From: Imbricaverruca yamaguchii
Lineage: Eukaryota; Arthropoda; Thecostraca; Neoverrucidae
DNA: 64,000 nucleotides
Direction of reading: 5' to 3'
NCBI GenBank assembly: GCA_034440575.1
Contig: JAOTOL010001348.1
Coordinates: 290,001 to 354,000 of the forward strand
This document shows, piece after piece, positions 1 through 64,000 of the stretch. A program made the translations under genes and the position numbers. The notes beneath the pieces were generated by a model. That model was not told where the DNA came from and did no database searches. It saw only the letters and a program-made list of their open reading frames with translations. Every line of letters starts with the position of its first letter. Position 1 is the stretch's first letter.

Positions 1-826
1 GCTCTCGTCAAGTCGTTGCTGGTGCGAATCTCTAACCCACGATCTTACCAACGCGCACCAATCATGAGAGACGCGCTTGCCGTCTACCAGGCGCATCATA
101 CGCCTGGCTCGCAAGTTCCTCGGCTCATAAGTGCTAAAAATATGTATGAATTATATCGCTAAATGACACTGTGAGCGACCCACGGCACCAGCCTGCCTGC
201 GGTCCGATAGATAGCAGGAGCACGTGATGGCTACATTGCTCCAAAGGGTAATAGATGACACCACTGGAATATAAGTTGCATGACTGTGTTTTGGTGACGC
301 CATCAAGGTTCAATAATGGAGGAAACCGGGGATCTAAGCCTAACCCAAACTCACTAGATTACTCCCTTCCTCCATTCCTGGATACTGGTGCTGTCATCAC
401 ACTTTTGCCATTTGGATTTTTACCCCACAGTTCGAACCAATTCCCTCCATTCTTCTATTCTCGAAACCTCACAAAGTCGTCGAAATATTTCAATTTTACT
501 TGCGATTTTGGAGCAATGCAACAGCCTGCTCCTGCCATCTATCAGCAGCCAGGTAAGCTCTGGTGCCGTTCGGCATTTACGGTGTGATCTAGCAGTATAA
601 TTTGACATTATTTTAGCACTTACATGTCGGGGCACTTTTGCGTGCGTTGACGCACCCTAAAACCCCAATAGTCGAGGCACTTTTGAACTCACTTAGACTC
701 GGGTGTATAACAAATTTTCTCGCAGATTTTAGCACTTACGAAACAGGGTGTTTGTGTGCCGAGGAACCGATGAATGTTTCCCAGTGCAGCTATCTGACCG
801 CCTGCGCCGTCCCTGCTGTCCACCAG
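1..826. other. ATR intron sequence, no gene seen
   Basis: This stretch lies upstream of the last ATR exon and should be its preceding intron. Short open frames occur on both strands, but none resembles a known protein or is bounded by convincing splice sites. A partly repeated AT-rich segment around 605-745 (two copies of a phrase containing 'agcactta') is the only structure noticed. Confidence 0.5.
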
Positions 827-1000
827 GCGCAGGCGCACGTGGGCGACATAGAGCAGCGGCTGTTGGGTCAGGTGCGCTCCAAACTGAAGCCGGTGGCGAT
901 ACCATTGTCGGTGGCAGGTCAGGTCAACTACCTGATCCAGGAGGCCACCAGTCTGGACAACCTCTGTCAGATGTACATCGGCTGGGCGGCCTATCTCTGA
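827..1000 (+). CDS. ATR: ATR kinase, last exon (FATC domain)
   Basis: The exon encodes the C-terminal 57 residues of the PI3K-like checkpoint kinase ATR (mei-41 in flies), a nuclear kinase that responds to RPA-coated single-stranded DNA. It begins with an AxAHVxDIEQRL motif, as in vertebrate ATR just before FATC. It continues with PLSVAGQVNYLIQEAT and ends NLCQMYIGWAAYL-stop, the FATC domain with the conserved Gly-Trp near the C terminus. The acceptor is a clean pyrimidine tract ending CACCAG at 826, and the reading frame opens in phase 0. TOR, SMG1 and ATM also end in FATC, but the DIEQRL lead-in and the CQMYIGW ending fit ATR best. The rest of the gene lies left of the window. It converges with the cadherin gene, whose stop is 1.6 kb away. 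Confidence 0.88.
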   Translation, partial: AQAHVGDIEQRLLGQVRSKLKPVAIPLSVAGQVNYLIQEATSLDNLCQMYIGWAAYL

Positions 1001-2604
1001 GGCCGGCCGCTGCGCCAGAGACTGTACCTCGATGGTGAGGCGACCACAGTGAGAGATCACCGAGTGCTTGTTGATTTGTTTAGAGCACTAGGCTTTATTG
1101 ACGTTTCGTCCAGCGGGTACAAAATACACTTTCACTGAATGAGTGTGGGATGTTCCTGTGCGAAACGTGCCTCCAACAAAAACAATGAATCAGGTCTGGC
1201 AACACAAAGCACGATGTTGTGCGGCATTGTAGATGTTCCGCGCAGACGAGTTGGCGGAACATGTAATTACAGTCACTTAACTGGAGCGGGCACGCTCAAG
1301 TCCTTCCAAAAATAAGAGCGCTTAAGTAGGTACCGCCTTAATCTCATCCGGTTTATGTAAAGTAGACTGTCACGGGAATAGTTTTATCACGATGGCTCTA
1401 ATTTTATTAAGCCCTATCTACGTAGTAATATACTATTCATTTCCCCTAATTTCGAGCCCCCATTCTTCCCCGAAAAGAGGTCGTTTGGCCATCTCTTAAC
1501 AAAGGCGATACTACATGGCATCTCCCGAACCACCACCCCAGCTGCGATTTTTACGCCTGTCACTCCGCTGCTAGCAAGTATAGAACTGGTGTGAGCGGTG
1601 ACTGCTTCAAGCAGGCCCTGATTACGAACGAGAATCATATCACTTAACTACAGCTGGTAAGCTCCTGTATGTGGTCACACCACAAGGTCACTGCTGTGAC
1701 CTTGTGGAGGTCACAGCAGTGACCTTGTGAGGAGGCGACGCTTAACTACAGCTGGCAAGCTCCTGCATGTGACCACACCACAAGGTCACTGCTGAGCCAC
1801 GCGGCGACCGCCTACAATACCATGCGTATTTATATTGTGAGGAGGCGACGCTTAATTCGCGGCACGTTATTTGCGTCCAGCATACATATCACAACATTTT
1901 ACTGCAGTCAAATTGTGCAGCCAAATATGCCTTTAACGACCACAGGTTTACCAAATTTGAAGTGGTAGTGTGGAATAGTGCCGGATGGTGGCGCTAGTGT
2001 CGCCTTCCTTAGGAGATGGCCGAACGATTTTTTGCTCTGGGCCGGATTGGGGTTGAATTTACTGGAAATGGATAGTACAGTACTGTTCCTACGCGTGTGG
2101 ACGATAAAATGTCATAGAGGCACCATGCGCTGCAACGGGCGACACTGCCTATAATGTACAGAAAGTATCACGTCGTGTGGTGCATACGTCCGCATAGTTC
2201 ACCAGCACAACTCACCACGCACTCGCCGGTCACTCGAGAGTGGTAACCACAAGAATCCTCGACTGGCCACCGGCGCAGGAGGCGCTGGATCTGGTGACAC
2301 TCATGGCTCCACGCTTCGTCGTGTCGCCGGGAGGTCCGCTGTTGCTGACGTGACGGAAACTTCGCGCACCACTCTGCAGCACAGCCTGGGGCCGGCCAGC
2401 CTTCCCACGTCGAGTGTCTGTGGCCAACCTTCAATAACGCCGGCGCACGTGCCATCAGCCGCCAAGTGCGCTGCAGTTGGAACGTCCAACAAGGCAGCGG
2501 TGGTTCGCATCACTGGATCAGACCCGGTGTGATCACCGGCGCCGGCGTCACTGTGTGTGTGACGTCATCAGTCTGTCTGACGTCACCGTCGCCGACCGGA
2601 GCAG
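1001..2604. other. Convergent intergenic region / 3' UTRs
   Basis: This is the space between the ATR stop codon and the cadherin stop codon, and it should hold both 3' UTRs. On the - strand AATAAA appears at 1408-1403 and at 1099-1094, either of which could end the cadherin message. I saw no canonical AATAAA for ATR on +. A direct duplication with an embedded palindrome lies at 1645-1850. The GC-rich 2168-2500 block has open frames but no recognisable product. Confidence 0.5.
1678..1733. repeat. Perfect palindrome within a short direct duplication
   Basis: A 12-bp arm (ccacaaggtcac) is followed by tgct and its exact reverse complement, then by a further inverted copy of the same phrase. The surrounding text (from 1645) recurs from about 1741. 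It could form a hairpin in DNA or in a 3' UTR transcript. Confidence 0.7.
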
Positions 2605-2800
2605 TCATCGGTTCACCGACCACGTGCGCAGAAAGCGGTTCGGCTCGAGCGAGTCGAGGAACTCCTCGCCGCGAGTGTCGGTACTGTCGGTTCGCAGGTG
2701 GCCGATAGGTGGCGTTAGCTGTCGCGGGTTGAGCGAGTCCGGGTACGTAGTGTCGGCGGGAGTCCGCGGCGAAGGTGGCGCCAGTCTTGCTGGCCGCGGT
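2605..2800 (-). CDS. Cadherin terminal exon (C-terminal cytoplasmic tail)
   Basis: The acceptor TATGTTTCAG lies just before base 2800. One base (A) completes an AGA codon begun in the previous exon, followed by 64 codons and TGA at 2607-2605. The frame is proline-rich and then acidic, with EEFLDSLEPNRF near the end and a C terminus FLRTWSVNR. Third codon positions are strongly G/C like the other exons. Two other frames are also open here (one for 99 codons), but only this one matches the phase of the upstream exon. Confidence 0.75.
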
Positions 2801-5800
2801 CTGAAACATATTCAGTCACTGAAAAATCGGCCCCATCACATGCTAGCTGAAGTTCGTCTTTGAACAAGCTCAAGGAAGAGCTTTGAATTGAAAAGGTGAA
2901 TTGACCTGTAACTGCTAACATGAGTGTGACCCTTGTTCGTTCCACAGCTCTGTTCTGGTCTGAATCTTAGCAGCTGGTGTATATAAAACAAATTAGTTGT
3001 GAGAATTGGAAAGGAACTGGGTTGTGTGCAGGAGCAGACCCTTGCCCATGTCTAGGCACGAATATGATTCATGCTGATATCTAGGCAGTTGGTTCATAGG
3101 CAAGATACCTTATAAGCCACTACTACGCATTCAACACTGAAGCCTACCTTTTCCGTCCACCAGACACTAGGCTTTTGCCGAAGAGAGCTACACTTTTGTT
3201 CTGCGCCAGACTGCGTTTTGTCGTCAAGGCTCACCACACAGTCGCCCGTCCGCCGGAGACCACCTCTTACCGTAAAGATTTCCGAACATTTTGGTATCCA
3301 CCAGACACTGCATTTACCGCCAAGTCACAACAGCATTTGCCCTCCACCAGAGACTACCTTAGGCCGTAAAGGAACCCACACCTTTTGTTCACCAAACATT
3401 GTATGTTTACCGTCAAGACACTACGCAGTTTTTCCCCAGTTTTCCCGCCACCTTTTGCCGTAGAGTCCCGCACCTTTTACTCCCCACCAGACAGTGGGTT
3501 TTCCGTCAAGTCTACACCGTTTGCGGTCCGCCAGACTACCTTTTGCCGTAGAGTCCCGCACCTTTTACTCCCCACAAGACATTGGGTTTGCCGTCAAGTC
3601 TACACCGTTTGCGGTCCGCCAGACTACCTTTTGCCGTAGAGTCCCGCACCTTTTACTCCCCACCAGACAGTGGGTTTTCCGTCAAGTCTACACCGTTTGC
3701 GGTCCGCCAGACTACCTTTTGCCGTAGTCCACTGCGGGCAGCTCGGACGGCGACTCGCTGCAGAAGCTCATGGTGGCCACGCCCACCTCTGTGCCGTCGC
3801 CCAGGCTGTTGGTGGCCGACTGGCGGCGCACGTTGGCACCCGACAGAGGGCGCCGCTCTGGGCTCGGCACGTGCGTCAGCTGGCCGGCCGTCAGCTGGCC
3901 GGCCGTCAGCTGGCCGGCCGTCAGCTGGCCGGCCGTCAGCTGACCGGCCGTCAGCTGGCCGGACGTCAGCTGACCGGCCGTCAGCTGGCCGGCCGTCAGC
4001 TGGCCGGACGTCAGCTGGCCCGCCGGCCGACTGCCGGCCGGGTAGTTGAGGCTGCCGTAGCGGCGGTGCGAGGCCGGCGCGGCCGGCCGCCTCACCAGCG
4101 TCTGGGACAGCTGGTGCGCGTCGGCCACGTAGTGTCCCGGCGCCACCTGCGTGGCCGACAGGCGACGCGACGGCTTACTGTGGGCGGACCGGCGGTCGGT
4201 CAGTTCTGCTGCCATCGAGCTAACCGGGAGCTGGGCGCGCGCGCGCGCAGCTCTCGATATGGAGTCGGCCATTCTGGACTAATTATCCAGGGCAGAATAT
4301 GTGTGTAAGAAGTTACGTGCCACATGTCGTTCTACGACATTGCTGACCTCTGCCCCCCCCCCCCTCCATGGAGCGGAGCTGGTGCCTGTGCCCATGCATT
4401 ACATTACTGTGAGCCAAGTAGCCTCCTGACGGGGCGGGCGGAAAGCCTAACAGGTTACAAACCAGGACTAACACAACTCTGATCGATTAGGTCGTATAGC
4501 TTACTGTCGTCAAAACAGCGGTCCGACAAGCACATCTGCTACTTCTCGTCACGCGCGTGGAGCCCGAGGGCCACTGGTCACAACTAGCAGTAACAAACCC
4601 AAGGGAAAATGCCTGGCACGCCCCCACCACCACCGTTCCCTAACAAATATTTGTAGGAAAAAAAAACGAATCGCTTCTGCATTCATTTTATGCTGAGGCA
4701 TCTTTACTAAAGAAGCTATCCCTGCCCGAGTCGTCAATGCAATCACGATCAACGCCTAGCTTTTTTATCAAAGGTACGCGATTTGTCCAGTTCAATCTGA
4801 CCAGTGAGCCGTACACACAGCCCGCCTGTAGAGGGGCGCCTCTAGCACTAGACCCAGTCCACACAGCCCACCTGCAGAGGGGTGCCTCCAGCACCAGTCC
4901 CAGCCCACCTGTAGAGGGGCGCCTCCAGTACCAGTCAGTCCACACAGCCCACCTGTAGAGGGGCGCCTCCAGTACCAGTCCAGCCAGTCCAGCCCAGGGC
5001 CAGTACCAGTCCCAGCCCACCTGTAGAGGGGCGCCTCCAGCACCAGATCTAGTCCACCTGTAGAGGGGCACCTCTAGCACTAGACCCAGCCCACCTGTAG
5101 AGGGGCGCCTCCAGTACCAGTCAGTCCACACAGCCCACCTGTAGAGGGGCGCCTCCAGTACCAGTCCCAGCCCACCTGTAGAGGGGCGCCTCTAGCACTA
5201 GACCCAGTCCACACAGCCCACCTGCAGAGGGGTGCCTCCAGCACCAGTCCCAGCCCACCTGTAGAGGGGCGCCTCCAGTACCAGTCAGTCCACACAGCCC
5301 ACCTGTAGAGGGGCGCCTCCAGTACCAGTCCCAGTCCACCTGTAGAGGGGCGCCTCCAGCACCAGTCTCAGCCCACCTGTAGAGGGGCGCCTCCAGTACC
5401 AGTCAGTCCACACAGCCCACCTGTAGAGGGGCGCCTGCAGTACCAGTCCCACCCCACCTGTAGAGGGGCGCCTCCAGCACCAGTCTCAGCCCACCTGTAG
5501 AGGGGCGCCTCCAGTACCAGTCCCAGCTCGGTGGTCCGCCGCGGCCTCTTCTCCACCATCTCGCCGCGCGCCCGCAGTGACTTCATGGACGCGTTGCCGT
5601 TGGTGACGTCAGTGTGGCCGGTGGCCGGCGGCGGTGTGGAGCTGTAGCCACTCGCCGGCGGCGTCATGGTGAGCGGCGGGTACGGCGACGTCTTGTTCTG
5701 CCCCCTGTCGGGCGGTGGTGAATATTGTTAGCGGCGGGCACGGCGACGTCTTGTTCCGCTCCCTGTCGGTCGGTGGTGAATATTGTTAGCGGTGAGTACG

Positions 5801-8800
5801 GCGACGTCTTGTTCTGCTCCCTCTTGGATCGCAAGGCGTGTCAGTCGGTGGTAAGTGTGTTCTCTGTCGGATGCCAAGGGTGTTAGTCTGTGGTAAATGC
5901 TGTGGTCGGTGGTAAATGTGCGTGGCGCGAAACAAATATATGCCCGTAGGACTCATGCCATTGACATGTCTGTCAAACCACAAACCTAGATGTTCTGCAC
6001 CATCGGGCCTTGTTTGTCGTAAAGTCCTGATATGAGTTTGAACAGATATAATAAATGTTTTAAATTAGGGTAATGTACATATAAGGAACAGCTTAAATCA
6101 GCGTGGGTTCGTATTTGCGATAAATTAGTTCAATTTGCGGTCCTCAAAGCAGTCGAAAACGAATGTAGCTCGGATATTGCTAGTGCCGATACGAACACAG
6201 GCGATGATGGTTAATGCACGGTCGGCGGCACATATGTTTTCCAGCGGGGAGGAGGCGGCTAAGCAGTTCTCCACAAGTCATCCACAGTTCTTTTGTGGCC
6301 TTTTCAGTCTCGGGTGCCTCCCTGTGTTCTCTGTTCTCCAGCTGCTTTATGGGGCCTCCTGTTAGAGATCCTGACATGGAGCCTCCAAGCAACATGAGGG
6401 GGTCTTATTCTGATGGTGCGGGTCCTTTCGTGAGTCGTCCTGACCAAAGGGCATCCTGAGCATGAGTTCCCAGTCAGCGTCATGGTTTCTCCTGATCATT
6501 GTCGTGAGTTCTGGTGGCCTGTCCAGTCTAATGAGCCTCCTGATCAATAGGCTCCGTGTCGGATGGAGTTTTTTTCTCTTGAGATGTTTGCGCCCCTTGT
6601 TGATGCAATCTATGTTAATGCCCAATGACCTGCGGCCTCCGGGTAGGATGGGTCTGTTTTATGCTTAGGATGTTCCAAGCTGCCAAGGGTTGATAACCTG
6701 CGCCTTCCTCCCGTTTCATTGTAGGGTGCCACACCCCTGGTTGATTTTGCATAAAGTGAGCTGACACTCGGTAACCCCTTTCAGGGGTCTCACTGGGGCA
6801 CGTACCCGCCACTCATGGAGATTCGGCGCTCCTCTGACTGGGAGAAAGGTGCCCTTCATGAAGCTGGAGCGCGCATCCCTTTAGTTTTGTTTTCAACTGA
6901 AGTAGAAAAGGCGCCATTTCAGTGCCAGTCTCAACGCATCTCTCCAGTCCACCCACACACCCACACCCTCCCTTGAAATTGCACCAACCGGTGGCGCAGT
7001 TGTGAAGAAATTGCACCATAGAAGGTGAGTAGCACTGCCTATAGCATAATATCCGGACCCATCACGGATTCTCTTCAGTCTAGGCTAGTTGGCAGACTCG
7101 CTATGCCTTTTGGGAGCAAAATGCATGGAGTACATCGCAGAGCCAATATTGGATTTGATTTGAGTAGGGAAAGCGTCCAAAATTCTCAATGAGTTTTCGA
7201 ACAGGGCACAGAACGTCGGGGCGTTCAACGGGCAGCTCACTGAGCAGTCCTGCGCGCCCCTTATACGCTCTTCATAGCCCTTCAGAGTTGCGGAGTGTAG
7301 TTCCCCTCGGCCTTCTACTCTGAGGACTGATCAAGGCATGTGCGTTCGGGGGGACATTTTTGGCAAAGGTTCGTTGAATTTCATGCAGTTCCTCGGGTTT
7401 GGATAGTGCACCTGAATGTGGTCATATTACAGCAACATTTTCTCAACCACATGTTCCTACATTTCGGATGAATATTGCTATTTCTTTTCAATACCTTTCG
7501 GAGAAGGGCAGTTTGATCGTGGACCATTTATGCTCTTACGTAAGAATACACCCAACGTCCCTTCCCTTTCCCCTGGGCGTGCCCCTTCCACGCGAGTTGA
7601 CCCACCTTCTGCAGCTCTTGCAGCAGAGCACGGCCAGCGTGAGCGACATCAGCAGGAATATGATGAGCGACAGGCCGACGATGATGAACTTGAGGTTGGT
7701 GTAGAAGCCGCGCGTCTCGTCCGCCGCCGGCCACATGCCGGCCAGTCTGACCCCCAGGTCAGCGTCGGCGCCTGAGGCCTCCGTCGGCAGGCCGGCCTCC
7801 AGTCGGCTGCCGGGACATGGCCGGTGTCAGCTTATGGACGTCGTATGGGACGTGATGTCGGACGCTTTGGGTGGACGTTGGGTTTGTCGCGCTCTCTGCT
7901 AGTCCAGACGGTGCACACGCTTCTCGCGGCGACTGGCGCTGGTACCCGGCGACCCCGCCGGTTATGGGGTTCGAGCCCACGATCTTGCGGCCGTGCATAA
8001 TGTACGCAAATGTACGCACACCATGCACACAGGTCAACCATACTCATCTGCTCATGACGAAATCATCAGACCTGCTCTACGTCTCGTTACTCCAATGCTA
8101 CGTTAACGTTATAATGCTGCATTAACCCATTTCACCAGCTTCTGTAAACCGACCACATCACGTATTCCCTCGTTGACAGATCGGGACATTGGAATGATCT
8201 GAAACTGTGCTTACTTTTGATTTTGCTACCGCATCACTAATATATATATATATATATATATTAAGCAATAAGTGGCATATAGAGAAAAACTATATTCTCA
8301 CAACAAAGCACAACATCAACGTTTCGGCCACAGGCCTTCTTCAGGATGAAGTGAGTTTCTCTTTCATATTCCTTCACTTCATCCTGAAGAAGGCCTGTGG
8401 CCGAAACGTTGATGCTTTGTTGTGAGAATATAGTTTCTCTCTATATGCCACTTATTGCTTAATTTGTCCAGATATTATTCAACATATATATATGTACATA
8501 TAAGTATATGTAATTATAAAATTTCGCCTATGGTGATTTCATAGACAGAATGGGCCCATAATTCTGCTTCACAGAACCAAACAGTTTGGGGAGTATCCAG
8601 CTACTGTTACCAGTGACGTCACGCCTCCACCGGTGACGTCATCACACTCACGCCAGCAGGTCGCGGCTGGCCAGCAGTGTCCTGGTTGCCGGGTCCAGCG
8701 CGTACAGCCACACGTCCGAGTAGCGGTCGTCAACCCTCCGCCCGTCCGTGTGCGCCGCCACCCGCACTATCCTCACGTCACCGGCCACCAGCCGACTCAG

Positions 8801-11800
8801 CCGGCTGTAACGTACATACATACACAGTGACGTCACCGGCCACCAGCCGACTCAGCCCGCTGTAACGTACACACACAGTGACGTCACCGGCCACCAGCCG
8901 ACTCAGCCCACTGTAACGTACACACACACACACAGTGACGTCACCGGCCACCAGCCGACTCAGCCCGCTGTAACGTACACACACACACAGTGACGTCACC
9001 GGCCACCAGCCGACTCAGCCGGCTGTAACGTACATACATACACAGTGACGTCACCGACCACCAGCCGACTCAGCCCGCTGTAACGTACATACATACACAG
9101 TGACGTCACCGGCCACCAGCCGACTCAGCCCGCTGTAACGTACATACATACACAGTGACGTCACCGGCCACCAGCCGACTCAGCCCGCTGTAACGTACAT
9201 ACATACACAGTGACGTCACCGGCCACCAGCCGACTCAGCCCGCTGTAACGTACACACACACACAGTGACGTCACCGGCCACCAGCCGACTCAGCCGGCTG
9301 TAACGTACATACATACACAGTGACGTCACCGGCCACCAGCCGACTCAGCCCGCTGTAATGTGCACACACACACAGTGATGTCACTGCTCTCCTCGATCAA
9401 CTACAACTATATCGTTAAAAACAATGCATATGTACAGATTTCGTAAACACAGAATGATGTTCGGCGCGCTGCAAATGCGACGCGTTTATTTGTTAAGTTA
9501 TAGTTGATTCGTTACATTGAGTACATCATATCTGGTGGATTACAACCGGTACATTATATTTATTTGGCTCATTGGATTTGGTGTGTGCATTACATTTGGT
9601 ACATTACATTTGGTGGGTACATTACATGTGGTACATGAATTCTGGTAATGCTTCATTGTTTGGCCTCAAACGTGAAGTGACTACATAAAGTTATATTTTT
9701 GTATCGCAGGTGTGTAGCAACGACATCTATGTGAGCATAATATGCTAATGACGAGCATGGATATCCAACATCCAATGAGTTCTATGTTTATATTTATATT
9801 CGAACTATCTTAAGCATGTGCCGTATAAACGAGTTAACACAATACACAAGTCGCACCAGTCAGGGACCGCTTCATGAAAATCGTTGTAAACCGTCAACGA
9901 AAAGTCATGTTTGGTCCAATAGAGCACAGACGCACATTTACTTTAGCAGCCCGCTCGTGGTGTCAGACTCTCAGAGCCTTCTCTGACGCTGCCCCAGTGT
10001 TACGGGAAGTACGGGAGCGGCCCGGCCGGCAGAGGTGCGTACCTGGCTATCCTGTCGCGGTTCTGGCGCACCTTCTCCGACGTCTGGTTCAGCATCACCA
10101 CCATCATGTCCCGCGAGTCCAGCACGTAGATCTGTCGACAAGGCCATGGCTCAGTGGACCGCTGATGATGGCGGACCTTCAGGGACCACTGCTGTTGGTG
10201 GTGAGCATCTGCGGGCCACTGCTGACGCCGGTGAACCTCTGTGGATCACTACTGATGATGGCGGACCTTCAGGGACCACTGCTGTTGGTGGTGAGCATCT
10301 GCGGGCCACTGCTGACGCCGGTGAACCTCTGTGGATCACTACTGATGATGGCGGACCTTCAGGGACCACTGCTGTTGGTGGTGAGCATCCGCGGGCCACT
10401 GCTGACGCCGGTGAACCTCTGTGGGTCACTACTGATGAAGGTCGATCTGCGTGGACCACTGCAGATAATTATGGGTCTCCACGACCCCACTGCTGGTGAT
10501 GGTGGACCTCCGTGGACCACTGCAGATAATTATGGGTCTCCACGACCCCACTGCTGGTGATGGTGGACCTCCGTGGACCACTACTGATAATGATGAAGCA
10601 TTGTGAATGCTATACGTTGACCACTACTGATACTTCACCACCAACACGTGGACTGCGTGTGTCACACGTGGACCACTACTGATACTTCACCACCAACACG
10701 TGGACTGCGTGTGTCACACGTGGACCACTACTGATAATTCACCACCAACACGTGGACTGCGTGTGTCACACGTGGACCACTACTGATACTTCACCACCAA
10801 CACGTGGACTACGTGTGTCACACGTGGACCGCTACTGATACTTCACCACCAACACGTGGACTACGTGTGTCACACGTGGACCACTACTGATAATTCACCA
10901 CCAACACGTGGACTACGTGTGTCACACGTGGACCGCTACTGATAATTCACCACCAACACGTGGACTACGTGTGTCACACGTGGACCACTACTGATACTTC
11001 ACCACCAACACGTGGACTACGTGTGTCACACGTGGACCGCTACTGATACTTCACCACCAACACGTGGACTGCGTGTGTCACACGTGGACCGCTACTGATA
11101 CTTCACCACCAACACGTGGACTACGTGTGTCACACGTGGACCGCTACTGATACTTCACCACCAACACGTGGACTACGTGTGTCACACGTGGACCGCTACT
11201 GATACTTCACCACCAACACGTGGACTACGTGTGTCACACGTGGACCGCTACTGATAATTCACCACCAACACGTGGACTACGTGTGTCACACGTGGACCAC
11301 TACTGATACTTCACCACCAACACGTGGACTGCGTGTGTCACACGTGGACCGCTACTGATACTTCACCACCAACACGTGGACTACGTGTGTCACACGTGGA
11401 CCGCTACTGATACTTCACCACCAACACGTGGACTACGTGTGTCACACGTGGACCGCTACTGATACTTCACCACCAACACGTGGACTACGTGTGTCACACG
11501 TGGACCGCTACTGATAATTCACCACCAACACGTGGACTACGTGTGTCACACGTGGACCACTACTGATACTTCACCACCAACACGTGGACTACGTGTGTCA
11601 CACGTGGACCACTACTGATACTTCACCACCAACACGTGGACTACGTGTGTCACACGTGGACCACTACTGATACTTCACCACCAACACGTGGACTGCGTGT
11701 GTCACACGTGGACCGCTACTGATACTTCACCACCAACACGTGGACTACGTGTGTCACACGTGGACCACTACTGATAATTCACCACCAACACGTGGACTGC

Positions 11801-14800
11801 GTGTGTCACACGTGGACCACTACTGATAATTCACCACCAACACGTGGACTACGTGTGTCACACGTGGACCGCTACTGATAATTCACCACCAACACGTGGA
11901 CTACGTGTGTCACACGTGGACCGCTACTGATAATTCACCACCAACACGTGGACTACGTGTGTCACACGTGGACCGCTACTGATAATTCACCACCAACACG
12001 TGGACTACGTGTGTCACACGTGGACCGCTACTGATACTCTGCCGTCCACTAATGATCATGGTGTACCTCCATGGACACTAATGATAATGGTGTACCTCTG
12101 TGGACCACTACTGACAATGGTGAGGCCCTGTGGACCACTACTGACAATAGTGAGACCCTGCGGACCACTACTGACTATAGTGAGACACTGTGGACAACTA
12201 CTGACTATAGTGAGACCCTGTGGACCACTACTGACTATGGTGTACCTCTGTGGACCACTACTGACAATGGTGAGGCCCTGTGGACCACTACTGACTATGG
12301 TGAGGCCCTGTGGACCACTACTGACAATGGTGAGGCCCTGTGGACCACTACTGACAATAGTGAGACCCTGTGGACCACTACTGACTATAGTGAGACCCTG
12401 TGGACAACTACTGACTATGGTGAGACCCTGTGGACCACTACTGACTATGGTGTACCTCTGTGGACCACTACTGACAATGGTGAGGCCCTGTGGACCACTA
12501 CTGACTATGGTGAGGCCCTGTGGACCACTACTGACAATGGTGAGGCCCTGTGGAACACTACTGACAATGGTGAGACCCTGTGGACCACTACTGACTATGG
12601 TGAGGCCCTGTGGACCACTACTGACTATGGTGAGGCCCTGTGGACCACTACTGACTATGGTATACCTCTGTGGATCACTACTGACAATGGTGAGGCCCTG
12701 TGGACCACTACTGACAATGATGAGGCCCTGTGGACCATTACTGACTATGGTGAGGCCCTGTGGACCACTACTGACTATGGTGTACCTCTGTGGACCACTA
12801 CTGACAATGGTGAGACCCTGTGGGCCACTACTGACTATGGTGTACCTCTGTGGACCACTACTGACAATGGTGAGGCCCTGTGGACCACTACTGACTATGG
12901 TGAGGCCCTGTGGACCACTACTGACTATGGTATACCTCTGTGGACCACTACTGACAATGGTGAGGCCCTGTGGACCACTACTGACAATAGTGAGACCCTG
13001 CGGACCACTACTGACTATAGTGAGACACTGTGGACAACTACTGACTATAGTGAGACCCTGTGGACCACTACTGACTATGGTGAGACCCTGTGGACCACTA
13101 CTGACAATGGTGAGGCCCTGTGGACCACTACTGACAATGGTGAGGCCCTGTGGACCACTACTGACTATGGTATACCTCTGTGGACCACTACTGACAATGG
13201 TGAGGCCCTGTGGACCACTACTGACAATGATGAGGCCCTGTGGACCACACTGACAATGGTAGACCCTCCCGTGGACCACTACTGACAATGGTGAGACCCT
13301 GTGGACCACTACTGACTATGGTGAGACCCTGTGGACCACTACTGACAATGGTGAGGCCCTGTGGACCACTACTGACAATGGTGAGACCCTGTGGACCACT
13401 ACTGACTATGATGAACCTCGACGATCAACTACTGGTAATGGTGAGCCTCCGCGTACCACTACCGATAATGGTGGAGCTCCGCGGACCACCACCGATAATG
13501 GTGGAGCTCTGCAGACCACTACTCATGGAGGACTGGAGTGAACTCGGCCTCGATTCCGGACATTCTGTTCGGTTCCTACACTGGATTCCCGCCACTGGTG
13601 AAACCCATCGGTCCTTTGGCAACAGCCAGAACTGGTCTAAGATGAAGAACCTTGAGGTTTTTTGTATCAAACATGCAGCTGCGAAGGACACAGTCACCAC
13701 TTCCTTGACGCTGAATGGTCGTACGAGAGCCAAAAATCCCAACACCCAAGTGCTTGCATCTATGAAAAAAATATATCAAATTTTGACTCAACTTCGTTTC
13801 TTTCCAATGGCAAGTCCCCAAACCGCGCGTTCCCACAAACAATCAATCGGTGCAACAGAACGGAACCCACAGCCGTCGCGGAATACCTCGCCACTTATTA
13901 TTCTGGCATCTCCGGCAACCAGAACTCGCAGCAAACCACCACATTCATTCCCGATACCCTCGCCATCTGTGATTTTGTATCAGACAACACTGAACCTTAC
14001 AACACATAATTTACACTGTATGAACTTAATTTATATTTCTACATGGTGACAAACACTGCGGTTGGCCCGGATCGATTGACATAACCCTTCTTCAAAATAT
14101 ATCTGACCCCGGTAAAGACAACCTTATTTCGGCGCTAAATCGCCTATGGACTAATATTACTTTCCCAGCCTCTTGGTCTACTTGCACTATAATCCATATC
14201 GTTAAACCCCTCAATTCTCGACACCTTCCTTCCAGCTCTGGATCTCTCACTAGCGCTTGCAAAATTTTTGAGCGCATGGTCAATTGACGAATCAGTCTGT
14301 CATGAAACTAACAAAAGTATCTGGCCTATACTTGGGCAGCTTTCGGCCAAGGCGCAGCACCGTTGATAACCTCATGGACATTGTTGACTCTATCCAGCGT
14401 GGATCCGCGAAAATCGCAACTATCGCACTTTTTGTAAACCTACACTCCGCGTTTGATAAAGTACGCATTTCTGTTCTTCCAATTAAATTACACAGAATTG
14501 GTATCAAGGGTAGAATGGCCACCTTTTTCGCCAACTTTCTCGAGAATCGTTCCTTTACCGTTCGTTGCAGCAACGTTCATTCTCGGCTCCGCACCCTTGG
14601 TCAAGGCGTCCCGCTAGGCAGCGTCCTATCCCAAGCTATGTTTCTCACGATGATCAACGATGCATTGGTCCAAATTCCTCTGATTGCCCCTATCTAAAAT
14701 ATTAACTCTACGGCGATGATTTGGCTATTTGGTGGACTCATTTATCGGCAGATGCAGCAAACCGTTTTGTTAAACACGCCATGAATCGCATTGCTTCATG

Positions 14801-17800
14801 GTGCTCCCTCTGATGGCTACAGACCTATCCCACTAGATCGGCCACAATGTTCTTGTTTCGGCTTCCCAGATATACCACACCCTATACACCGCTGCGCTAG
14901 GCGCCTAAATCTCCAGTGCTGCATCTCTGGTCGCGACTGGGGTACAGTCAGGGCTACCCTGAACAAAATGGGCATTGCACTGATTCGTTTAATCCTGTAA
15001 TACAATGCGTTCATCTTCGATCATTTGGCCCCCTCACATGCCACTGCACTAAAATGTAGAACGTAGAAGCCTTTAGCTATGTAAGAGTTCATATGGACTG
15101 TTACATATTCGGGGATTCGGGGAGATGACGGAGACTATTCACCCTCTTGGGTTCTCTTGCGGGGGCCTTGCTGGACAGCTGATGGGTTGCGCTGGTCCTT
15201 GGCAAGTCATCTGGGCCCCTCGTACTTTGGACAAGAGGGAAAAAGGAGATGAGCAACCTTATATCTATCTTGACCAATGGGGCCTTGCAGATGCTGTTTA
15301 GAGCTCCGATGGCTGCCCTTTGCCGCTCCCCTCCATCGACTACACCCTCGTGATATACTCCGTATGTTGTGGCTCACTAGCAGGCTAGGCTGTACTAGAT
15401 TATAACTTGACAACAGGTTGGTGGACCCGCTATAAGACCCGAGCTATAACCGGACGTTATAACTCGACAATAGGTCGATGCGGTACTCGTCAATATATCC
15501 CATCAATAAGTCGATGTGGTGACCAGTACTATGCAGCGGGTTGCTGCGCTATAGCTCCGTTATAACTATCTGTTATGGGCCCCACGCGTCCAGCTCTGGC
15601 TCACCATCACTGGCAGCTCGTCAGTGTTGTTGGCAGTATCAGTAGCAGTGACCTGTAGACGGTGGATCCTCTGTGGCAACTGGTCGGCCCTCCTCAGCAG
15701 CCACATCTGCAACCAACGAGACCCTTTCTTCAACGAGCACGAGGTTATGAACATTAAAATACCACTGCGCTGTCGACGTCGGAAATTTGGCATGTAACAC
15801 ATCCTCTTCTTCTTGAACCACAACACTTGCTGTACATACAAACCCAACATTTTGACTGGCTACACAACTGTACCAGATGATCACTCCTGTACAACTGTAG
15901 TACTAATGCTATACCGCTGCCGTACCGCTGCCGTACCAATGCAGTACCGCTGCTGTACCCCTGCAAAACGTCGCTGTACTGTACCCAGACTGAGCTTTCA
16001 ACAACACCAAACATGCACACCCATTGCCGGTGCGACCGCTGCCGACTCACCTGACCTCTAGCTGGGTCGATACTATACATGGACCGCTGTCGGCTCACCT
16101 GACCTCTAGCTGGGTCGATACTATACATGGACCGCTGTCGGCTCACCAGACCTCTAGCTGGGTCGATACTATTCATGGACCGCTCTCGGCTCACCTGACC
16201 TCTAGCTGGGTCGATACTATACATGGACCGCTGTCGGCTCACCTGACCTCTAGCTGGGTCGATACTATACATGGACCGCTGTCGGCTCACCTGACCTCTA
16301 GCTGGGTCGATACTATACATGGACCGCTGTCGGCTCACCTGAATTCTAGCTGGGTCGATACTATACATGGACCGCTGTCGGCTCACCTGACCTCTAGCTG
16401 GGTCGATACTATACATGGACCGCTGTCGGCTCACCTGACCTCTAGCTGGGTCGATACTATACATGGACCGCTGTCGGCTCACCTGACCGCTATCTGGGTC
16501 GATACTATACATGGACCGCTGTCGGCTCACCTGACCTCTAGCTGGGTCGATACTATACATGGACCGCTGTCGGCTCACCTGACCGCTATCTGGGTCGATA
16601 CTATACATGGACCGCTGTCGGCTCACCTGACCTCTAGCTGGGTCGATACTATACATGGACCGCTGTCGGCTCACCTGACCTCTAGCTGGGTCGATACTAT
16701 ACATGGACCGCTGTCGGCTCACCTGACCTCTAGCTGGGTCGATACTATACATGGACCGCTGTCGGCTCACCTGGCCGCTATCTGGCTCGATACTATACAT
16801 GGACCGCTGTCGGCTCACCTGGCCGCTATCTGGGTCGATACTATACATGGACCGCTGTCGGCTCACCTGACCTCTAGCTGGGTCGATACTGTACATGGAC
16901 CGCCGCCGACTAAACTGACATCTAGGTGGATCGATACTGTGCATGGACCTCCGCGGACTCACCTGACCTCCAGCTGGGTCAATACTGTACATGGGCCGCC
17001 GCCAACTTACCTGACCTCTAGATGGATCGATACTGTACATGGACCGCTGTCGGCTCACCTGACCTCTAGCTGGGTCGATACTGTACATGGACCGCACGTT
17101 CGCGTCCGCGACGTCGATTGTGTAGGTCACGTTATCACCAGCATCCATGTCGCTGGCCTGCAGCAAATTCAAGGTCGCACAATTGAGGGGTTCGCGAATT
17201 GAACTGTTGTCATGGCAACTGCAAAGTTGATGGCTAAATTCCTTCCTAGAAACGCTTATGATGCGGTAGCTGGGTGGTTGCGTGGATACGTGGGATTATC
17301 GTAATGCAATTGATATGCATCAACGGTTAGCATGTTATAATTTCCACAGACAATACGCATATGCACCTATAAAGCATTCGCATGCAAATTGGACGCATGA
17401 AGAACGTCAAAGATCGCTTTGCGAAGGCAGCGCGCATGATTGAAGATAGCAGGCACTGCATGTGTGTCTGTGCCATGTCCTACTCTGTATGCAAATGCGC
17501 TGATGACAATGTAGCTCCAAGAAGAACGTCAAATGCTCAAGCTTCCTCTCAGCACATACAAATTCAGTCAGAACACAAATCATCGAACGATTAGCACAGC
17601 TAAGACTAACACTGACAGCTCAGCATGCACTTCAGCACAGATGTACTGGACTGTTGGGGACTGTACTGTCCCCAACAGTCTGAATTTGTACTGGACTGTG
17701 TGAACACCTCAGCCGACTGCAATAAATGACGTACCTTTGCCCTCATGACGTCATAGCCATATCCGGCGTCGTACGGAACGCCGACAATCACGGGCACGAC

Positions 17801-20800
17801 TGAGACGTTGAAGGTCGGAGCATTGTCGTTGACGTCGGTGACGTCAACCCTGATGACGGCCTCGTTGTAGAGCAGCGCTCCTGAACTCGCGCTAGATCCA
17901 GCCCGCCTTGGGACCGCTGGCGGCGCGTCCAAAGGCCGGTCGACACCGGCAGAGTTCGACGCGCCGACAGCGTCCGATGGCGTGTTGGTGGTCACGAGCA
18001 GCCACAGCTCCTGCGTCTGCTCGAAGTCCAGGGTGCCGTCGATCTGCAGGAGGGAGTCGTTCACGATGGATACCGACAGACGCGGCAGGCGGCCCGTGGC
18101 GTTGACGACGCGCACTGTCCAGCGCCTGTCCGACACGGCCGGCTCCACGCGCCACTGGAGCGGCGTCCTCGTCACCGGCTGGTTCTCGGCTACCGACACA
18201 CTGTACTCGGCTCTGTCGAAGGCGCGCACCGCCTCCACGCGGCCGCCGGCGGTCGAGGTCAGCTCGAGCACGGCGAACGCGCGCCGGCTGGGCGAGCCCA
18301 GATCGTAGGCCACCAGGGTGATGCGGCGCACCGAGCCGGCCGGGTGTGTCAGCCGACGCGCCGTCGTCACGCGGCCCGACTCTGCGCCGATCATGAAGTC
18401 GTCGCCCGGCGTGAGGATCTTGAAGCGGACGGCGCCGCCGGAGAGCCGGTCGCTGTCCACGTCGTATGCCGAGATGTTGGCTACCACGACGCCCGCGGCC
18501 AGCTGCGCCGGCGTCTTCATCTTGTACACGGCGTAGGGCACGTCGGGCTCATTCTGCACGCCGCGAGGCGCGCTCGCCACGTCGCTGACGCCGGTGAAGA
18601 CGGGGTCGTTGTCGTTGAGGTCACCGACCGTGACGGTGACGTTGACGACGTCGCAGGAGGTGCGACACGCATCCTGCACGCTCTCCTCGAGCGGCAGCTT
18701 CGACGCGATGTCCACGCACAGCTGCGGGCACACCTGGACGGGGATGCGCACCACGGCAGACTTCTCGCGGTCCACCGAGCGGGAGAGGAAGACAGCGCCG
18801 TCCTGGGAGACTCGGTAGGAGGAGATGCCGTCCGGGATGCTGAACACCACGCGGGTGTTTGTCGCAGAGGACATCAGCCGCACCAAGCCCACGCGCTTGT
18901 CAACGTACTCGCCCTCGTCCAGATCGAATGAAAGTGCATCGCGTGCCAGCCTGGGGCGAGGAACGAGAACCACGTCCACCATCAATATCAGCACGTCCTT
19001 CCGCTTGTTGTCTTCTTGTGACTGTAGGCGCACAACCACCTTGCCGGCCTCTTCAAGTGGCCTCGCCACCCGAACTACTCTGTTCTCGAAGTCGACCGCG
19101 AAGTGTTTGTTTTTGCTACTGCTCCGCCCCACCTCCCCTTGCGGCCACATCTCGACGACATCGCCGCTCCCGTTCAGGACGTGGGTTGCCAGCCCATCAT
19201 CAGGCAACGGGCGAAGCGATACTTCCTGAGGTAGCCGGTAGATGACAGCACCGGTCGGCAGAACCGTGGGGATCCTCACGGCGGCTCGGATCACACCGGA
19301 GTGATTGCCGACGTCCGACAACAGCTGGGCGAGAGTCAGCGCCGACTCAGCGAGCGCCCGCGACCGGAAGTCGCGCCCCTCCACAGCCTCCTCCGGCAGG
19401 GAGTCGCCGGCAGAGGCGGTCGCCAGCTCCTCGTGGGGACGATTTTCGTTAACGCTGCGGATGGTCGTTCCCGAGCTCTTCATGTCGCTGACCGGCGCCG
19501 GGGCCGTCTGCCTGGCCGTCAGCTTGGTGATGTCGCCGTCGTCAGCGTCAGCCTCCACCTGCACGGTCAGCAGGCTGGTGGAACCCATCCCGTCCTCGTC
19601 CATCACCTCCAGCTCACACTCGTACACGCCTCGCTGAAATGTCGCCTCAGCCACACTCAGCAGCGCCAGCTGGCTGACCTTGAAGGCGGCACAGTCGTGA
19701 CCGCGAGCGGCCCGCAGCCGGAATGTCAGCCGACTCGGCACGCGGTCGGGGTCGCTGACCCGGATGGCCGGGGTCACGGAGATCAGGTCGCCGACGCGGA
19801 CGGCGCTGCCGACGACGGCTCGGTAGTGGCGGCTGCTGAACCGCGGCGGGTTGTCGTTCACGTCGCCGACGTTGAGGGTGAGCGCGACGGCTCGCACGTG
19901 CTTCTGTCCGTCGTGCTGGTACTCGAGCACCACGGTGAAGGAGAGCTGATGACGCTTCTGACGGCACCAAGTGCAGCACTATGAGCGGCGAGGTCCGTGC
20001 CAGAGCTATGATTATGTTATATATTTGTGTTATATGCTGATTATATTGTATTACATTTAATTATTATCTTACATTCTGAATGATATTATGTATCTCATGT
20101 CATGTATTATATAGACTATGTTGTATATTAGATAGATTGTGTTGTATATTATATAGTTAATGTTATATATTATATAGATGATGCTATGCATTATATAGAT
20201 TGTTATATATAATATATGTGTCAGAGTTTTAATAATATATTTAAGATATTATAACGCTTGAAAAAAAAAGTTGCATAAGTTGTAAACGATTCGACACCAG
20301 AAAATATCGCAGCAAACGAGGTTGTAATGCAAGTATATTTCTGCATACAGAAACTAGCCAGTGATTCCTAACCGGGATATTGTGCTTCATGTGTACACAT
20401 ATCATTTATGACATCGGTAAACTTTGGAATTTAAACGGGATCCTGTTATATTGTTCAGCACACTTGAATACCTACTAATTCACTTAACATTTTTGTTCCA
20501 ATAATGTTGGCGATACTATGATAAGTGTAACACAAATGATAACACTTGAACCGGGGATACCGTTATGATACTCCCCAGAGCACTTGGATACTTACCAATA
20601 ATATTAACACTTGATCCAATAATATTGACAATGCAATGATGATAGTAACACATCATTTATGACAACACAATCCGTCAAGTGGTATTGCACACAATCACAA
20701 TCCACATGAAGTAATCGCGTAGCATTCATGTAGAAATGCCTGGACTGACCTCGAACTTCCGTAATCCTGCCAATCTACCATGGGAAAACAAGAAAGCAAG

Positions 20801-23800
20801 TGACGTTCCCCGATTTTCGAATCAAACCCACTGACCTCAAAGTCCAAGGGGGACAGAAGTCGTAATTCCCCCGTTGAAGTCACCAGGAAGGTATCGTTCA
20901 GCATCGTATTCAGGATCTGCGCCTTTAGATACTGCACGGGTCGGTGTGGCTCGGCGATAAGTCGACCTATGGTGACATTGCTCGAGTTCTCCTGGAAGGA
21001 GAGACAAAGACATCACGCAATCGCTAATGGACGCTTCAAGACCGGAATAGGGTCGGCTTTGTAATTTTGTGACGAAATGAAACGTTACCGATTTGGATTA
21101 GTTCGAGACACGGTCATGAAAACAATCCCCTCCCTCGGTGACGGAAGCGAACACTAGACGAAGCACCTGAACAGAACTGAAGTTTGAAAATGCAATTAAC
21201 TATAATGGACATATTCGATTGATAGTGTTACCACAATTCCCCGTCAAGAAATAAAGGCAAGAGTTGCGACCAGGCAAGGCTGAGCGCCTGGAAAACTATA
21301 GGTACGGGGTTCGATTCTCCGCGATGCCATCCTTCCTGCTAAGGTGAGAGGCAGATGATGCCAAATGGCATCAGCTTGTGCGTCGTAAAGCCACACAAAC
21401 AAACAAACTTACCAACACCTCGAACGTGAGCGATGCACTTTTGAACGATTCCTGGGCGTTTTCCGCCACGATGAAAATGTCGATCATAGATGTCGCCAGG
21501 TGAGTGCCGTCGGTGACGTCGATGGCCAGACTGTACGTTGATTGGTCGGAGGTATTCAGCGGGTCGGAGACTTGGATGTATCCGGTATTAGCTTCCACTT
21601 CGAACGGAACTGCGCGCAATGGCAAGCATTTTGGAAAGCTCACCTCAGACACATTGTTTTATTCATGATCGGCACGAACAGAAGATGATCATCGCTCATC
21701 GAAAAAGCGTGCTAAGTAAAATAAGGATTGAATTTCCATTAGGTTCTTCCGGATTGCTTTCGGCATCTAGATGCATGATTGTAATTACTTGGGACTCGGG
21801 GGACATGTCGTTCCTCCAATTCTTCAAAATCTTAACCATTAATCTTATGGCGTGGACTGGAAAGAATGGTCTAAACCAGCCTGTCACCTCCACCCCCGGA
21901 AATATAAATGAGTTACTTCTATACCTATGCCTGCACTTCCTGGTGAGTATGCAAAAATGTGCCAGGTCATACTTCAAATTTGCAATTGAATTGAAATCCA
22001 GGAAACGGGCAAGGTTCCAGAAATGGTTCATTTATCTGCATGTTCTCCGAGAAGGGGGTCCATTTGTTAGGCAAAGTGTATGAGCATATCCTTCAGGGAA
22101 ACTAGGAAATGGGGTGGGGAGGGATGAAATTGCATCGCCAACTCAGGAATATTCCAATAGTGTCAGCCAAGGCAATAGAACCTCAAAGTCAGCAAATAGG
22201 GACAGTAGTAGTTCAAGGAGGCAGAGTGATAGTTCTTCTAGTGATCAAAGAACTCCTCAGCATGAAAAAGCCAAAGGTGGTTATGGAGCATTCGTGAGGT
22301 GTATGATGTTTAATGCTCAGAGTATCCGTTCCAAATTTGATGAGTTCAAGTGTTATGTTGCTGAGGAGGAACCAGATTTTGTTTGCATTGCGGAGGTATG
22401 GGTCAGTGAAGGGTATTTTGGAGATACCTTGCAGGACTATGAGATCCAGGGATACAATATGCTTTCGTGCAATAGGGGTCAATAAATGAAAGGGGATGGT
22501 GTAATGCTCTATGTGAATAGCTTATTCAGTTCTCAAAATGTAGCAGGTGGGGATAAAAATGTGTCTGTGGAGTCCATTTGGCTTGATGTCACTGGTGTTG
22601 GCTCCCCATCATGCAAAATGTTTAGGAAATGTCTTGAAGAGGACCTGTTCTTGCACCAGTTTGTATCGGAACCTACCAGGCATGGCTCATTCTTTGACCT
22701 TGTATTCTCGGATTTAAGTGACTTGGTTCAAGACTTAACTGTAGGAGAAACTCTGGGAATAAGTGACCATAACATAGTTAGATTCAAGGCACATGCAGGG
22801 GAGATGTCACTGAACTATGGTGTACGGTCGGCAGATTGGTCATATCTTCCAATGCAAACACTGATTTAAACTGCTTGCTCAGCTCCTCAACCATCTCACT
22901 ATCCTCACGCAAGGTAGTCCCATTTATTTCAGTGGATCAATTGTCCTAAAATTTACTCAGCTTGTAGAAACTAACGAACGTTTTACTGTCCCCATTACAG
23001 TTCCTAGCTAAATCCAGTTCTTTTGCTCGCTTTGCTGCTCTGGTTTTGCTTCAGAGTATCTCTAGCTTTTCGATACGCCTTTAGATTAACGACATTTGAA
23101 GCTTCTTTAAACAATCTAAATGCAGTTTTCTTAGCCTTAATTGCTTTTATCAAGTCTGGTGTAAACCATGCTGGTTTTCCTACCGTCTTTGCGACTTTGC
23201 TTTGGGGGACATGTCTAATCTGAATTTCCTTCAAGTAAGATTTGAACTTTTCCCACATTTCAGGCATTTAAATTGGAGAATTCTTCTTCCCATCTGATGG
23301 AACTTAAAGCCGCTCTCATGCAGTCCACGTCTGCTCTGTTGAAATTTGGAACCTTTGCCAAATTATCCCTAATAGACTTGGACTGCATGAGAGCGGCTTT
23401 AAGTGCCATCAGATGGGAAGAAGAATTCTCCAATTTAAATGCCTGTGAAATGTGGGAAAGGTTCAAATCTTACTTGAAGGAAATTCATCTTAGACATGTC
23501 CCCCAAAAGCAAAGTCGTAAAAGACGTGTAGGAAAGCCAGCATGGTTTACACCAGACTTGATAAAAGCAATTAAGGCTAAGAAAACTGCATTTAGAGTGT
23601 TTAAAGAAGTTTCAAATGTCGTTTATCTAAAGGCGCATCGAAAAGCTAGAGACACTGAAGCAAAAAACCAGGGCAGCAAAGCGAGCAAAAGAACTGGATT
23701 TAGCTAGGAACTCTAATGGGGACACTAAAACGTTCTTTTGTTTCTACAAGCTGAGTAAAATTTCTAGGACAATTGATCCACTGGAAATAAATGGGACTAC

Positions 23801-26800
23801 ATTGGGTGAGGATAGTGAGATGGTTGAGAAGCTGAGCAAGCAGTTTAAATCAGCGTTTACATTGGAAGATATGACCAATCTGCCGACCGTTCAGTGACAT
23901 GTGATCTGATCAATGATGTTGATTTCATTGATAGTGATGATGTTTACAATCAGATCAGGAAAATAAAGCCAAACAAGGCAGCAGGACCTGATGAAATGTA
24001 TGCTAGGGTATTGCGGGAAGCTGAAAAGTTACTGGCATTTCCACTTAGTATAATATTTTGTGGATCAGTTTCACAAAATGAAATTCCAGCCGATTGGAAA
24101 AGGGCAAATGTAGTTCCTATTTTCAAGAAAGGAGAAAGAGGTAAAGTTGAAAACTATAGGCCAATAAGTCTCACATCCCTAGTCTGCAAGGTACTCGAAT
24201 CATTTATCAAGGATAGAATAGTTAGATTATCTGGAAGGAAACAGATTGATTATTTAATCAATCTGTTTCTTCATTAAGCCCATGTTGAGTATCTTTAAAG
24301 ATACTCAACATGGGTTTAGGAATGGGCGATCATGCCTCACAAATCTCTTGGAATTTTTTAGCTTCGCCACAGAACAATTTGATCAGGGAAATCAGGTTGA
24401 TGTAGCATATTTTGACTTTAGTAAGCCCTTTGATAAGGTATCCCATACATGGTTAATGATACAGCTTCAGGCCCATGGTATTGCAGGTAGCATCTTAAAA
24501 TGGATAGAGTTGTGGCTTTCAGATAGACAACAAAGAGTGATGCTAAATGCTACAAAGTTAGCATGGCAAAATGTTCTTAGTGGAGTCCCCCAGGGGTCAG
24601 CACTGGGGCCACTACTGTTCATTATATTTGTAAATAACATTGAAAGTGGCCTAAGCAGTAAGGTTTTGAAGTTTGCGGATGATTTGAAGTCTTTGGGGCA
24701 ATAACAGGTCAAAATGAGCATGTCTCGCTGCAAAAGACTTAGACGAACTTATGAAGTGGTCTGAAGAATGGCAAATGAAATTTAATTTTGGTAAGTGGAA
24801 AATCATGCATGTGGGTAAGCAATATATGAAGGCTCCATACTTGATGGGTGGCCAAGTGCTATCAATGACTCAACAGGAGAAGGATTTAGGTGTTATTCTA
24901 AACACAAAATTGGGGGCATCAGAACAGACCGAGGAAGCCAGGAAGAAGGCACTGAGAATGCTTGGGGCAATAAATAGGAATGTATGGTGCAGAAGTGAGG
25001 AAGTCATCAGGAAGCTTTACTGTGCATATGTCAGCCCACCTTTTGAATACTGCACCCAAGCTTGGTCTCCTAGCTATGAAAAAGATTGTTGGCTTTTAGA
25101 GAGAGTACAAAAGAGGGATACAAAAATGGTTAATGGTATAAGGAACCTGGCATATGAGGAAAGATTGAAGAAATTGAATATGTTTTCACTTAGATATAGA
25201 AGGCTGAGAGGAGATCTCATCGAGGTCTTTAAATTTGTCCATGGTCTGGACAGGGGATATCTTGGGGAAATGTTTGAATTGAACAGAAATGATGCAATTA
25301 GAGGTCATAAATTCAAAATTAAAGTTTGCCACAGCAGAACAAGGTTAAGGCAGACTTTCTTGAACAACAGGGTAGTAGAACACTGGAACCAGCTGCCAGA
25401 AAACATTGTCAGTAGTAGCACATTGGACATCTTTAAAAACAGCATAGACAATCATTATAAGAATAGAGGGCTTGCTTTTCAGTATTACAGGGAGGGCTGA
25501 TTGACAGATTTGGTGGGCAACTGGTTCAGTGTACAGAGTGCAACCAAGAAGGACCCTTGTGGCTCATAGTTACACTAACCTTTTATGTCTTTATGTCTTT
25601 ATTTGCCCAGATAGGCATACCGGTGAGGTTTCCCAGCTCCACAACAATATGCGCTACATTAAGCCGTCCCGTCTCGAGGGGTCATCAACCGCCCCCTCTC
25701 CCTCATGTTTCACGCGGACGGTGGACGAACGGCGCGCGGTAGCGCGCCCAAATTTTGCATACTTTTTCACATCAATTTGGCATGCTGTTTCAAAATTTGA
25801 GGTCAGGTCATCTAGGGTCAACGAGTTAGTCAAGGTCAAGTGAGGTCACCTCCAAAAAAGTTCAACCGGTCGTCACGCTTTAACGGATGCAGATAATTGA
25901 ATGAAACTTTCAGAGTTTGCTTATCTTTATGGATGCAACAAAACGTACGAGTGACATTTTTCTCTTTTTTCGTTTTTGACTACATATAAATTTTGCTTAT
26001 TTGCCAAATTGCATTTAAAATAGAGGATTCTGGCTAAAGTAAGCATTTTGTATTAGTGAAAGTTGACTTCCAACAACGTTTCTCGGTCTGCTCCACCCAT
26101 TGGAAAAGGAAAATTAAAGAAAACTTGAAAAGTTAAAATGTTGAAATTTCAACCCAAAACAAAGTATTTGGGGGGGGGGGGGAGGCAAAACATCATAGCC
26201 CTGGTCGATTTCGCTGTCCTTTTCTCATTCCAAATAAATTTTGTTTTGCCATATAACCCCAAAATTAACTCCCCAGAGTCAAAAACATAATGTAAGTCAT
26301 GAAAAGTTGTGAAAATCTATGCTCCTGGTGACGTCACTTTTGGAGACAAATCGTTTAGGACGGTGGACCTGGACCCTACTCGTCGGGCGCTTTCCGATGA
26401 CATCTCTTTCGTTTTCGTGTGATGCTTAGTTTTGATTTTGGTGGGGTCTTCAACCGCCCCTCCCCCCACGAGACGGGGTGTGAGGATTTGACCGGAAATA
26501 CGGCGCGGGTTAATAGCTGCAAGCAACAAACGCAGAACGGGATAAATGGCAAAGGACAAGGCAGGATCGGCAGGGTCGACATGATCCCCAGGAAAATGAG
26601 AATCGCTTCGTTTACGTTGTGTGATAGTCCTGCGGACAAACTTCTTAGCAACAGCTCAACCCTGATCGTCCTTCAGACCTGTCTGACGCCCAGGCGGCCG
26701 CACCTGACTCGTCCCGCAGCCGGAAGGTCAGGTCATCTCCATCCGGGTCGTCGACGATCAGCTGTCCAACCCGTGACCCGGGCTGAACGTCCTTGCCGAC

Positions 26801-29800
26801 CCAGATCCGCTGGCCGGGCGATATCCTGCGAACCAAGTCCCATCGGTGCATTCGGGTAGAACACGCCCAAGCTATGCCGGCCAGACGAGCATCAAACACA
26901 CCCGAGCAGAGGTACCTGATCCGACAGGCAGGACATTGCCTTTACCTGATATACGTGAAACTGCAATGGCCTGACAATGCAGATCGCCTGGCCTGTACTG
27001 CGTTGTACTGTACGGTACCATACAGCACTGTACTGCATTGTACTGTACGGTGCCATACAGCACTGTACTGCATTGTACTGTACGGTACCATACAGCACTG
27101 TACTGCATTGTACTGTACGGTGCCATACAGCACTGTACTGCATTGTACTGTACGGTACCATACAGCACTGTACTGCATTGTACTGTACGGTGCCATACAG
27201 CACTGTACTGCATTGTACTGTACGGTACCATACAGCACTGTACTGAAATCCCGTAGCCAAATTAGTGGCTGATGCGAAAATAAAAGCATCCGACATGAAA
27301 TGATACGCTCAATTCGAACGTACCACCGCATCCGACATGTGTGTGCTAACCAACGTGGATCCAGCAATCACGTGACCTAGCCTGAGTGTAAGCACATTAG
27401 CCGTACGTCCGTGCACGTGTTGACACGTACATGAGGATATACCTCGATATATTTTGCGAGTCCAGTCGCTGTCATCATCAGAGGCGACACCGTCGAGTCG
27501 TGGCGTCGGGCCGGTATCTGCCGTCTCGACACACCACCGACCCAGGCCGACACACCACCGCCCCGACACCACGACCCAGGCCGACACACCACCGCCGGGC
27601 TGCACCACGCGACCCAGGCCGACACACCACCGCCCCGACACCACGACCCAGGCCGACACACCACCGCCCCACACCCGCCCGGCCGAACACCACCGCCCCG
27701 ACACCACGACCCAGGCCGACACACCACCGCCCCGACACCACGACCCAGGCCGACACACCACCGCCCCGACACCACGACCCAGGCCGACACACCACCGGCC
27801 CCGCCGGCGACACCACCGCCCGACCCACGACCCGGCCGCACCCCCGCCCCGCACCCGCAGGCCGCACACCCCGCCACCCACGACCCAGGCCGCCCACCGC
27901 CCCAACACCGCGACCCAGGCCGACACACCACCGACACACCCCGACCACCGCGCCCCGCCGGGCCCCCGCCCCCCCGGGCACCACCGCCCCCCCGCCCAGG
28001 CGCCCCCCGCGACACACCACCGCCCCGACACCACGACCCAGGCTGACACCACCGCCCCAACACCACGACCCAGGCCGACACACCACCGCCCCGACCCACG
28101 ACCCAGGCCGACACCCACCGACACACCCCGACACCCCACGACCCAGGCCGCACACCACCGCCACCACCACGACCCAGGCCGACACACCACCGCCCCAACA
28201 CCACGACCCAGGCCGACACACCACCGCCCCAACACCACGACCCAGGCCGACACACCACCGCTCCAACACCACGACCCAGGTCGACACCCCCGACACCCCC
28301 GACCCCACGCCCGGCCGACACACCACCGCCCCGACACCACGACCCAGGCCGCCACCACCGCCCCCCGCCGACACCACACCCAGGTCGACACACCACCGAC
28401 ACACCACCGCCCCACCACCACGACCCAGGCCGACACACCACCGCCCCAACACCACGACCCAGGCCGACACACCACCGCCCCGACACCACGATCCCGGGCG
28501 ACACACCACCGACCCGCCGCTGCCCGCGCTGTGACCCGCGGTGACACTGACCTGGGCGGCCGCACGTTGTGCACGCGCACCAGCACGGTGACGACGGCCA
28601 GCGCACTGCGTGTCTGCCCGCCGGCCGCCGGCGAGTCCTGGCCACGCACGAACAGCACGTAGGAGCCGGCCGGCGTCGGCCGCAGCTGGAGCAGCTCGCC
28701 ACCTGTCGGCGACACGGAGAACACCGGCCGGCCGCCAGCCGACGTCGAGTTCTCGAACGAGTAGGTGATCCGACCATTGTCGCCCTCGTCGGGGTCGGTG
28801 GCCAGCACCTGCGGCGGGGCAGGTCACGGTCAAGGTCACGGAGTGGCCAGCACCTGCGGCGGGGCAGGTCACGGTCAATGTCACGGAGTGGCCAGCACCT
28901 GCGGCGGGGCAGGTCACGGTCAAGGTCACGGAGTGGCCAGCACCTGCGGCGGGGCAGGTCACGGTCAATGTCACGGAGTGGCCAGCACCTGCGGCGGGGC
29001 AGGTCACGGTCAAGGTCACGGTGGGATGTGGCCATGTCGTGAGGCCACATTCCATCGCTCCAAGGGCGCTCGTTGACAAGAAGTTCTGGCCAAAAATGTC
29101 ATGGATCCTTTCCCGACGCCATGTTTTGTGCTTCGACGTACAGCATGCACACTTTCTAACTACCTCTTGTTCATGGAAGACATCCGCAGCTAGTAGTTAC
29201 ACACACACACGTACACACACACGCCAGTATCACAAAAAACTTTGGGGCTGAAGGCGACACAACTACATGGCCACTTCCTGGCCTTTTGGCCGGCGTGCCA
29301 AAAAAAAACAAAAACAAAAAAATACACAGAATGAATCGCAGCGGCGACTGAACGCATCGAAGTGATCCCTTTCCCTGGAGGGCGGCGGACGGCCGAAGCC
29401 GACTTGCGGCCGTCCGCTTACCTTTCCGATAATGCGGCCGACGGAGCTGTTGCCCTCCACTACGAACTGGTACGTGTTGGTCGGCACAAACGCTGGGTTG
29501 TTGTCGTTCGAGTCCAGCAGGTTGATGATGACCCTGGTCACCGACCTGGTCTGTCGCCTGCAACGGGCACAGTCAAAGGTCATGGAGGATTATGGCGTAG
29601 GTCATGGAAATGCTCCATTAGCGAATCCATTCGGCCGGCTTTCTTAGGTGAAGGGAAAATATGGATGAGGAAACACAAATAATAACAAATGCTTCAGCAA
29701 CAAAGTCCCCGGATTTCGACACCTGGGTTCCATGTATGATTGTAAACAACGTTTGTTTCTGATCTTAAAACGTGTGAATATTTGTAGGCATAAAATTATA

Positions 29801-32800
29801 AAATTGTTTCAAATCTGGCGGTTTTGAGTGGTACGGCTCGAGTCCCTTCCACCTTCATCCTTACCCTCATTTTAAATGACGATATTTGGATTAGTCATGA
29901 CCTCTTCATCTGGCAGATCTTCAATGATGATATTTACCCTAGCGATGACCTCATCTGGCAAACCCTCGATGATGATATGTAGCCCTGTGATGGCCTGAAC
30001 ATCTGGTATTCTCTCGATGATGATATTTAGCCTTGTGATGACCTAATTATCTGGTATGCCCTCGATGATGATATTTATCCTTGTGATCGCCTCGTCATCT
30101 GCAGCTTATCGGGGATTTGAGAGCTCATGTTGCATAGTGAGTGAGTGATGACGAGGTTATATAGCCGAACCAACTAATCATCTGCACACACATATCTTTA
30201 TAAAACAATAAACAATTATCTGAACCGGTGTTCCGGCTCTACTGGAAATATGCCTATATGTCTAAACATGAAGCTACAAGAGTCAGTAAGCAAGCAGCTA
30301 AAATATGTCTGTTGACAATCACCGAGTCCATGCAGTGCCGCACCTCAGTCATCGCCTGGAACAATTAGCGCAAATAATTATGGATGACCATGCTAACTGC
30401 TAGCTAATCTGGCTTAAAGTTACGATAAATTTGGAAATTTAGGGCGTGTTGCTCACGCAACGCCTGCATTGCCACAAAATCGAGCGGAACAGATTGACTA
30501 CATGCTTTACTGAAGCAGAGTGCCGTGCGACAATGATGTGTTTTCATTCTTCAAGACATAAAATTTGTGCAGCGTGATTTCCTTCACAGAAGCTACGCAA
30601 AATGGTTGCGATGTTGGGTTAGCTCCTGTCCATGCTGGGCGATGTTTGCTGTCCTTCCCCTTCTCTTCACCACACCAAGCAAAAAAAAATGCATACATTT
30701 TATATGCGCATGCTGACCTGGAGTTCAAAATCGCTCCTTGGGTGGTTCACGACTCACTTTATGCTCGGTCGCGACTAATGGGCAGCAACGCCGCTTCGCC
30801 GGTGGGCCACCATATTGTGAAATGTCCTGAACAGTGCGAGTGTTGAACCAGGGACCTTTGGTACCCAGAGTCCAACACCTTAACCATTCCGCCATCCCCG
30901 CCCCCCTCGAGTTCGGAATCAAGTTCGTCCGGATTTCGGTTCAAATTTGAGCTCCGTTAGATGTGGGTATCGTATTGTGCTGCTGCCCAATACGAATGAC
31001 TGGGTGCGTCAGCGGCGAGTTCATGTCGAAATCCATGTGGCACAACGCATTGATAAATTTTGCAATAACATAAATGATGAATGAATGTCGAGTCACTTAG
31101 CACAGACAGAACAGCACACAGCAGTGACAACACCAGGTCGACTATGTGCATACCTGAGCACATTTGGAGTCAGCTCGTCGGCGTAAATGTTGAGCTTCAG
31201 CTGCGACCGCACCTCTCGATCCAACTTGGACTGGTCCGCCACCGTTAGCCAGCCTGTTACCGGGTCGAGTCCAAACGTTCCGGAAGGGTCGTCCAGGACG
31301 TACGTGAACTTGCTGTTGTTCCCCTGGGAGGAACCTCGCATGTATGAGGATGTTTGCCTATATACATGAGCGGACTGAACACTCCCCATCGCAGAAGGAG
31401 CGAATCACGCTAACTCCTGCTGTGTTTCTGTAGAGAGCCCTGGATACACATGTGCGCTCGGCAACCCACTGTGGATTGAAGCTGAATGCCAACACAATTG
31501 TATATCCATTCAAAATATCCCTCCGAAGCGACAACTAATCACATCATCTTACACAATTAACAGGATTACCTTGGATAACCTGCCAATAACTGGGGATCTT
31601 CGAGCAATTAATTATACAATACTCACCCTCTCAGACCACAGTCAGGACTCGAGACTCAGAAATATTTTATGAGCGTGTAAGTGCCAGGGGGGGGGGCTGA
31701 AGGGGAGCCGAGTTAGCGCCACCGACACGACTGGTCACCAGTACCAGACCTGGTGACAGGGGGAAGCACGACAGGTCAGCAGTACCAGACCTGGTGACAG
31801 GGGGAAGCACGACAGGTCAGCAGTACCAGACCTGGTGGCAGGGGAGGGGGCCGAGTTAGCATGCCATGACCTGACAGGTCATCAGTACCTGACCTGGTGA
31901 CAGGGGGAGGCACGACAGGTCAGCAGTACCAGACCTGGTGACAGGGGGAAGCACGACAGGTCAGCAGTACCAGACCTGGTGGCAGGGGAGGGGGGCCGAG
32001 TTAGCATACCATGACCTGACAGGTCATCAGTACCTGACCTGGTGACAGGGGGAAGCACGACTGGTCACCAGTACCAGGGGACAGGGGGAGGCACGACAGG
32101 TCAGCAGTACCAGACCTGGTGGCAGGGGAGGGGGGGCCGAGTTAGCATGCCATGACCCGACAGGTCATCAGTACCTGACCTGGTGACAGGGGGAAGCACG
32201 ACAGGTCAGCAGTACCAGACCTGGTGGCAGGGGGAAGCACGACAGGTCACCAGTACCTGACCTGGTGACAGGGGGAAGCACGACAGGTCAGCAGTACCAG
32301 ACCTGGTGGCAGGGGAGGGGGCCGAGTTAGCATGCCATGACCTGACAGGTCATCAGTACCTGACCTGGTGACAGGGGGAAGCACGACAGGTCAGCAGTAC
32401 CAGACCTGGTGGCAGAGGAGGGGGGCCGAGTTAGCATGCCATGACCCGACAGGTCATCAGTACCTGACCTGGTGACAGGGGGAAGCACGACTGGTCACCA
32501 GTACCAGGGGACAGGGGGGAGGCACGACAGGTCAGCAGTACCAGACCTGGTGGCAGGGGAGGGGGGCCGAGTTAGCATGCCATGACCTGACAGGTCATCA
32601 GTACCTGACCTGGTGGGAGGGGAGGGGGCAGAGTTAGCATGCCATGACCTGACAGGTCATCAGTACCTGATCTGCGTCCGTGGCGTGCACCTGCACGATG
32701 CTGAAGCCGTGCAGCAGGTTCTCGATGATGCTGATGTTGTAGCGATCGACGACGAAGTCGGGCCTGTTGTCGTTGAGGTCGGTCACGGTGACCAGGACCG

Positions 32801-35800
32801 TGGCTCGCGCGGACTTTGACCTATCGTCCTTCTGATAGGCCTCAATGGTCAGTGAGACCACGTCCTGGTGTCGGTACAGATGAGGTCAGGTCATGGCAGT
32901 GGTGGTACCATAGGTTTACATCCGGTTTGTCGGATTATGAATCTGAGCAAATCCAACACGACGCCATGCATTCGATGTGGTGCCTGCAATTGATTCCTAC
33001 AATTGATGAGAGCACATTGCTTAATACATTAAGTGCCAGTCTTTTAAAAGGTCGGAGATACAGTGAGTGAACGCCAGGTCACGACCTCGTGTCAATGCAG
33101 TTATTAGCTGTATATTTCAACAATTTGTCTTTAATACACCGTGAAATATACAGTTGCAAGTTATATATTACTGTACCGACAAATGATCAGCGAAAAATAT
33201 AGTGCAAAATATTTACTCAAGTCTCCTTCCTAGGTTATATGAATTGTTTAATTCCAAATTTATGTTAGGGTGCATACATGTCTGGTCAATTAACATTGTT
33301 TCCATATCGGAATAGACTTGGTGGGCAGCGATGTTCTCGACGGGTTTTCAAAGTTTCACGTCAATACGTCTGGTTTTATGTCCGGTCACTGACATATTAC
33401 CAGAAATGTCCTGAGGGGACATGTATTGCAAATGCTCTGTAGAATATAGCGCGGACTATTATGAAGACAATTGACTAAGCCAGGGCAGTTGCGTACACTG
33501 CTCCCATATGTGCTGTGTCTGCTGTACCAAAATTATAATTTTAAGTTATCACTTTTTATACTTTTTGGTGACAATTTCCAGGAGATAAAAATCTTGTGTT
33601 CAAAGAAAAACCTTCAAAACCTGGGAAATAGTTGGCTTTGTTTTAATCCCATTCATTACCTTCTCTTATGTGCCATTTGATTCGAAAGTTGTCATCTTCA
33701 ACAGTTCATCACACATTGCGAAGTATTTGAACTTGGCGTGATCTGCGACCTTGACCTTCTCACGTGTCACCTGCGTTAGGATGCCTTCAGTTTTCATATG
33801 AACATCGAAGCATGGGGTCGCATTCGTTTTACGACCAGGTTCCGAAAACCACTGTGAAAACGGGCAACCGACTGCAGCCCGACATTCACCTCTTTGAGCG
33901 ATCTGGAAAGTCAATCAAACGAAATAGAGAAATCCTTCAAGCAGCTCTGAAAAGTGACCTTGCCGTGCTCACATTATCCAGCTGCTCCCGGTCCAGCGTC
34001 TTGACGAGCGTCAGCGCGCCGGTGCCGGGATCCATGCTGAAGTGGCCGGCGGCGTTGCCGGACCGGATGTGGTAGCCGAGCGGCTGGTCGATGGCCAGGT
34101 CTCCGTCATAGGCGAGGATCGGCGGCCTGGTGCTGACCAGCAGCCGCAGCGACCGCATCTGCAGCGGCCCAGCCAGTGGCTGAAGCCAGGTCGATCCAGA
34201 CGTGCGCGTATACAAGGGGGCGACGAGGGTGGTCTTTATAGTTCGGTAGTGCTGGCGAGGGCAGCAATGTTGATTTCTTTTCGCCTTTCTTAGGCTGGCT
34301 CATGAAATAGATCCAAAGATAGTCGAGGAATTTTTTGCGAATTGCAGCAAAGTAGAATAAAGTGATGGACTTTTGTATTTTAGTGAGCGTACTGAAATGA
34401 AATAGAGCCATGCCAAATCGGACGCTCTAAATTCCCAATGTAATGATGATCACAGCTCAACTAAGTGATCCAAACTCATTTTTCATGAAGCTTTTCAATG
34501 GTGAAGCGGGGCGAGAACCGTCGACACCGTCGACACGATGCACACTTCAGCACGCAGCTGGCGGTGCCAATAACACAAGACGGGATACAATTACAGAGAC
34601 GATGACACATGTTACGGTCGCGTGTGAGAACGATGCAACATAGCGACAATCAGCCTTGGTCTTGAATTCAGTAACAGTTCATTCACTTCCAAGTGGCTTT
34701 CGATTGTCACAGCCTGGTTACGCTGACGCTGACTGCATTCGCGATGCAATTCTCTACATGTGCCGAATGAGTAACGTTCTCCTTTTTCCTCTTCGGTCAC
34801 CGAGTTCAGAAGTTGCTGTAGCGTTTTGTTAGAATCCCTTGGGTTTCGTTAGAGCTTCCCGTTCCCTTCGAACAATCCTCCCTACATCTCCTGTCATCGC
34901 TCCGCCAAGGTCACCAACCACTCTGCCAAGGTCTGCCAACCGCTCTGCCAAGGTCGCCAACCGCTCCGCCAAGGTCCCCAACCGCTCTGCCAAGGTCTGT
35001 CAACCGCCCTGCCAAGGCCTGCCAACCGCTCTGCCAAGGTCCCCAACCGCTCTGCCAAGGTCTGCCAACCGCTCTGCCAAGGTCTGCCAACCGCTCTGCC
35101 AAGGTCTGTCAACCGCCCTGCCAAGGCCTGCCAACCGCTCCGCCAAGGCATGTCAACCGCTCTGCCAAGGCCTGCCAACCGCTCTGCCAAGGCCTGCCAA
35201 CCGCTCTGCCAAGGTCGCAGCGCGGTAATCAGCTGACGCTCGGAACACACCGTGCTCACCTGGGGCCCCCAGTACACCGTGTTCAACTGAGGCCCCCAGT
35301 ACACCGTGTTCAACTGGGGCCCCCAGTACACCGTGTTCAACTGAGGCCCGGGGTACTCCGTCACCGTCTCACCTGAGGCCCCGGGTACCCCGTCACAGTC
35401 TCACCTGGGGCCCCCAGTACACCGTGTTCAACTGAGGCCCAGGGTACTCCGTCACCGTCTCACCTGAGGCCACGAGTACTCAGTCGTCATCATCTCACCT
35501 GAGGCCCCGGGTACTCCGTCATAATCTCACCTGAGGCCCCGGGTACTCCGTCATCATCATCTAACCTGAGGCCCCGGGTACTCCGTCATCATCTCACCTG
35601 AGGCCCCGGGTACTCCGTCATCATCATCTAACCTGAGGCCCCGGGTACTCCGTCACAGTCTCACCTGAGACCCCGGGTACTCCGTCATCATCTCACCTAA
35701 GGCCCCGGGTACTCCGTCATCATCTCACCTGAGGCCCCGGGTACTCCGTCATCATCTCACCTGAGGCCCCGGGTACTCCGTCACAGTCTCACCTGAGGCC

Positions 35801-38800
35801 CCGGGTACTCCGTCACAGTCTCACGTGAGGCCCCGGGTACTCCGTCATCATCATCTCACCTGAAGCCCGGGTACTCCGTCACCGTCTCACCTGAAGCCCC
35901 GGGTACTCCGTCACAGTCTCACCTGAGGCCCCGGGTACTCCGTCGTTATCATCTCACCTGAGGCCCCGGGTACTCCGTCGTTATCATCTCACCTGAGGCC
36001 CCGGGTACTCCGTTGTTATCATCTCACCTCAGGCCCCGGGTACTCCGTCACAGTCTCACCTGAGGCCCCGGGTACTCCGTCACAGTCTCACCTGAGGCCC
36101 CGGGTACTCCGTCACAGTCTCACCTGAGGCCCCGGGTACTCCGTCGTTATCATCTCACCTGAGGCCCCGGGTACTCCGTTGTTATCATCTCACCTGAGGC
36201 CCCGGGTACTTCGTCACAGTCTCACCTGAGGCCCCGGGTACTCCGTCACAGTCTCACCTGAGGCCCCGGGTACTCCGTCACAGTCTCACCTGAGGCCCCG
36301 GGTACTCCGTCACAGTCTCACCTGAGGCCCCGGGTACTCCGTCACAGTCTCACCTGAGGCCCCGGGTACTCCGTCACAGTCTCACCTGAGGCCCCGGGTA
36401 CTCCGTCACAGTCTCACCTGAGGCCCCGGGTACTCCGTCACAGTCTCACCTGAGGCCCCGGGTACTCCGTCACAGTCTGACCTGAGGCCCCGGGTACTCC
36501 GTCACAGTCTCACCTGAGGCCCCGGGTACTCCGTCGTTATCATCTCACCTGAGGGCCCGGGTACTCCGTCACAGTCTCACCTGAGGCCCCGGGTACTTCG
36601 TCACAGTCTCACCTGAGGCCCCGGGTACTCCGTCACTATCATCTCACCTGAGGCCCCGGGTACTCCGTCGTTATCATCTCACCTGAGGCCCCGGGTACTC
36701 CGTCACAGTCTCACCTGAGGCCCCGGGTACTCCGTCGTTATCATCTCACCTGAGGCCCCGGGTACTCCGTCACAGTCTCACCTGAGGCCCCGGGTACTCC
36801 GTCACCTGGGCCCGGTAGACGGCGGACGTAAACATAGGCGGCTGGTCGTCGCCATCGCTGACCGTGATCGTCAGGCGCGCGCGACTCAAGTGAGCTGGAG
36901 AACCTCGGTCCTGGGGAAATTAACGGCAGCGATTGTAGCCACAGATGAGGTCATGGGCCGGGCTTTGACGAAGATGGCGCAGATGTTCGACTATAACACT
37001 ATAAAGCCACAGCGGCAAGGCATCCCACTTCATGATCAAAGACAGCAAATATCGGTCGCAGTTTCGTGATTTATGGTAGTGCCGGGCACAGAATGGGGTG
37101 GTTCGCCACACTTGGGTTATCCGGCTGGTTGGTTGCATGTTTTGTTGTAATGACCAATGCGCTGGCAGTTAAAACAGCGAAGAGGATTATAAATATTGAC
37201 ACGGACTTGGTATCGAAGGTAGCCAGCGAAGAGTGTTTTGGGAAGAGTAGTGGAGTTGAAGGCAAGGACTAAAAGACTCGTGTCACGTTTACAGCCGTCT
37301 TTAAAGTAGGTAAGGCGGCGGACGTGGGTCATCGCCTCCGGCCTGAGCTCCGCCTGGATATCTGACTCAGACGTGAAGCGGAGCTCCGGCGCGAAGGCGA
37401 TGCCTCTGGTGGTGTTGCCATTGGGGTGAAGAGGATAGTGATGGACTTACCACATGCGGTGGTGCAGAGGAGAGCTCTGATCTGCGCTCGGGTTTGTGTT
37501 TTGATGATAAGAGTTCCCTTGATCAGGACTTCGATGTCAGGATTGACATCGAAGCAGATGACGAGGAATTACTTAGTTGGGCAGAAAACGTTGATACGAC
37601 GGAAGGGAACGGTTTTCTCGACAGGCTTCACGACTACGTAAAAGCCAGCACAGTCGAGGTGGAGTTCGGTGGATTGGGTTGGTTCAGATTCGGATGGGGT
37701 GGTCTGATTCGAGCATGGGTCAGCGGCATGGAATGTGATGGTCTGGCCCGGATCGTGAGACGTGGTCGTGGTCTTGGGACGATCAGGGTCGGAGAGGCAC
37801 AAAGAGCTTCCATGGCGTCATCCAAAGGAATTATCCGGCGCGGGTCATCGACGGGTGTACCAAGTCAGGGCAAAGACCTGAGTCGCGCGATGGTCGTCAG
37901 GTTTGGTCAAAGGTGGAAATTCCTACTCGGAGTACGGTGGAGAGCTGGGCTTCAGGTTAATTTTGCGTTTGTCTCCATTGCAGGGAAAATCCCTACCTAA
38001 TGAAATCCACACAAGCACAAAGAACACCTAGAAACACAGGGAACAAAAGCACGCCGAAGAAAAACCACATGGTGTGGCGGGTGTCGCCCCACATGAACAC
38101 GAAATGTGGAAAAGAGCGACGAGTGTCTCCACACGAAAATGAAGGATAGCACTGCGAAAGTAGCAGCCAATCAGGCCAGACTGGCAGGCAGCGAACTATA
38201 ATAGCACTGACTCTCCACTACCGACCACCTGTGCGGTGGACGACGTATTGCATGGCTGCCGACGGATGCTGCTGCTTTCTGGGAGACCGTGCGCACTCGT
38301 GTAATTAAACTATGGAATCTGAGGAAGAAAAAACAAATAGCACATCTAAACCGATAACGCGGTCGATCTGTTCCACTCACCGAGGCGGTGATGGTGAGAT
38401 TCAATTCGCGATCTCCGTTTTCGAAATCGAACGGTTTGTCCAGCACGACGGCGGTGCCACCTCTGAGCAGCGGCGACAGGCTGAACTTGAGGTCCTCATT
38501 GCCGCTCGATATCCAGTAGTAGATGTCGCTGTTTGCTGTGTTGGCCCTGTCTCCGTCCTTTGCCACCACCAGGTCGTATATCACCATGCCTGGATACAAC
38601 CGGACACATGATGTCGATCACATTCGTCACATTTATATATACATATATCTTTTATACGTACGAATGTGTCAATATATATAACTATGTGCGTGTGTGGTTG
38701 TGGGTGGGTGTGGGTGTGCATGCATACGACATGACCAAAACACGAGCGCGAAAGGTACAAAGGTACGGCCTCCACAAATGTGTGAAAAGGCGGCGCAAAT

Positions 38801-39595
38801 GACCTTTATGGTCCGGCACGCCTCAAAAAACCACTCTCCCCCCAAATGTGTGAGCTCCTCGGCAGTGAACTGTTGCTCACACGTGAGATGACCTGGCGCC
38901 GGTTGACCTCTGTGGGATGAGCTGGCGCCGACTGACCTCTGTGGGATGACCTGGCGCCGACTGACCTCTGTGGGATGAGCCGGCGCCGACCGACCTCTGT
39001 GGGATGAGCCGGCGCCGACTGACCTCTGTGGGATGAGCCGGCGCTGACTGACCTCTGTGGGATGAGCCGGCGCCGACTGACCTCTGTGGGATGACCTGGC
39101 GCCGACTGACCTCTGTGGGATGAGATGTCGCCGACTGACCTCTGTGGGATGACCTGGCGCGGACTGACCTCTGTGGGATGACCTGGCGCGGACTGACCTC
39201 TGTGGGATGACCTGGCGCCGACTGACCTCTGTGGGATGACCTGGCGCGGAATGACCTTTGGGTGTGAGCTCGTCCACGTTGACCCGGTAGGGTGCTGTTG
39301 CTGACCTGTGGGATGACCTGGCGCGGAATGACCTTTGGGTGTGAGCTCGTCCACGTTGACCCGGTAGGGTGCTGTTGCTGACCTGTGGGATGACCTAGCG
39401 CCCACTGACCTCTGGGTGTGAGCTCGTCCACGTTGACCCGGTAGGGTGCTGTTGCTGACCTGTGGGATGACCTGGCGCGGACTGACCTCTGGGTGTGAGC
39501 TCGTCTACGGTGACCTGGTAGGGTTCGCCCACAAACTGGGGCCGGTGATCGTTGACGTCCTCGATGTAGAGAGTGATCAGCAGCGAGTCGGAACC
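2605..39595 (-). CDS. Non-classical cadherin (CDH23/PCDH15-like layout), 20 exons, 5' end missing
   Basis: Overview of the gene; exons are listed separately. The exons, in order, are 39595-39487, 38589-38381, 36910-36782, 34158-33973, 32864-32667, 31323-31154, 29557-29422, 28808-28552, 26825-26704, 21609-21413, 20991-20836, 19957-17735, 17157-17059, 15706-15605, 10131-10043, 8804-8652, 7806-7606, 5704-5495, 4219-3716 and 2800-2605. All junctions are GT-AG and phase-matched, and the sum is 5646 bp (1881 codons plus stop). The product is a single-pass adhesion receptor with about twelve calcium-binding cadherin repeats. These carry DVNDHRPQF, DLNDNRPDF, DSNDNNPAF, DVNDNPPRF, DLNDNDPVF and DVNDNAPTF linkers and LDRE/LDFE motifs. 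A membrane-adjacent domain, a transmembrane helix and a long cytoplasmic tail follow. No catenin-binding sequence was recognised. The membrane-adjacent region resembles that of cadherin-23 and protocadherin-15, so a role in apical or microvillar membrane links is possible, by inference only. Nine exon edges carry tandem copies of themselves. Confidence 0.9.
2801..3129. other. Last cadherin intron, non-repetitive part
   Basis: Intron sequence between the terminal exon and the decayed end of the 88-bp array. Nothing else was recognised. Confidence 0.5.
3130..3715. repeat. ~88-bp array copying the donor of the adjacent exon
   Basis: Three near-identical units lie next to the exon, and several increasingly diverged units stretch away to about 3130. 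On the - strand each unit contains CTACGGCAAAAG followed by GTAGTCTGG. That is the last bases of exon 4219-3716 plus its donor site and about 70 intron bases. Confidence 0.85.
3716..4219 (-). CDS. Cadherin cytoplasmic exon with pentapeptide repeat
   Basis: The exon has 167 full codons of cytoplasmic tail. It is Ser/Arg/Pro-rich and contains about ten tandem AGQLT-type pentapeptides (3880-4025), with variants SGQLT. It ends with SESPSELPAVDYGK and a split codon. The donor is AAAAG/GTAGTC; if it were not used, a stop (TAG) follows at once. The start is less certain. I chose the acceptor GGTTAG before 4219, which is in phase with the CTACAG/GTGGGC donor of the previous exon. The alternative is acceptor GCCCAG at about 4230 paired with a donor ACTG/GTACTG, which is also in phase. 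Confidence 0.75.
3880..4025 (-). repeat. Coding 15-bp tandem repeat in cadherin tail
   Basis: About ten 15-bp units (cagctggccggccgt on +) encode AGQLT in frame inside the cytoplasmic exon. Variants change one base (tgaccggcc, ggacgtcag) and give S for A or leave the residue unchanged. This is a polymorphism-prone stretch. Confidence 0.85.
4220..4799. other. Cadherin intron, unique sequence
   Basis: Includes a (CG)n run at 4234-4248 directly upstream of the exon and a poly-C run at about 4352. No gene was seen. Confidence 0.5.
4800..5494. repeat. ~35-55-bp array copying the donor of exon 5704-5495
   Basis: There are about 18-19 units. On the - strand each carries CTGGAGGCGCCCCTCTACAG directly followed by GTGGGCTG, the end of the adjacent exon plus its donor. 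Some units carry an extra piece ending GTGTGGACTGACTGG. The donor GTGGGC is kept in nearly every unit. Confidence 0.88.
5495..5704 (-). CDS. Cadherin cytoplasmic exon 1 after the membrane
   Basis: The exon gives 69 full codons plus split codons at both ends, reading RGQNKTSPYPPLTM at the start and EKRPRRTTELGL near the end. The acceptor is CCGACAG before 5704, in phase with the transmembrane exon donor (AAG/GTGGGT). The donor CTACAG/GTGGGC at 5495 is itself the first unit of the adjoining array, so the last 11 residues (LGLVLEAPLYR) may be repeat-derived. This exon has its acceptor duplicated on one side and its donor on the other. Confidence 0.8.
5690..5835. repeat. ~57-bp triplication of the acceptor of exon 5704-5495
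   Basis: Three units on the - strand each carry a CACCACCG pyrimidine context, CCGACAG, and then the exon's opening bases (GAACAAGACGTCGCCGT). The copy nearest the exon body is the one in use by phase. Confidence 0.8.
5836..7605. other. Cadherin intron, no gene seen
   Basis: Open frames on both strands are short and show no family resemblance. A weak internal repetition of 'cctcctga' phrases lies at 6350-6560. Confidence 0.5.
7606..7806 (-). CDS. Cadherin transmembrane exon
   Basis: The acceptor is CCCGGCAG before 7806 and the donor AAG/GTGGGT after 7606; both ends are in phase with their neighbours. The exon reads RLEAGLPTEASG, then GFYTNLKF, a 22-residue hydrophobic helix (IIVGLSLIIFLLMSL plus TLAVLCC) and a basic stop-transfer KSCRR. 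This fixes the topology: repeats outside, tail inside. Confidence 0.93.
7880..8005 (+). repeat. Possible tRNA-derived SINE fragment
   Basis: Contains GGGTTCGAGCCCACGATC at about 7968, an exact match to the RNA polymerase III B-box (GGTTCGANNCC). No clear A-box was found, so this may be a fragment. It lies in the intron upstream of the transmembrane exon. Confidence 0.35.
8239..8262. repeat. (TA)n microsatellite
   Basis: An AT dinucleotide run abuts the fold-back element. Confidence 0.85.
8263..8462. mobile_element. Fold-back element with ~90-bp inverted arms
   Basis: The left arm (8263-8354) and right arm (8373-8462) are near-perfect inverted copies separated by about 18 bp. Each arm contains CTGAAGAAGGCC...GGCCGAAACG (right arm 8384-8408 on +). 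That matches the CUGANGA and GAAA core boxes of hammerhead ribozymes around a GGCC/GGCC stem. The flanking stem III and a cleavage triplet were not found, so catalysis is not claimed. Mobile-element origin is inferred from the fold-back structure and the TA-run flank. Confidence 0.6.
8652..8804 (-). CDS. Cadherin membrane-adjacent domain, exon 2
   Basis: The acceptor is GTTACAG before 8804 and the donor CTGGC/GTGAGT after 8652. It reads RLSRLVAGDVRIVRV, then a TDGRRVDDRYSDVWLY segment and SRDLLA. This has the look of the membrane-adjacent domain that follows the last cadherin repeat in cadherin-23/protocadherin-15 (alternating strands, D/N-rich loop, then RDLL before the helix). The first 30 bases and the acceptor are tandemly repeated upstream. 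Confidence 0.88.
8805..9375. repeat. ~54-bp array copying the acceptor of exon 8804-8652
   Basis: Ten units follow the exonic copy. On the - strand each has a TATGTACGTTACAG acceptor and then CCGGCTGAGTCGGCTGGTGG, the exon's first bases. CA-repeat length varies between units. The last unit (about 9340-9375) is diverged. Confidence 0.9.
9376..10042. other. Cadherin intron, AT-rich unique sequence
   Basis: Contains a degenerate run of ACATT/GGTAC phrases at 9530-9650. No gene was recognised. Confidence 0.5.
10043..10131 (-). CDS. Cadherin membrane-adjacent domain, exon 1
   Basis: The acceptor is TTGTCGACAG before 10131 (phase 0) and the donor GCCAG/GTACGC after 10043 (phase 2). It encodes IYVLDSRDMMVVMLNQ followed by TSEKVRQNRDRIA. 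The pattern IYVLxxxxxVVxxLNQxxExVRxN is typical of the strand that opens the membrane-adjacent domain in cadherin-23-like proteins. Confidence 0.9.
10150..10610. repeat. ~90-bp minisatellite, 3 units plus a ~65-bp pair
   Basis: Three nearly identical units run from 10165 to 10430, then two units of a related sequence run to 10600. The array lies just upstream (- strand sense) of exon 10131-10043 but does not contain its acceptor. Confidence 0.85.
10611..12040. repeat. 52-bp minisatellite rich in CACGTG
   Basis: About 27 units, each with two CACGTG hexamers and a GTGTCACAC palindrome. Two positions alternate among units (gactgc/gactac, actacttc/aattc), giving a two-letter variant pattern along the array. 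Confidence 0.9.
12041..13525. repeat. 30-bp minisatellite
   Basis: About 48 units of a sequence containing ccctgtggaccactactgac. The unit length is divisible by three and lacks stops, so two + frames and one - frame are open for over 400 codons. This is a repeat artefact, not a gene. Units fall into variant classes (gaggccc, gagaccc, gtacctc) arranged in longer-period blocks, for example 12100-12260 against 12940-13060. Confidence 0.92.
13690..15000 (+). pseudogene. LINE relic, I/R1-like reverse transcriptase
   Basis: A decayed non-LTR retrotransposon antisense to the cadherin. Recognisable in order are AVGPD (about 14055), FPASWSTCTIIHIVKP and SACKIFERMVN (about 14160-14282). After a stop come FRPRRSTVDNLMDIV, a VNLHSAFDKV block, GIKGRMATFFANFLENRSF, LGQGVPLGSVLSQ and IND (14290-14690). 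YGDDLAIWW, the catalytic YxDD box, lies at about 14715. The order and spacing are those of a reverse transcriptase. Several frame breaks and stops are present, so it is inactive. The 5' limit is unclear; the endonuclease is absent. Confidence 0.8.
15001..15604. other. Cadherin intron, no gene seen
   Basis: Contains a loosely repeated 'gttataactcgacaataggtcgatg' phrase (15400-15500). Nothing else was recognised. Confidence 0.45.
15605..15706 (-). CDS. Cadherin exon, end of last cadherin repeat
   Basis: 34 codons, phase 0 at both ends. The acceptor is TGGTTGCAG before 15706 and the donor ATG/GTGAGC. It reads MWLLRRADQLPQRIHRLQVT then ATDTANNTDELPVM, the F and G strands of a cadherin repeat (LxxxxxxHxLxVxAxDxAN) leading directly into the membrane-adjacent domain. 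Confidence 0.92.
16048..17058. repeat. 48-bp in-frame array copying the donor of exon 17157-17059
   Basis: About 21 units beyond the exonic copy. On the - strand each unit has 36 exon-derived bases (12 codons, RSMYSIDPARGQ) followed by GTGAGCCGACAG. The donor GTCAG/GTGAGC is retained in most units, and CCGACAG could act as an acceptor. Because 48 is divisible by three and no stop intervenes, an open frame runs through the whole array from the exon to 15754. Units close to the exon (16880-17040) are more diverged than the homogeneous interior. Confidence 0.92.
17059..17157 (-). CDS. Cadherin exon, middle of last cadherin repeat
   Basis: 33 codons, phase 0 at both ends. The acceptor is TTTGCTGCAG before 17157. 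It reads ASDMDAGDNVTYTIDVADAN, then VRSMYSIDPARGQ, the DxDxGDN calcium motif followed by the D/E strands. The donor GTCAG/GTGAGC at 17059 is the first of about 22 identical donors. Readthrough to later donors would add multiples of 16 residues in frame. Confidence 0.93.
17158..17734. other. Cadherin intron with short hairpin
   Basis: Otherwise unremarkable; a perfect inverted repeat (actgttgggga and its complement, 8-bp loop) lies at about 17651-17680. Confidence 0.55.
17735..19957 (-). CDS. Cadherin giant exon, about five cadherin repeats
   Basis: 741 codons without a stop, phase 0 at both ends. Calcium-linker motifs are DVNDNPPRF (residues 32-40 of the exon), DLNDNDPVF (446-454) and DVNDNAPTF (708-716). 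VDRE lies at 395-398 and LDFE at 643-646. Residues 140-230 are a low-complexity insert rich in A/E/S between repeats. Two Cys pairs (about 410/414 and 431/435) suggest a disulfide-stabilised loop. The start is set at CGTCAG before 19957 because KRHQLSFTVV continues the LDFE ending of the previous exon. The donor is AAAG/GTACGT. One long exon among many short ones suggests loss of introns here. Confidence 0.95.
19958..20835. other. Cadherin intron, AT-rich with TATATA microsatellite
   Basis: A degenerate tandem run of TTATATATTATATAGAT-like phrases occupies about 20020-20240. The remainder (20480-20680) has a loose repetition of 'aataatattgacaat'. No gene was seen. Confidence 0.6.
20836..20991 (-). 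CDS. Cadherin exon
   Basis: 52 codons, phase 0 at both ends. The acceptor is a strong pyrimidine tract TCTCTCCTTCCAG before 20991 and the donor GAG/GTCAGT. It reads ENSSNVTIGRLIAEPH and ends LRLLSPLDFE, typical of strands A-E of a cadherin repeat, and joins to KRHQLSF of the next exon. Confidence 0.95.
21240..21340 (+). repeat. Possible tRNA-derived SINE fragment
   Basis: GGGGTTCGATTCTCC at about 21307 matches a polymerase III B-box, with GCAAGGCTGAGCGCCTGG upstream. It sits in the intron between exons 21609-21413 and 20991-20836. Confidence 0.3.
21413..21609 (-). CDS. Cadherin exon
   Basis: Two bases plus 65 codons. The acceptor is TGCGCGCAG before 21609 and the donor TTG/GTAAGT. It reads PFEVEANTGYIQVSDPLN, then STYSLAIDVTDG, and ends SLTFEVL, which joins ENSSNV of the next exon. 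The linker here (VAENAQESFKSASLTF) lacks the DxNDN motif, so this repeat boundary may bind less calcium. Confidence 0.94.
22862..23855. repeat. Large inverted duplication inside the LINE
   Basis: The left arm (about 22862-23326, inverted) and right arm (about 23381-23855, sense) both encode the same linker segment, including KPAWFTPDLIKAIKAKK, with a spacer of about 55 bp. The arms differ at scattered bases, so the event is not brand new or was repaired with error. It implies fold-back synthesis or twin priming. Confidence 0.88.
24239..24316. repeat. Two adjacent perfect palindromes interrupting the RT frame
   Basis: The first has 15-bp arms starting gaaacagattgatta around a 2-bp centre. The second is a 36-bp uninterrupted palindrome from cccatgttgagtatcttt. 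Together they replace the normal residues just before QHGFR and split the reverse transcriptase frame. Confidence 0.9.
25621..26703. other. Cadherin intron, no gene seen
   Basis: Contains a 14-bp poly-G run (about 26166) and two loosely related copies of a CCGCCCCTCYCC phrase (25690 and 26455). The second looks like an old inverted or direct TE duplicate. Confidence 0.4.
26704..26825 (-). CDS. Cadherin exon
   Basis: One base, 40 codons and one base. The acceptor is TTGGTTCGCAG before 26825 and the donor GAGTCAG/GTGCGG. It reads ISPGQRIWVGKDVQPGSRVG, then QLIVDDPDGDDLTFRLRDES, strands A to C of a cadherin repeat with the DDPDGDDL calcium motif. The joined codon GTT (V) leads to PFEVEANTG. Confidence 0.94.
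27000..27245. repeat. 60-bp minisatellite, 4 almost identical units
   Basis: Units alternate ggtacc and ggtgcc versions of a GTAC-rich half-unit (30 bp each). GTAC/TGTACA palindromes recur. It lies about 175 bp upstream (- strand sense) of exon 26825-26704 and does not contain its acceptor. Confidence 0.9.
27525..28510. repeat. ~34-bp C-rich minisatellite
   Basis: About 28 units (+ strand phrase accaccgccccgacaccacg). The middle (27800-28020) has many small insertions and deletions in homopolymer C/G runs, which may be sequencing error. It begins about 40 bp past the donor of exon 28808-28552. It opens very long false frames in several registers. Confidence 0.88.
28552..28808 (-). CDS. Cadherin exon
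   Basis: 85 codons plus two bases. The acceptor is GCCCCGCCGCAG before 28808 and the donor GCCCAG/GTCAGT. It reads VLATDPDEGDNGRITYSFEN, then GGRPVFSVSPTGGELLQL, and ends VLVRVHNVRPP. It supplies the DPDEGDNG calcium motif and the C-G strands of a repeat; the following linker is degenerate (HNVRPPR in place of DxNDNxP). Confidence 0.94.
28809..29030. repeat. 45-bp array copying the acceptor of exon 28808-28552
   Basis: About five units. On the - strand each carries CCTGCCCCGCCGCAG followed by GTGCTGGCCAC, the acceptor and the first 11 exon bases. Units alternate at one position (CTTGACC/CATTGACC). Confidence 0.9.
29196..29223. repeat. (AC)n microsatellite
   Basis: A short CA-dinucleotide run in the intron. 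Confidence 0.8.
29422..29557 (-). CDS. Cadherin exon
   Basis: One base plus 45 codons. The acceptor is CCCGTTGCAG before 29557 and the donor AAG/GTAAGC. It reads RQTRSVTRVIINLLDSNDNN, then PAFVPTNTYQFVVEGNS, and ends VGRIIGK. It contains the canonical DSNDNNPAF linker and the start of the next repeat (VVEGNSSVG), continuing into VLATDPDEG. Confidence 0.95.
29650..31153. other. Cadherin intron with degenerate ~63-bp repeat
   Basis: About five diverged copies of a 'ctcgatgatgatatttagcc' phrase lie at 29870-30110. The rest, apart from the SINE-like segment, shows nothing recognisable. Confidence 0.6.
30735..30905 (-). repeat. tRNA-derived SINE-like element
   Basis: On the - strand from about 30900, GGATGGCGGAATGGTTAAGG resembles a tRNA-Leu/Ser A-box region. 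GTTGGACT follows, and then GGTTCAACACT, a near B-box, about 45 bases on. A non-tRNA body follows (about 30840-30735). No stable cloverleaf could be drawn for the whole, so I read it as SINE rather than a functional tRNA. Confidence 0.5.
31154..31323 (-). CDS. Cadherin exon
   Basis: 56 codons plus two bases. The acceptor is TTCCTCCCAG before 31323 and the donor CTCAG/GTATGC. It reads GNNSKFTYVLDDPSGTFGLD, then PVTGWLTVADQSKLDREVR, and ends YADELTPNVL. It is a classic cadherin core (DxxTGxLTVxxxLDRE) and completes the DADQGNNSKF motif begun in the previous exon. Confidence 0.95.
31690..32666. repeat. Composite array copying the donor of exon 32864-32667
   Basis: Higher-order units of roughly 150-180 bp are built from 30-45-bp pieces. 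On the - strand many pieces carry TCAG/GTACTGATGACCTG, identical to the exon's donor context; others carry CTGGTACTG variants. The array runs right up to the exon. Confidence 0.85.
32667..32864 (-). CDS. Cadherin exon
   Basis: 66 codons, phase 0 at both ends. The acceptor is CGACACCAG before 32864 and the donor GATCAG/GTACTG. It reads DVVSLTIEAYQKDDRSKSAR, then TVTDLNDNRPDFVVDRYN, and ends VQVHATDADQ. It carries the DLNDNRPDF linker and the first half of the next repeat. Confidence 0.95.
32865..33972. other. Cadherin intron, no gene seen
   Basis: AT-rich unique sequence with only short, unsupported open frames. Confidence 0.5.
33973..34158 (-). CDS. Cadherin exon
   Basis: 62 codons, phase 0 at both ends. 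The acceptor is GCCGCTGCAG before 34158 and the donor GATAAT/GTGAGC. It reads MRSLRLLVSTRPPILAYDGD, then QPLGYHIRSGNAAGHFSMD, and ends TLDREQLDN. This is a complete A-E strand block, joining DVVSLTIEAY. The start could be a few codons further in (CAG acceptors at CTGGTCAG or CACCAG), but only CTGCAG keeps phase with the upstream exon. Confidence 0.92.
34159..34900. other. Cadherin intron, no gene seen
   Basis: Unique sequence between the exon and the next arrays. Nothing was recognised. Confidence 0.5.
34901..35225. repeat. ~20-bp minisatellite
   Basis: About 15 units of a 'gctctgccaaggtctgccaacc' type with two spacing variants. The array is intronic and carries no exon-edge sequence. Confidence 0.85.
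35250..36781. repeat. 32-bp array copying the donor of exon 36910-36782
   Basis: About 47 units. On the - strand each carries GAGTACCCGGGGCCTCAG directly followed by GTGAGAC, that is, about 24 exon bases plus the donor and a few intron bases. A second unit class has GTGAGATGATAACGACGG in place of GTGAGACTGTGACGG. The donor CAG/GTGAGA is almost invariant. The far end (35250-35460) is diverged. Confidence 0.93.
36782..36910 (-). CDS. Cadherin exon
   Basis: 43 codons, phase 0 at both ends. The acceptor is AATTTCCCCAG before 36910. It reads DRGSPAHLSRARLTITVSDG, then DDQPPMFTSAVYRAQVTEYP, and ends GPQ. It holds the G strand and a variant linker DGDDQPPMF. Two donors are possible, GCCCAG/GTGACG (7 codons earlier) and CCTCAG/GTGAGA; both are in phase 0, and the second is the repeated one. 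Confidence 0.93.
36985..37830 (-). pseudogene. Jockey-type LINE ORF1 (gag-like) relic
   Basis: The - strand frame from about 37415 reads FAPELRFTSESDIQAELRPE, LTYFKDGC, then LAFNSTTLPKTLFAGYL and NPLRCFNCQRIGHYNKTC. The last is a CCHC zinc knuckle (C-x2-C-x4-H-x4-C) preceded by the AGYLxxxVRxxIxNPLRC signature of ORF1 proteins of jockey/RTE-like elements. It is broken by stops and frameshifts both upstream (VKPVEKTVPF, about 37640) and downstream, and no endonuclease or RT follows. It lies in the intron between exons 38589-38381 and 36910-36782, in the same orientation as the host gene. Confidence 0.75.
38381..38589 (-). CDS. Cadherin exon
   Basis: Two bases plus 69 codons. The acceptor is TTGTATCCAG before 38589 and the donor TCG/GTGAGT. 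It reads MVIYDLVVAKDGDRANTANS, then DIYYWISSGNEDLKFSLSP, and ends LNLTITAS, which continues as DRGSPAH. It is a full B-F strand block, with ANTANSDIYYWI in the DxNxN calcium position. Confidence 0.95.
38640..38720. repeat. TATA and GTGGGT microsatellite runs
   Basis: Short TATATACAT and (TGTGGG)n runs in the intron. Confidence 0.7.
38885..39486. repeat. 29-bp and ~82-bp arrays copying the donor of exon 39595-39487
   Basis: Near the exon, about three long units on the - strand carry TACCGGGTCAACGTGGACGA, then GCTCACACCCARAG/GTCA, about 35 exon bases plus the donor. Further away about 13 short 29-bp units keep only CACAGAG/GTCAGTCGGCGCCAGG. A long-to-short hierarchy is visible. Confidence 0.9.
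39487..39595 (-). CDS. Cadherin exon (most 5' one identified)
   Basis: 36 codons plus one base. The acceptor is GCCGTTGCAG before 39595 and the donor CCCAGAG/GTCAGT. It reads GSDSLLITLYIEDVNDHRPQ, then FVGEPYQVTVDELTPR. It has a canonical DVNDHRPQF linker and the A strand of the next repeat (VDELTPRGMVIYDL across the junction). Since it opens mid-repeat, at least one more exon must lie upstream; none was found. Confidence 0.94.
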
Positions 39596-41229
39596 CTGCA
39601 ACGGCGGGGAAAACATTCTCACCCCGTGTCGCCTGGCGAAAAATTAATCGCTCGAAGAAAGATTGAGCGACAAACCTATCTATTCGAGTGTTGCGGTAGC
39701 TTTTAATCGTTTCTTTTAAAGATTGCCAAGCCTAAAGTCTGGGATCATTTCTCATCTATGAGTGGCAAGCTTATTATGTTTCATTAATTACTGTGCTACC
39801 TTACTCGCAGAGTTCATCATATTTTTACAACATAGCACAAAAAAACCTCATGCAGCTGTAGGAGTGCGAAAACCAACTGGATTACGGTAGTGACTTCAGA
39901 TGCTAAAACAATTCAACAAGGTGACAATGGTCAAGAGAAATCTCGAAACATGACGTCATTGTGCATCACTTCATCCGGCCTCGCAACGTCTTCCGCATGC
40001 TGGGAACGTTGTGGCGTCCCATCTAGTGGAACAACACAAGCAGCATGTGCATATGATGAGCAGATTTAAGCCGACACAAAAATCGTTGCTTGTGCATATG
40101 GTGAGCACGTGGGTAGTGATTTCAGGCATCCAGAGGCTGAACTGATGTTCCTAATTGGTCGCGATCTGTGGTGTACTCAACAGAGAACACCTCTGGGAAG
40201 GCACCATGCGGAGCGACCCCACTTGTCCATCACTATCTATAAATTGTACCACCTTGATACAGACGCATCGGCTTCTCAACGATATTGGAATATGGGTGAA
40301 GGTAAGCGCAGATGTCTCCATAAACCTTGCGTGGGATTGAATGGCGTTGACAACAAATATGTTCTCTCCCGACATTTGGTAACCAAAGGGAAGAATCACA
40401 GCCATCATAGTCGCCGAACATCGGCCCCTAGCCGTGCTGAATCTTCATGATGGCTAGCATTCGTGTGTAAAGGTAGTAAAGTACCCTAATAGCACAGCAA
40501 TTTACCAACACTGGGTGGGCTAGATAAGCTCTCACGCCATATCCAAGGATAATAATCAAACACAAACAGATGTGGGGGAGACGCGAATTCACCACCCGGG
40601 TACTTTATGAACGTTGATGAGTTGGTCAATGAACGACAGAAGTAGATGACCAGTTGACATTTTACACACATAAATAGTTAGCTGTTCCGCTCATGGTGAA
40701 GGACTGGCAAACAAATAGCACGCTATTGTCATAACCCGTATAAACGATGTTTGTCCACTGGAGACTGCTGGTGCATCCCTTCAGACAACTACATTCACTT
40801 CAAAATATACATATCAAATGTAGACTGACACTCTTTTGATTAGCTAACAAATGGCGGGGACGCGAAAGGGCATACCGAAGCAAAACCGCAGGGAATGTGT
40901 ATTATCGCTACTTTTCTGCAGTGAAAACAATTACATGGTGACGTTGATATGATAAGCACAGACACAACACTCCCACACATACGTACAACCACAAAACAGC
41001 CTGACCGTCCATCGTGTGGAAAATGCAGGCAGATATTGTTACGCGCTGTATGTTACCCTCGCGGCCCGCCGCCGGGAAACGTGACCGTACTTCCCTCAGT
41101 GTGCTGAAGGACACAGTACTCGTGCACTTGGTCTATCTGCCACGGAGCATGGCGGCATACAAGACCGCGCCACGAGCTTACGTGTTTCCTTGCGACGTTC
41201 AGCACACGGTAGTGCAGTGTGATGGCAGA
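39596..41229. other. Probable cadherin intron, no gene seen
   Basis: Short open frames on both strands only. A - strand stretch at 41040-41215 (IDQVHEYCVLQHTEGS in one frame) has weak splice-like edges but no family signal. Confidence 0.4.
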
Positions 41230-42150
41230 ACAGTGTGACTCAGTACGATAACGACATCTTGCACCAGTGTGAGATAGTACAGTGTGATGGCAGAACAGTG
41301 TGACCCAGCACGATAACGACATCTTGCACCAGTGTGATGGCAGAACAGTGTGACCCAGTACGATAACGACATCTTACACCAGTGTGATGGCAGAACAGTG
41401 TGACCCAGCACGATAACGACATCTTGCACCAGTGTGAGATAGTACAGTGTGATGGCAGAACAGTGTGACCCAGCACGATAACGACATCTTGCACCAGTGT
41501 GAGATAGTACAGTGTGATGGCAGAACAGTGTGACCCAGCACGATAACGACATCTTGCACCAGTGTGACCCAGCACGATAACGACATCTTGCACCAGTGTG
41601 AGATAGTACAGTGTGATGGCAGAACAGTGTGACCCAGCACGATAACGACATCTTGCACCAGTGTGAGATAGTACAGTGTGATGGCAGAACAGTGTGACCC
41701 AGCACGATAACGACATCTTGCACCAGTGTGAGAGACAGTGTGATGGCAGAACAGTGTGACCCAGCACGATAACGACATCTTGCACCAGTGTGAGAGACAG
41801 AACAGTGTGACCCAGTACGATAACGACATCTTGCACCAGTGTGAGAGACAGAACAGTGTGACCCAGTACGATAACGACATCTTGCACCAGTGTGACCCAG
41901 CACGATAACGACATCTTGCACCAGTGTGAGATAGTACAGTGTGATGGCAGAACAGTGTGACCCAGCACGATAACGACATCTTGCACCAGTGTGACCCAGC
42001 ACGATAACGACATCTTGCACCAGTGTGAGAGACAGAACAGTGTGACCCAGCACGATAACGACATCTTGCACCAGTGTGAGAGACAGTGTGATGGCAGAAC
42101 AGTGTGACCCAGCACGATAACGACATCTTGCACCAGTGTGAGAGACAGTG
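41230..42150. repeat. Composite ~34/70-bp minisatellite
   Basis: Units combine 'cacgataacgacatcttgca' with 'gtgatggcagaacagtgtga' in varying order (about 20 of the first type). Long - strand frames inside it are repeat artefacts. Confidence 0.9.
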
Positions 42151-42920
42151 TGTGAGATTCCGCTGGTGATGATGGACGAGCGAAAGCAAGAGATGAACTG
42201 TGTGGACCCTCCTTCGCAGGCGCAAGATTGAGCACCATCTCAGTGGTAGGACAGTCTTGGTCCGACCGTAACAGCTCTCTCTTTCTCCCTCTCTCACTCT
42301 GGGCAGAATGCACACACGCACCCTATATTATGGTCAATTTCGTGGGAGTACAGTGATTTCTGAATTCCCTAAGAACTATTTCTGAGCTCCATCACCCTTT
42401 ATTTAATTGTAGGATGCTTGCTGATAATAGACGATGGAGGAGCTCGGTTGCGTTTTTAACAGCGCTTTCAATTGTGGAAGACGAATCTTTTAAACTGGAA
42501 AGCACAATCCGGTTCAGCTGTATTTGCTGACATCTTGTTCAATCCTGTTGCCGGGCATGTCATGCTTATCATAGTCGGCTCACCTGCCTAATGTGGTAGG
42601 CATGTCTCACACTTAATGCGTTTTGCTGATTGTCGAATTAGCGTAGTTGCCGTGCTGAATCACGTTCTTCTACCTCACAACCTCCCGCTCAGCTTACGCC
42701 GAACACTACCGCTCAGCGTGGCACACTCCATCGGACTGGCACCAGTCAGGCAGACCATGCTGTTTTGCGACTGTATGTCCGTATGGGAGCTTTGCGCCTG
42801 TGATTATTGTGCCAACGCCATCATGGAGGTGTTTTCATTGCAGAATTGCAGCGATGATGAATAGTTCGTGCGGTTTTGCTTCGGTTTGCCTTAGGTATGC
42901 CCGACCGCTGCGAGTCCAGG
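42151..42920. other. No gene seen
   Basis: A - strand donor-like GGCAG/GTGAGC lies at about 42578, but no coding exon precedes it convincingly. Confidence 0.4.
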
Positions 42921-42924
42921 TTGC

Positions 42925-43270
42925 GTGTCATGCCGACATAGCCACGTGATCGGCATTCGGCGCCAACATGGCCACGTGGTCGGCAGTTGGCGCCAACATG
43001 GCCACGTGGTCGGCAGTTGGCGCCGACATAGCCACGTGATCGGCATTCGGCGCCAACATGGCCACGTGGTCGGCAGTTGGCGCCAACATGGCCACGTGGT
43101 CGGCAGTTGGCGCCGACATAGTCACGTGATCGGCAGTTGGCGCCGACATAGCCATGTGGTCGGCAGTTGGCGCCGACATAGTCACGTGATCGGCAGTTGG
43201 CGCCGACATAGCCACGTGATCGGCAGTCGGCGCCAACATGGCCACGTGGTCGGCAGTCGGCTGGCCGGTC
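42925..43270. repeat. 30-bp minisatellite with CACGTG
   Basis: About 11 units of 'cggcagttggcgccaacatg' plus 'gccacgtggt'. Nine or more keep CACGTG. Each also has ggcgcc. Both strands are open in at least one frame because the unit is a multiple of three. Confidence 0.9.
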
Positions 43271-43879
43271 CTTGTTTGGTGCTGACTGTACCGGCTCCGG
43301 CTAAAGTCCGGACCGACTCCGGGTAAGGTCGCTAACCGTTCCATTGAACACAAGATTCGCGTATTTGAAGGAAAATATTTTATTTACGGTGATAGGAGCT
43401 ATACTTGAGAGGCTTTTTTACTTACAAAGCAATTTATGTTTAGCATCCCCGGTTGGAGGGCTCGCAGAGTTGTACGCAATTGTCAACGTGCAATATGCAT
43501 TATATGCACTCGAAATTACTGGATATATGCCTTCATGCTGCATTCCCATATTGCTGCATTATATCACCCATTCGAGACGTGTTCACGTGTGCATGACAAG
43601 TTGTGTAGAGCCCAACTCTCGCTTCCAGAAATTAGCATATATATTATGTGGTGATCCACGTTCCACAACTCCCTTAACCGGCGAAGCGCAAAGTAACATG
43701 AGCACCATGGGAAATATGGACATATATGTCCCAGTTTTCGTGGGTTGGTGAGTCAAATCATTAAGTAACCCCTAATCTATTGACGGTGAGAATGTGTTCC
43801 GATTAGTTCAAGGAGTTGTAAAACAGAGAAGACGTCCATAGAATGTCATTTGTTCGCCAGTTTCTGTTGCGATGCTACA

Positions 43880-45435
43880 ATGCATTTCATATGGCAGCAC
43901 CGGTCACGCTAGCCCTCCTATATATCGTGCATCATGTGGTAGCACCGATAACACAAGTCCTCCTGTATGTCATGCATCGTATGGCAGCACCAGTCACTCT
44001 AACCCTCCTATATATCGTGCATCATATGGCAGCACGGTAACACTAACCCTCCTGTATATTATTCATCATATGGCAGCACCGGAAACACTAGCTCTCCTGT
44101 ATGTCATGCATCGTATGGCAGCACCAGTCACTCTAACCCTCCTATATATCGTGCATCATATGGCAGCACCGATAACACTAGCCCTCCTGTATGTCATGCA
44201 TCGTATGGGAGCACCAGTCTCTCTAGCCCTGCTATATATCATGTATCGTGTAGGAGGGCACCAGTCACTCTAGCCCTGCTATATATCATGTATCGTGTAG
44301 GAGGGCACCAGTCACTCTAGCCCTGCTATATATCATGTATCGTATGGGAGCTCCAGTCACTCTAGCCCTGCTATATATCATGTATCGTATGGGAGCTCCA
44401 GTCACTCTAGCCCTGCTATATATCATGTATCGTGTAGGAGGGCACCAGTCACTCTAGCCCTGCTATATATCATGTATCGTGTAGGAGGGCACCAGTCACT
44501 CTAGCCCTGCTATATATCATGTATCGTGTAGGAGGGCACCAGTCTCTCTAGCCCTGCTATATATCATGTATCGTGTAGGAGGGCACCAGTCACTCTAGCC
44601 CTGCTATATATCATGTATCGTGTAGGAGGGCACCAGTCACTCTAGCCCTGCTATATATCATGTATCGTGTAGGAGGGCACCAATCTCTCTAGCCCTGCTA
44701 TATATCATGTATCGTGTAGGAGGGCACCAGTCTCTCTAGCCCTGCTATATATCATGTATCGTGTAGGAGGGCACCAGTCTCTCTAGCCCTGCTATATATC
44801 ATGTATCGTGTAGGAGGGCACCAGTCTCTCTAGCCCTGCTATATATCATGTATCGTGTAGGAGGGCACCAGTCTCTCTAGCCCTGCTATATATCATGTAT
44901 CGTGTAGGAGGGCACCAGTCTCTCTAGCCCTGCTATATATCATGTATCGTGTAGGAGGGCACCAGTCTCTCTAGCCCTGCTATATATCATGTATCGTGTA
45001 GGAGGGCACCAGTCACTCTAGCCCTGCTATATATCATGTATCGTGTAGGAGGGCACCAGTCACTCTAGCCCTGCTATATATCATGTATCGTATGGCAGCA
45101 CCAGTCACTCTAGCCCTGCTATATATCATGTATCGTGTAGGAGGGCACCAGTCTCTCTAGCCCTGCTATATATCATGTATCGTGTAGGAGGGCACCAGTC
45201 ACTCTAGCCCTGCTATATATCATGTATCGTGTAGGAGGGCACCAGTCACTCTAGCCCTGCTATATATCATGTATCGTGTAGGAGGGCACCAGTCTCTCTA
45301 GCCCTGCTGTATATCATGTATCGTGTAGGAGGGCACCAGTCACTCTAGCCCTGCTATATATCATGTATCGTGTAGGAGGGCACCAGTCTCTCTAGCCCTG
45401 CTATATATCATGTATCGTGTAGGAGGGCACCAGCC
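43880..45435. repeat. ~47-bp minisatellite
   Basis: About 33 units of 'ctagccctgctatatatcat' plus 'gtatcgtgtaggagggcaccagt'. The left end (43880-44200) consists of older, more diverged units (ggcagcaccg in place of aggagggcacc). Confidence 0.92.
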
Positions 45436-45729
45436 ACGTAGGTGCCCGGGCACGTGAATGAAGCAGGGGTGACGAAATCACTCCGTTACAGCCCCGGTCA
45501 GTTGCAGTGAGTGCATCGGAGGAGAGTCAGGTCTGACTTGAGCTCACGTCCGCTCCTGGAGTCGGCGACGGACCCCCGCCCCCTCCCCCTCCGTCTCGCG
45601 GCCGTCACGCAGGCGGTCGCGGGCGTCACGCTCCCGTGTCACGTGCGCTACGCTCGTGACGCGGTTTACGTGCGGGGAATGTGACACCGGCCGTCACGAT
45701 CGGCAGAAGCACGGCGGGCGACTCACTTC
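45436..45729. promoter_or_regulatory. CpG-rich block with GC box
   Basis: A G+C- and CpG-rich segment holds a run ccccgccccctcccc at about 45575. It could be a promoter-like island for either strand, but there is no supported first exon next to it. Confidence 0.2.
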
Positions 45730-45929
45730 GTCCACTGGCGACCTGACACACATCAGGACATCGCTGACCTGACCTGGCATCGCTCCCAACAGGTCGGCGT
45801 GGGAACAACTCTGGCCTGGACAAACTGGCCTGGACTCACTGGACAGGCCAGTCTCATCCAACGGGAACAAACTTTGGTCGCGATGTCCATCGCCGTTGCC
45901 AGACAGCGTTGAAGTGACGTTGCGGCGGC
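45730..45929 (-). CDS. Weak candidate exon next to a LINE tail
   Basis: On the - strand the acceptor-like TTTGTCTCCAG at about 45930 is followed by an open frame of 67 codons. It starts RRNVTSTLSGNGDGHRDQ and ends MCVRSPVDE, with a GAA/GTGAGT donor at about 45729. The pyrimidine-rich lead comes from the TCTG tail of the adjacent LINE. The product is not recognised and is not cadherin-like. Confidence 0.25.
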
Positions 45930-45944
45930 TGGAGACAAACATAC

Positions 45945-48378
45945 CCACACAGACAGACAGACAGACTTTATTGACGTCATCCACAATTGACTTGTGGCTA
46001 TTACGACATCGCGTCAAATAGATAAAACAACACAGCACAAAAGGTAAAAAAGAGGGTCAAAATCACAGACTACAAGTTAAACTATAAAAAAAAATATATA
46101 TATATATATATAAAATAACAGCAAGTCGAGCAGTCTATCAGTCCGGCGCGGGCGGCACGTCACGTAGATATTCCCGTAGGTGGCGACCAAAGATCGACAC
46201 GGGAAGTCGCGTCAGCTCAGGTGGCAGTGAGTTGTACATGTGTGGCGCTCTGGAACTAAAGCGTCTCTTCCCCATCTCGGTGCGGGACCGGGGGACATAC
46301 AAGTTGTGGTCTTGACGGGTGGTCCGGTCACGAATCTCCGCCATGGTGGTGAGATCGTGAGCCAGTGACTCTGGCTCACCATGGAGACGCACCTTGTGTA
46401 TGAGGCGAAGGGTGTGATAACTCGCCAGGTTCTCCGCGCTGAGCCAGCCCAGCCTCCTCAGCAGATCCGAAACGTGGTCAAACTTTTTGCGGCCGAAAAT
46501 TACCTTAGCCGAGTAGTTGATAATTTTTTGAATGCGAGATAGGTTCTTTTTGGCTCCGTTACCATACACAGAAATACAGTAGCGGATCTGCGAGAAGATC
46601 AGAGCATTGACCAGCGCGGAGATGACGGCAGGTGGAAGGTGCCCCCTCAGATGCGACAGACCACCCAGAACTCCGAAACAACGCCGAGTCAATTCTGAGA
46701 CGTGCGAGTCCCAGCTGAGAGAGCGATCGAAAATAATACCGAGATTTTTGCATTCCGAAATGGTGGGTAGATGATGATCGCGAAATTTCACTGTGACATC
46801 CGGTAAGGCACGCAGATTTTGTGGGCTGCCCAACATCATCAGCTGTGTCTTTGCTACGTTAATTTTCAGTCCATTTGCTCGAAACCAGATATCGAGGGAG
46901 GCCAGAACTGTTTCCATATGAGTGACAACATTTTGAATTTGAGATTTCTTACCACTGACCAAAATTTGGGTGTCGTCAGCGTATTGAACAACCACTGCAC
47001 CTTCGGCGAACAGGCTGAGGTCGTTGGCGAAGACGCAGTAGAGGAGAGGTCCGAGAGATGATCCTTGAAAAACGCCGATGCTGTTGGGCAACGGGGCAGA
47101 TTTGTGGACGACACCCAGACTGTCAGTAAGGCTGACACTCTGGGTGTGGTTCTGAAGATAAGCCGAAAACCAGGAAGTATCGATGCTATGGAGACTCAAT
47201 TTTGACAGGAGTTTCGAGTGATCTATCACATCAAAGCACTTGCTCAAATCCAGCAGGCAGAGAAGGGACACCTCTCCATGGTCACATGCGGATAGGATCT
47301 GGTCAGATATGGAGGTCAGTGCGGTTTCCGTCGAGTGACGAGGACGGAAGCCGTGCTGAGTTTGGGAGAGGAGGTGGTTATCGGACAGGTAATTGTAGAG
47401 TTGCTGGTGGACGGCACGCTCTACAATTTTCGCAATGACTGGGACGATGGAGATAGGACGGAAATTGGAAGGGTTACAGGGATCGCCGGACTTAAAGATG
47501 GGATGGACGAGGGAGTGCTTCCAAGAATCAGGAACATCGGATTGGGTAATGCTGGAATTGACCAAATGCAGGAGCACCCCACCTAACGAGTCGAAGCACA
47601 CCCTGAACATGTGGATGCTGATGCCGTCTTCGCCACAGGCCGACGACCCGCTCATCCCGAAGACGATAGCTCGCAGCTGAGATAGCGACAACGACTCCAG
47701 GGTGAACGCACAGGCACCGACACGCGGCAAACGGCAGGAGATACTCGGCGTCGCTCCCATACTCCTAACCTCGTCAGCCACGCACGGGCCCACGCGGTTA
47801 GGATCATCAGCATCATCACAACGTGAAAGCTTGATTAACGGTGCGAAACAGAAATCACTTCGCTCGAAGTAGCACCCCAAGTGAACGTTGGTCACGAGCC
47901 CGTGAGACAGTGTCCGGCGGAGCAGTGTGTCTCGCCGCTCCAGCGGTACTGGCGGGCCGAGCTGGCAGGATGAAGCTGGCGGGCGGCACCGGCCCCGGAA
48001 AGGTGACCGGAGCCGCGGCTGTCGCACCTGACCTGGCATCTCCTGTACCGGAACAGCCACGCCGCTGTCGCTGCCAACACCAGCCGCCCACGACGACGAG
48101 CCGACGACATTCTCACTGTTAAAACCGGCCAACCACACCGCTGAACAAACGGCGGTCTTCCTGTTGGAACCACCCGAACGGAACGTCTGAGAGACGATGG
48201 TGTTGCCTTTGAACTTGCCGCCGAACAAACGGCGTTCATCCTGTTGAAACCGGCCGAATGGAACGCGGAAGAACGCTGGTGTTGCTCTTGAACTCACTCG
48301 ACCATACAGCTGAAGAGACGACGTTTGTGCTGCGAGAACACCCCTGACACAGTTACGGCGAGGAAATGTTGTGGTCAT
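45945..48378 (-). mobile_element. LINE with long intact reverse transcriptase frame
   Basis: A 746-codon frame (48378-46138) is uninterrupted. Reverse transcriptase blocks are, in order, DSWKHSLVHPIFKSGD (284-299), NFRPISIVPVIAKI (305-318), QHGFRPRHSTETAL (341-354), LLDLSKCFDVIDH (375-387), IGVFQGSSLGPLLY (434-447) and the catalytic YADD (466-469). They are followed by KINVAKTQLM and a post-RT domain. This fits the jockey/CR1/L2-like superfamily. The first 150 residues do not look like an endonuclease and contain a ~100-bp duplication (48140-48340), so the element is probably 5'-truncated. The 3' UTR ends with AATAAA and a (GTCT)n tail at about 45975-45950. Confidence 0.9.
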
Positions 48379-48984
48379 TACGAGCGTTTACATTAGGAGT
48401 GATCTAGATCTTAGGGACTCGCTATTCAATGCTGCCCTGTCCCACATTTATAATTTAACCAGAGCACCTGCATGACGTCTCCGAAATAATGCCCTTCTGC
48501 CTCAATCCATTGCTTGCGGGTCCCATGTTTTTCATGAATTAGTACATAGCATCGACATCATCTGAGAATAAACCTGCGCATTCGCCAAGCATTTACGCTG
48601 CCGACTAACAACTCGTTTAAATTACCGAGCGCGGAACAGAGCAGGTGTCGAGGTGCTCCAACCACATAGCTGGGGCACATATTGTGTTCGCTCTTAATAG
48701 GGCCTGTTCTGGCTGTCAACATGTCCAGCTGAACAGACGATCGTGAAAAACATCCAGCGATGGAGTGCAGTAAATGATGGAGATAACTTCCGTTAAATAT
48801 GTTACAAACCTTCCCTTGCAAACAAGGAAATGTGCGTTCCGTCCTTTCTTCCGACGAATACTGCGCAGATCATTTCACACTCAGAATTTTTGTAATCGAA
48901 GGACAGCCTTCACCATGACGGTCTGTCACAGTTGTCAGCTGATTGTGGTATGGACCGAATCTTCCATGCCGTGGCTGACCTCGT
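48379..48984. other. No gene seen
   Basis: Unique sequence with short frames only. Confidence 0.4.
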
Positions 48985-49355
48985 GACGGGCAGTCAGCAG
49001 GGTGACGGGTGGTCAGCAGGGTGACGGGTGGTCAGCAGAGTGGCGGGTGGTCAGCAGAGTGGCGGGTGGTCAGCAGAGTGACGGGTGGTCAGCAGAGTGA
49101 CGGGTGGTCAGCAGAGTGACGGGTGGTCAGCAGAGTGACGGGTGGTCAGCAGAGTGACGGGTGGTCAGCAGAGTGACGGGTGGTCAGCAGAGTGGCGGGT
49201 GGTCAGCAGAGTGACGGGTGGTCAGCAGAGTGACGGGTGGTCAGCAGGGTGACGGGTGGTCAGCAGAGTGACGGGTGGTCAGCAGAGTGACGGGTGGTCA
49301 GCAGAGTGACGGGTGGTCAGCAGAGTGACGGGTGGTCAGCAGAGTGACGGGTGAC
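48985..49355. repeat. 19-bp minisatellite
   Basis: About 19 units of gacgggtggtcagcagagt, with minor gacggg/ggcggg variation. Confidence 0.92.
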
Positions 49356-52300
49356 GGCCGTGTGACGCGTGGCGGTCGCATGGTCTCCGCTGTTTACTGT
49401 TCAGCCACACGAACACCAGTGACCCTCATTCGAGATCGGCGTTCCCAGAGTTGTCGCTTCGTGCTGCATGGCTGCCTTTCAAGATCACAGGCGCACGAGA
49501 TCTTCCCACCGGATCGTTCATCATGTGATCGTGTTACGCTCCACGGAAATGAAATCTTTGGTTGCGAAGAAAAATGCGCATTCAACATAGCATCAGACTA
49601 GAGCCAAAACGTGGTACGAGTAGCATGCATTAAGCCAGCAACGACAGGTGGTGAAGAAGTGAGTACTATCGTTCGTATGCTTAACTAGTTCAATAACATC
49701 AAGTTCTGTAAGTTAAGTTGAATCTGGTCAAAGCTCCAGCCACTTCGATGATTAACTCAATCCAAATCACACGGAATCTATCAAAGCGCGAGGAAGTTGA
49801 TCTCCATATGGAAGCCCAAGGGGTGTTAGGCTCTACAATGGGGTCTGAAAGTTGATAAAGATGTAGATGGCGCTGAGAGTCAATGGTCACCCAGCCTTCT
49901 TTGGCGAACCTAAAGCGCTATGTTTTGTGGGTTAGGGAGGGCAGAATCTTTATATTTAAAAAGCCTATTGTACATTTTGTAAGCAGCGTATGTTGTTTGC
50001 GCGTATTTACTTATGTTGAATGTACTTCAGACACGTCTAGTTTGCTGGAATATTTACCATTAGTGCGCTAGAAATTAGGAGAAGCAAGCCAGAAGTACGG
50101 GTGTATGTACGGTTCCCGGCTGCCATAAACGTGATCCATCTATCAAGTTTCCAGCAGACTGCAAGGTAAGAAGGCAGAAAATTGATTTGAAAAACAACTA
50201 TTGTTTGTGCCTTTCTGTAAAAGACGAAGTTGGAACCATTTAGGAAAGCACTGGTAAGGTACCTAGGCACATTAGGTAACAAGGTAAGTACCTATCTATT
50301 GTCCAGACTGTAAAGTATGGCACAAGGTTCACTAGGGCACATCAGCCCACAGGGAAAATATGCACCAATCCACACCAAAGGTGAGAAATTGACTACATCT
50401 GCACCCCCCCCCAATCCATAGCCAGGAATTTGTCATGGCTAATACCTAACACGCTAAGATTGGATTGTTAGCCTACTTAATTTGAAACTAATAACTTGAG
50501 TTCCACCCATAAGTTATGTTCAGTCAAATTAATTTCCTCAAAATTTAATTGCAGGTTAGGTTGGGCAGTGGGTATCTGGTTACCTAGAGCTAGGTACCTT
50601 ACCAATGTAGTTGTTCATATGGGCCCCATTAGGGGCCCACACCCACCTCTCAGGGAGCCTGCACTGCTTGGGGCACTGACTCCCAGGGGCCCACATCTCT
50701 TGTGGGTTCTGTACATAGGAGTGGATCCAGGAAGCTGTCAAGGGGGTGACCCATAGAGAGGGGGCCCATGCTGTGCCAGGATACCAGCCAAGAATGTCCT
50801 TCCTGGAGTAGGCAGGGTGGAAAATGATGTTTGATGAGGCCTGCTAGTATTCCATGTTCCGGTCTTGGGGGGGGGGGGGAGCAATGTCTGGTGTGACCCA
50901 CAGGTATTCCATGTGCCAATCTTGGGTGGGGGGTCTGACACTCGTGAAATTGTGCCCCATCTTGGGAAAATTATCGTACAGATTAAGGGGTTTAGGGTAG
51001 GCTCTAGGTCAGGTTTGGTCAGGCCCGGTTAGGTTTCAGCCCCACCCAATTTGTGATGCCTGCTAAATGAATACCGGAACTTCTCAGGGAACCTGCACAT
51101 CCACAAGAGCGGTAGTTCCCAACCTTTTTGGTCCATTTCCCCTTTCGCCTCTGGCCAAACCTGCCGTTTTCTCCCTAAGAAACTTAAGTTACATTTGTAT
51201 GTCACTCAAGACATCACTTACGTCAATGAGACAAATGCGTAATGGTCCCATCAAAATTCAAAATGGCCAAAGTCCGATAATTGGCGAGTTCCTGGCACAC
51301 TGTAACCCATGAACAACCTTTCTTCAAAACAATATTTCCGAAATCCTTGGCCTAAATGATTTGAAACCCTAATAAAAGCCACATGCCAACACCGATTCCC
51401 GGCAACCCCACGCAAAATGCACAGCAAAGATGGCCAACGTGTCCTCGTCGAGTGACCATTGCGTACAGCGCCGCCCTGGTGGCCAAATCGTATCTTTCAG
51501 ACCCCATTAGCAACCAACGCGCCGCATAATTCGCCGTTGGAGCTGATGGCCGGCGGCGGTTTTCAGACCGCAAGTGCTTGACGGATTCGTTGCCCTGCGC
51601 CATTTGCCACCACCCTTGCACGTGCGCCTCCGACACGCCAGCTGGCTAGAGCGATGCACCGAGCTTATGCACCAGAGCGGGAAATTGTAGTGCACACGAG
51701 CGCTCCACGGTCAGTGATGATGATGGCACCACGCAAGATATCACGCCAGATCTTGATTATTAGAAAATGTATGAAAACGAATCTCTGACTTTGGGTGGAA
51801 ATATTTCCTTACGATTGATAACCGTTACTCTAGCGGCATAAGCTTGAAGTTAGTTGTGCATCAGCATTGTAGTGGATGGAACATACTCATTGCTGCTCGT
51901 ACTACAAGGTCTGATGTTTTCGGTGTCTTGAGCTAAAAGGGTGGGTCTCTGCGTGGGTCATAACACTGGGCGGCTGGTTGCACCCGGTCCAAAAAATGTT
52001 GATGGCATTGAATACTAAACGCTAGAGATGAGGACATCTGCTGACAAGTAGAACGGTCATTGCTCTTTTGCTTAAAGGCAGGTTCAGTCGCATGGCTGGC
52101 TTGGACTTTGAGGAGGAAAATCGGTTGGGAAGGGCTCGAAAGATTCAGATGTCAAAAATGACAAATTGTGTCATGATCTGAAATCAAACTGAAGATGACT
52201 GTATGTGTTTCAGACGTTAGAACAGTTTTTGAAACGACAAACTGAAGATGACTGGATATTTGTACTATTTTAAAATAAGCTTCTTTGAGGAACTTCTGAA

Positions 52301-52670
52301 GAATACTGTGCAAGTTTAAAGTACTGTAACTTTAAAACATGCTTCATTGAAGAACAAACTGAAGATGATTGCATATGTTTTATACATTAAAGTTTGAATA
52401 ACACACCGAAGGTAATTGTATATGCTTCAGACGTATAACAGGCTTCTCCCTGGAAAATGCGTTCAGTTTTCCACAATATGTTCTTTCTCTTTCTGCATGT
52501 CGCAGTTTGATTGAAGGAAGAGAAGAGGCGGGGTGGGGGTGGGGTAGCCACGGCTCGAACGATGCCCTGGAAATCGCCGACGAGCAAACTATCACGTGGG
52601 ATAGCCGGTGTCCCAGAGCCCGTGGTCGGGGTATGTCACGTGACCGGCTCTCGTGACTGGCCGCGAGCGG
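49356..52670. other. No gene seen; possible hAT-like transposon end
   Basis: Mostly low-content sequence. GGTAGTTCCCAACCTTTTTGG at about 51111-51131 resembles the CAGNGGTTCCCAACCTTTTT terminus of hAT-Charlie-type DNA transposons; no transposase or matching inverted end was located. A 'gggcccac' phrase recurs at 50620-50770. Confidence 0.4.
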
Positions 52671-52674
52671 TCGC

Positions 52675-53095
52675 GCATCGGTCGGCACGGTCACGAGTCA
52701 CGGTCGGCACGGTCACGAGTCACGGTCGGCACGGTCACGAGTCACGGTCACGAGTCACGGTCGGCCCGGTAACGAGTCACGGTCGGCACGGTCACGAGTC
52801 ACGGTCGGCACGGTCACGAGTCACGGTCGGCACGGTTACGAGTCACGGTCGGCCCTGTCACGAGTCACGGTCGGCACGGTCACAAGTCACGGTCGGCCCG
52901 GTCACGAGTCACGGTCGGCACGGTCACGAGTCACGGTCGGCACGGTTACGAGTCACGGTCGGCCCGGTCTCAAGTCACGGTCGGCACGGTCACGAGTCAC
53001 GGTCGGCATGGTCACGAGTCACGATCAGCACGATCACGAGTCACGGTCAGTACGGTCACGAGTCACGGTCAGTATGGTCATGAGTCAAAACTGGC
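52675..53095. repeat. 22-bp minisatellite
   Basis: About 19 units of cacggtcggcacggtcacga plus gt, with ccc/tac variants. The last units (53020-53090) are diverged. Confidence 0.92.
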
Positions 53096-53114
53096 CATTT
53101 TCATGGATAATCCT

Positions 53115-56100
53115 GCCGGCAGTCTCCTCACCACACCACGGACGGTAGGGGCAGTCTCCTCACCACACCACGGACGGTCTCCTCACCACACCACGGACAG
53201 CAGGGGCGGTCTCCTCACCACACCACGGACGGTAGGGCAGTCTCCTCACCACACCACGGACAGTAGGGGCAGTCTCCTCACCACACCACGGACAGCAGAG
53301 GCAGTCTCCTCACCACACCACGGACAGCAGAGGCAGTCTCCTCACCACACCACGGACAGCAGGGGCAGTCTCCTCACCACACCACGGACAGCAGGGGCAG
53401 TCTCCTCACCACACCACGGACGGTAGGGCAGTCTCCTCACCACACCACGGACAGCAGGGGCAGTCTCCTCACCACACCACGGACGGTAGGGCAGTCTCCT
53501 CACCACACCACGGACAGCAGGGGCAGTCTCCTCACCACACCACGGACAGCAGGGGCAGTCTCCTCACCACACCACGGACAGGTAGGGCAGTCTCCTCACC
53601 ACACCACGGACAGCAGGGGCAGTCTCCTCACCACACCCGGACGTAGGGGCAGTCTCCTCACCACACCACGGACAGTAGGGGCAGTCTCCTCACCACACCA
53701 CGGACGGTAGGGCAGTCTCCTCACCACACCACGGACAGCAGGGGCAGTCTCCTCACCACACCACGGACGGTAGGGGCAGTCTCCTCACCACACCACGGAC
53801 AGTAGGGCAGTCTCCTCACCACACCACGGACGGTAGGGCAGTCTCCTCACCACACCACGGACGGTAGGGCAGTCTCCTCACCACACCACGGACAGCAGGG
53901 CAGTCTCCTCACCACACCACGGACGGTAAGGGCAGTCTCCTCACCACACCACGGACGGTAGGGGCAGTCTCCTCACCACACCACGGACAGTAGGGGCAGT
54001 CTCCTCACCACACCACGGACAGCAGGGCAGTCTCCTCACCACACCACGGACGGTAGGGCAGTCTCCTCACCACACCACGGACAGCAGGGGCAGTCTCCTC
54101 ACCACACCACGGACAGCAGGGGCAGTCTCCTCACCACACCACGGACAGCAGGGCAGTCTCCTCACCACACCACGGACGGTAGGGCAGTCTCCTCACCACA
54201 CCACGGACAGCAGGGGCAGTCTCCTCACCACACCACGGACAGCAGGGGCAGTCTCCTCACCACACCACGGACGGTAGGGCAGTCTCCTCACCACACCACG
54301 GACAGAGGGGCAGTCTCCTCACCACACCACGGACAGCAGGGGCAGTCTCCTCACCACACCACGGACAGCAGGGCAGTCTCCTCACCACACCACGGACGGT
54401 AGGGCAGTCTCCTCACCACACCACGGACAGCAGGGCAGTCTCCTCACCACACCACGGACAGTAGGGGCAGTCTCCTCACCACACCACGGACGGTAGGGGC
54501 AGTCTCCTCACCACACCACGGACAGCAGGGCAGTCTCCTCACCACACCACGGACAGTAGGGGCAGTCTCCTCACCACACCACGGACAGTAGGGCAGTCTC
54601 CTCACCACACCACGGACAGCAGGGGCAGTCTCCTCACCACACCACGGACGGTAGGGCAGTCTCCTCACCACACCACGGACGGTAGGGCAGTCTCCTCACC
54701 ACACCACGGACAGCAGGGGCAGTCTCCTCACCACACCACGGACAGCAGGGGCAGTCTCCTCACCACACCACGGACAGCAGGGGCAGTCTCCTCACCACAC
54801 CACGGACAGTAGGGCAGTCTCCTCACCACACCACGGACGGTAGGGCAGTCTCCTCACCACACCACGGACAGCATGGGCAGTCTCCTCACCACACCACGGA
54901 CGGCAGGGCAGTCTCCTCACCACACCACGGACAGCAGGGGCAGTCTCCTCACCACACCACGGACAGCAGGGCAGTCTCCTCACCACACCACGGACGGTAG
55001 GGCAGTCTCCTCACCACACCACGGCGGTAGGGCAGTCTCCTCACCACACCACGGACAGCAGGGGCAGTCTCCTCACCACACCACGGACAGCAGGGGCAGT
55101 CTCCTCACCACACACGACGGTAGGGCAGTCTCCTCACCACACCACGGACGGTAGGGGCAGTCTCCTCACCACACCACGGACAGCATGGGCAGTCTCCTCA
55201 CCACACCACGGACGGTAGGGGCAGTCTCCTCACCACACCACGGACGGTAGGGCAGTCTCCTCACCACACCACGGACAGCATGGGCAGTCTCCTCACCACA
55301 CCACGGACGGTAGGGCAGTCTCCTCACCACACCACGGACAGCAGGGGCAGTCTCCTCACCACACCACGGACGGTAGGGCAGTCTCCTCACCACACCACGG
55401 ACGGTAGGGCAGTCTCCTCACCACACCACGGACAGCAGAGGCAGTCTCCTCACCACACCACGGACGGTAGGGCAGTCTCCTCACCACACCACGGACAGCA
55501 GGGGCAGTCTCCTCACCACACCACGGACGGTAGGGCAGTCTCCTCACCACACCACGGACGGTAGGGCAGTCTCCTCACCACACCACGGACAGCAGAGGCA
55601 GTCTCCTCACCACACCACGGACGGTAGGGCAGTCTCCTCACCACACCACGGACGGTAGGGCAGTCTCCTCACCACACCACGGACAGCAGGGGCAGTCTCC
55701 TCACCACACCACGGACGGTAGGGCAGTCTCCTCACCACACCACGGACGGTAGGGCAGTCTCCTCACCACACCACGGACGGTAGGGCAGTCTCCTCACCAC
55801 ACCACGGACGGTAGGGGCAGTCTCCTCACCACACCACGGACGGTAGGGCAGTCTCCTCACCACACCACGGACAGCATGGGCAGTCTCCTCACCACACCAC
55901 GGACGGTAGGGGCAGTCTCCTCACCACACCACGGACGGTAGGGCAGTCTCCTCACCACACCACGGACAGCAGGGGCAGTCTCCTCACCACACCACGAACG
56001 GTAGGGGCAGTCTCCTCACCACACCACGGACGGTAGGGCAGTCTCCTCACCACACCACGGACGGTAGGGCAGTCTCCTCACCACACCACGGACAGCAGGG

Positions 56101-58078
56101 GCAGTCTCCTCACCACACCACGAACGGTAGGGCAGTCTCCTCACCACACCACGGACAGCAGGGGCAGTCTCCTCACCACACCACGGACGGTAGGGGCAGT
56201 CTCCTCACCACACCACGGACGGTAGGGCAGTCTCCTCACCACACCACGGACAGCAGGGGCAGTCTCCTCACCACACCACGGACGGTAGGGCAGTCTCCTC
56301 ACCACACCACGGACGGTAGGGCAGTCTCCTCACCACACCACGGACAGCAGGGGCAGTCTCCTCACCACACCACGAACGGTAGGGCAGTCTCCTCACCACA
56401 CCACGGACGGTAGGGGCAGTCTCCTCACCACACCACGGACGGTAGGGCAGTCTCCTCACCACACCACGGACGGTAGGGCAGTCTCCTCACCACACCACGG
56501 ACAGCAGGGGCAGTCTCCTCACCACACCACGAACGGTAGGGCAGTCTCCTCACCACACCACGGACGGTAGGGCAGTCTCCTCACCACACCACGGACGGTA
56601 GGGCAGTCTCCTCACCACACCACGGACAGCAGGGGCAGTCTCCTCACCACACCACGAACGGTAGGGCAGTCTCCTCACCACACCACGGACAGCATGGGCA
56701 GTCTCCTCACCACACCACGGACAGCAGGGGCAGTCTCCTCACCACACCAGGACAGCAGGGGCAGTCTCCTCACCACACCACGGACAGCAGAGGCAGTCTC
56801 CTCACCACACCACGGACAGCAGGGGCAGTCTCCTCACCACACCACGGACGGTAGGGCAGTCTCCTCACCACACCACGGACGGTCTTCCCACACTACGGAC
56901 GTCCTCACCACACCACGGACGGTAGGGCAGTCTCCTCACCACACCACGGACAGCAGGGGCAGTCTCCTCACCACACCACGGACGGTAGGGCAGTCTCCTC
57001 ACCACACTACGGACGGTAGGGCAGTCTCCTCACCACACCACGGACAGCAGAGGCAGTCTCCTCACCACACCACGGACGGTAGGGCAGTCTCCTCACCACA
57101 CCACGGACAGCATGGGCAGTCTCCTCACCACACCACGGACGGTAGGGCAGTCTCCTCACCACACCACGGACGGTCTCCTCACCACACCACGGACGGTAGG
57201 GCAGTCTCCTCACCACACCACGGACAGCAGGGGCAGTCTCCTCACCACACCACGGACGGTAGGGCAGTCTCCTCACCACACCACGGACGGTAGGGCAGTC
57301 TCCTCACCACACCACGGACAGCATGGGCAGTCTCCTCACCACACCACGGACGGTAGGGCAGTCTCCTCACCACACTACGGACGGTCTCCTCACCACACCA
57401 CGGACAGCATGGGCAGTCTCCTCACCACACCACGGACGGTAGGGGCAGTCTCCTCACCACACCACGGACGGTATGGGCGGTCTCCTCACCACACCACGGA
57501 CAGCAGGGGCGGTCTCCTCACCACACCACGGACGGTATGGGCGGTCTCCTCACCACACCACGGACAGCAGAGGCAGTCTCCTCACCACACCACGGACAGC
57601 AGGGGCGGTCTCCTCACCACACCACGGACGGTAGGGCAGTCTCCTCACCACACTACGGACGGTCTCCTCACCACACCACGGACAGCAGGGGCAGTCTCCT
57701 CACCACACCACGGACGGTAGGGCAGTCTCCTCACCACACCACGGACGGTAGGGCAGTCTCCTCACCACACCACGGATAGCAGGGGCAGTCTCCTCACCAC
57801 ACCACGGACGGTAGGGCAGTCTCCTCACCACACCACGGACGGTCTCCTCACCACACTACGGACGGTCTCCTCACCACACCACGGACGGTAGGGCAGTCTC
57901 CTCACCACACCACGGACAGCAGGGGCAGTCTCCTCACCACACCACGGACGGTAGGGCAGTCTCCTCACCACACCACGGACGGTCTCCTCACCACACCACG
58001 GACGGTCTCCTCACCACACCACGGACGGTCTCCTCACCACACCACGGACGGTAGGGCAGTCTCCTCACCACACCACCA
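53115..58078. repeat. 31-32-bp minisatellite, ~5 kb
   Basis: About 155 units of a sequence containing gcagtctcctcaccacacca, the largest array in the window. Units are of two main types (acagcagggg and acggtaggg), with occasional truncated units lacking the middle (acggtctcctcacc). On the - strand each unit contains GTGGTGTG/GTGAGGAG, which resembles a 5' splice donor. Confidence 0.95.
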
Positions 58079-58154
58079 CAGTGGTTTACCATTTGCTAGC
58101 GATTAAAAAATGCAAGTCTAAGACAAATGACCTCCATCTAACTTGAATTCGCTT

Positions 58155-58514
58155 CTGCATCCCAGGGCTGGACCACACCTGGACCACACCCGGACCACAC
58201 CTGGACCACACCTGCATCCCGGGGCTGGACCACACCTGGACCACACCTGGACCACACCTGGACCACACCTGGACCACACCTGCATCCCGGGGCTGGACCA
58301 CACCTGGACCACACCTGGACCACACCTGGACCACACCTGGACCACACCTGGACCACACCTGGACCACACCTGGACCACACCTGGACCACACCTGGACCAC
58401 ACCTGGACCACACATTGACCACACCTGCATCCCAGGGCTGGACCACACCTGGACCACACCTGGACCACACCTGGACCACACCTGGACCACACCTGGACCA
58501 CACCTGGACCACAC
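58155..58514. repeat. 11-bp array with interspersed copies of an exon edge
   Basis: Runs of the 11-mer cctggaccaca are interrupted four or five times by 'cctgcatcccggggctggac'. On the - strand the latter reads GTCCAGCCCCGGGATGCAG/GTGTGG, matching the end of the candidate exon 58592-58515. Confidence 0.9.
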
Positions 58515-58592
58515 CTGCATCTCGGGGCTGGACCACACATGGAAACGGAACATGATGACGCGCTTGGTGGTGGGTGAGTACCAAAAGTGGAT
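58515..58592 (-). CDS. Candidate exon of an unidentified gene
   Basis: 26 codons, phase 0 at both ends. The acceptor is TCGCTTCCAG before 58592 and the donor ATGCAG/GTGTGG. It reads IHFWYSPTTKRVIMFRFH, then VWSSPEMQ, with strongly G/C third positions like the cadherin exons. A possible preceding 46-base exon (about 58725-58680, ending RNNGK before GTAGTT) is in phase. The family is not recognised. The + strand also has a donor-like GGTGG/GTGAGT at about 58573, so strand is not certain. The case rests mainly on the same exon-edge array seen beside the cadherin exons. Confidence 0.4.
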
Positions 58593-59195
58593 CTGGAAGC
58601 GATATATTTTACTCTGGAGAACATGAGGAAAATTATGTCTTGAGATGCTCCAATTTGTAATTCTGGAGAGTAACTACCTTGCCATTGTTGCGAAAGGAGG
58701 GGATGACAGCAATATGGAATGATCTTCAAAACAAATATTTGCTTCTGGATGTTGCAAATTTACTCAGCTGTCTATCAGACAACCACGTCTATATTTCGAG
58801 TTTTGAGGAATGATTATGAGAATACAAGTCATGTTATTGATGTAATCGTCCCTATCGACATGAACATGCAATACAACGGCAGTACAAATAAATCCAGTTT
58901 CGCGACGGCAGCTGCCTTATTCGCTCCGTAAGCATTCCTACTTTCGTCCTTCGCCGAGTGTTCAGACCCACGGAGTGGCCGGAAGTGTGAGGGGACACAC
59001 TGACCTCACCATCCGGCGCTGGACGCTAATTACGCTGGACCCCCGCCGGTGGGGGAGGGGCCGGCTGGCCACCTGTCACTGTCGTGGCCGCCGTCACTGC
59101 AGTTGGGTGTTGGCAGTACGGCTGTGGCTGTAGGCCAGTAGCAGTAGAGCAGTGGTATTAGGCGATGGTAGTAGGACGGTGGGAGTAGACCAGTG
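58593..59195. other. No further gene seen
   Basis: Apart from the possible 46-base exon near 58.7 kb, nothing was recognised. Confidence 0.4.
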
Positions 59196-60906
59196 TCAGT
59201 ATGGTGGCGGTGGTAGTGGCGGTGGTAGTGGCGCGGTGACAGTAGGGCGGTGGCAGTAGGATGGTAGTAGCCAGACAGTGGCAGTGGGGCGGTGGTGGTA
59301 AGGTAGTGGCAGTAGGGCGGTGGTGATCAGGTAGTGGCAGTAGGGCGGTGGCGGTAAGGTAGTGGCAGTAGGGCGGTGGTGGTAAGGTAGTGGCAGTATG
59401 GCGGTGGTGGTAAGGTAGTGGCAGTAGGGCGGTGGTGGTAAGGTAGTGGCAGTAGGGCGGTGGTGGTAAGGTAGTGGCAGTAGGGCGGTGGTGGTAAGGT
59501 AGTGGCAGTAGGGCGGTGGTGGCAGTAGGGCGGTGGTGGTAAGGTAGTGGCAGTAGGGCGGTGGTGGTAAGGTAGTGGCAGTAGGGCGGTGGTGGTAAGG
59601 TAGTGGCAGTAGGGCGGTGGTGATCAGGTAGTGGCAGTAGGGCGGTGGCGGTAAGGTAGTGGCAGTAGGGCGGTGGTGGTAAGGTAGTGGCAGTATGGCA
59701 GTGGTGGTAAGGTAGTGGCAGTATGGCGATGGTGGTAAGGCAGTGACAGTAGGGCAGTGGTGGTAAGGTAGTGGCAGTATGGCGGTGGTGGTAAGGCAGT
59801 GGCAGTATGGAAGTGGTGGTAAGGCAGTGGCAGTAGGGCGGTGGTGGTAAAGTAGTGGCAGTAGGGCGGTGGTAGTAAGGCAGTGGCAGTAGGGCGGTGG
59901 TGGTAAGGCAGTGGCAGTAGGGCGGTGGTGGTAAGGCAGTGGCAGTAGGGTGGTGGTGGTAAAGTAGTGGCAGTAGGGCGGTGGTGGTAAGGCAGTGGCA
60001 GTAGGGCAGTGGTGGTAAGGTAGTGGCAGTATGACGGTGGTGGTAAGGCAGTGGCAGTATGGTAGTGGTGGTAAGGCAGTGGCAATAGGGCGGTGGTGGT
60101 AAAGTAGTGGCAGTAGGGCGGTGGTAGTAAGGCAGTGGTAGTATGACGGTGGTGGTAAGGCAGTGGCAGTAGGGTGGTGGTGGTAAATTAGTGGCAGTAG
60201 GGCGGTGGTAGTAAGGTAGTGGCAGTAGGGCGGTGGTGGTAAGGTAGTGGCAGTAGGGCGGTGGTGGTAAGGCAGTGGCAGTAGGGCAGTGGTGGTAAGG
60301 TAGTGGCAGTATGGCGGTGGTGGTAAGGCAGTGGCAGTAGGGCGGTGGTGGTAAGGTAGTGGCAGTAGGGCGGTGGTGGTAAGGCAGTGGCAGTAGGGCG
60401 GTGGTGGTAAGGTAGTGGCAGTAGGGCGGTGGTGGTAAGGCAGTGGCAGTAGGGCGGTGGTGGTAAGGTAGTGGCAGTAGGGCGGTGGTGGTAAGGTAGT
60501 GGCAGTAGGGCGGTGGTGGTAAGGCAGTGGCAGTAGGGCGGTGGTGGTAAGGCAGTGGCAGTAGGGCGGTGGTGGTAAGGTAGTGGCAGTAGGGCGGTGG
60601 TAGTAATGTAGTGGCAGTAGGGCGGTGGTGGTAAGGCAGTGGCAGTAGGGCGGTGGTGGTAAGGTAGTGGCAGTAGGGCGGTGGTGGTAAGGTAGTGGCA
60701 GTAGGGCGGTGGCAGTAGGGCGGTGGTGGTAAGGTAGTGGCAGTAGGGCGGTGGTGGTAAGGTAGTGGCAGTAGGGCAGTGGTGGTAAGGCAGTGACAGT
60801 AGGGCGGTGGTGGTAAGGTAGTGGCAGTAGGGCGGTGGTGGTAAGGTAGTGGCAGTAGGGCAGTGGTGGTAAGGTAGTGGCAGTAGGGCGGTGGTGGTAA
60901 GGTAGT
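59196..60906. repeat. 28-bp minisatellite
   Basis: About 58 units of gtagtggcagtagggcggtg plus gtggtaag. Because 28 is not a multiple of three, a frame meets all three phases in turn. No phase has a stop on -, which yields false frames of 712 and 596 codons. On + each unit has GGTGGTAAGG, a donor-like motif. Confidence 0.93.
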
Positions 60907-62925
60907 TTGCGACGGTGTTGGGAGCCGCGCGCGGCACGTGCGGCGTCGCTCCATGGACAGCGATTGGCCCCGCGAAAGCGGAACATGGGTGTGTAGTAAC
61001 GACATTACGCATGCAGCTGTGGACAATTTGACGCCAGTCGGACACTGGCGCTCTCCATCGCGGGCCGTTCCGATGAGGTGAACATCGCTGGTGAATAAAT
61101 TGCTGGCTGACATTTCGGCTGTAAGTGTGCTGCCAGTATGCCGCTCTGTCTGATGTTTTAGTGCATGCTGTGCTCGGGAATTTTGAAGGATCGGACACAA
61201 TTGTTTGAAGGAAGTTTGGTGAACGAAGCAAGATATCGTAGCTTCAATGCTAATGGATAGAACAAGCTGATACACAAAATGAAAAGGCAACAGCACACCC
61301 CTGCTCCTACACCCGTCTCAAAAACACAATTCTCACTTAATATGTCCGTCCAGCAAATGCCATAGTAGTCAGCCTCTTCATGGTCGTTGCTGCTATCGCA
61401 GGCAGCCTCAAAGGACCGTTACTATCTCCGTCGCAATGGAATATAATTGCAATGTTTTGTCTGTAGTAAGAATAGCCAAGATGGCCTTGACGATTCAGTT
61501 GCGGTTTCCCGACGTAGGGTCGTTATCCACAGTGTTGGATAATCACACTAGTTGTACGTTTACGTCATTCCCCACTGTCTACACTCAGTGATGTAGGAGC
61601 GACAAACAGTGTGGGGAGAACGATTTTCAGGGGCCCATTGCTTCGCAGGGAGCCTCTGACAGGTACGATTTAAAGAGCGGGCACGCCCCAGTGTCCCTGG
61701 GCGCATTGGCTGAACATTTCAGAGTAAAGAGGGTGGAAATACACTGGTGTGTGCTAGAGGGGAGCCTGAGGCTAGAATCTCCCAGGAGTGCGCCAGAACA
61801 TCCCGAGGGGAAGCCTCTTCAGTCCGAGCGGTGTCTTTCTTCAGTCAAAAGGGTTCCGCTGAAGAGTGGGTGGGAGGCCAGCCTCCCTCTCACTAACTAC
61901 GTCCTGGTCGAGTGTTCAGTACAATCTCCATATCTACTGCGTAGTTCATACGACATGAACGCCCCACGCTGGTGATGCTGGTTTTTTATCCACAACTTTT
62001 TTTGCACAGATCTGAACCCATGTAAGCAGATGCCAAGCGGATACGACAACTGGAGAGCGCGTGTAATCGGCGGAAAACTCCATCAAGACAACTTGGAAAG
62101 GGATTGCTTGGATGTCGCTGTTAAAGGCGAATAAAAAACACAAAGCCTTGGTTCATGTTGGGGCTTTTCGTTCTCACTTTCTTCAGATATCTCAACTTGG
62201 AATTATAAACGGTCGAAGTCCACGAGATGAGTGGTGGGCCTGTAGGATATCCACCCATTGGGCTAGGTCACGCGTATCAGTGGCGTAGGCAGGATTTTTA
62301 CAAGGGCGGAGGCTCGCCTTAACAAAATGTGCGACGAAACAGATAAAGCTTCCGGCGCGTGAGGAGCGCAAAAATATATACTTGTTTACGTGGTGGAAAT
62401 CACAAATTTCTTGTTTGATCGGGTGTATTTTGGGGGCCGAGAGGACGTGGAGGGTCCCTGGTTGTGCCTCTGAAGCGCATACCTATGGCTGTTTTATGCA
62501 TGGTGGGTGCATGGTTTTCTTAGAATCTGAACAGTTTGCTAAGTTACGCCATTTCATGACATTCGTTTTGCTATGATCATAGTCTTTAGTAATAGCTAGC
62601 GTAGTCACCAGTATACAGACTGGATTGGAGGGGGACTTGATGGAGCGATAGCGTCCATAGCATATATCCGGGCACTGCCTAAAACTAAACGAGCAACTAC
62701 CTTCTACATTCAAAAGCTTGGCAACACTAGATATTGCAGTGCGTTGTATGTCTGGACCACTGGCTGAAAAGGGACATTGCTGACGTTTGCATTCCAACGT
62801 GCTGGAACGCAACATGTAGACTGCAACGCGAGTCGTAAAAGAGCAACCGAGGCTGCTTTGCACTCTCCAAAACAAACCGATTGTCACTGCTCACGTTGAA
62901 GGATCTGTCCGGAACAACACCTAGC
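60907..62925. other. No gene seen; transposon-end-like motif
   Basis: CAGTGGCGTAGGCAGGATTTTT at 62279-62300 resembles the CAGTGGCGTAGC start common to several DNA transposon families. There is no transposase. Short frames show no family resemblance. Confidence 0.4.
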
Positions 62926-62927
62926 TG

Positions 62928-63838
62928 AGGGGGAGGGGGCAGTCGGCTAGGGGAGGGGGCAGCCGGCTAGAGGATGGGCAGTCGGCTAGGGGAGGGGCAG
63001 TCGACTAGGGGAGGGAGCAGTCGGCTAGGGGAGGGGGCAGTCGGCTAGGGGATGAGCAGTCGGCTAGGGGATGGGCAGTCGGCTAGGGGGAGGGGCAGTC
63101 GGCTAGAGGAGGGGGCAGTCGGATAGGGGAGAGGGCAGTCGGCTAGAGGAGGGGGCAGTCGGCTAGGGGAGGGGTCAGTCGGCTAGGGGAGGGGGCAGTC
63201 GGCTAGGGGAGGGGCAGTCGGCTATAGGAGGGGACATTCGGCTAGAGGAGGGCGCAGTCGGTTAGGGGAGGGGGCAGTCGGCTAGGGGAGGGGCAGTCGG
63301 CTAGGGGAGGGGGCAGTCGACTAGGGGATGGAGCAGTCGGCTAGGGGATGGGGCAGTCGGCTAGGGGATGGGCAGTCGGCTAGGGGATGGGCAGTCGACT
63401 AGGGGAGGGGGCAGTCGGCTAGAGGAGGGGGCAGTCGGATAGGGGAGGGGCAGTCGTCTAGATGAGGGGGCAGTCGGATAGAGGAGGGGGCAGTCGGCTA
63501 GGGGAGGGGGCAGTCGGCTAGAGGAGGGGGCATTCGGCTAGGGGAGGGGGCAGTCGGCTAGGGGAGGGGCAGTCGGCTAGAGGAGGGCGCAGTCGGCTAG
63601 AGGAGGGGGCAGTCGGATAGGGGAGGGGCAGTCGGCTAGGGGAGGGGGCAGTCGGCTAGAGGAGGGGGCAGTCGGCTAGGGGAGGGGGCAGTCGGCTAGG
63701 GGAGGGGGCAGTCGGCTAGGGGAGGGGGCAGTCGGCTAGGGGAGGGGGCAGTCGGCTAGGGGAGGGGGCAGTCGGTTAGGGGAGGGGGCAGTCGGCTAGG
63801 GGAGGGGGCAGTCGGCTAGGGGAGGGGCAGTCGGCTAG
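62928..63838. repeat. ~20-bp G-rich minisatellite
   Basis: About 45 units of gggggcagtcggctagggga with agagga, gatggg and a few other variants. Four to five consecutive Gs per unit make G-quadruplex formation possible on +. Confidence 0.92.
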
Positions 63839-64000
63839 CCCCACCAGTCGACGCCCCAGCTCGGTTAAGGTCGGCTGACGCCTTCGTCCGAGAAGGATGA
63901 GCAATTCGCTAGTGAGCGGAACCTGCGCCGCCGGCAGAAAAGTCAATGCTCCCCAGACGAGCTCGGCTGCTCAACGGCCACGCTCGGGTCACGACCCCGT
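63839..64000. other. GC-rich window end
   Basis: A short open - strand frame (VPLTSELLILLGRRRQ) follows a GGCGCAG acceptor-like site at about 63929, but the frame runs into the array. It is not called as a gene. Confidence 0.25.

What the first reader, a model, noticed from the sequence alone, without database searches (positions are those of the whole stretch)
2605..39595. Minisatellites built from the host gene's own exon edges and splice sites
Seen directly: nine exon edges of one cadherin gene are continued by tandem arrays whose unit is exonic bases, the splice site and intron bases. Donor copies flank exons ending at 3716, 5495, 17059, 32667, 36782 and 39487; acceptor copies flank exons starting at 5704, 8804 and 28808. 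Each edge has its own unrelated unit, so this is not one dispersed repeat family. Ordinary intronic minisatellites (10.1-13.5, 27.0, 27.5-28.5 and 34.9 kb) coexist without exon edges. Inference: splice junctions here act as seeds for local tandem duplication, producing introns filled with decoy splice sites. Possible consequences are variable exon length, splicing buffering, or intron growth by exon-edge duplication. I know of no named system that matches this.
Basis: partly seen in the sequence, partly recalled or inferred. Interest (0 to 1): 0.88.

Follow-up and report, generated by a model that had tools for sequence, protein, structure and literature searches.

The report
Tandem decoy splice sites at exon edges
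In what is likely a barnacle genome, many exon borders of the genes examined are copied over and over in tandem into the neighbouring intron, giving rows of decoy splice sites that likely arise because GC-rich exon borders are prone to duplication and that the cell would have to ignore; the same oddity has been described in lancelets.

Summary
The gene lies on the minus strand; 20 exons join into one open 1867-codon frame with 19 GT-AG introns. It is not one gene: in 19 other cadherin-gene stretches, 24 of 136 intron-touching arrays cross a predicted edge against 6.2 expected under uniform seeding. The reading needs trimming. Units have no fixed phase. Arrays also crowd the first 50 bp of introns. 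GC explains part of the excess (33 of 296 edges in array seeds, 12.7 GC-matched); against GC-matched donor-like intronic sites it shrinks to 1.3x; by plain coverage there is none. Decoy GT/AG are no more conserved than the same dinucleotides elsewhere in the units. 'No named system' is wrong: amphioxus 'mirages' are the same structure (PMC3087553, PMC3902484). New here are the arthropod host and the density. Best reading: GC-biased tandem duplication whose products survive across exon edges, the exon-proximal splice site presumably still in use (no RNA available).

The parts
38883..39524 (-). Donor array at exon 1 of the model (exon 39595-39487); 29-bp unit with longer 77-bp variant copies; 38 exonic bp
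   Evidence: TRF; donor CCAGAG|GTCAGT
35247..36805 (-). Donor array at exon 3 (36910-36782); 32/35-bp unit, about 45 copies; 24 exonic bp
31701..32674 (-). Donor array at exon 5 (32864-32667); compound array on a 41-bp unit; 8 exonic bp
28798..29021 (-). Acceptor array at exon 8 (28808-28552); 45-bp unit, 5.0 copies; 11 exonic bp
16034..17095 (-). Donor array at exon 13 (17157-17059); 48-bp unit, 22 copies, frame stays open throughout; 37 exonic bp
   Evidence: ortholog P0001 continues straight across the junction
8775..9384 (-). Acceptor array at exon 16 (8804-8652); 55-bp unit, 11 copies; 30 exonic bp
   Evidence: ortholog P0001
5672..5822 (-). Acceptor array at exon 18 (5704-5495); 58-bp unit, 2.6 copies; 33 exonic bp
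   Evidence: ortholog P0001
4814..5527 (-). Donor array at exon 18; 37/44-bp units; 33 exonic bp
   Evidence: ortholog P0001
3450..3727 (-). Donor array at exon 19 (4177-3716); 88-bp unit, 3.2 copies; 12 exonic bp
   Evidence: ortholog P0001 (two-residue gap here)
2605..39595 (-). Cadherin-family gene, 20 modelled exons, 1867 codons to the stop; closest named relative 'protocadherin Fat 3-like' of Pollicipes pollicipes; the frame begins in mid-protein and exons upstream of 39595 were not found
3874..4025 (-). Coding in-frame minisatellite in exon 19, 15-bp unit x10 (GQLTA/GQLTS), missing in the ortholog: shows that exon-internal duplication also occurs

Best explanation
These are 'mirage' minisatellites: tandem arrays whose unit spans an exon edge, likely made by local tandem duplication that favours GC-rich exon borders, and likely tolerated because splicing would keep to the exon-proximal copy. 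Shown: the arrays, the exon model, the recurrence in other genes of the genome (by predicted edges), the GC dependence, and the lack of extra conservation at decoy splice dinucleotides. Also shown: different copy numbers between two diverged copies of one other cadherin region. Inferred: a duplication (slippage or misrepair) starts an array at a random phase, and unequal exchange then expands it. Copies wholly inside coding sequence are purged unless in frame. Copies across an edge survive because the outermost site, the one whose use leaves the protein unchanged, stays next to the exon body and is chosen (exon definition, recalled knowledge). The remaining copies become intron and drift.
For: Exact edges and open frame. 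9 of 39 edges in arrays in the window gene. 24 of 136 arrays against 6.2 expected in 19 other cadherin stretches, and 14 against 3.1 when only PF00028-supported exons count. Distance gradient over the window gene, 19 cadherin and 6 myosin stretches: crossing 35 vs 9.3, within 50 bp 35 vs 15.2, 50-100 bp 17 vs 14.3, beyond 100 bp 103 vs 151. Seeding weight rises with GC from 0.49 to 3.45 for arrays more than 50 bp from an edge. No fixed phase. Decoy dinucleotide mismatch 39 of 667 against 115 of 1928 for the same dinucleotides elsewhere in the units. Edge arrays do not differ in homogeneity from distant ones (p 0.33), so no sign that they merely last longer. In the duplicated cadherin region 9 of 11 edge arrays have a counterpart and all 9 differ in copy number, while 11 of the 13 predicted exons that aligned (14 tried) are 96.6-99.6% identical. 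In 8 of 9 window arrays an in-frame stop lies inside the array, so use of most inner copies would truncate the protein. In 8 of 9 window arrays other sites score at least as high as the true site, so strength alone would not pick it.
Against: No RNA was available, so use of the exon-proximal site is inferred. After GC matching a 2.6x excess at edges remains (33 of 296 vs 12.7), which GC alone does not explain. By plain coverage edges are not enriched: 35 of 212 edges (16.5%) against 20.3% of intronic bases in the 19 stretches. In the 6 myosin stretches only 2 arrays were counted as crossing (1.0 expected), with one more found by eye (L027 donor 6764). Edges outside the window come from a home-made gene finder with 31 of 34 edges right on the window gene, part of its own training data. 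The enrichment figures assume that each array grew from one unit.
Confidence: 0.68

Rival explanations
1. Exon edges are true duplication hot spots: something coupled to splice sites (RNA-DNA hybrids at splice-site pauses, or breakage of splice-like motifs) starts the arrays.
For: Residual 2.6x excess at real edges after GC matching; the excess peaks at the edges; acceptor-like sites on the sense strand 38 of 664 vs 20.8 GC-matched (1.83x) against 23 of 670 vs 21.7 on the antisense strand (threshold 4).
Against: Against GC-matched donor-like intronic sites the excess is only 33 vs 24.9; donor-like sites are as enriched on the antisense strand (19 of 470 vs 12.5) as on the sense strand (16 of 480 vs 12.8), so motif or composition matters; no fixed unit phase; excess continues 50 bp into introns; missed exons could inflate the sense-strand counts.
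Confidence: 0.2
2. Decoy copies are kept because they do something in splicing (buffering, alternative exon ends, recursive splicing).
For: 307 of 342 decoys keep GT/AG; in 8 of 9 window arrays other sites score as high as the true one; the 48-bp unit at 17059 is in frame and open through the array. A first ungapped count suggested conservation (permutation p 0.02-0.04).
Against: With gapped alignment, over 31 arrays with three or more decoys, the splice dinucleotides mismatch like the same dinucleotides elsewhere (5.85% vs 5.96%), and permutation gives p 0.08 (cells) and 0.78 (columns); in 3 of 38 arrays the decoy consensus is not GT/AG at all. Unit lengths show no preference for multiples of 3 (13 of 35). 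In-frame stops lie in 8 of 9 window arrays.
Confidence: 0.05
3. Survival bias: arrays arise evenly, but those touching exons last longer because deletions that remove them would also hit the exon.
For: In the duplicated region 9 of 11 edge arrays but only 2 of 7 intronic arrays have a counterpart in the other copy, and unique intron there is mostly unalignable.
Against: Longer survival predicts more diverged copies; edge arrays do not differ in homogeneity from distant ones (p 0.33). Homogenisation within arrays weakens this argument.
Confidence: 0.15
4. The exon borders are misplaced and the arrays are partly coding.
For: The frame stays open through the whole array at 17059.
Against: 20 exons join into one open frame with GT-AG throughout, and the ortholog is collinear across E12-E20 without repeat insertions at the junctions; in-frame stops lie in the other eight arrays.
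Confidence: 0.04

Closest known systems
Amphioxus 'mirages' (Adh3; globins BflGb6 and BflGb9; troponin C; PGBD5)
   Same: Minisatellite-like tandem repeats spanning exon-intron boundaries, at both 5' and 3' borders, with AG/GT signals in many copies; units 10-160 bp; copy number differs between haplotypes; reported not to disturb normal splicing (passages of PMC3087553 and PMC3902484; the original Adh paper is known to me only as cited there)
   Different: Arthropod host (likely a barnacle) instead of a lancelet; 9 of 39 edges in one gene and 24 of 195 predicted edges in other cadherin genes; enrichment, GC dependence and lack of decoy conservation measured here. The passages seen report single genes. 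No shared ancestry is claimed.
[quoted passage not shown] potato RdRp case, PMC4974935, abstract read)
   Same: Tandem duplication across an intron-exon boundary that brings along splice signals
   Different: There the duplication creates a new intron; here existing introns grow and no new intron was seen
Internal tandem repeats that modify human gene structure in segmental duplications (PMC2812944, passages read)
   Same: Minisatellite units at exon-intron boundaries can change exon or intron structure
   Different: Cases among recent human paralogs; here a high density of arrays with decoys that show no extra conservation

Membership tests
Mirage minisatellites | Tandem repeat whose unit spans an exon-intron boundary | tested here: met
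   Nine of nine reported edges
Mirage minisatellites | Occurs at both donor and acceptor borders | tested here: met
   6 donor and 3 acceptor arrays in the window gene; 16 and 8 in 19 other stretches
Mirage minisatellites | Many copies keep AG/GT signals | tested here: met
   307 of 342 decoys in 38 arrays
Mirage minisatellites | Normal splicing undisturbed | not testable with these tools
   No RNA; ortholog collinearity is indirect
Mirage minisatellites | Copy number unstable between alleles or copies | tested here: met
   9 of 9 edge arrays shared by two copies of another cadherin region differ in copy number; alleles and paralogs not told apart; not tested for the window gene
Mirage minisatellites | Somatic instability (reported for amphioxus Adh3) | not testable with these tools
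   One assembly only
Intron gain by tandem duplication | A new intron bounded by both copies of the duplication | tested here: not met
   Each of the nine arrays holds one edge of an existing intron, none spans both
Splice-site-seeded duplication system | Fixed phase of the unit relative to the splice site | tested here: not met
   Exonic share of the unit fits uniform, KS p 0.16, 31 of 33 arrays
Splice-site-seeded duplication system | Excess at edges beyond composition and motif | tested here: inconclusive
   2.6x after GC matching; 1.3x and 2.0x against GC-matched donor-like and acceptor-like intronic sites

The most novel reading that the evidence does not exclude
Exon edges are a mutational hot spot of their own in this lineage: splice junctions trigger tandem duplication beyond what GC content predicts, so introns grow outward from exon borders by copying them, a standing route to longer introns and to new splice sites genome-wide.
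Probability: 0.22. Interest if true: 0.82.

Novelty: new member of a known kind. Interest (0 to 1): 0.58.

Why it matters
If the density holds genome-wide, this is a natural experiment on splice-site choice: rows of equally strong sites, of which the outermost leaves the protein intact. It would also show an intron-growth route acting on roughly one exon edge in ten (33 of 296 in the genes sampled), in an arthropod far from the lancelet case, which makes the origin of exon-edge repeats testable by comparing two distant lineages.

Tried and rejected
Selection on decoys: an ungapped count suggested conserved GT/AG. A gapped wrap-around alignment over 38 arrays (35 of the 55 rows, plus 3 from the myosin stretches) removed it. 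Dropped were the 11 rows of L022/L023 as non-independent, 8 rows whose exonic part exceeded 1.35 units and 1 row with under 4 exonic bp. I therefore reject the first signal as an alignment artefact.

Fixed unit phase: rejected. Preference for unit lengths in multiples of three: none seen, 13 of 35. Coding arrays: rejected for eight of nine edges by in-frame stops, and for 17059 by the ortholog.

L017 was dropped because about 6 kb of it is masked. One search, which still held it, counted 41 of 220 edges in arrays. Predicted exons with 40% or more of their length in arrays, and edges within 20 bp of a stretch's ends, were dropped, which lowered the arrays crossing an edge from 33 of 136 to 24 of 136. 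Arrays with units above 200 bp were left out; the window's 41-bp array, reported by TRF with a longer period, was entered as 41. L022/L023 were left out of the enrichment counts. The myosin stretches used laxer exon thresholds. Rfam found nothing in the window at gathering scores.

Not found in print: the listings show no paper on exon-edge minisatellites in barnacles or other crustaceans; only open-licence PMC papers are searched, and most listed papers were not opened. A look into an amphioxus huntingtin paper (PMC2206037, passages) added nothing.

Full report
WHAT WAS CHECKED. The window is G000:C1115:290001-354000 of a 767 Mb, 1430-contig assembly. I rebuilt the gene on the minus strand: 20 exons, 19 GT-AG introns, one open frame of 1867 codons ending in a stop. 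The closest named relative is 'protocadherin Fat 3-like' of the goose barnacle Pollicipes pollicipes, 591 of 1017 columns identical; taxonomy places it in Cirripedia. The ortholog is collinear across exons 12-20 without inserted repeats at the junctions (a two-residue gap at 3716), which supports edges 17059, 8804, 5704, 5495 and 3716. The other four edges rest on frame, splice consensus and cadherin sequence.

IN THE WINDOW GENE. Of 21 arrays, 9 cross an edge, 1 is wholly exonic and in frame, and 11 are intronic; arrays cover 36% of intronic bases. Which null is right matters. By plain coverage edges are not enriched (9 of 39, 23%). But arrays grow after they start, so the fair question is where the first unit lay. 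With each array collapsed to one unit and uniform seeding, 1.35 crossings are expected and 9 of 22 arrays cross (P 2e-6). With GC matching the window gene alone gives 8 of 39 edges in seeds against 2.8. The window was picked because a reader noticed it, so an independent sample was needed.

OTHER GENES OF THE SAME GENOME. Cadherin exons were located by PF00028 (150 of 278 candidates scored), 20 stretches of 10 kb were fetched, and exons were predicted with a small splice-and-codon model. On the window gene this gave 17 predicted exons, 14 of them exact, and 31 of 34 edges right; the gene was part of its training. One stretch (L017) was dropped as masked. In the other 19, 24 of 136 intron-touching arrays cross an edge against 6.2 expected (P 5e-9). 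Before array-like exons were removed the figure was 33 of 136 against 7.2, and with PF00028-supported exons only it was 14 against 3.1. By plain coverage, 35 of 212 edges (16.5%) lie in arrays against 20.3% of intronic bases. Six myosin stretches add two counted crossings (1.0 expected) and 12 arrays within 50 bp (2.6 expected). L029 has a homology-supported acceptor array with an 87-bp unit, and L027 has a donor array at 6764 that the gene finder missed. No unselected stretch could be sampled.

GRADIENT, GC AND MOTIF. Over the window gene and the 25 stretches, arrays cross edges 35 times (9.3 expected) and end within 50 bp of one 35 times (15.2 expected). At 50-100 bp there are 17 (14.3 expected) and beyond 100 bp 103 (151 expected). 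Unarrayed intron within 25 bp of an edge is 62% GC against 48-50% beyond 100 bp, and even arrays more than 50 bp away prefer GC-rich sequence; this alone predicts a 1.9x excess at edges. With direct GC matching, 33 of 296 edges lie in seeds against 12.7 expected (2.6x). Splice-like sites far from exons give 1.25x and 1.83x on the sense strand and 1.51x and 1.06x on the antisense strand (donor, acceptor; threshold 4; over three thresholds the range is 0.99-2.01x). Set directly against GC-matched far sites, the 33 edges compare with 24.9 (donor-like, 1.3x) and 16.6 (acceptor-like, 2.0x), from 10 of 217 and 15 of 291 sites, so these baselines are rough. Composition thus explains much of the effect and splice-like sequence some more; a remainder between about 1.3x and 2.6x stays open, and missed exons could inflate the sense-strand baselines.

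PHASE, AGE, DECOYS. The exonic share of the unit fits a uniform distribution (KS p 0.16, 31 of 33 arrays), so duplication breakpoints are not fixed to the splice site. Edge arrays do not differ in homogeneity from distant ones (34 vs 122 arrays, p 0.33) but are longer, with longer units. Of 342 decoys in 38 arrays, 307 keep GT or AG; in 3 arrays the decoy consensus is something else. In the 31 arrays with three or more decoys these columns mismatch in 39 of 667 cells, against 115 of 1928 for the same dinucleotides elsewhere. The earlier hint of conservation came from ungapped alignment. In 8 of 9 window arrays other sites score at least as high as the true site. Yet in 8 of 9 an in-frame stop lies inside the array, in 6 of 9 within one unit, so use of most inner copies would truncate the protein. 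Inference: the spliceosome keeps to the exon-proximal site, and the rest is intron.

INSTABILITY. On C1415 a cadherin region occurs twice in inverted order. Of 14 predicted exons of one copy, 13 aligned to the stretch fetched from the other: 11 at 96.6-99.6% identity, the others at 91.8% and 80.7%. Of 12312 bp of unique intron only 1907 bp aligned (11 of 20 pieces, 84% identity); about the first 1.8 kb lies beyond the fetched part of the other copy. Nine of 11 edge arrays have a TRF counterpart, and all nine differ in copy number, for example 2.8 against 10.6 and 7.2 against 18.2. One of the other two is a doubtful edge array (L012 2253-2367). Two of seven intronic arrays have a counterpart. 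Whether the two copies are alleles or paralogs was not settled.

COMPARISON. Tandem duplications spanning exon-intron borders are known in amphioxus as 'mirages': Adh3, globins, troponin C and PGBD5 (passages of PMC3087553 and PMC3902484; the original Adh paper was not read). They share anatomy, both border types, decoy signals and copy-number differences, and are reported not to disturb splicing. A potato intron gained by duplication across a border (PMC4974935, abstract) and human repeat-modified genes (PMC2812944, passages) are neighbours in kind. My searches listed no report from a crustacean.

VERDICT. Observation confirmed; interpretation partly supported; a new host and an unusual density of a known kind. 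Edge-specific seeding remains open.

Noticed in passing
window 3874-4025 (-): In-frame coding minisatellite in exon 19 (15 bp x10, GQLTA/GQLTS in the predicted cytoplasmic tail), absent from the Pollicipes ortholog.
   Followed up: partly
window 16034-17059 (-): The 48-bp array at exon 13 keeps the reading frame open through the whole array, so inner-donor use would extend the protein by a cadherin-like repeat without a stop.
   Followed up: partly
G000:C1415 3157k-3281k (+) and 3353k-3497k (-); L011, L012, L022, L023: Large inverted duplicate of a cadherin region with near-identical exons and mostly unalignable introns in the part compared: a real palindrome-like duplication or two haplotypes joined in assembly.
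   Followed up: partly
window 22.5-25.5 kb (+) and 46138-48387 (-): Reverse-transcriptase-like frames; the second matches PF00078, the first was judged by eye from its translation and the piece scanned (24718-25497) had no Pfam match.
   Followed up: no
window 8262-8465: Pair of inverted copies of about 90 bp beside an AT microsatellite (seen by eye), looking like a small mobile element or its remnant in intron 16.
   Followed up: no
window 53118-58076: Very long array, 31-32-bp unit, about 160 copies, outside the modelled exons.
   Followed up: no
G000:C1272 95309-99684, C1274, C1138, C1314: Repeated myosin-head exons covering the same profile positions (about 377-436), three within 4.4 kb on C1272, as expected for alternative exons of muscle myosin.
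   Followed up: no
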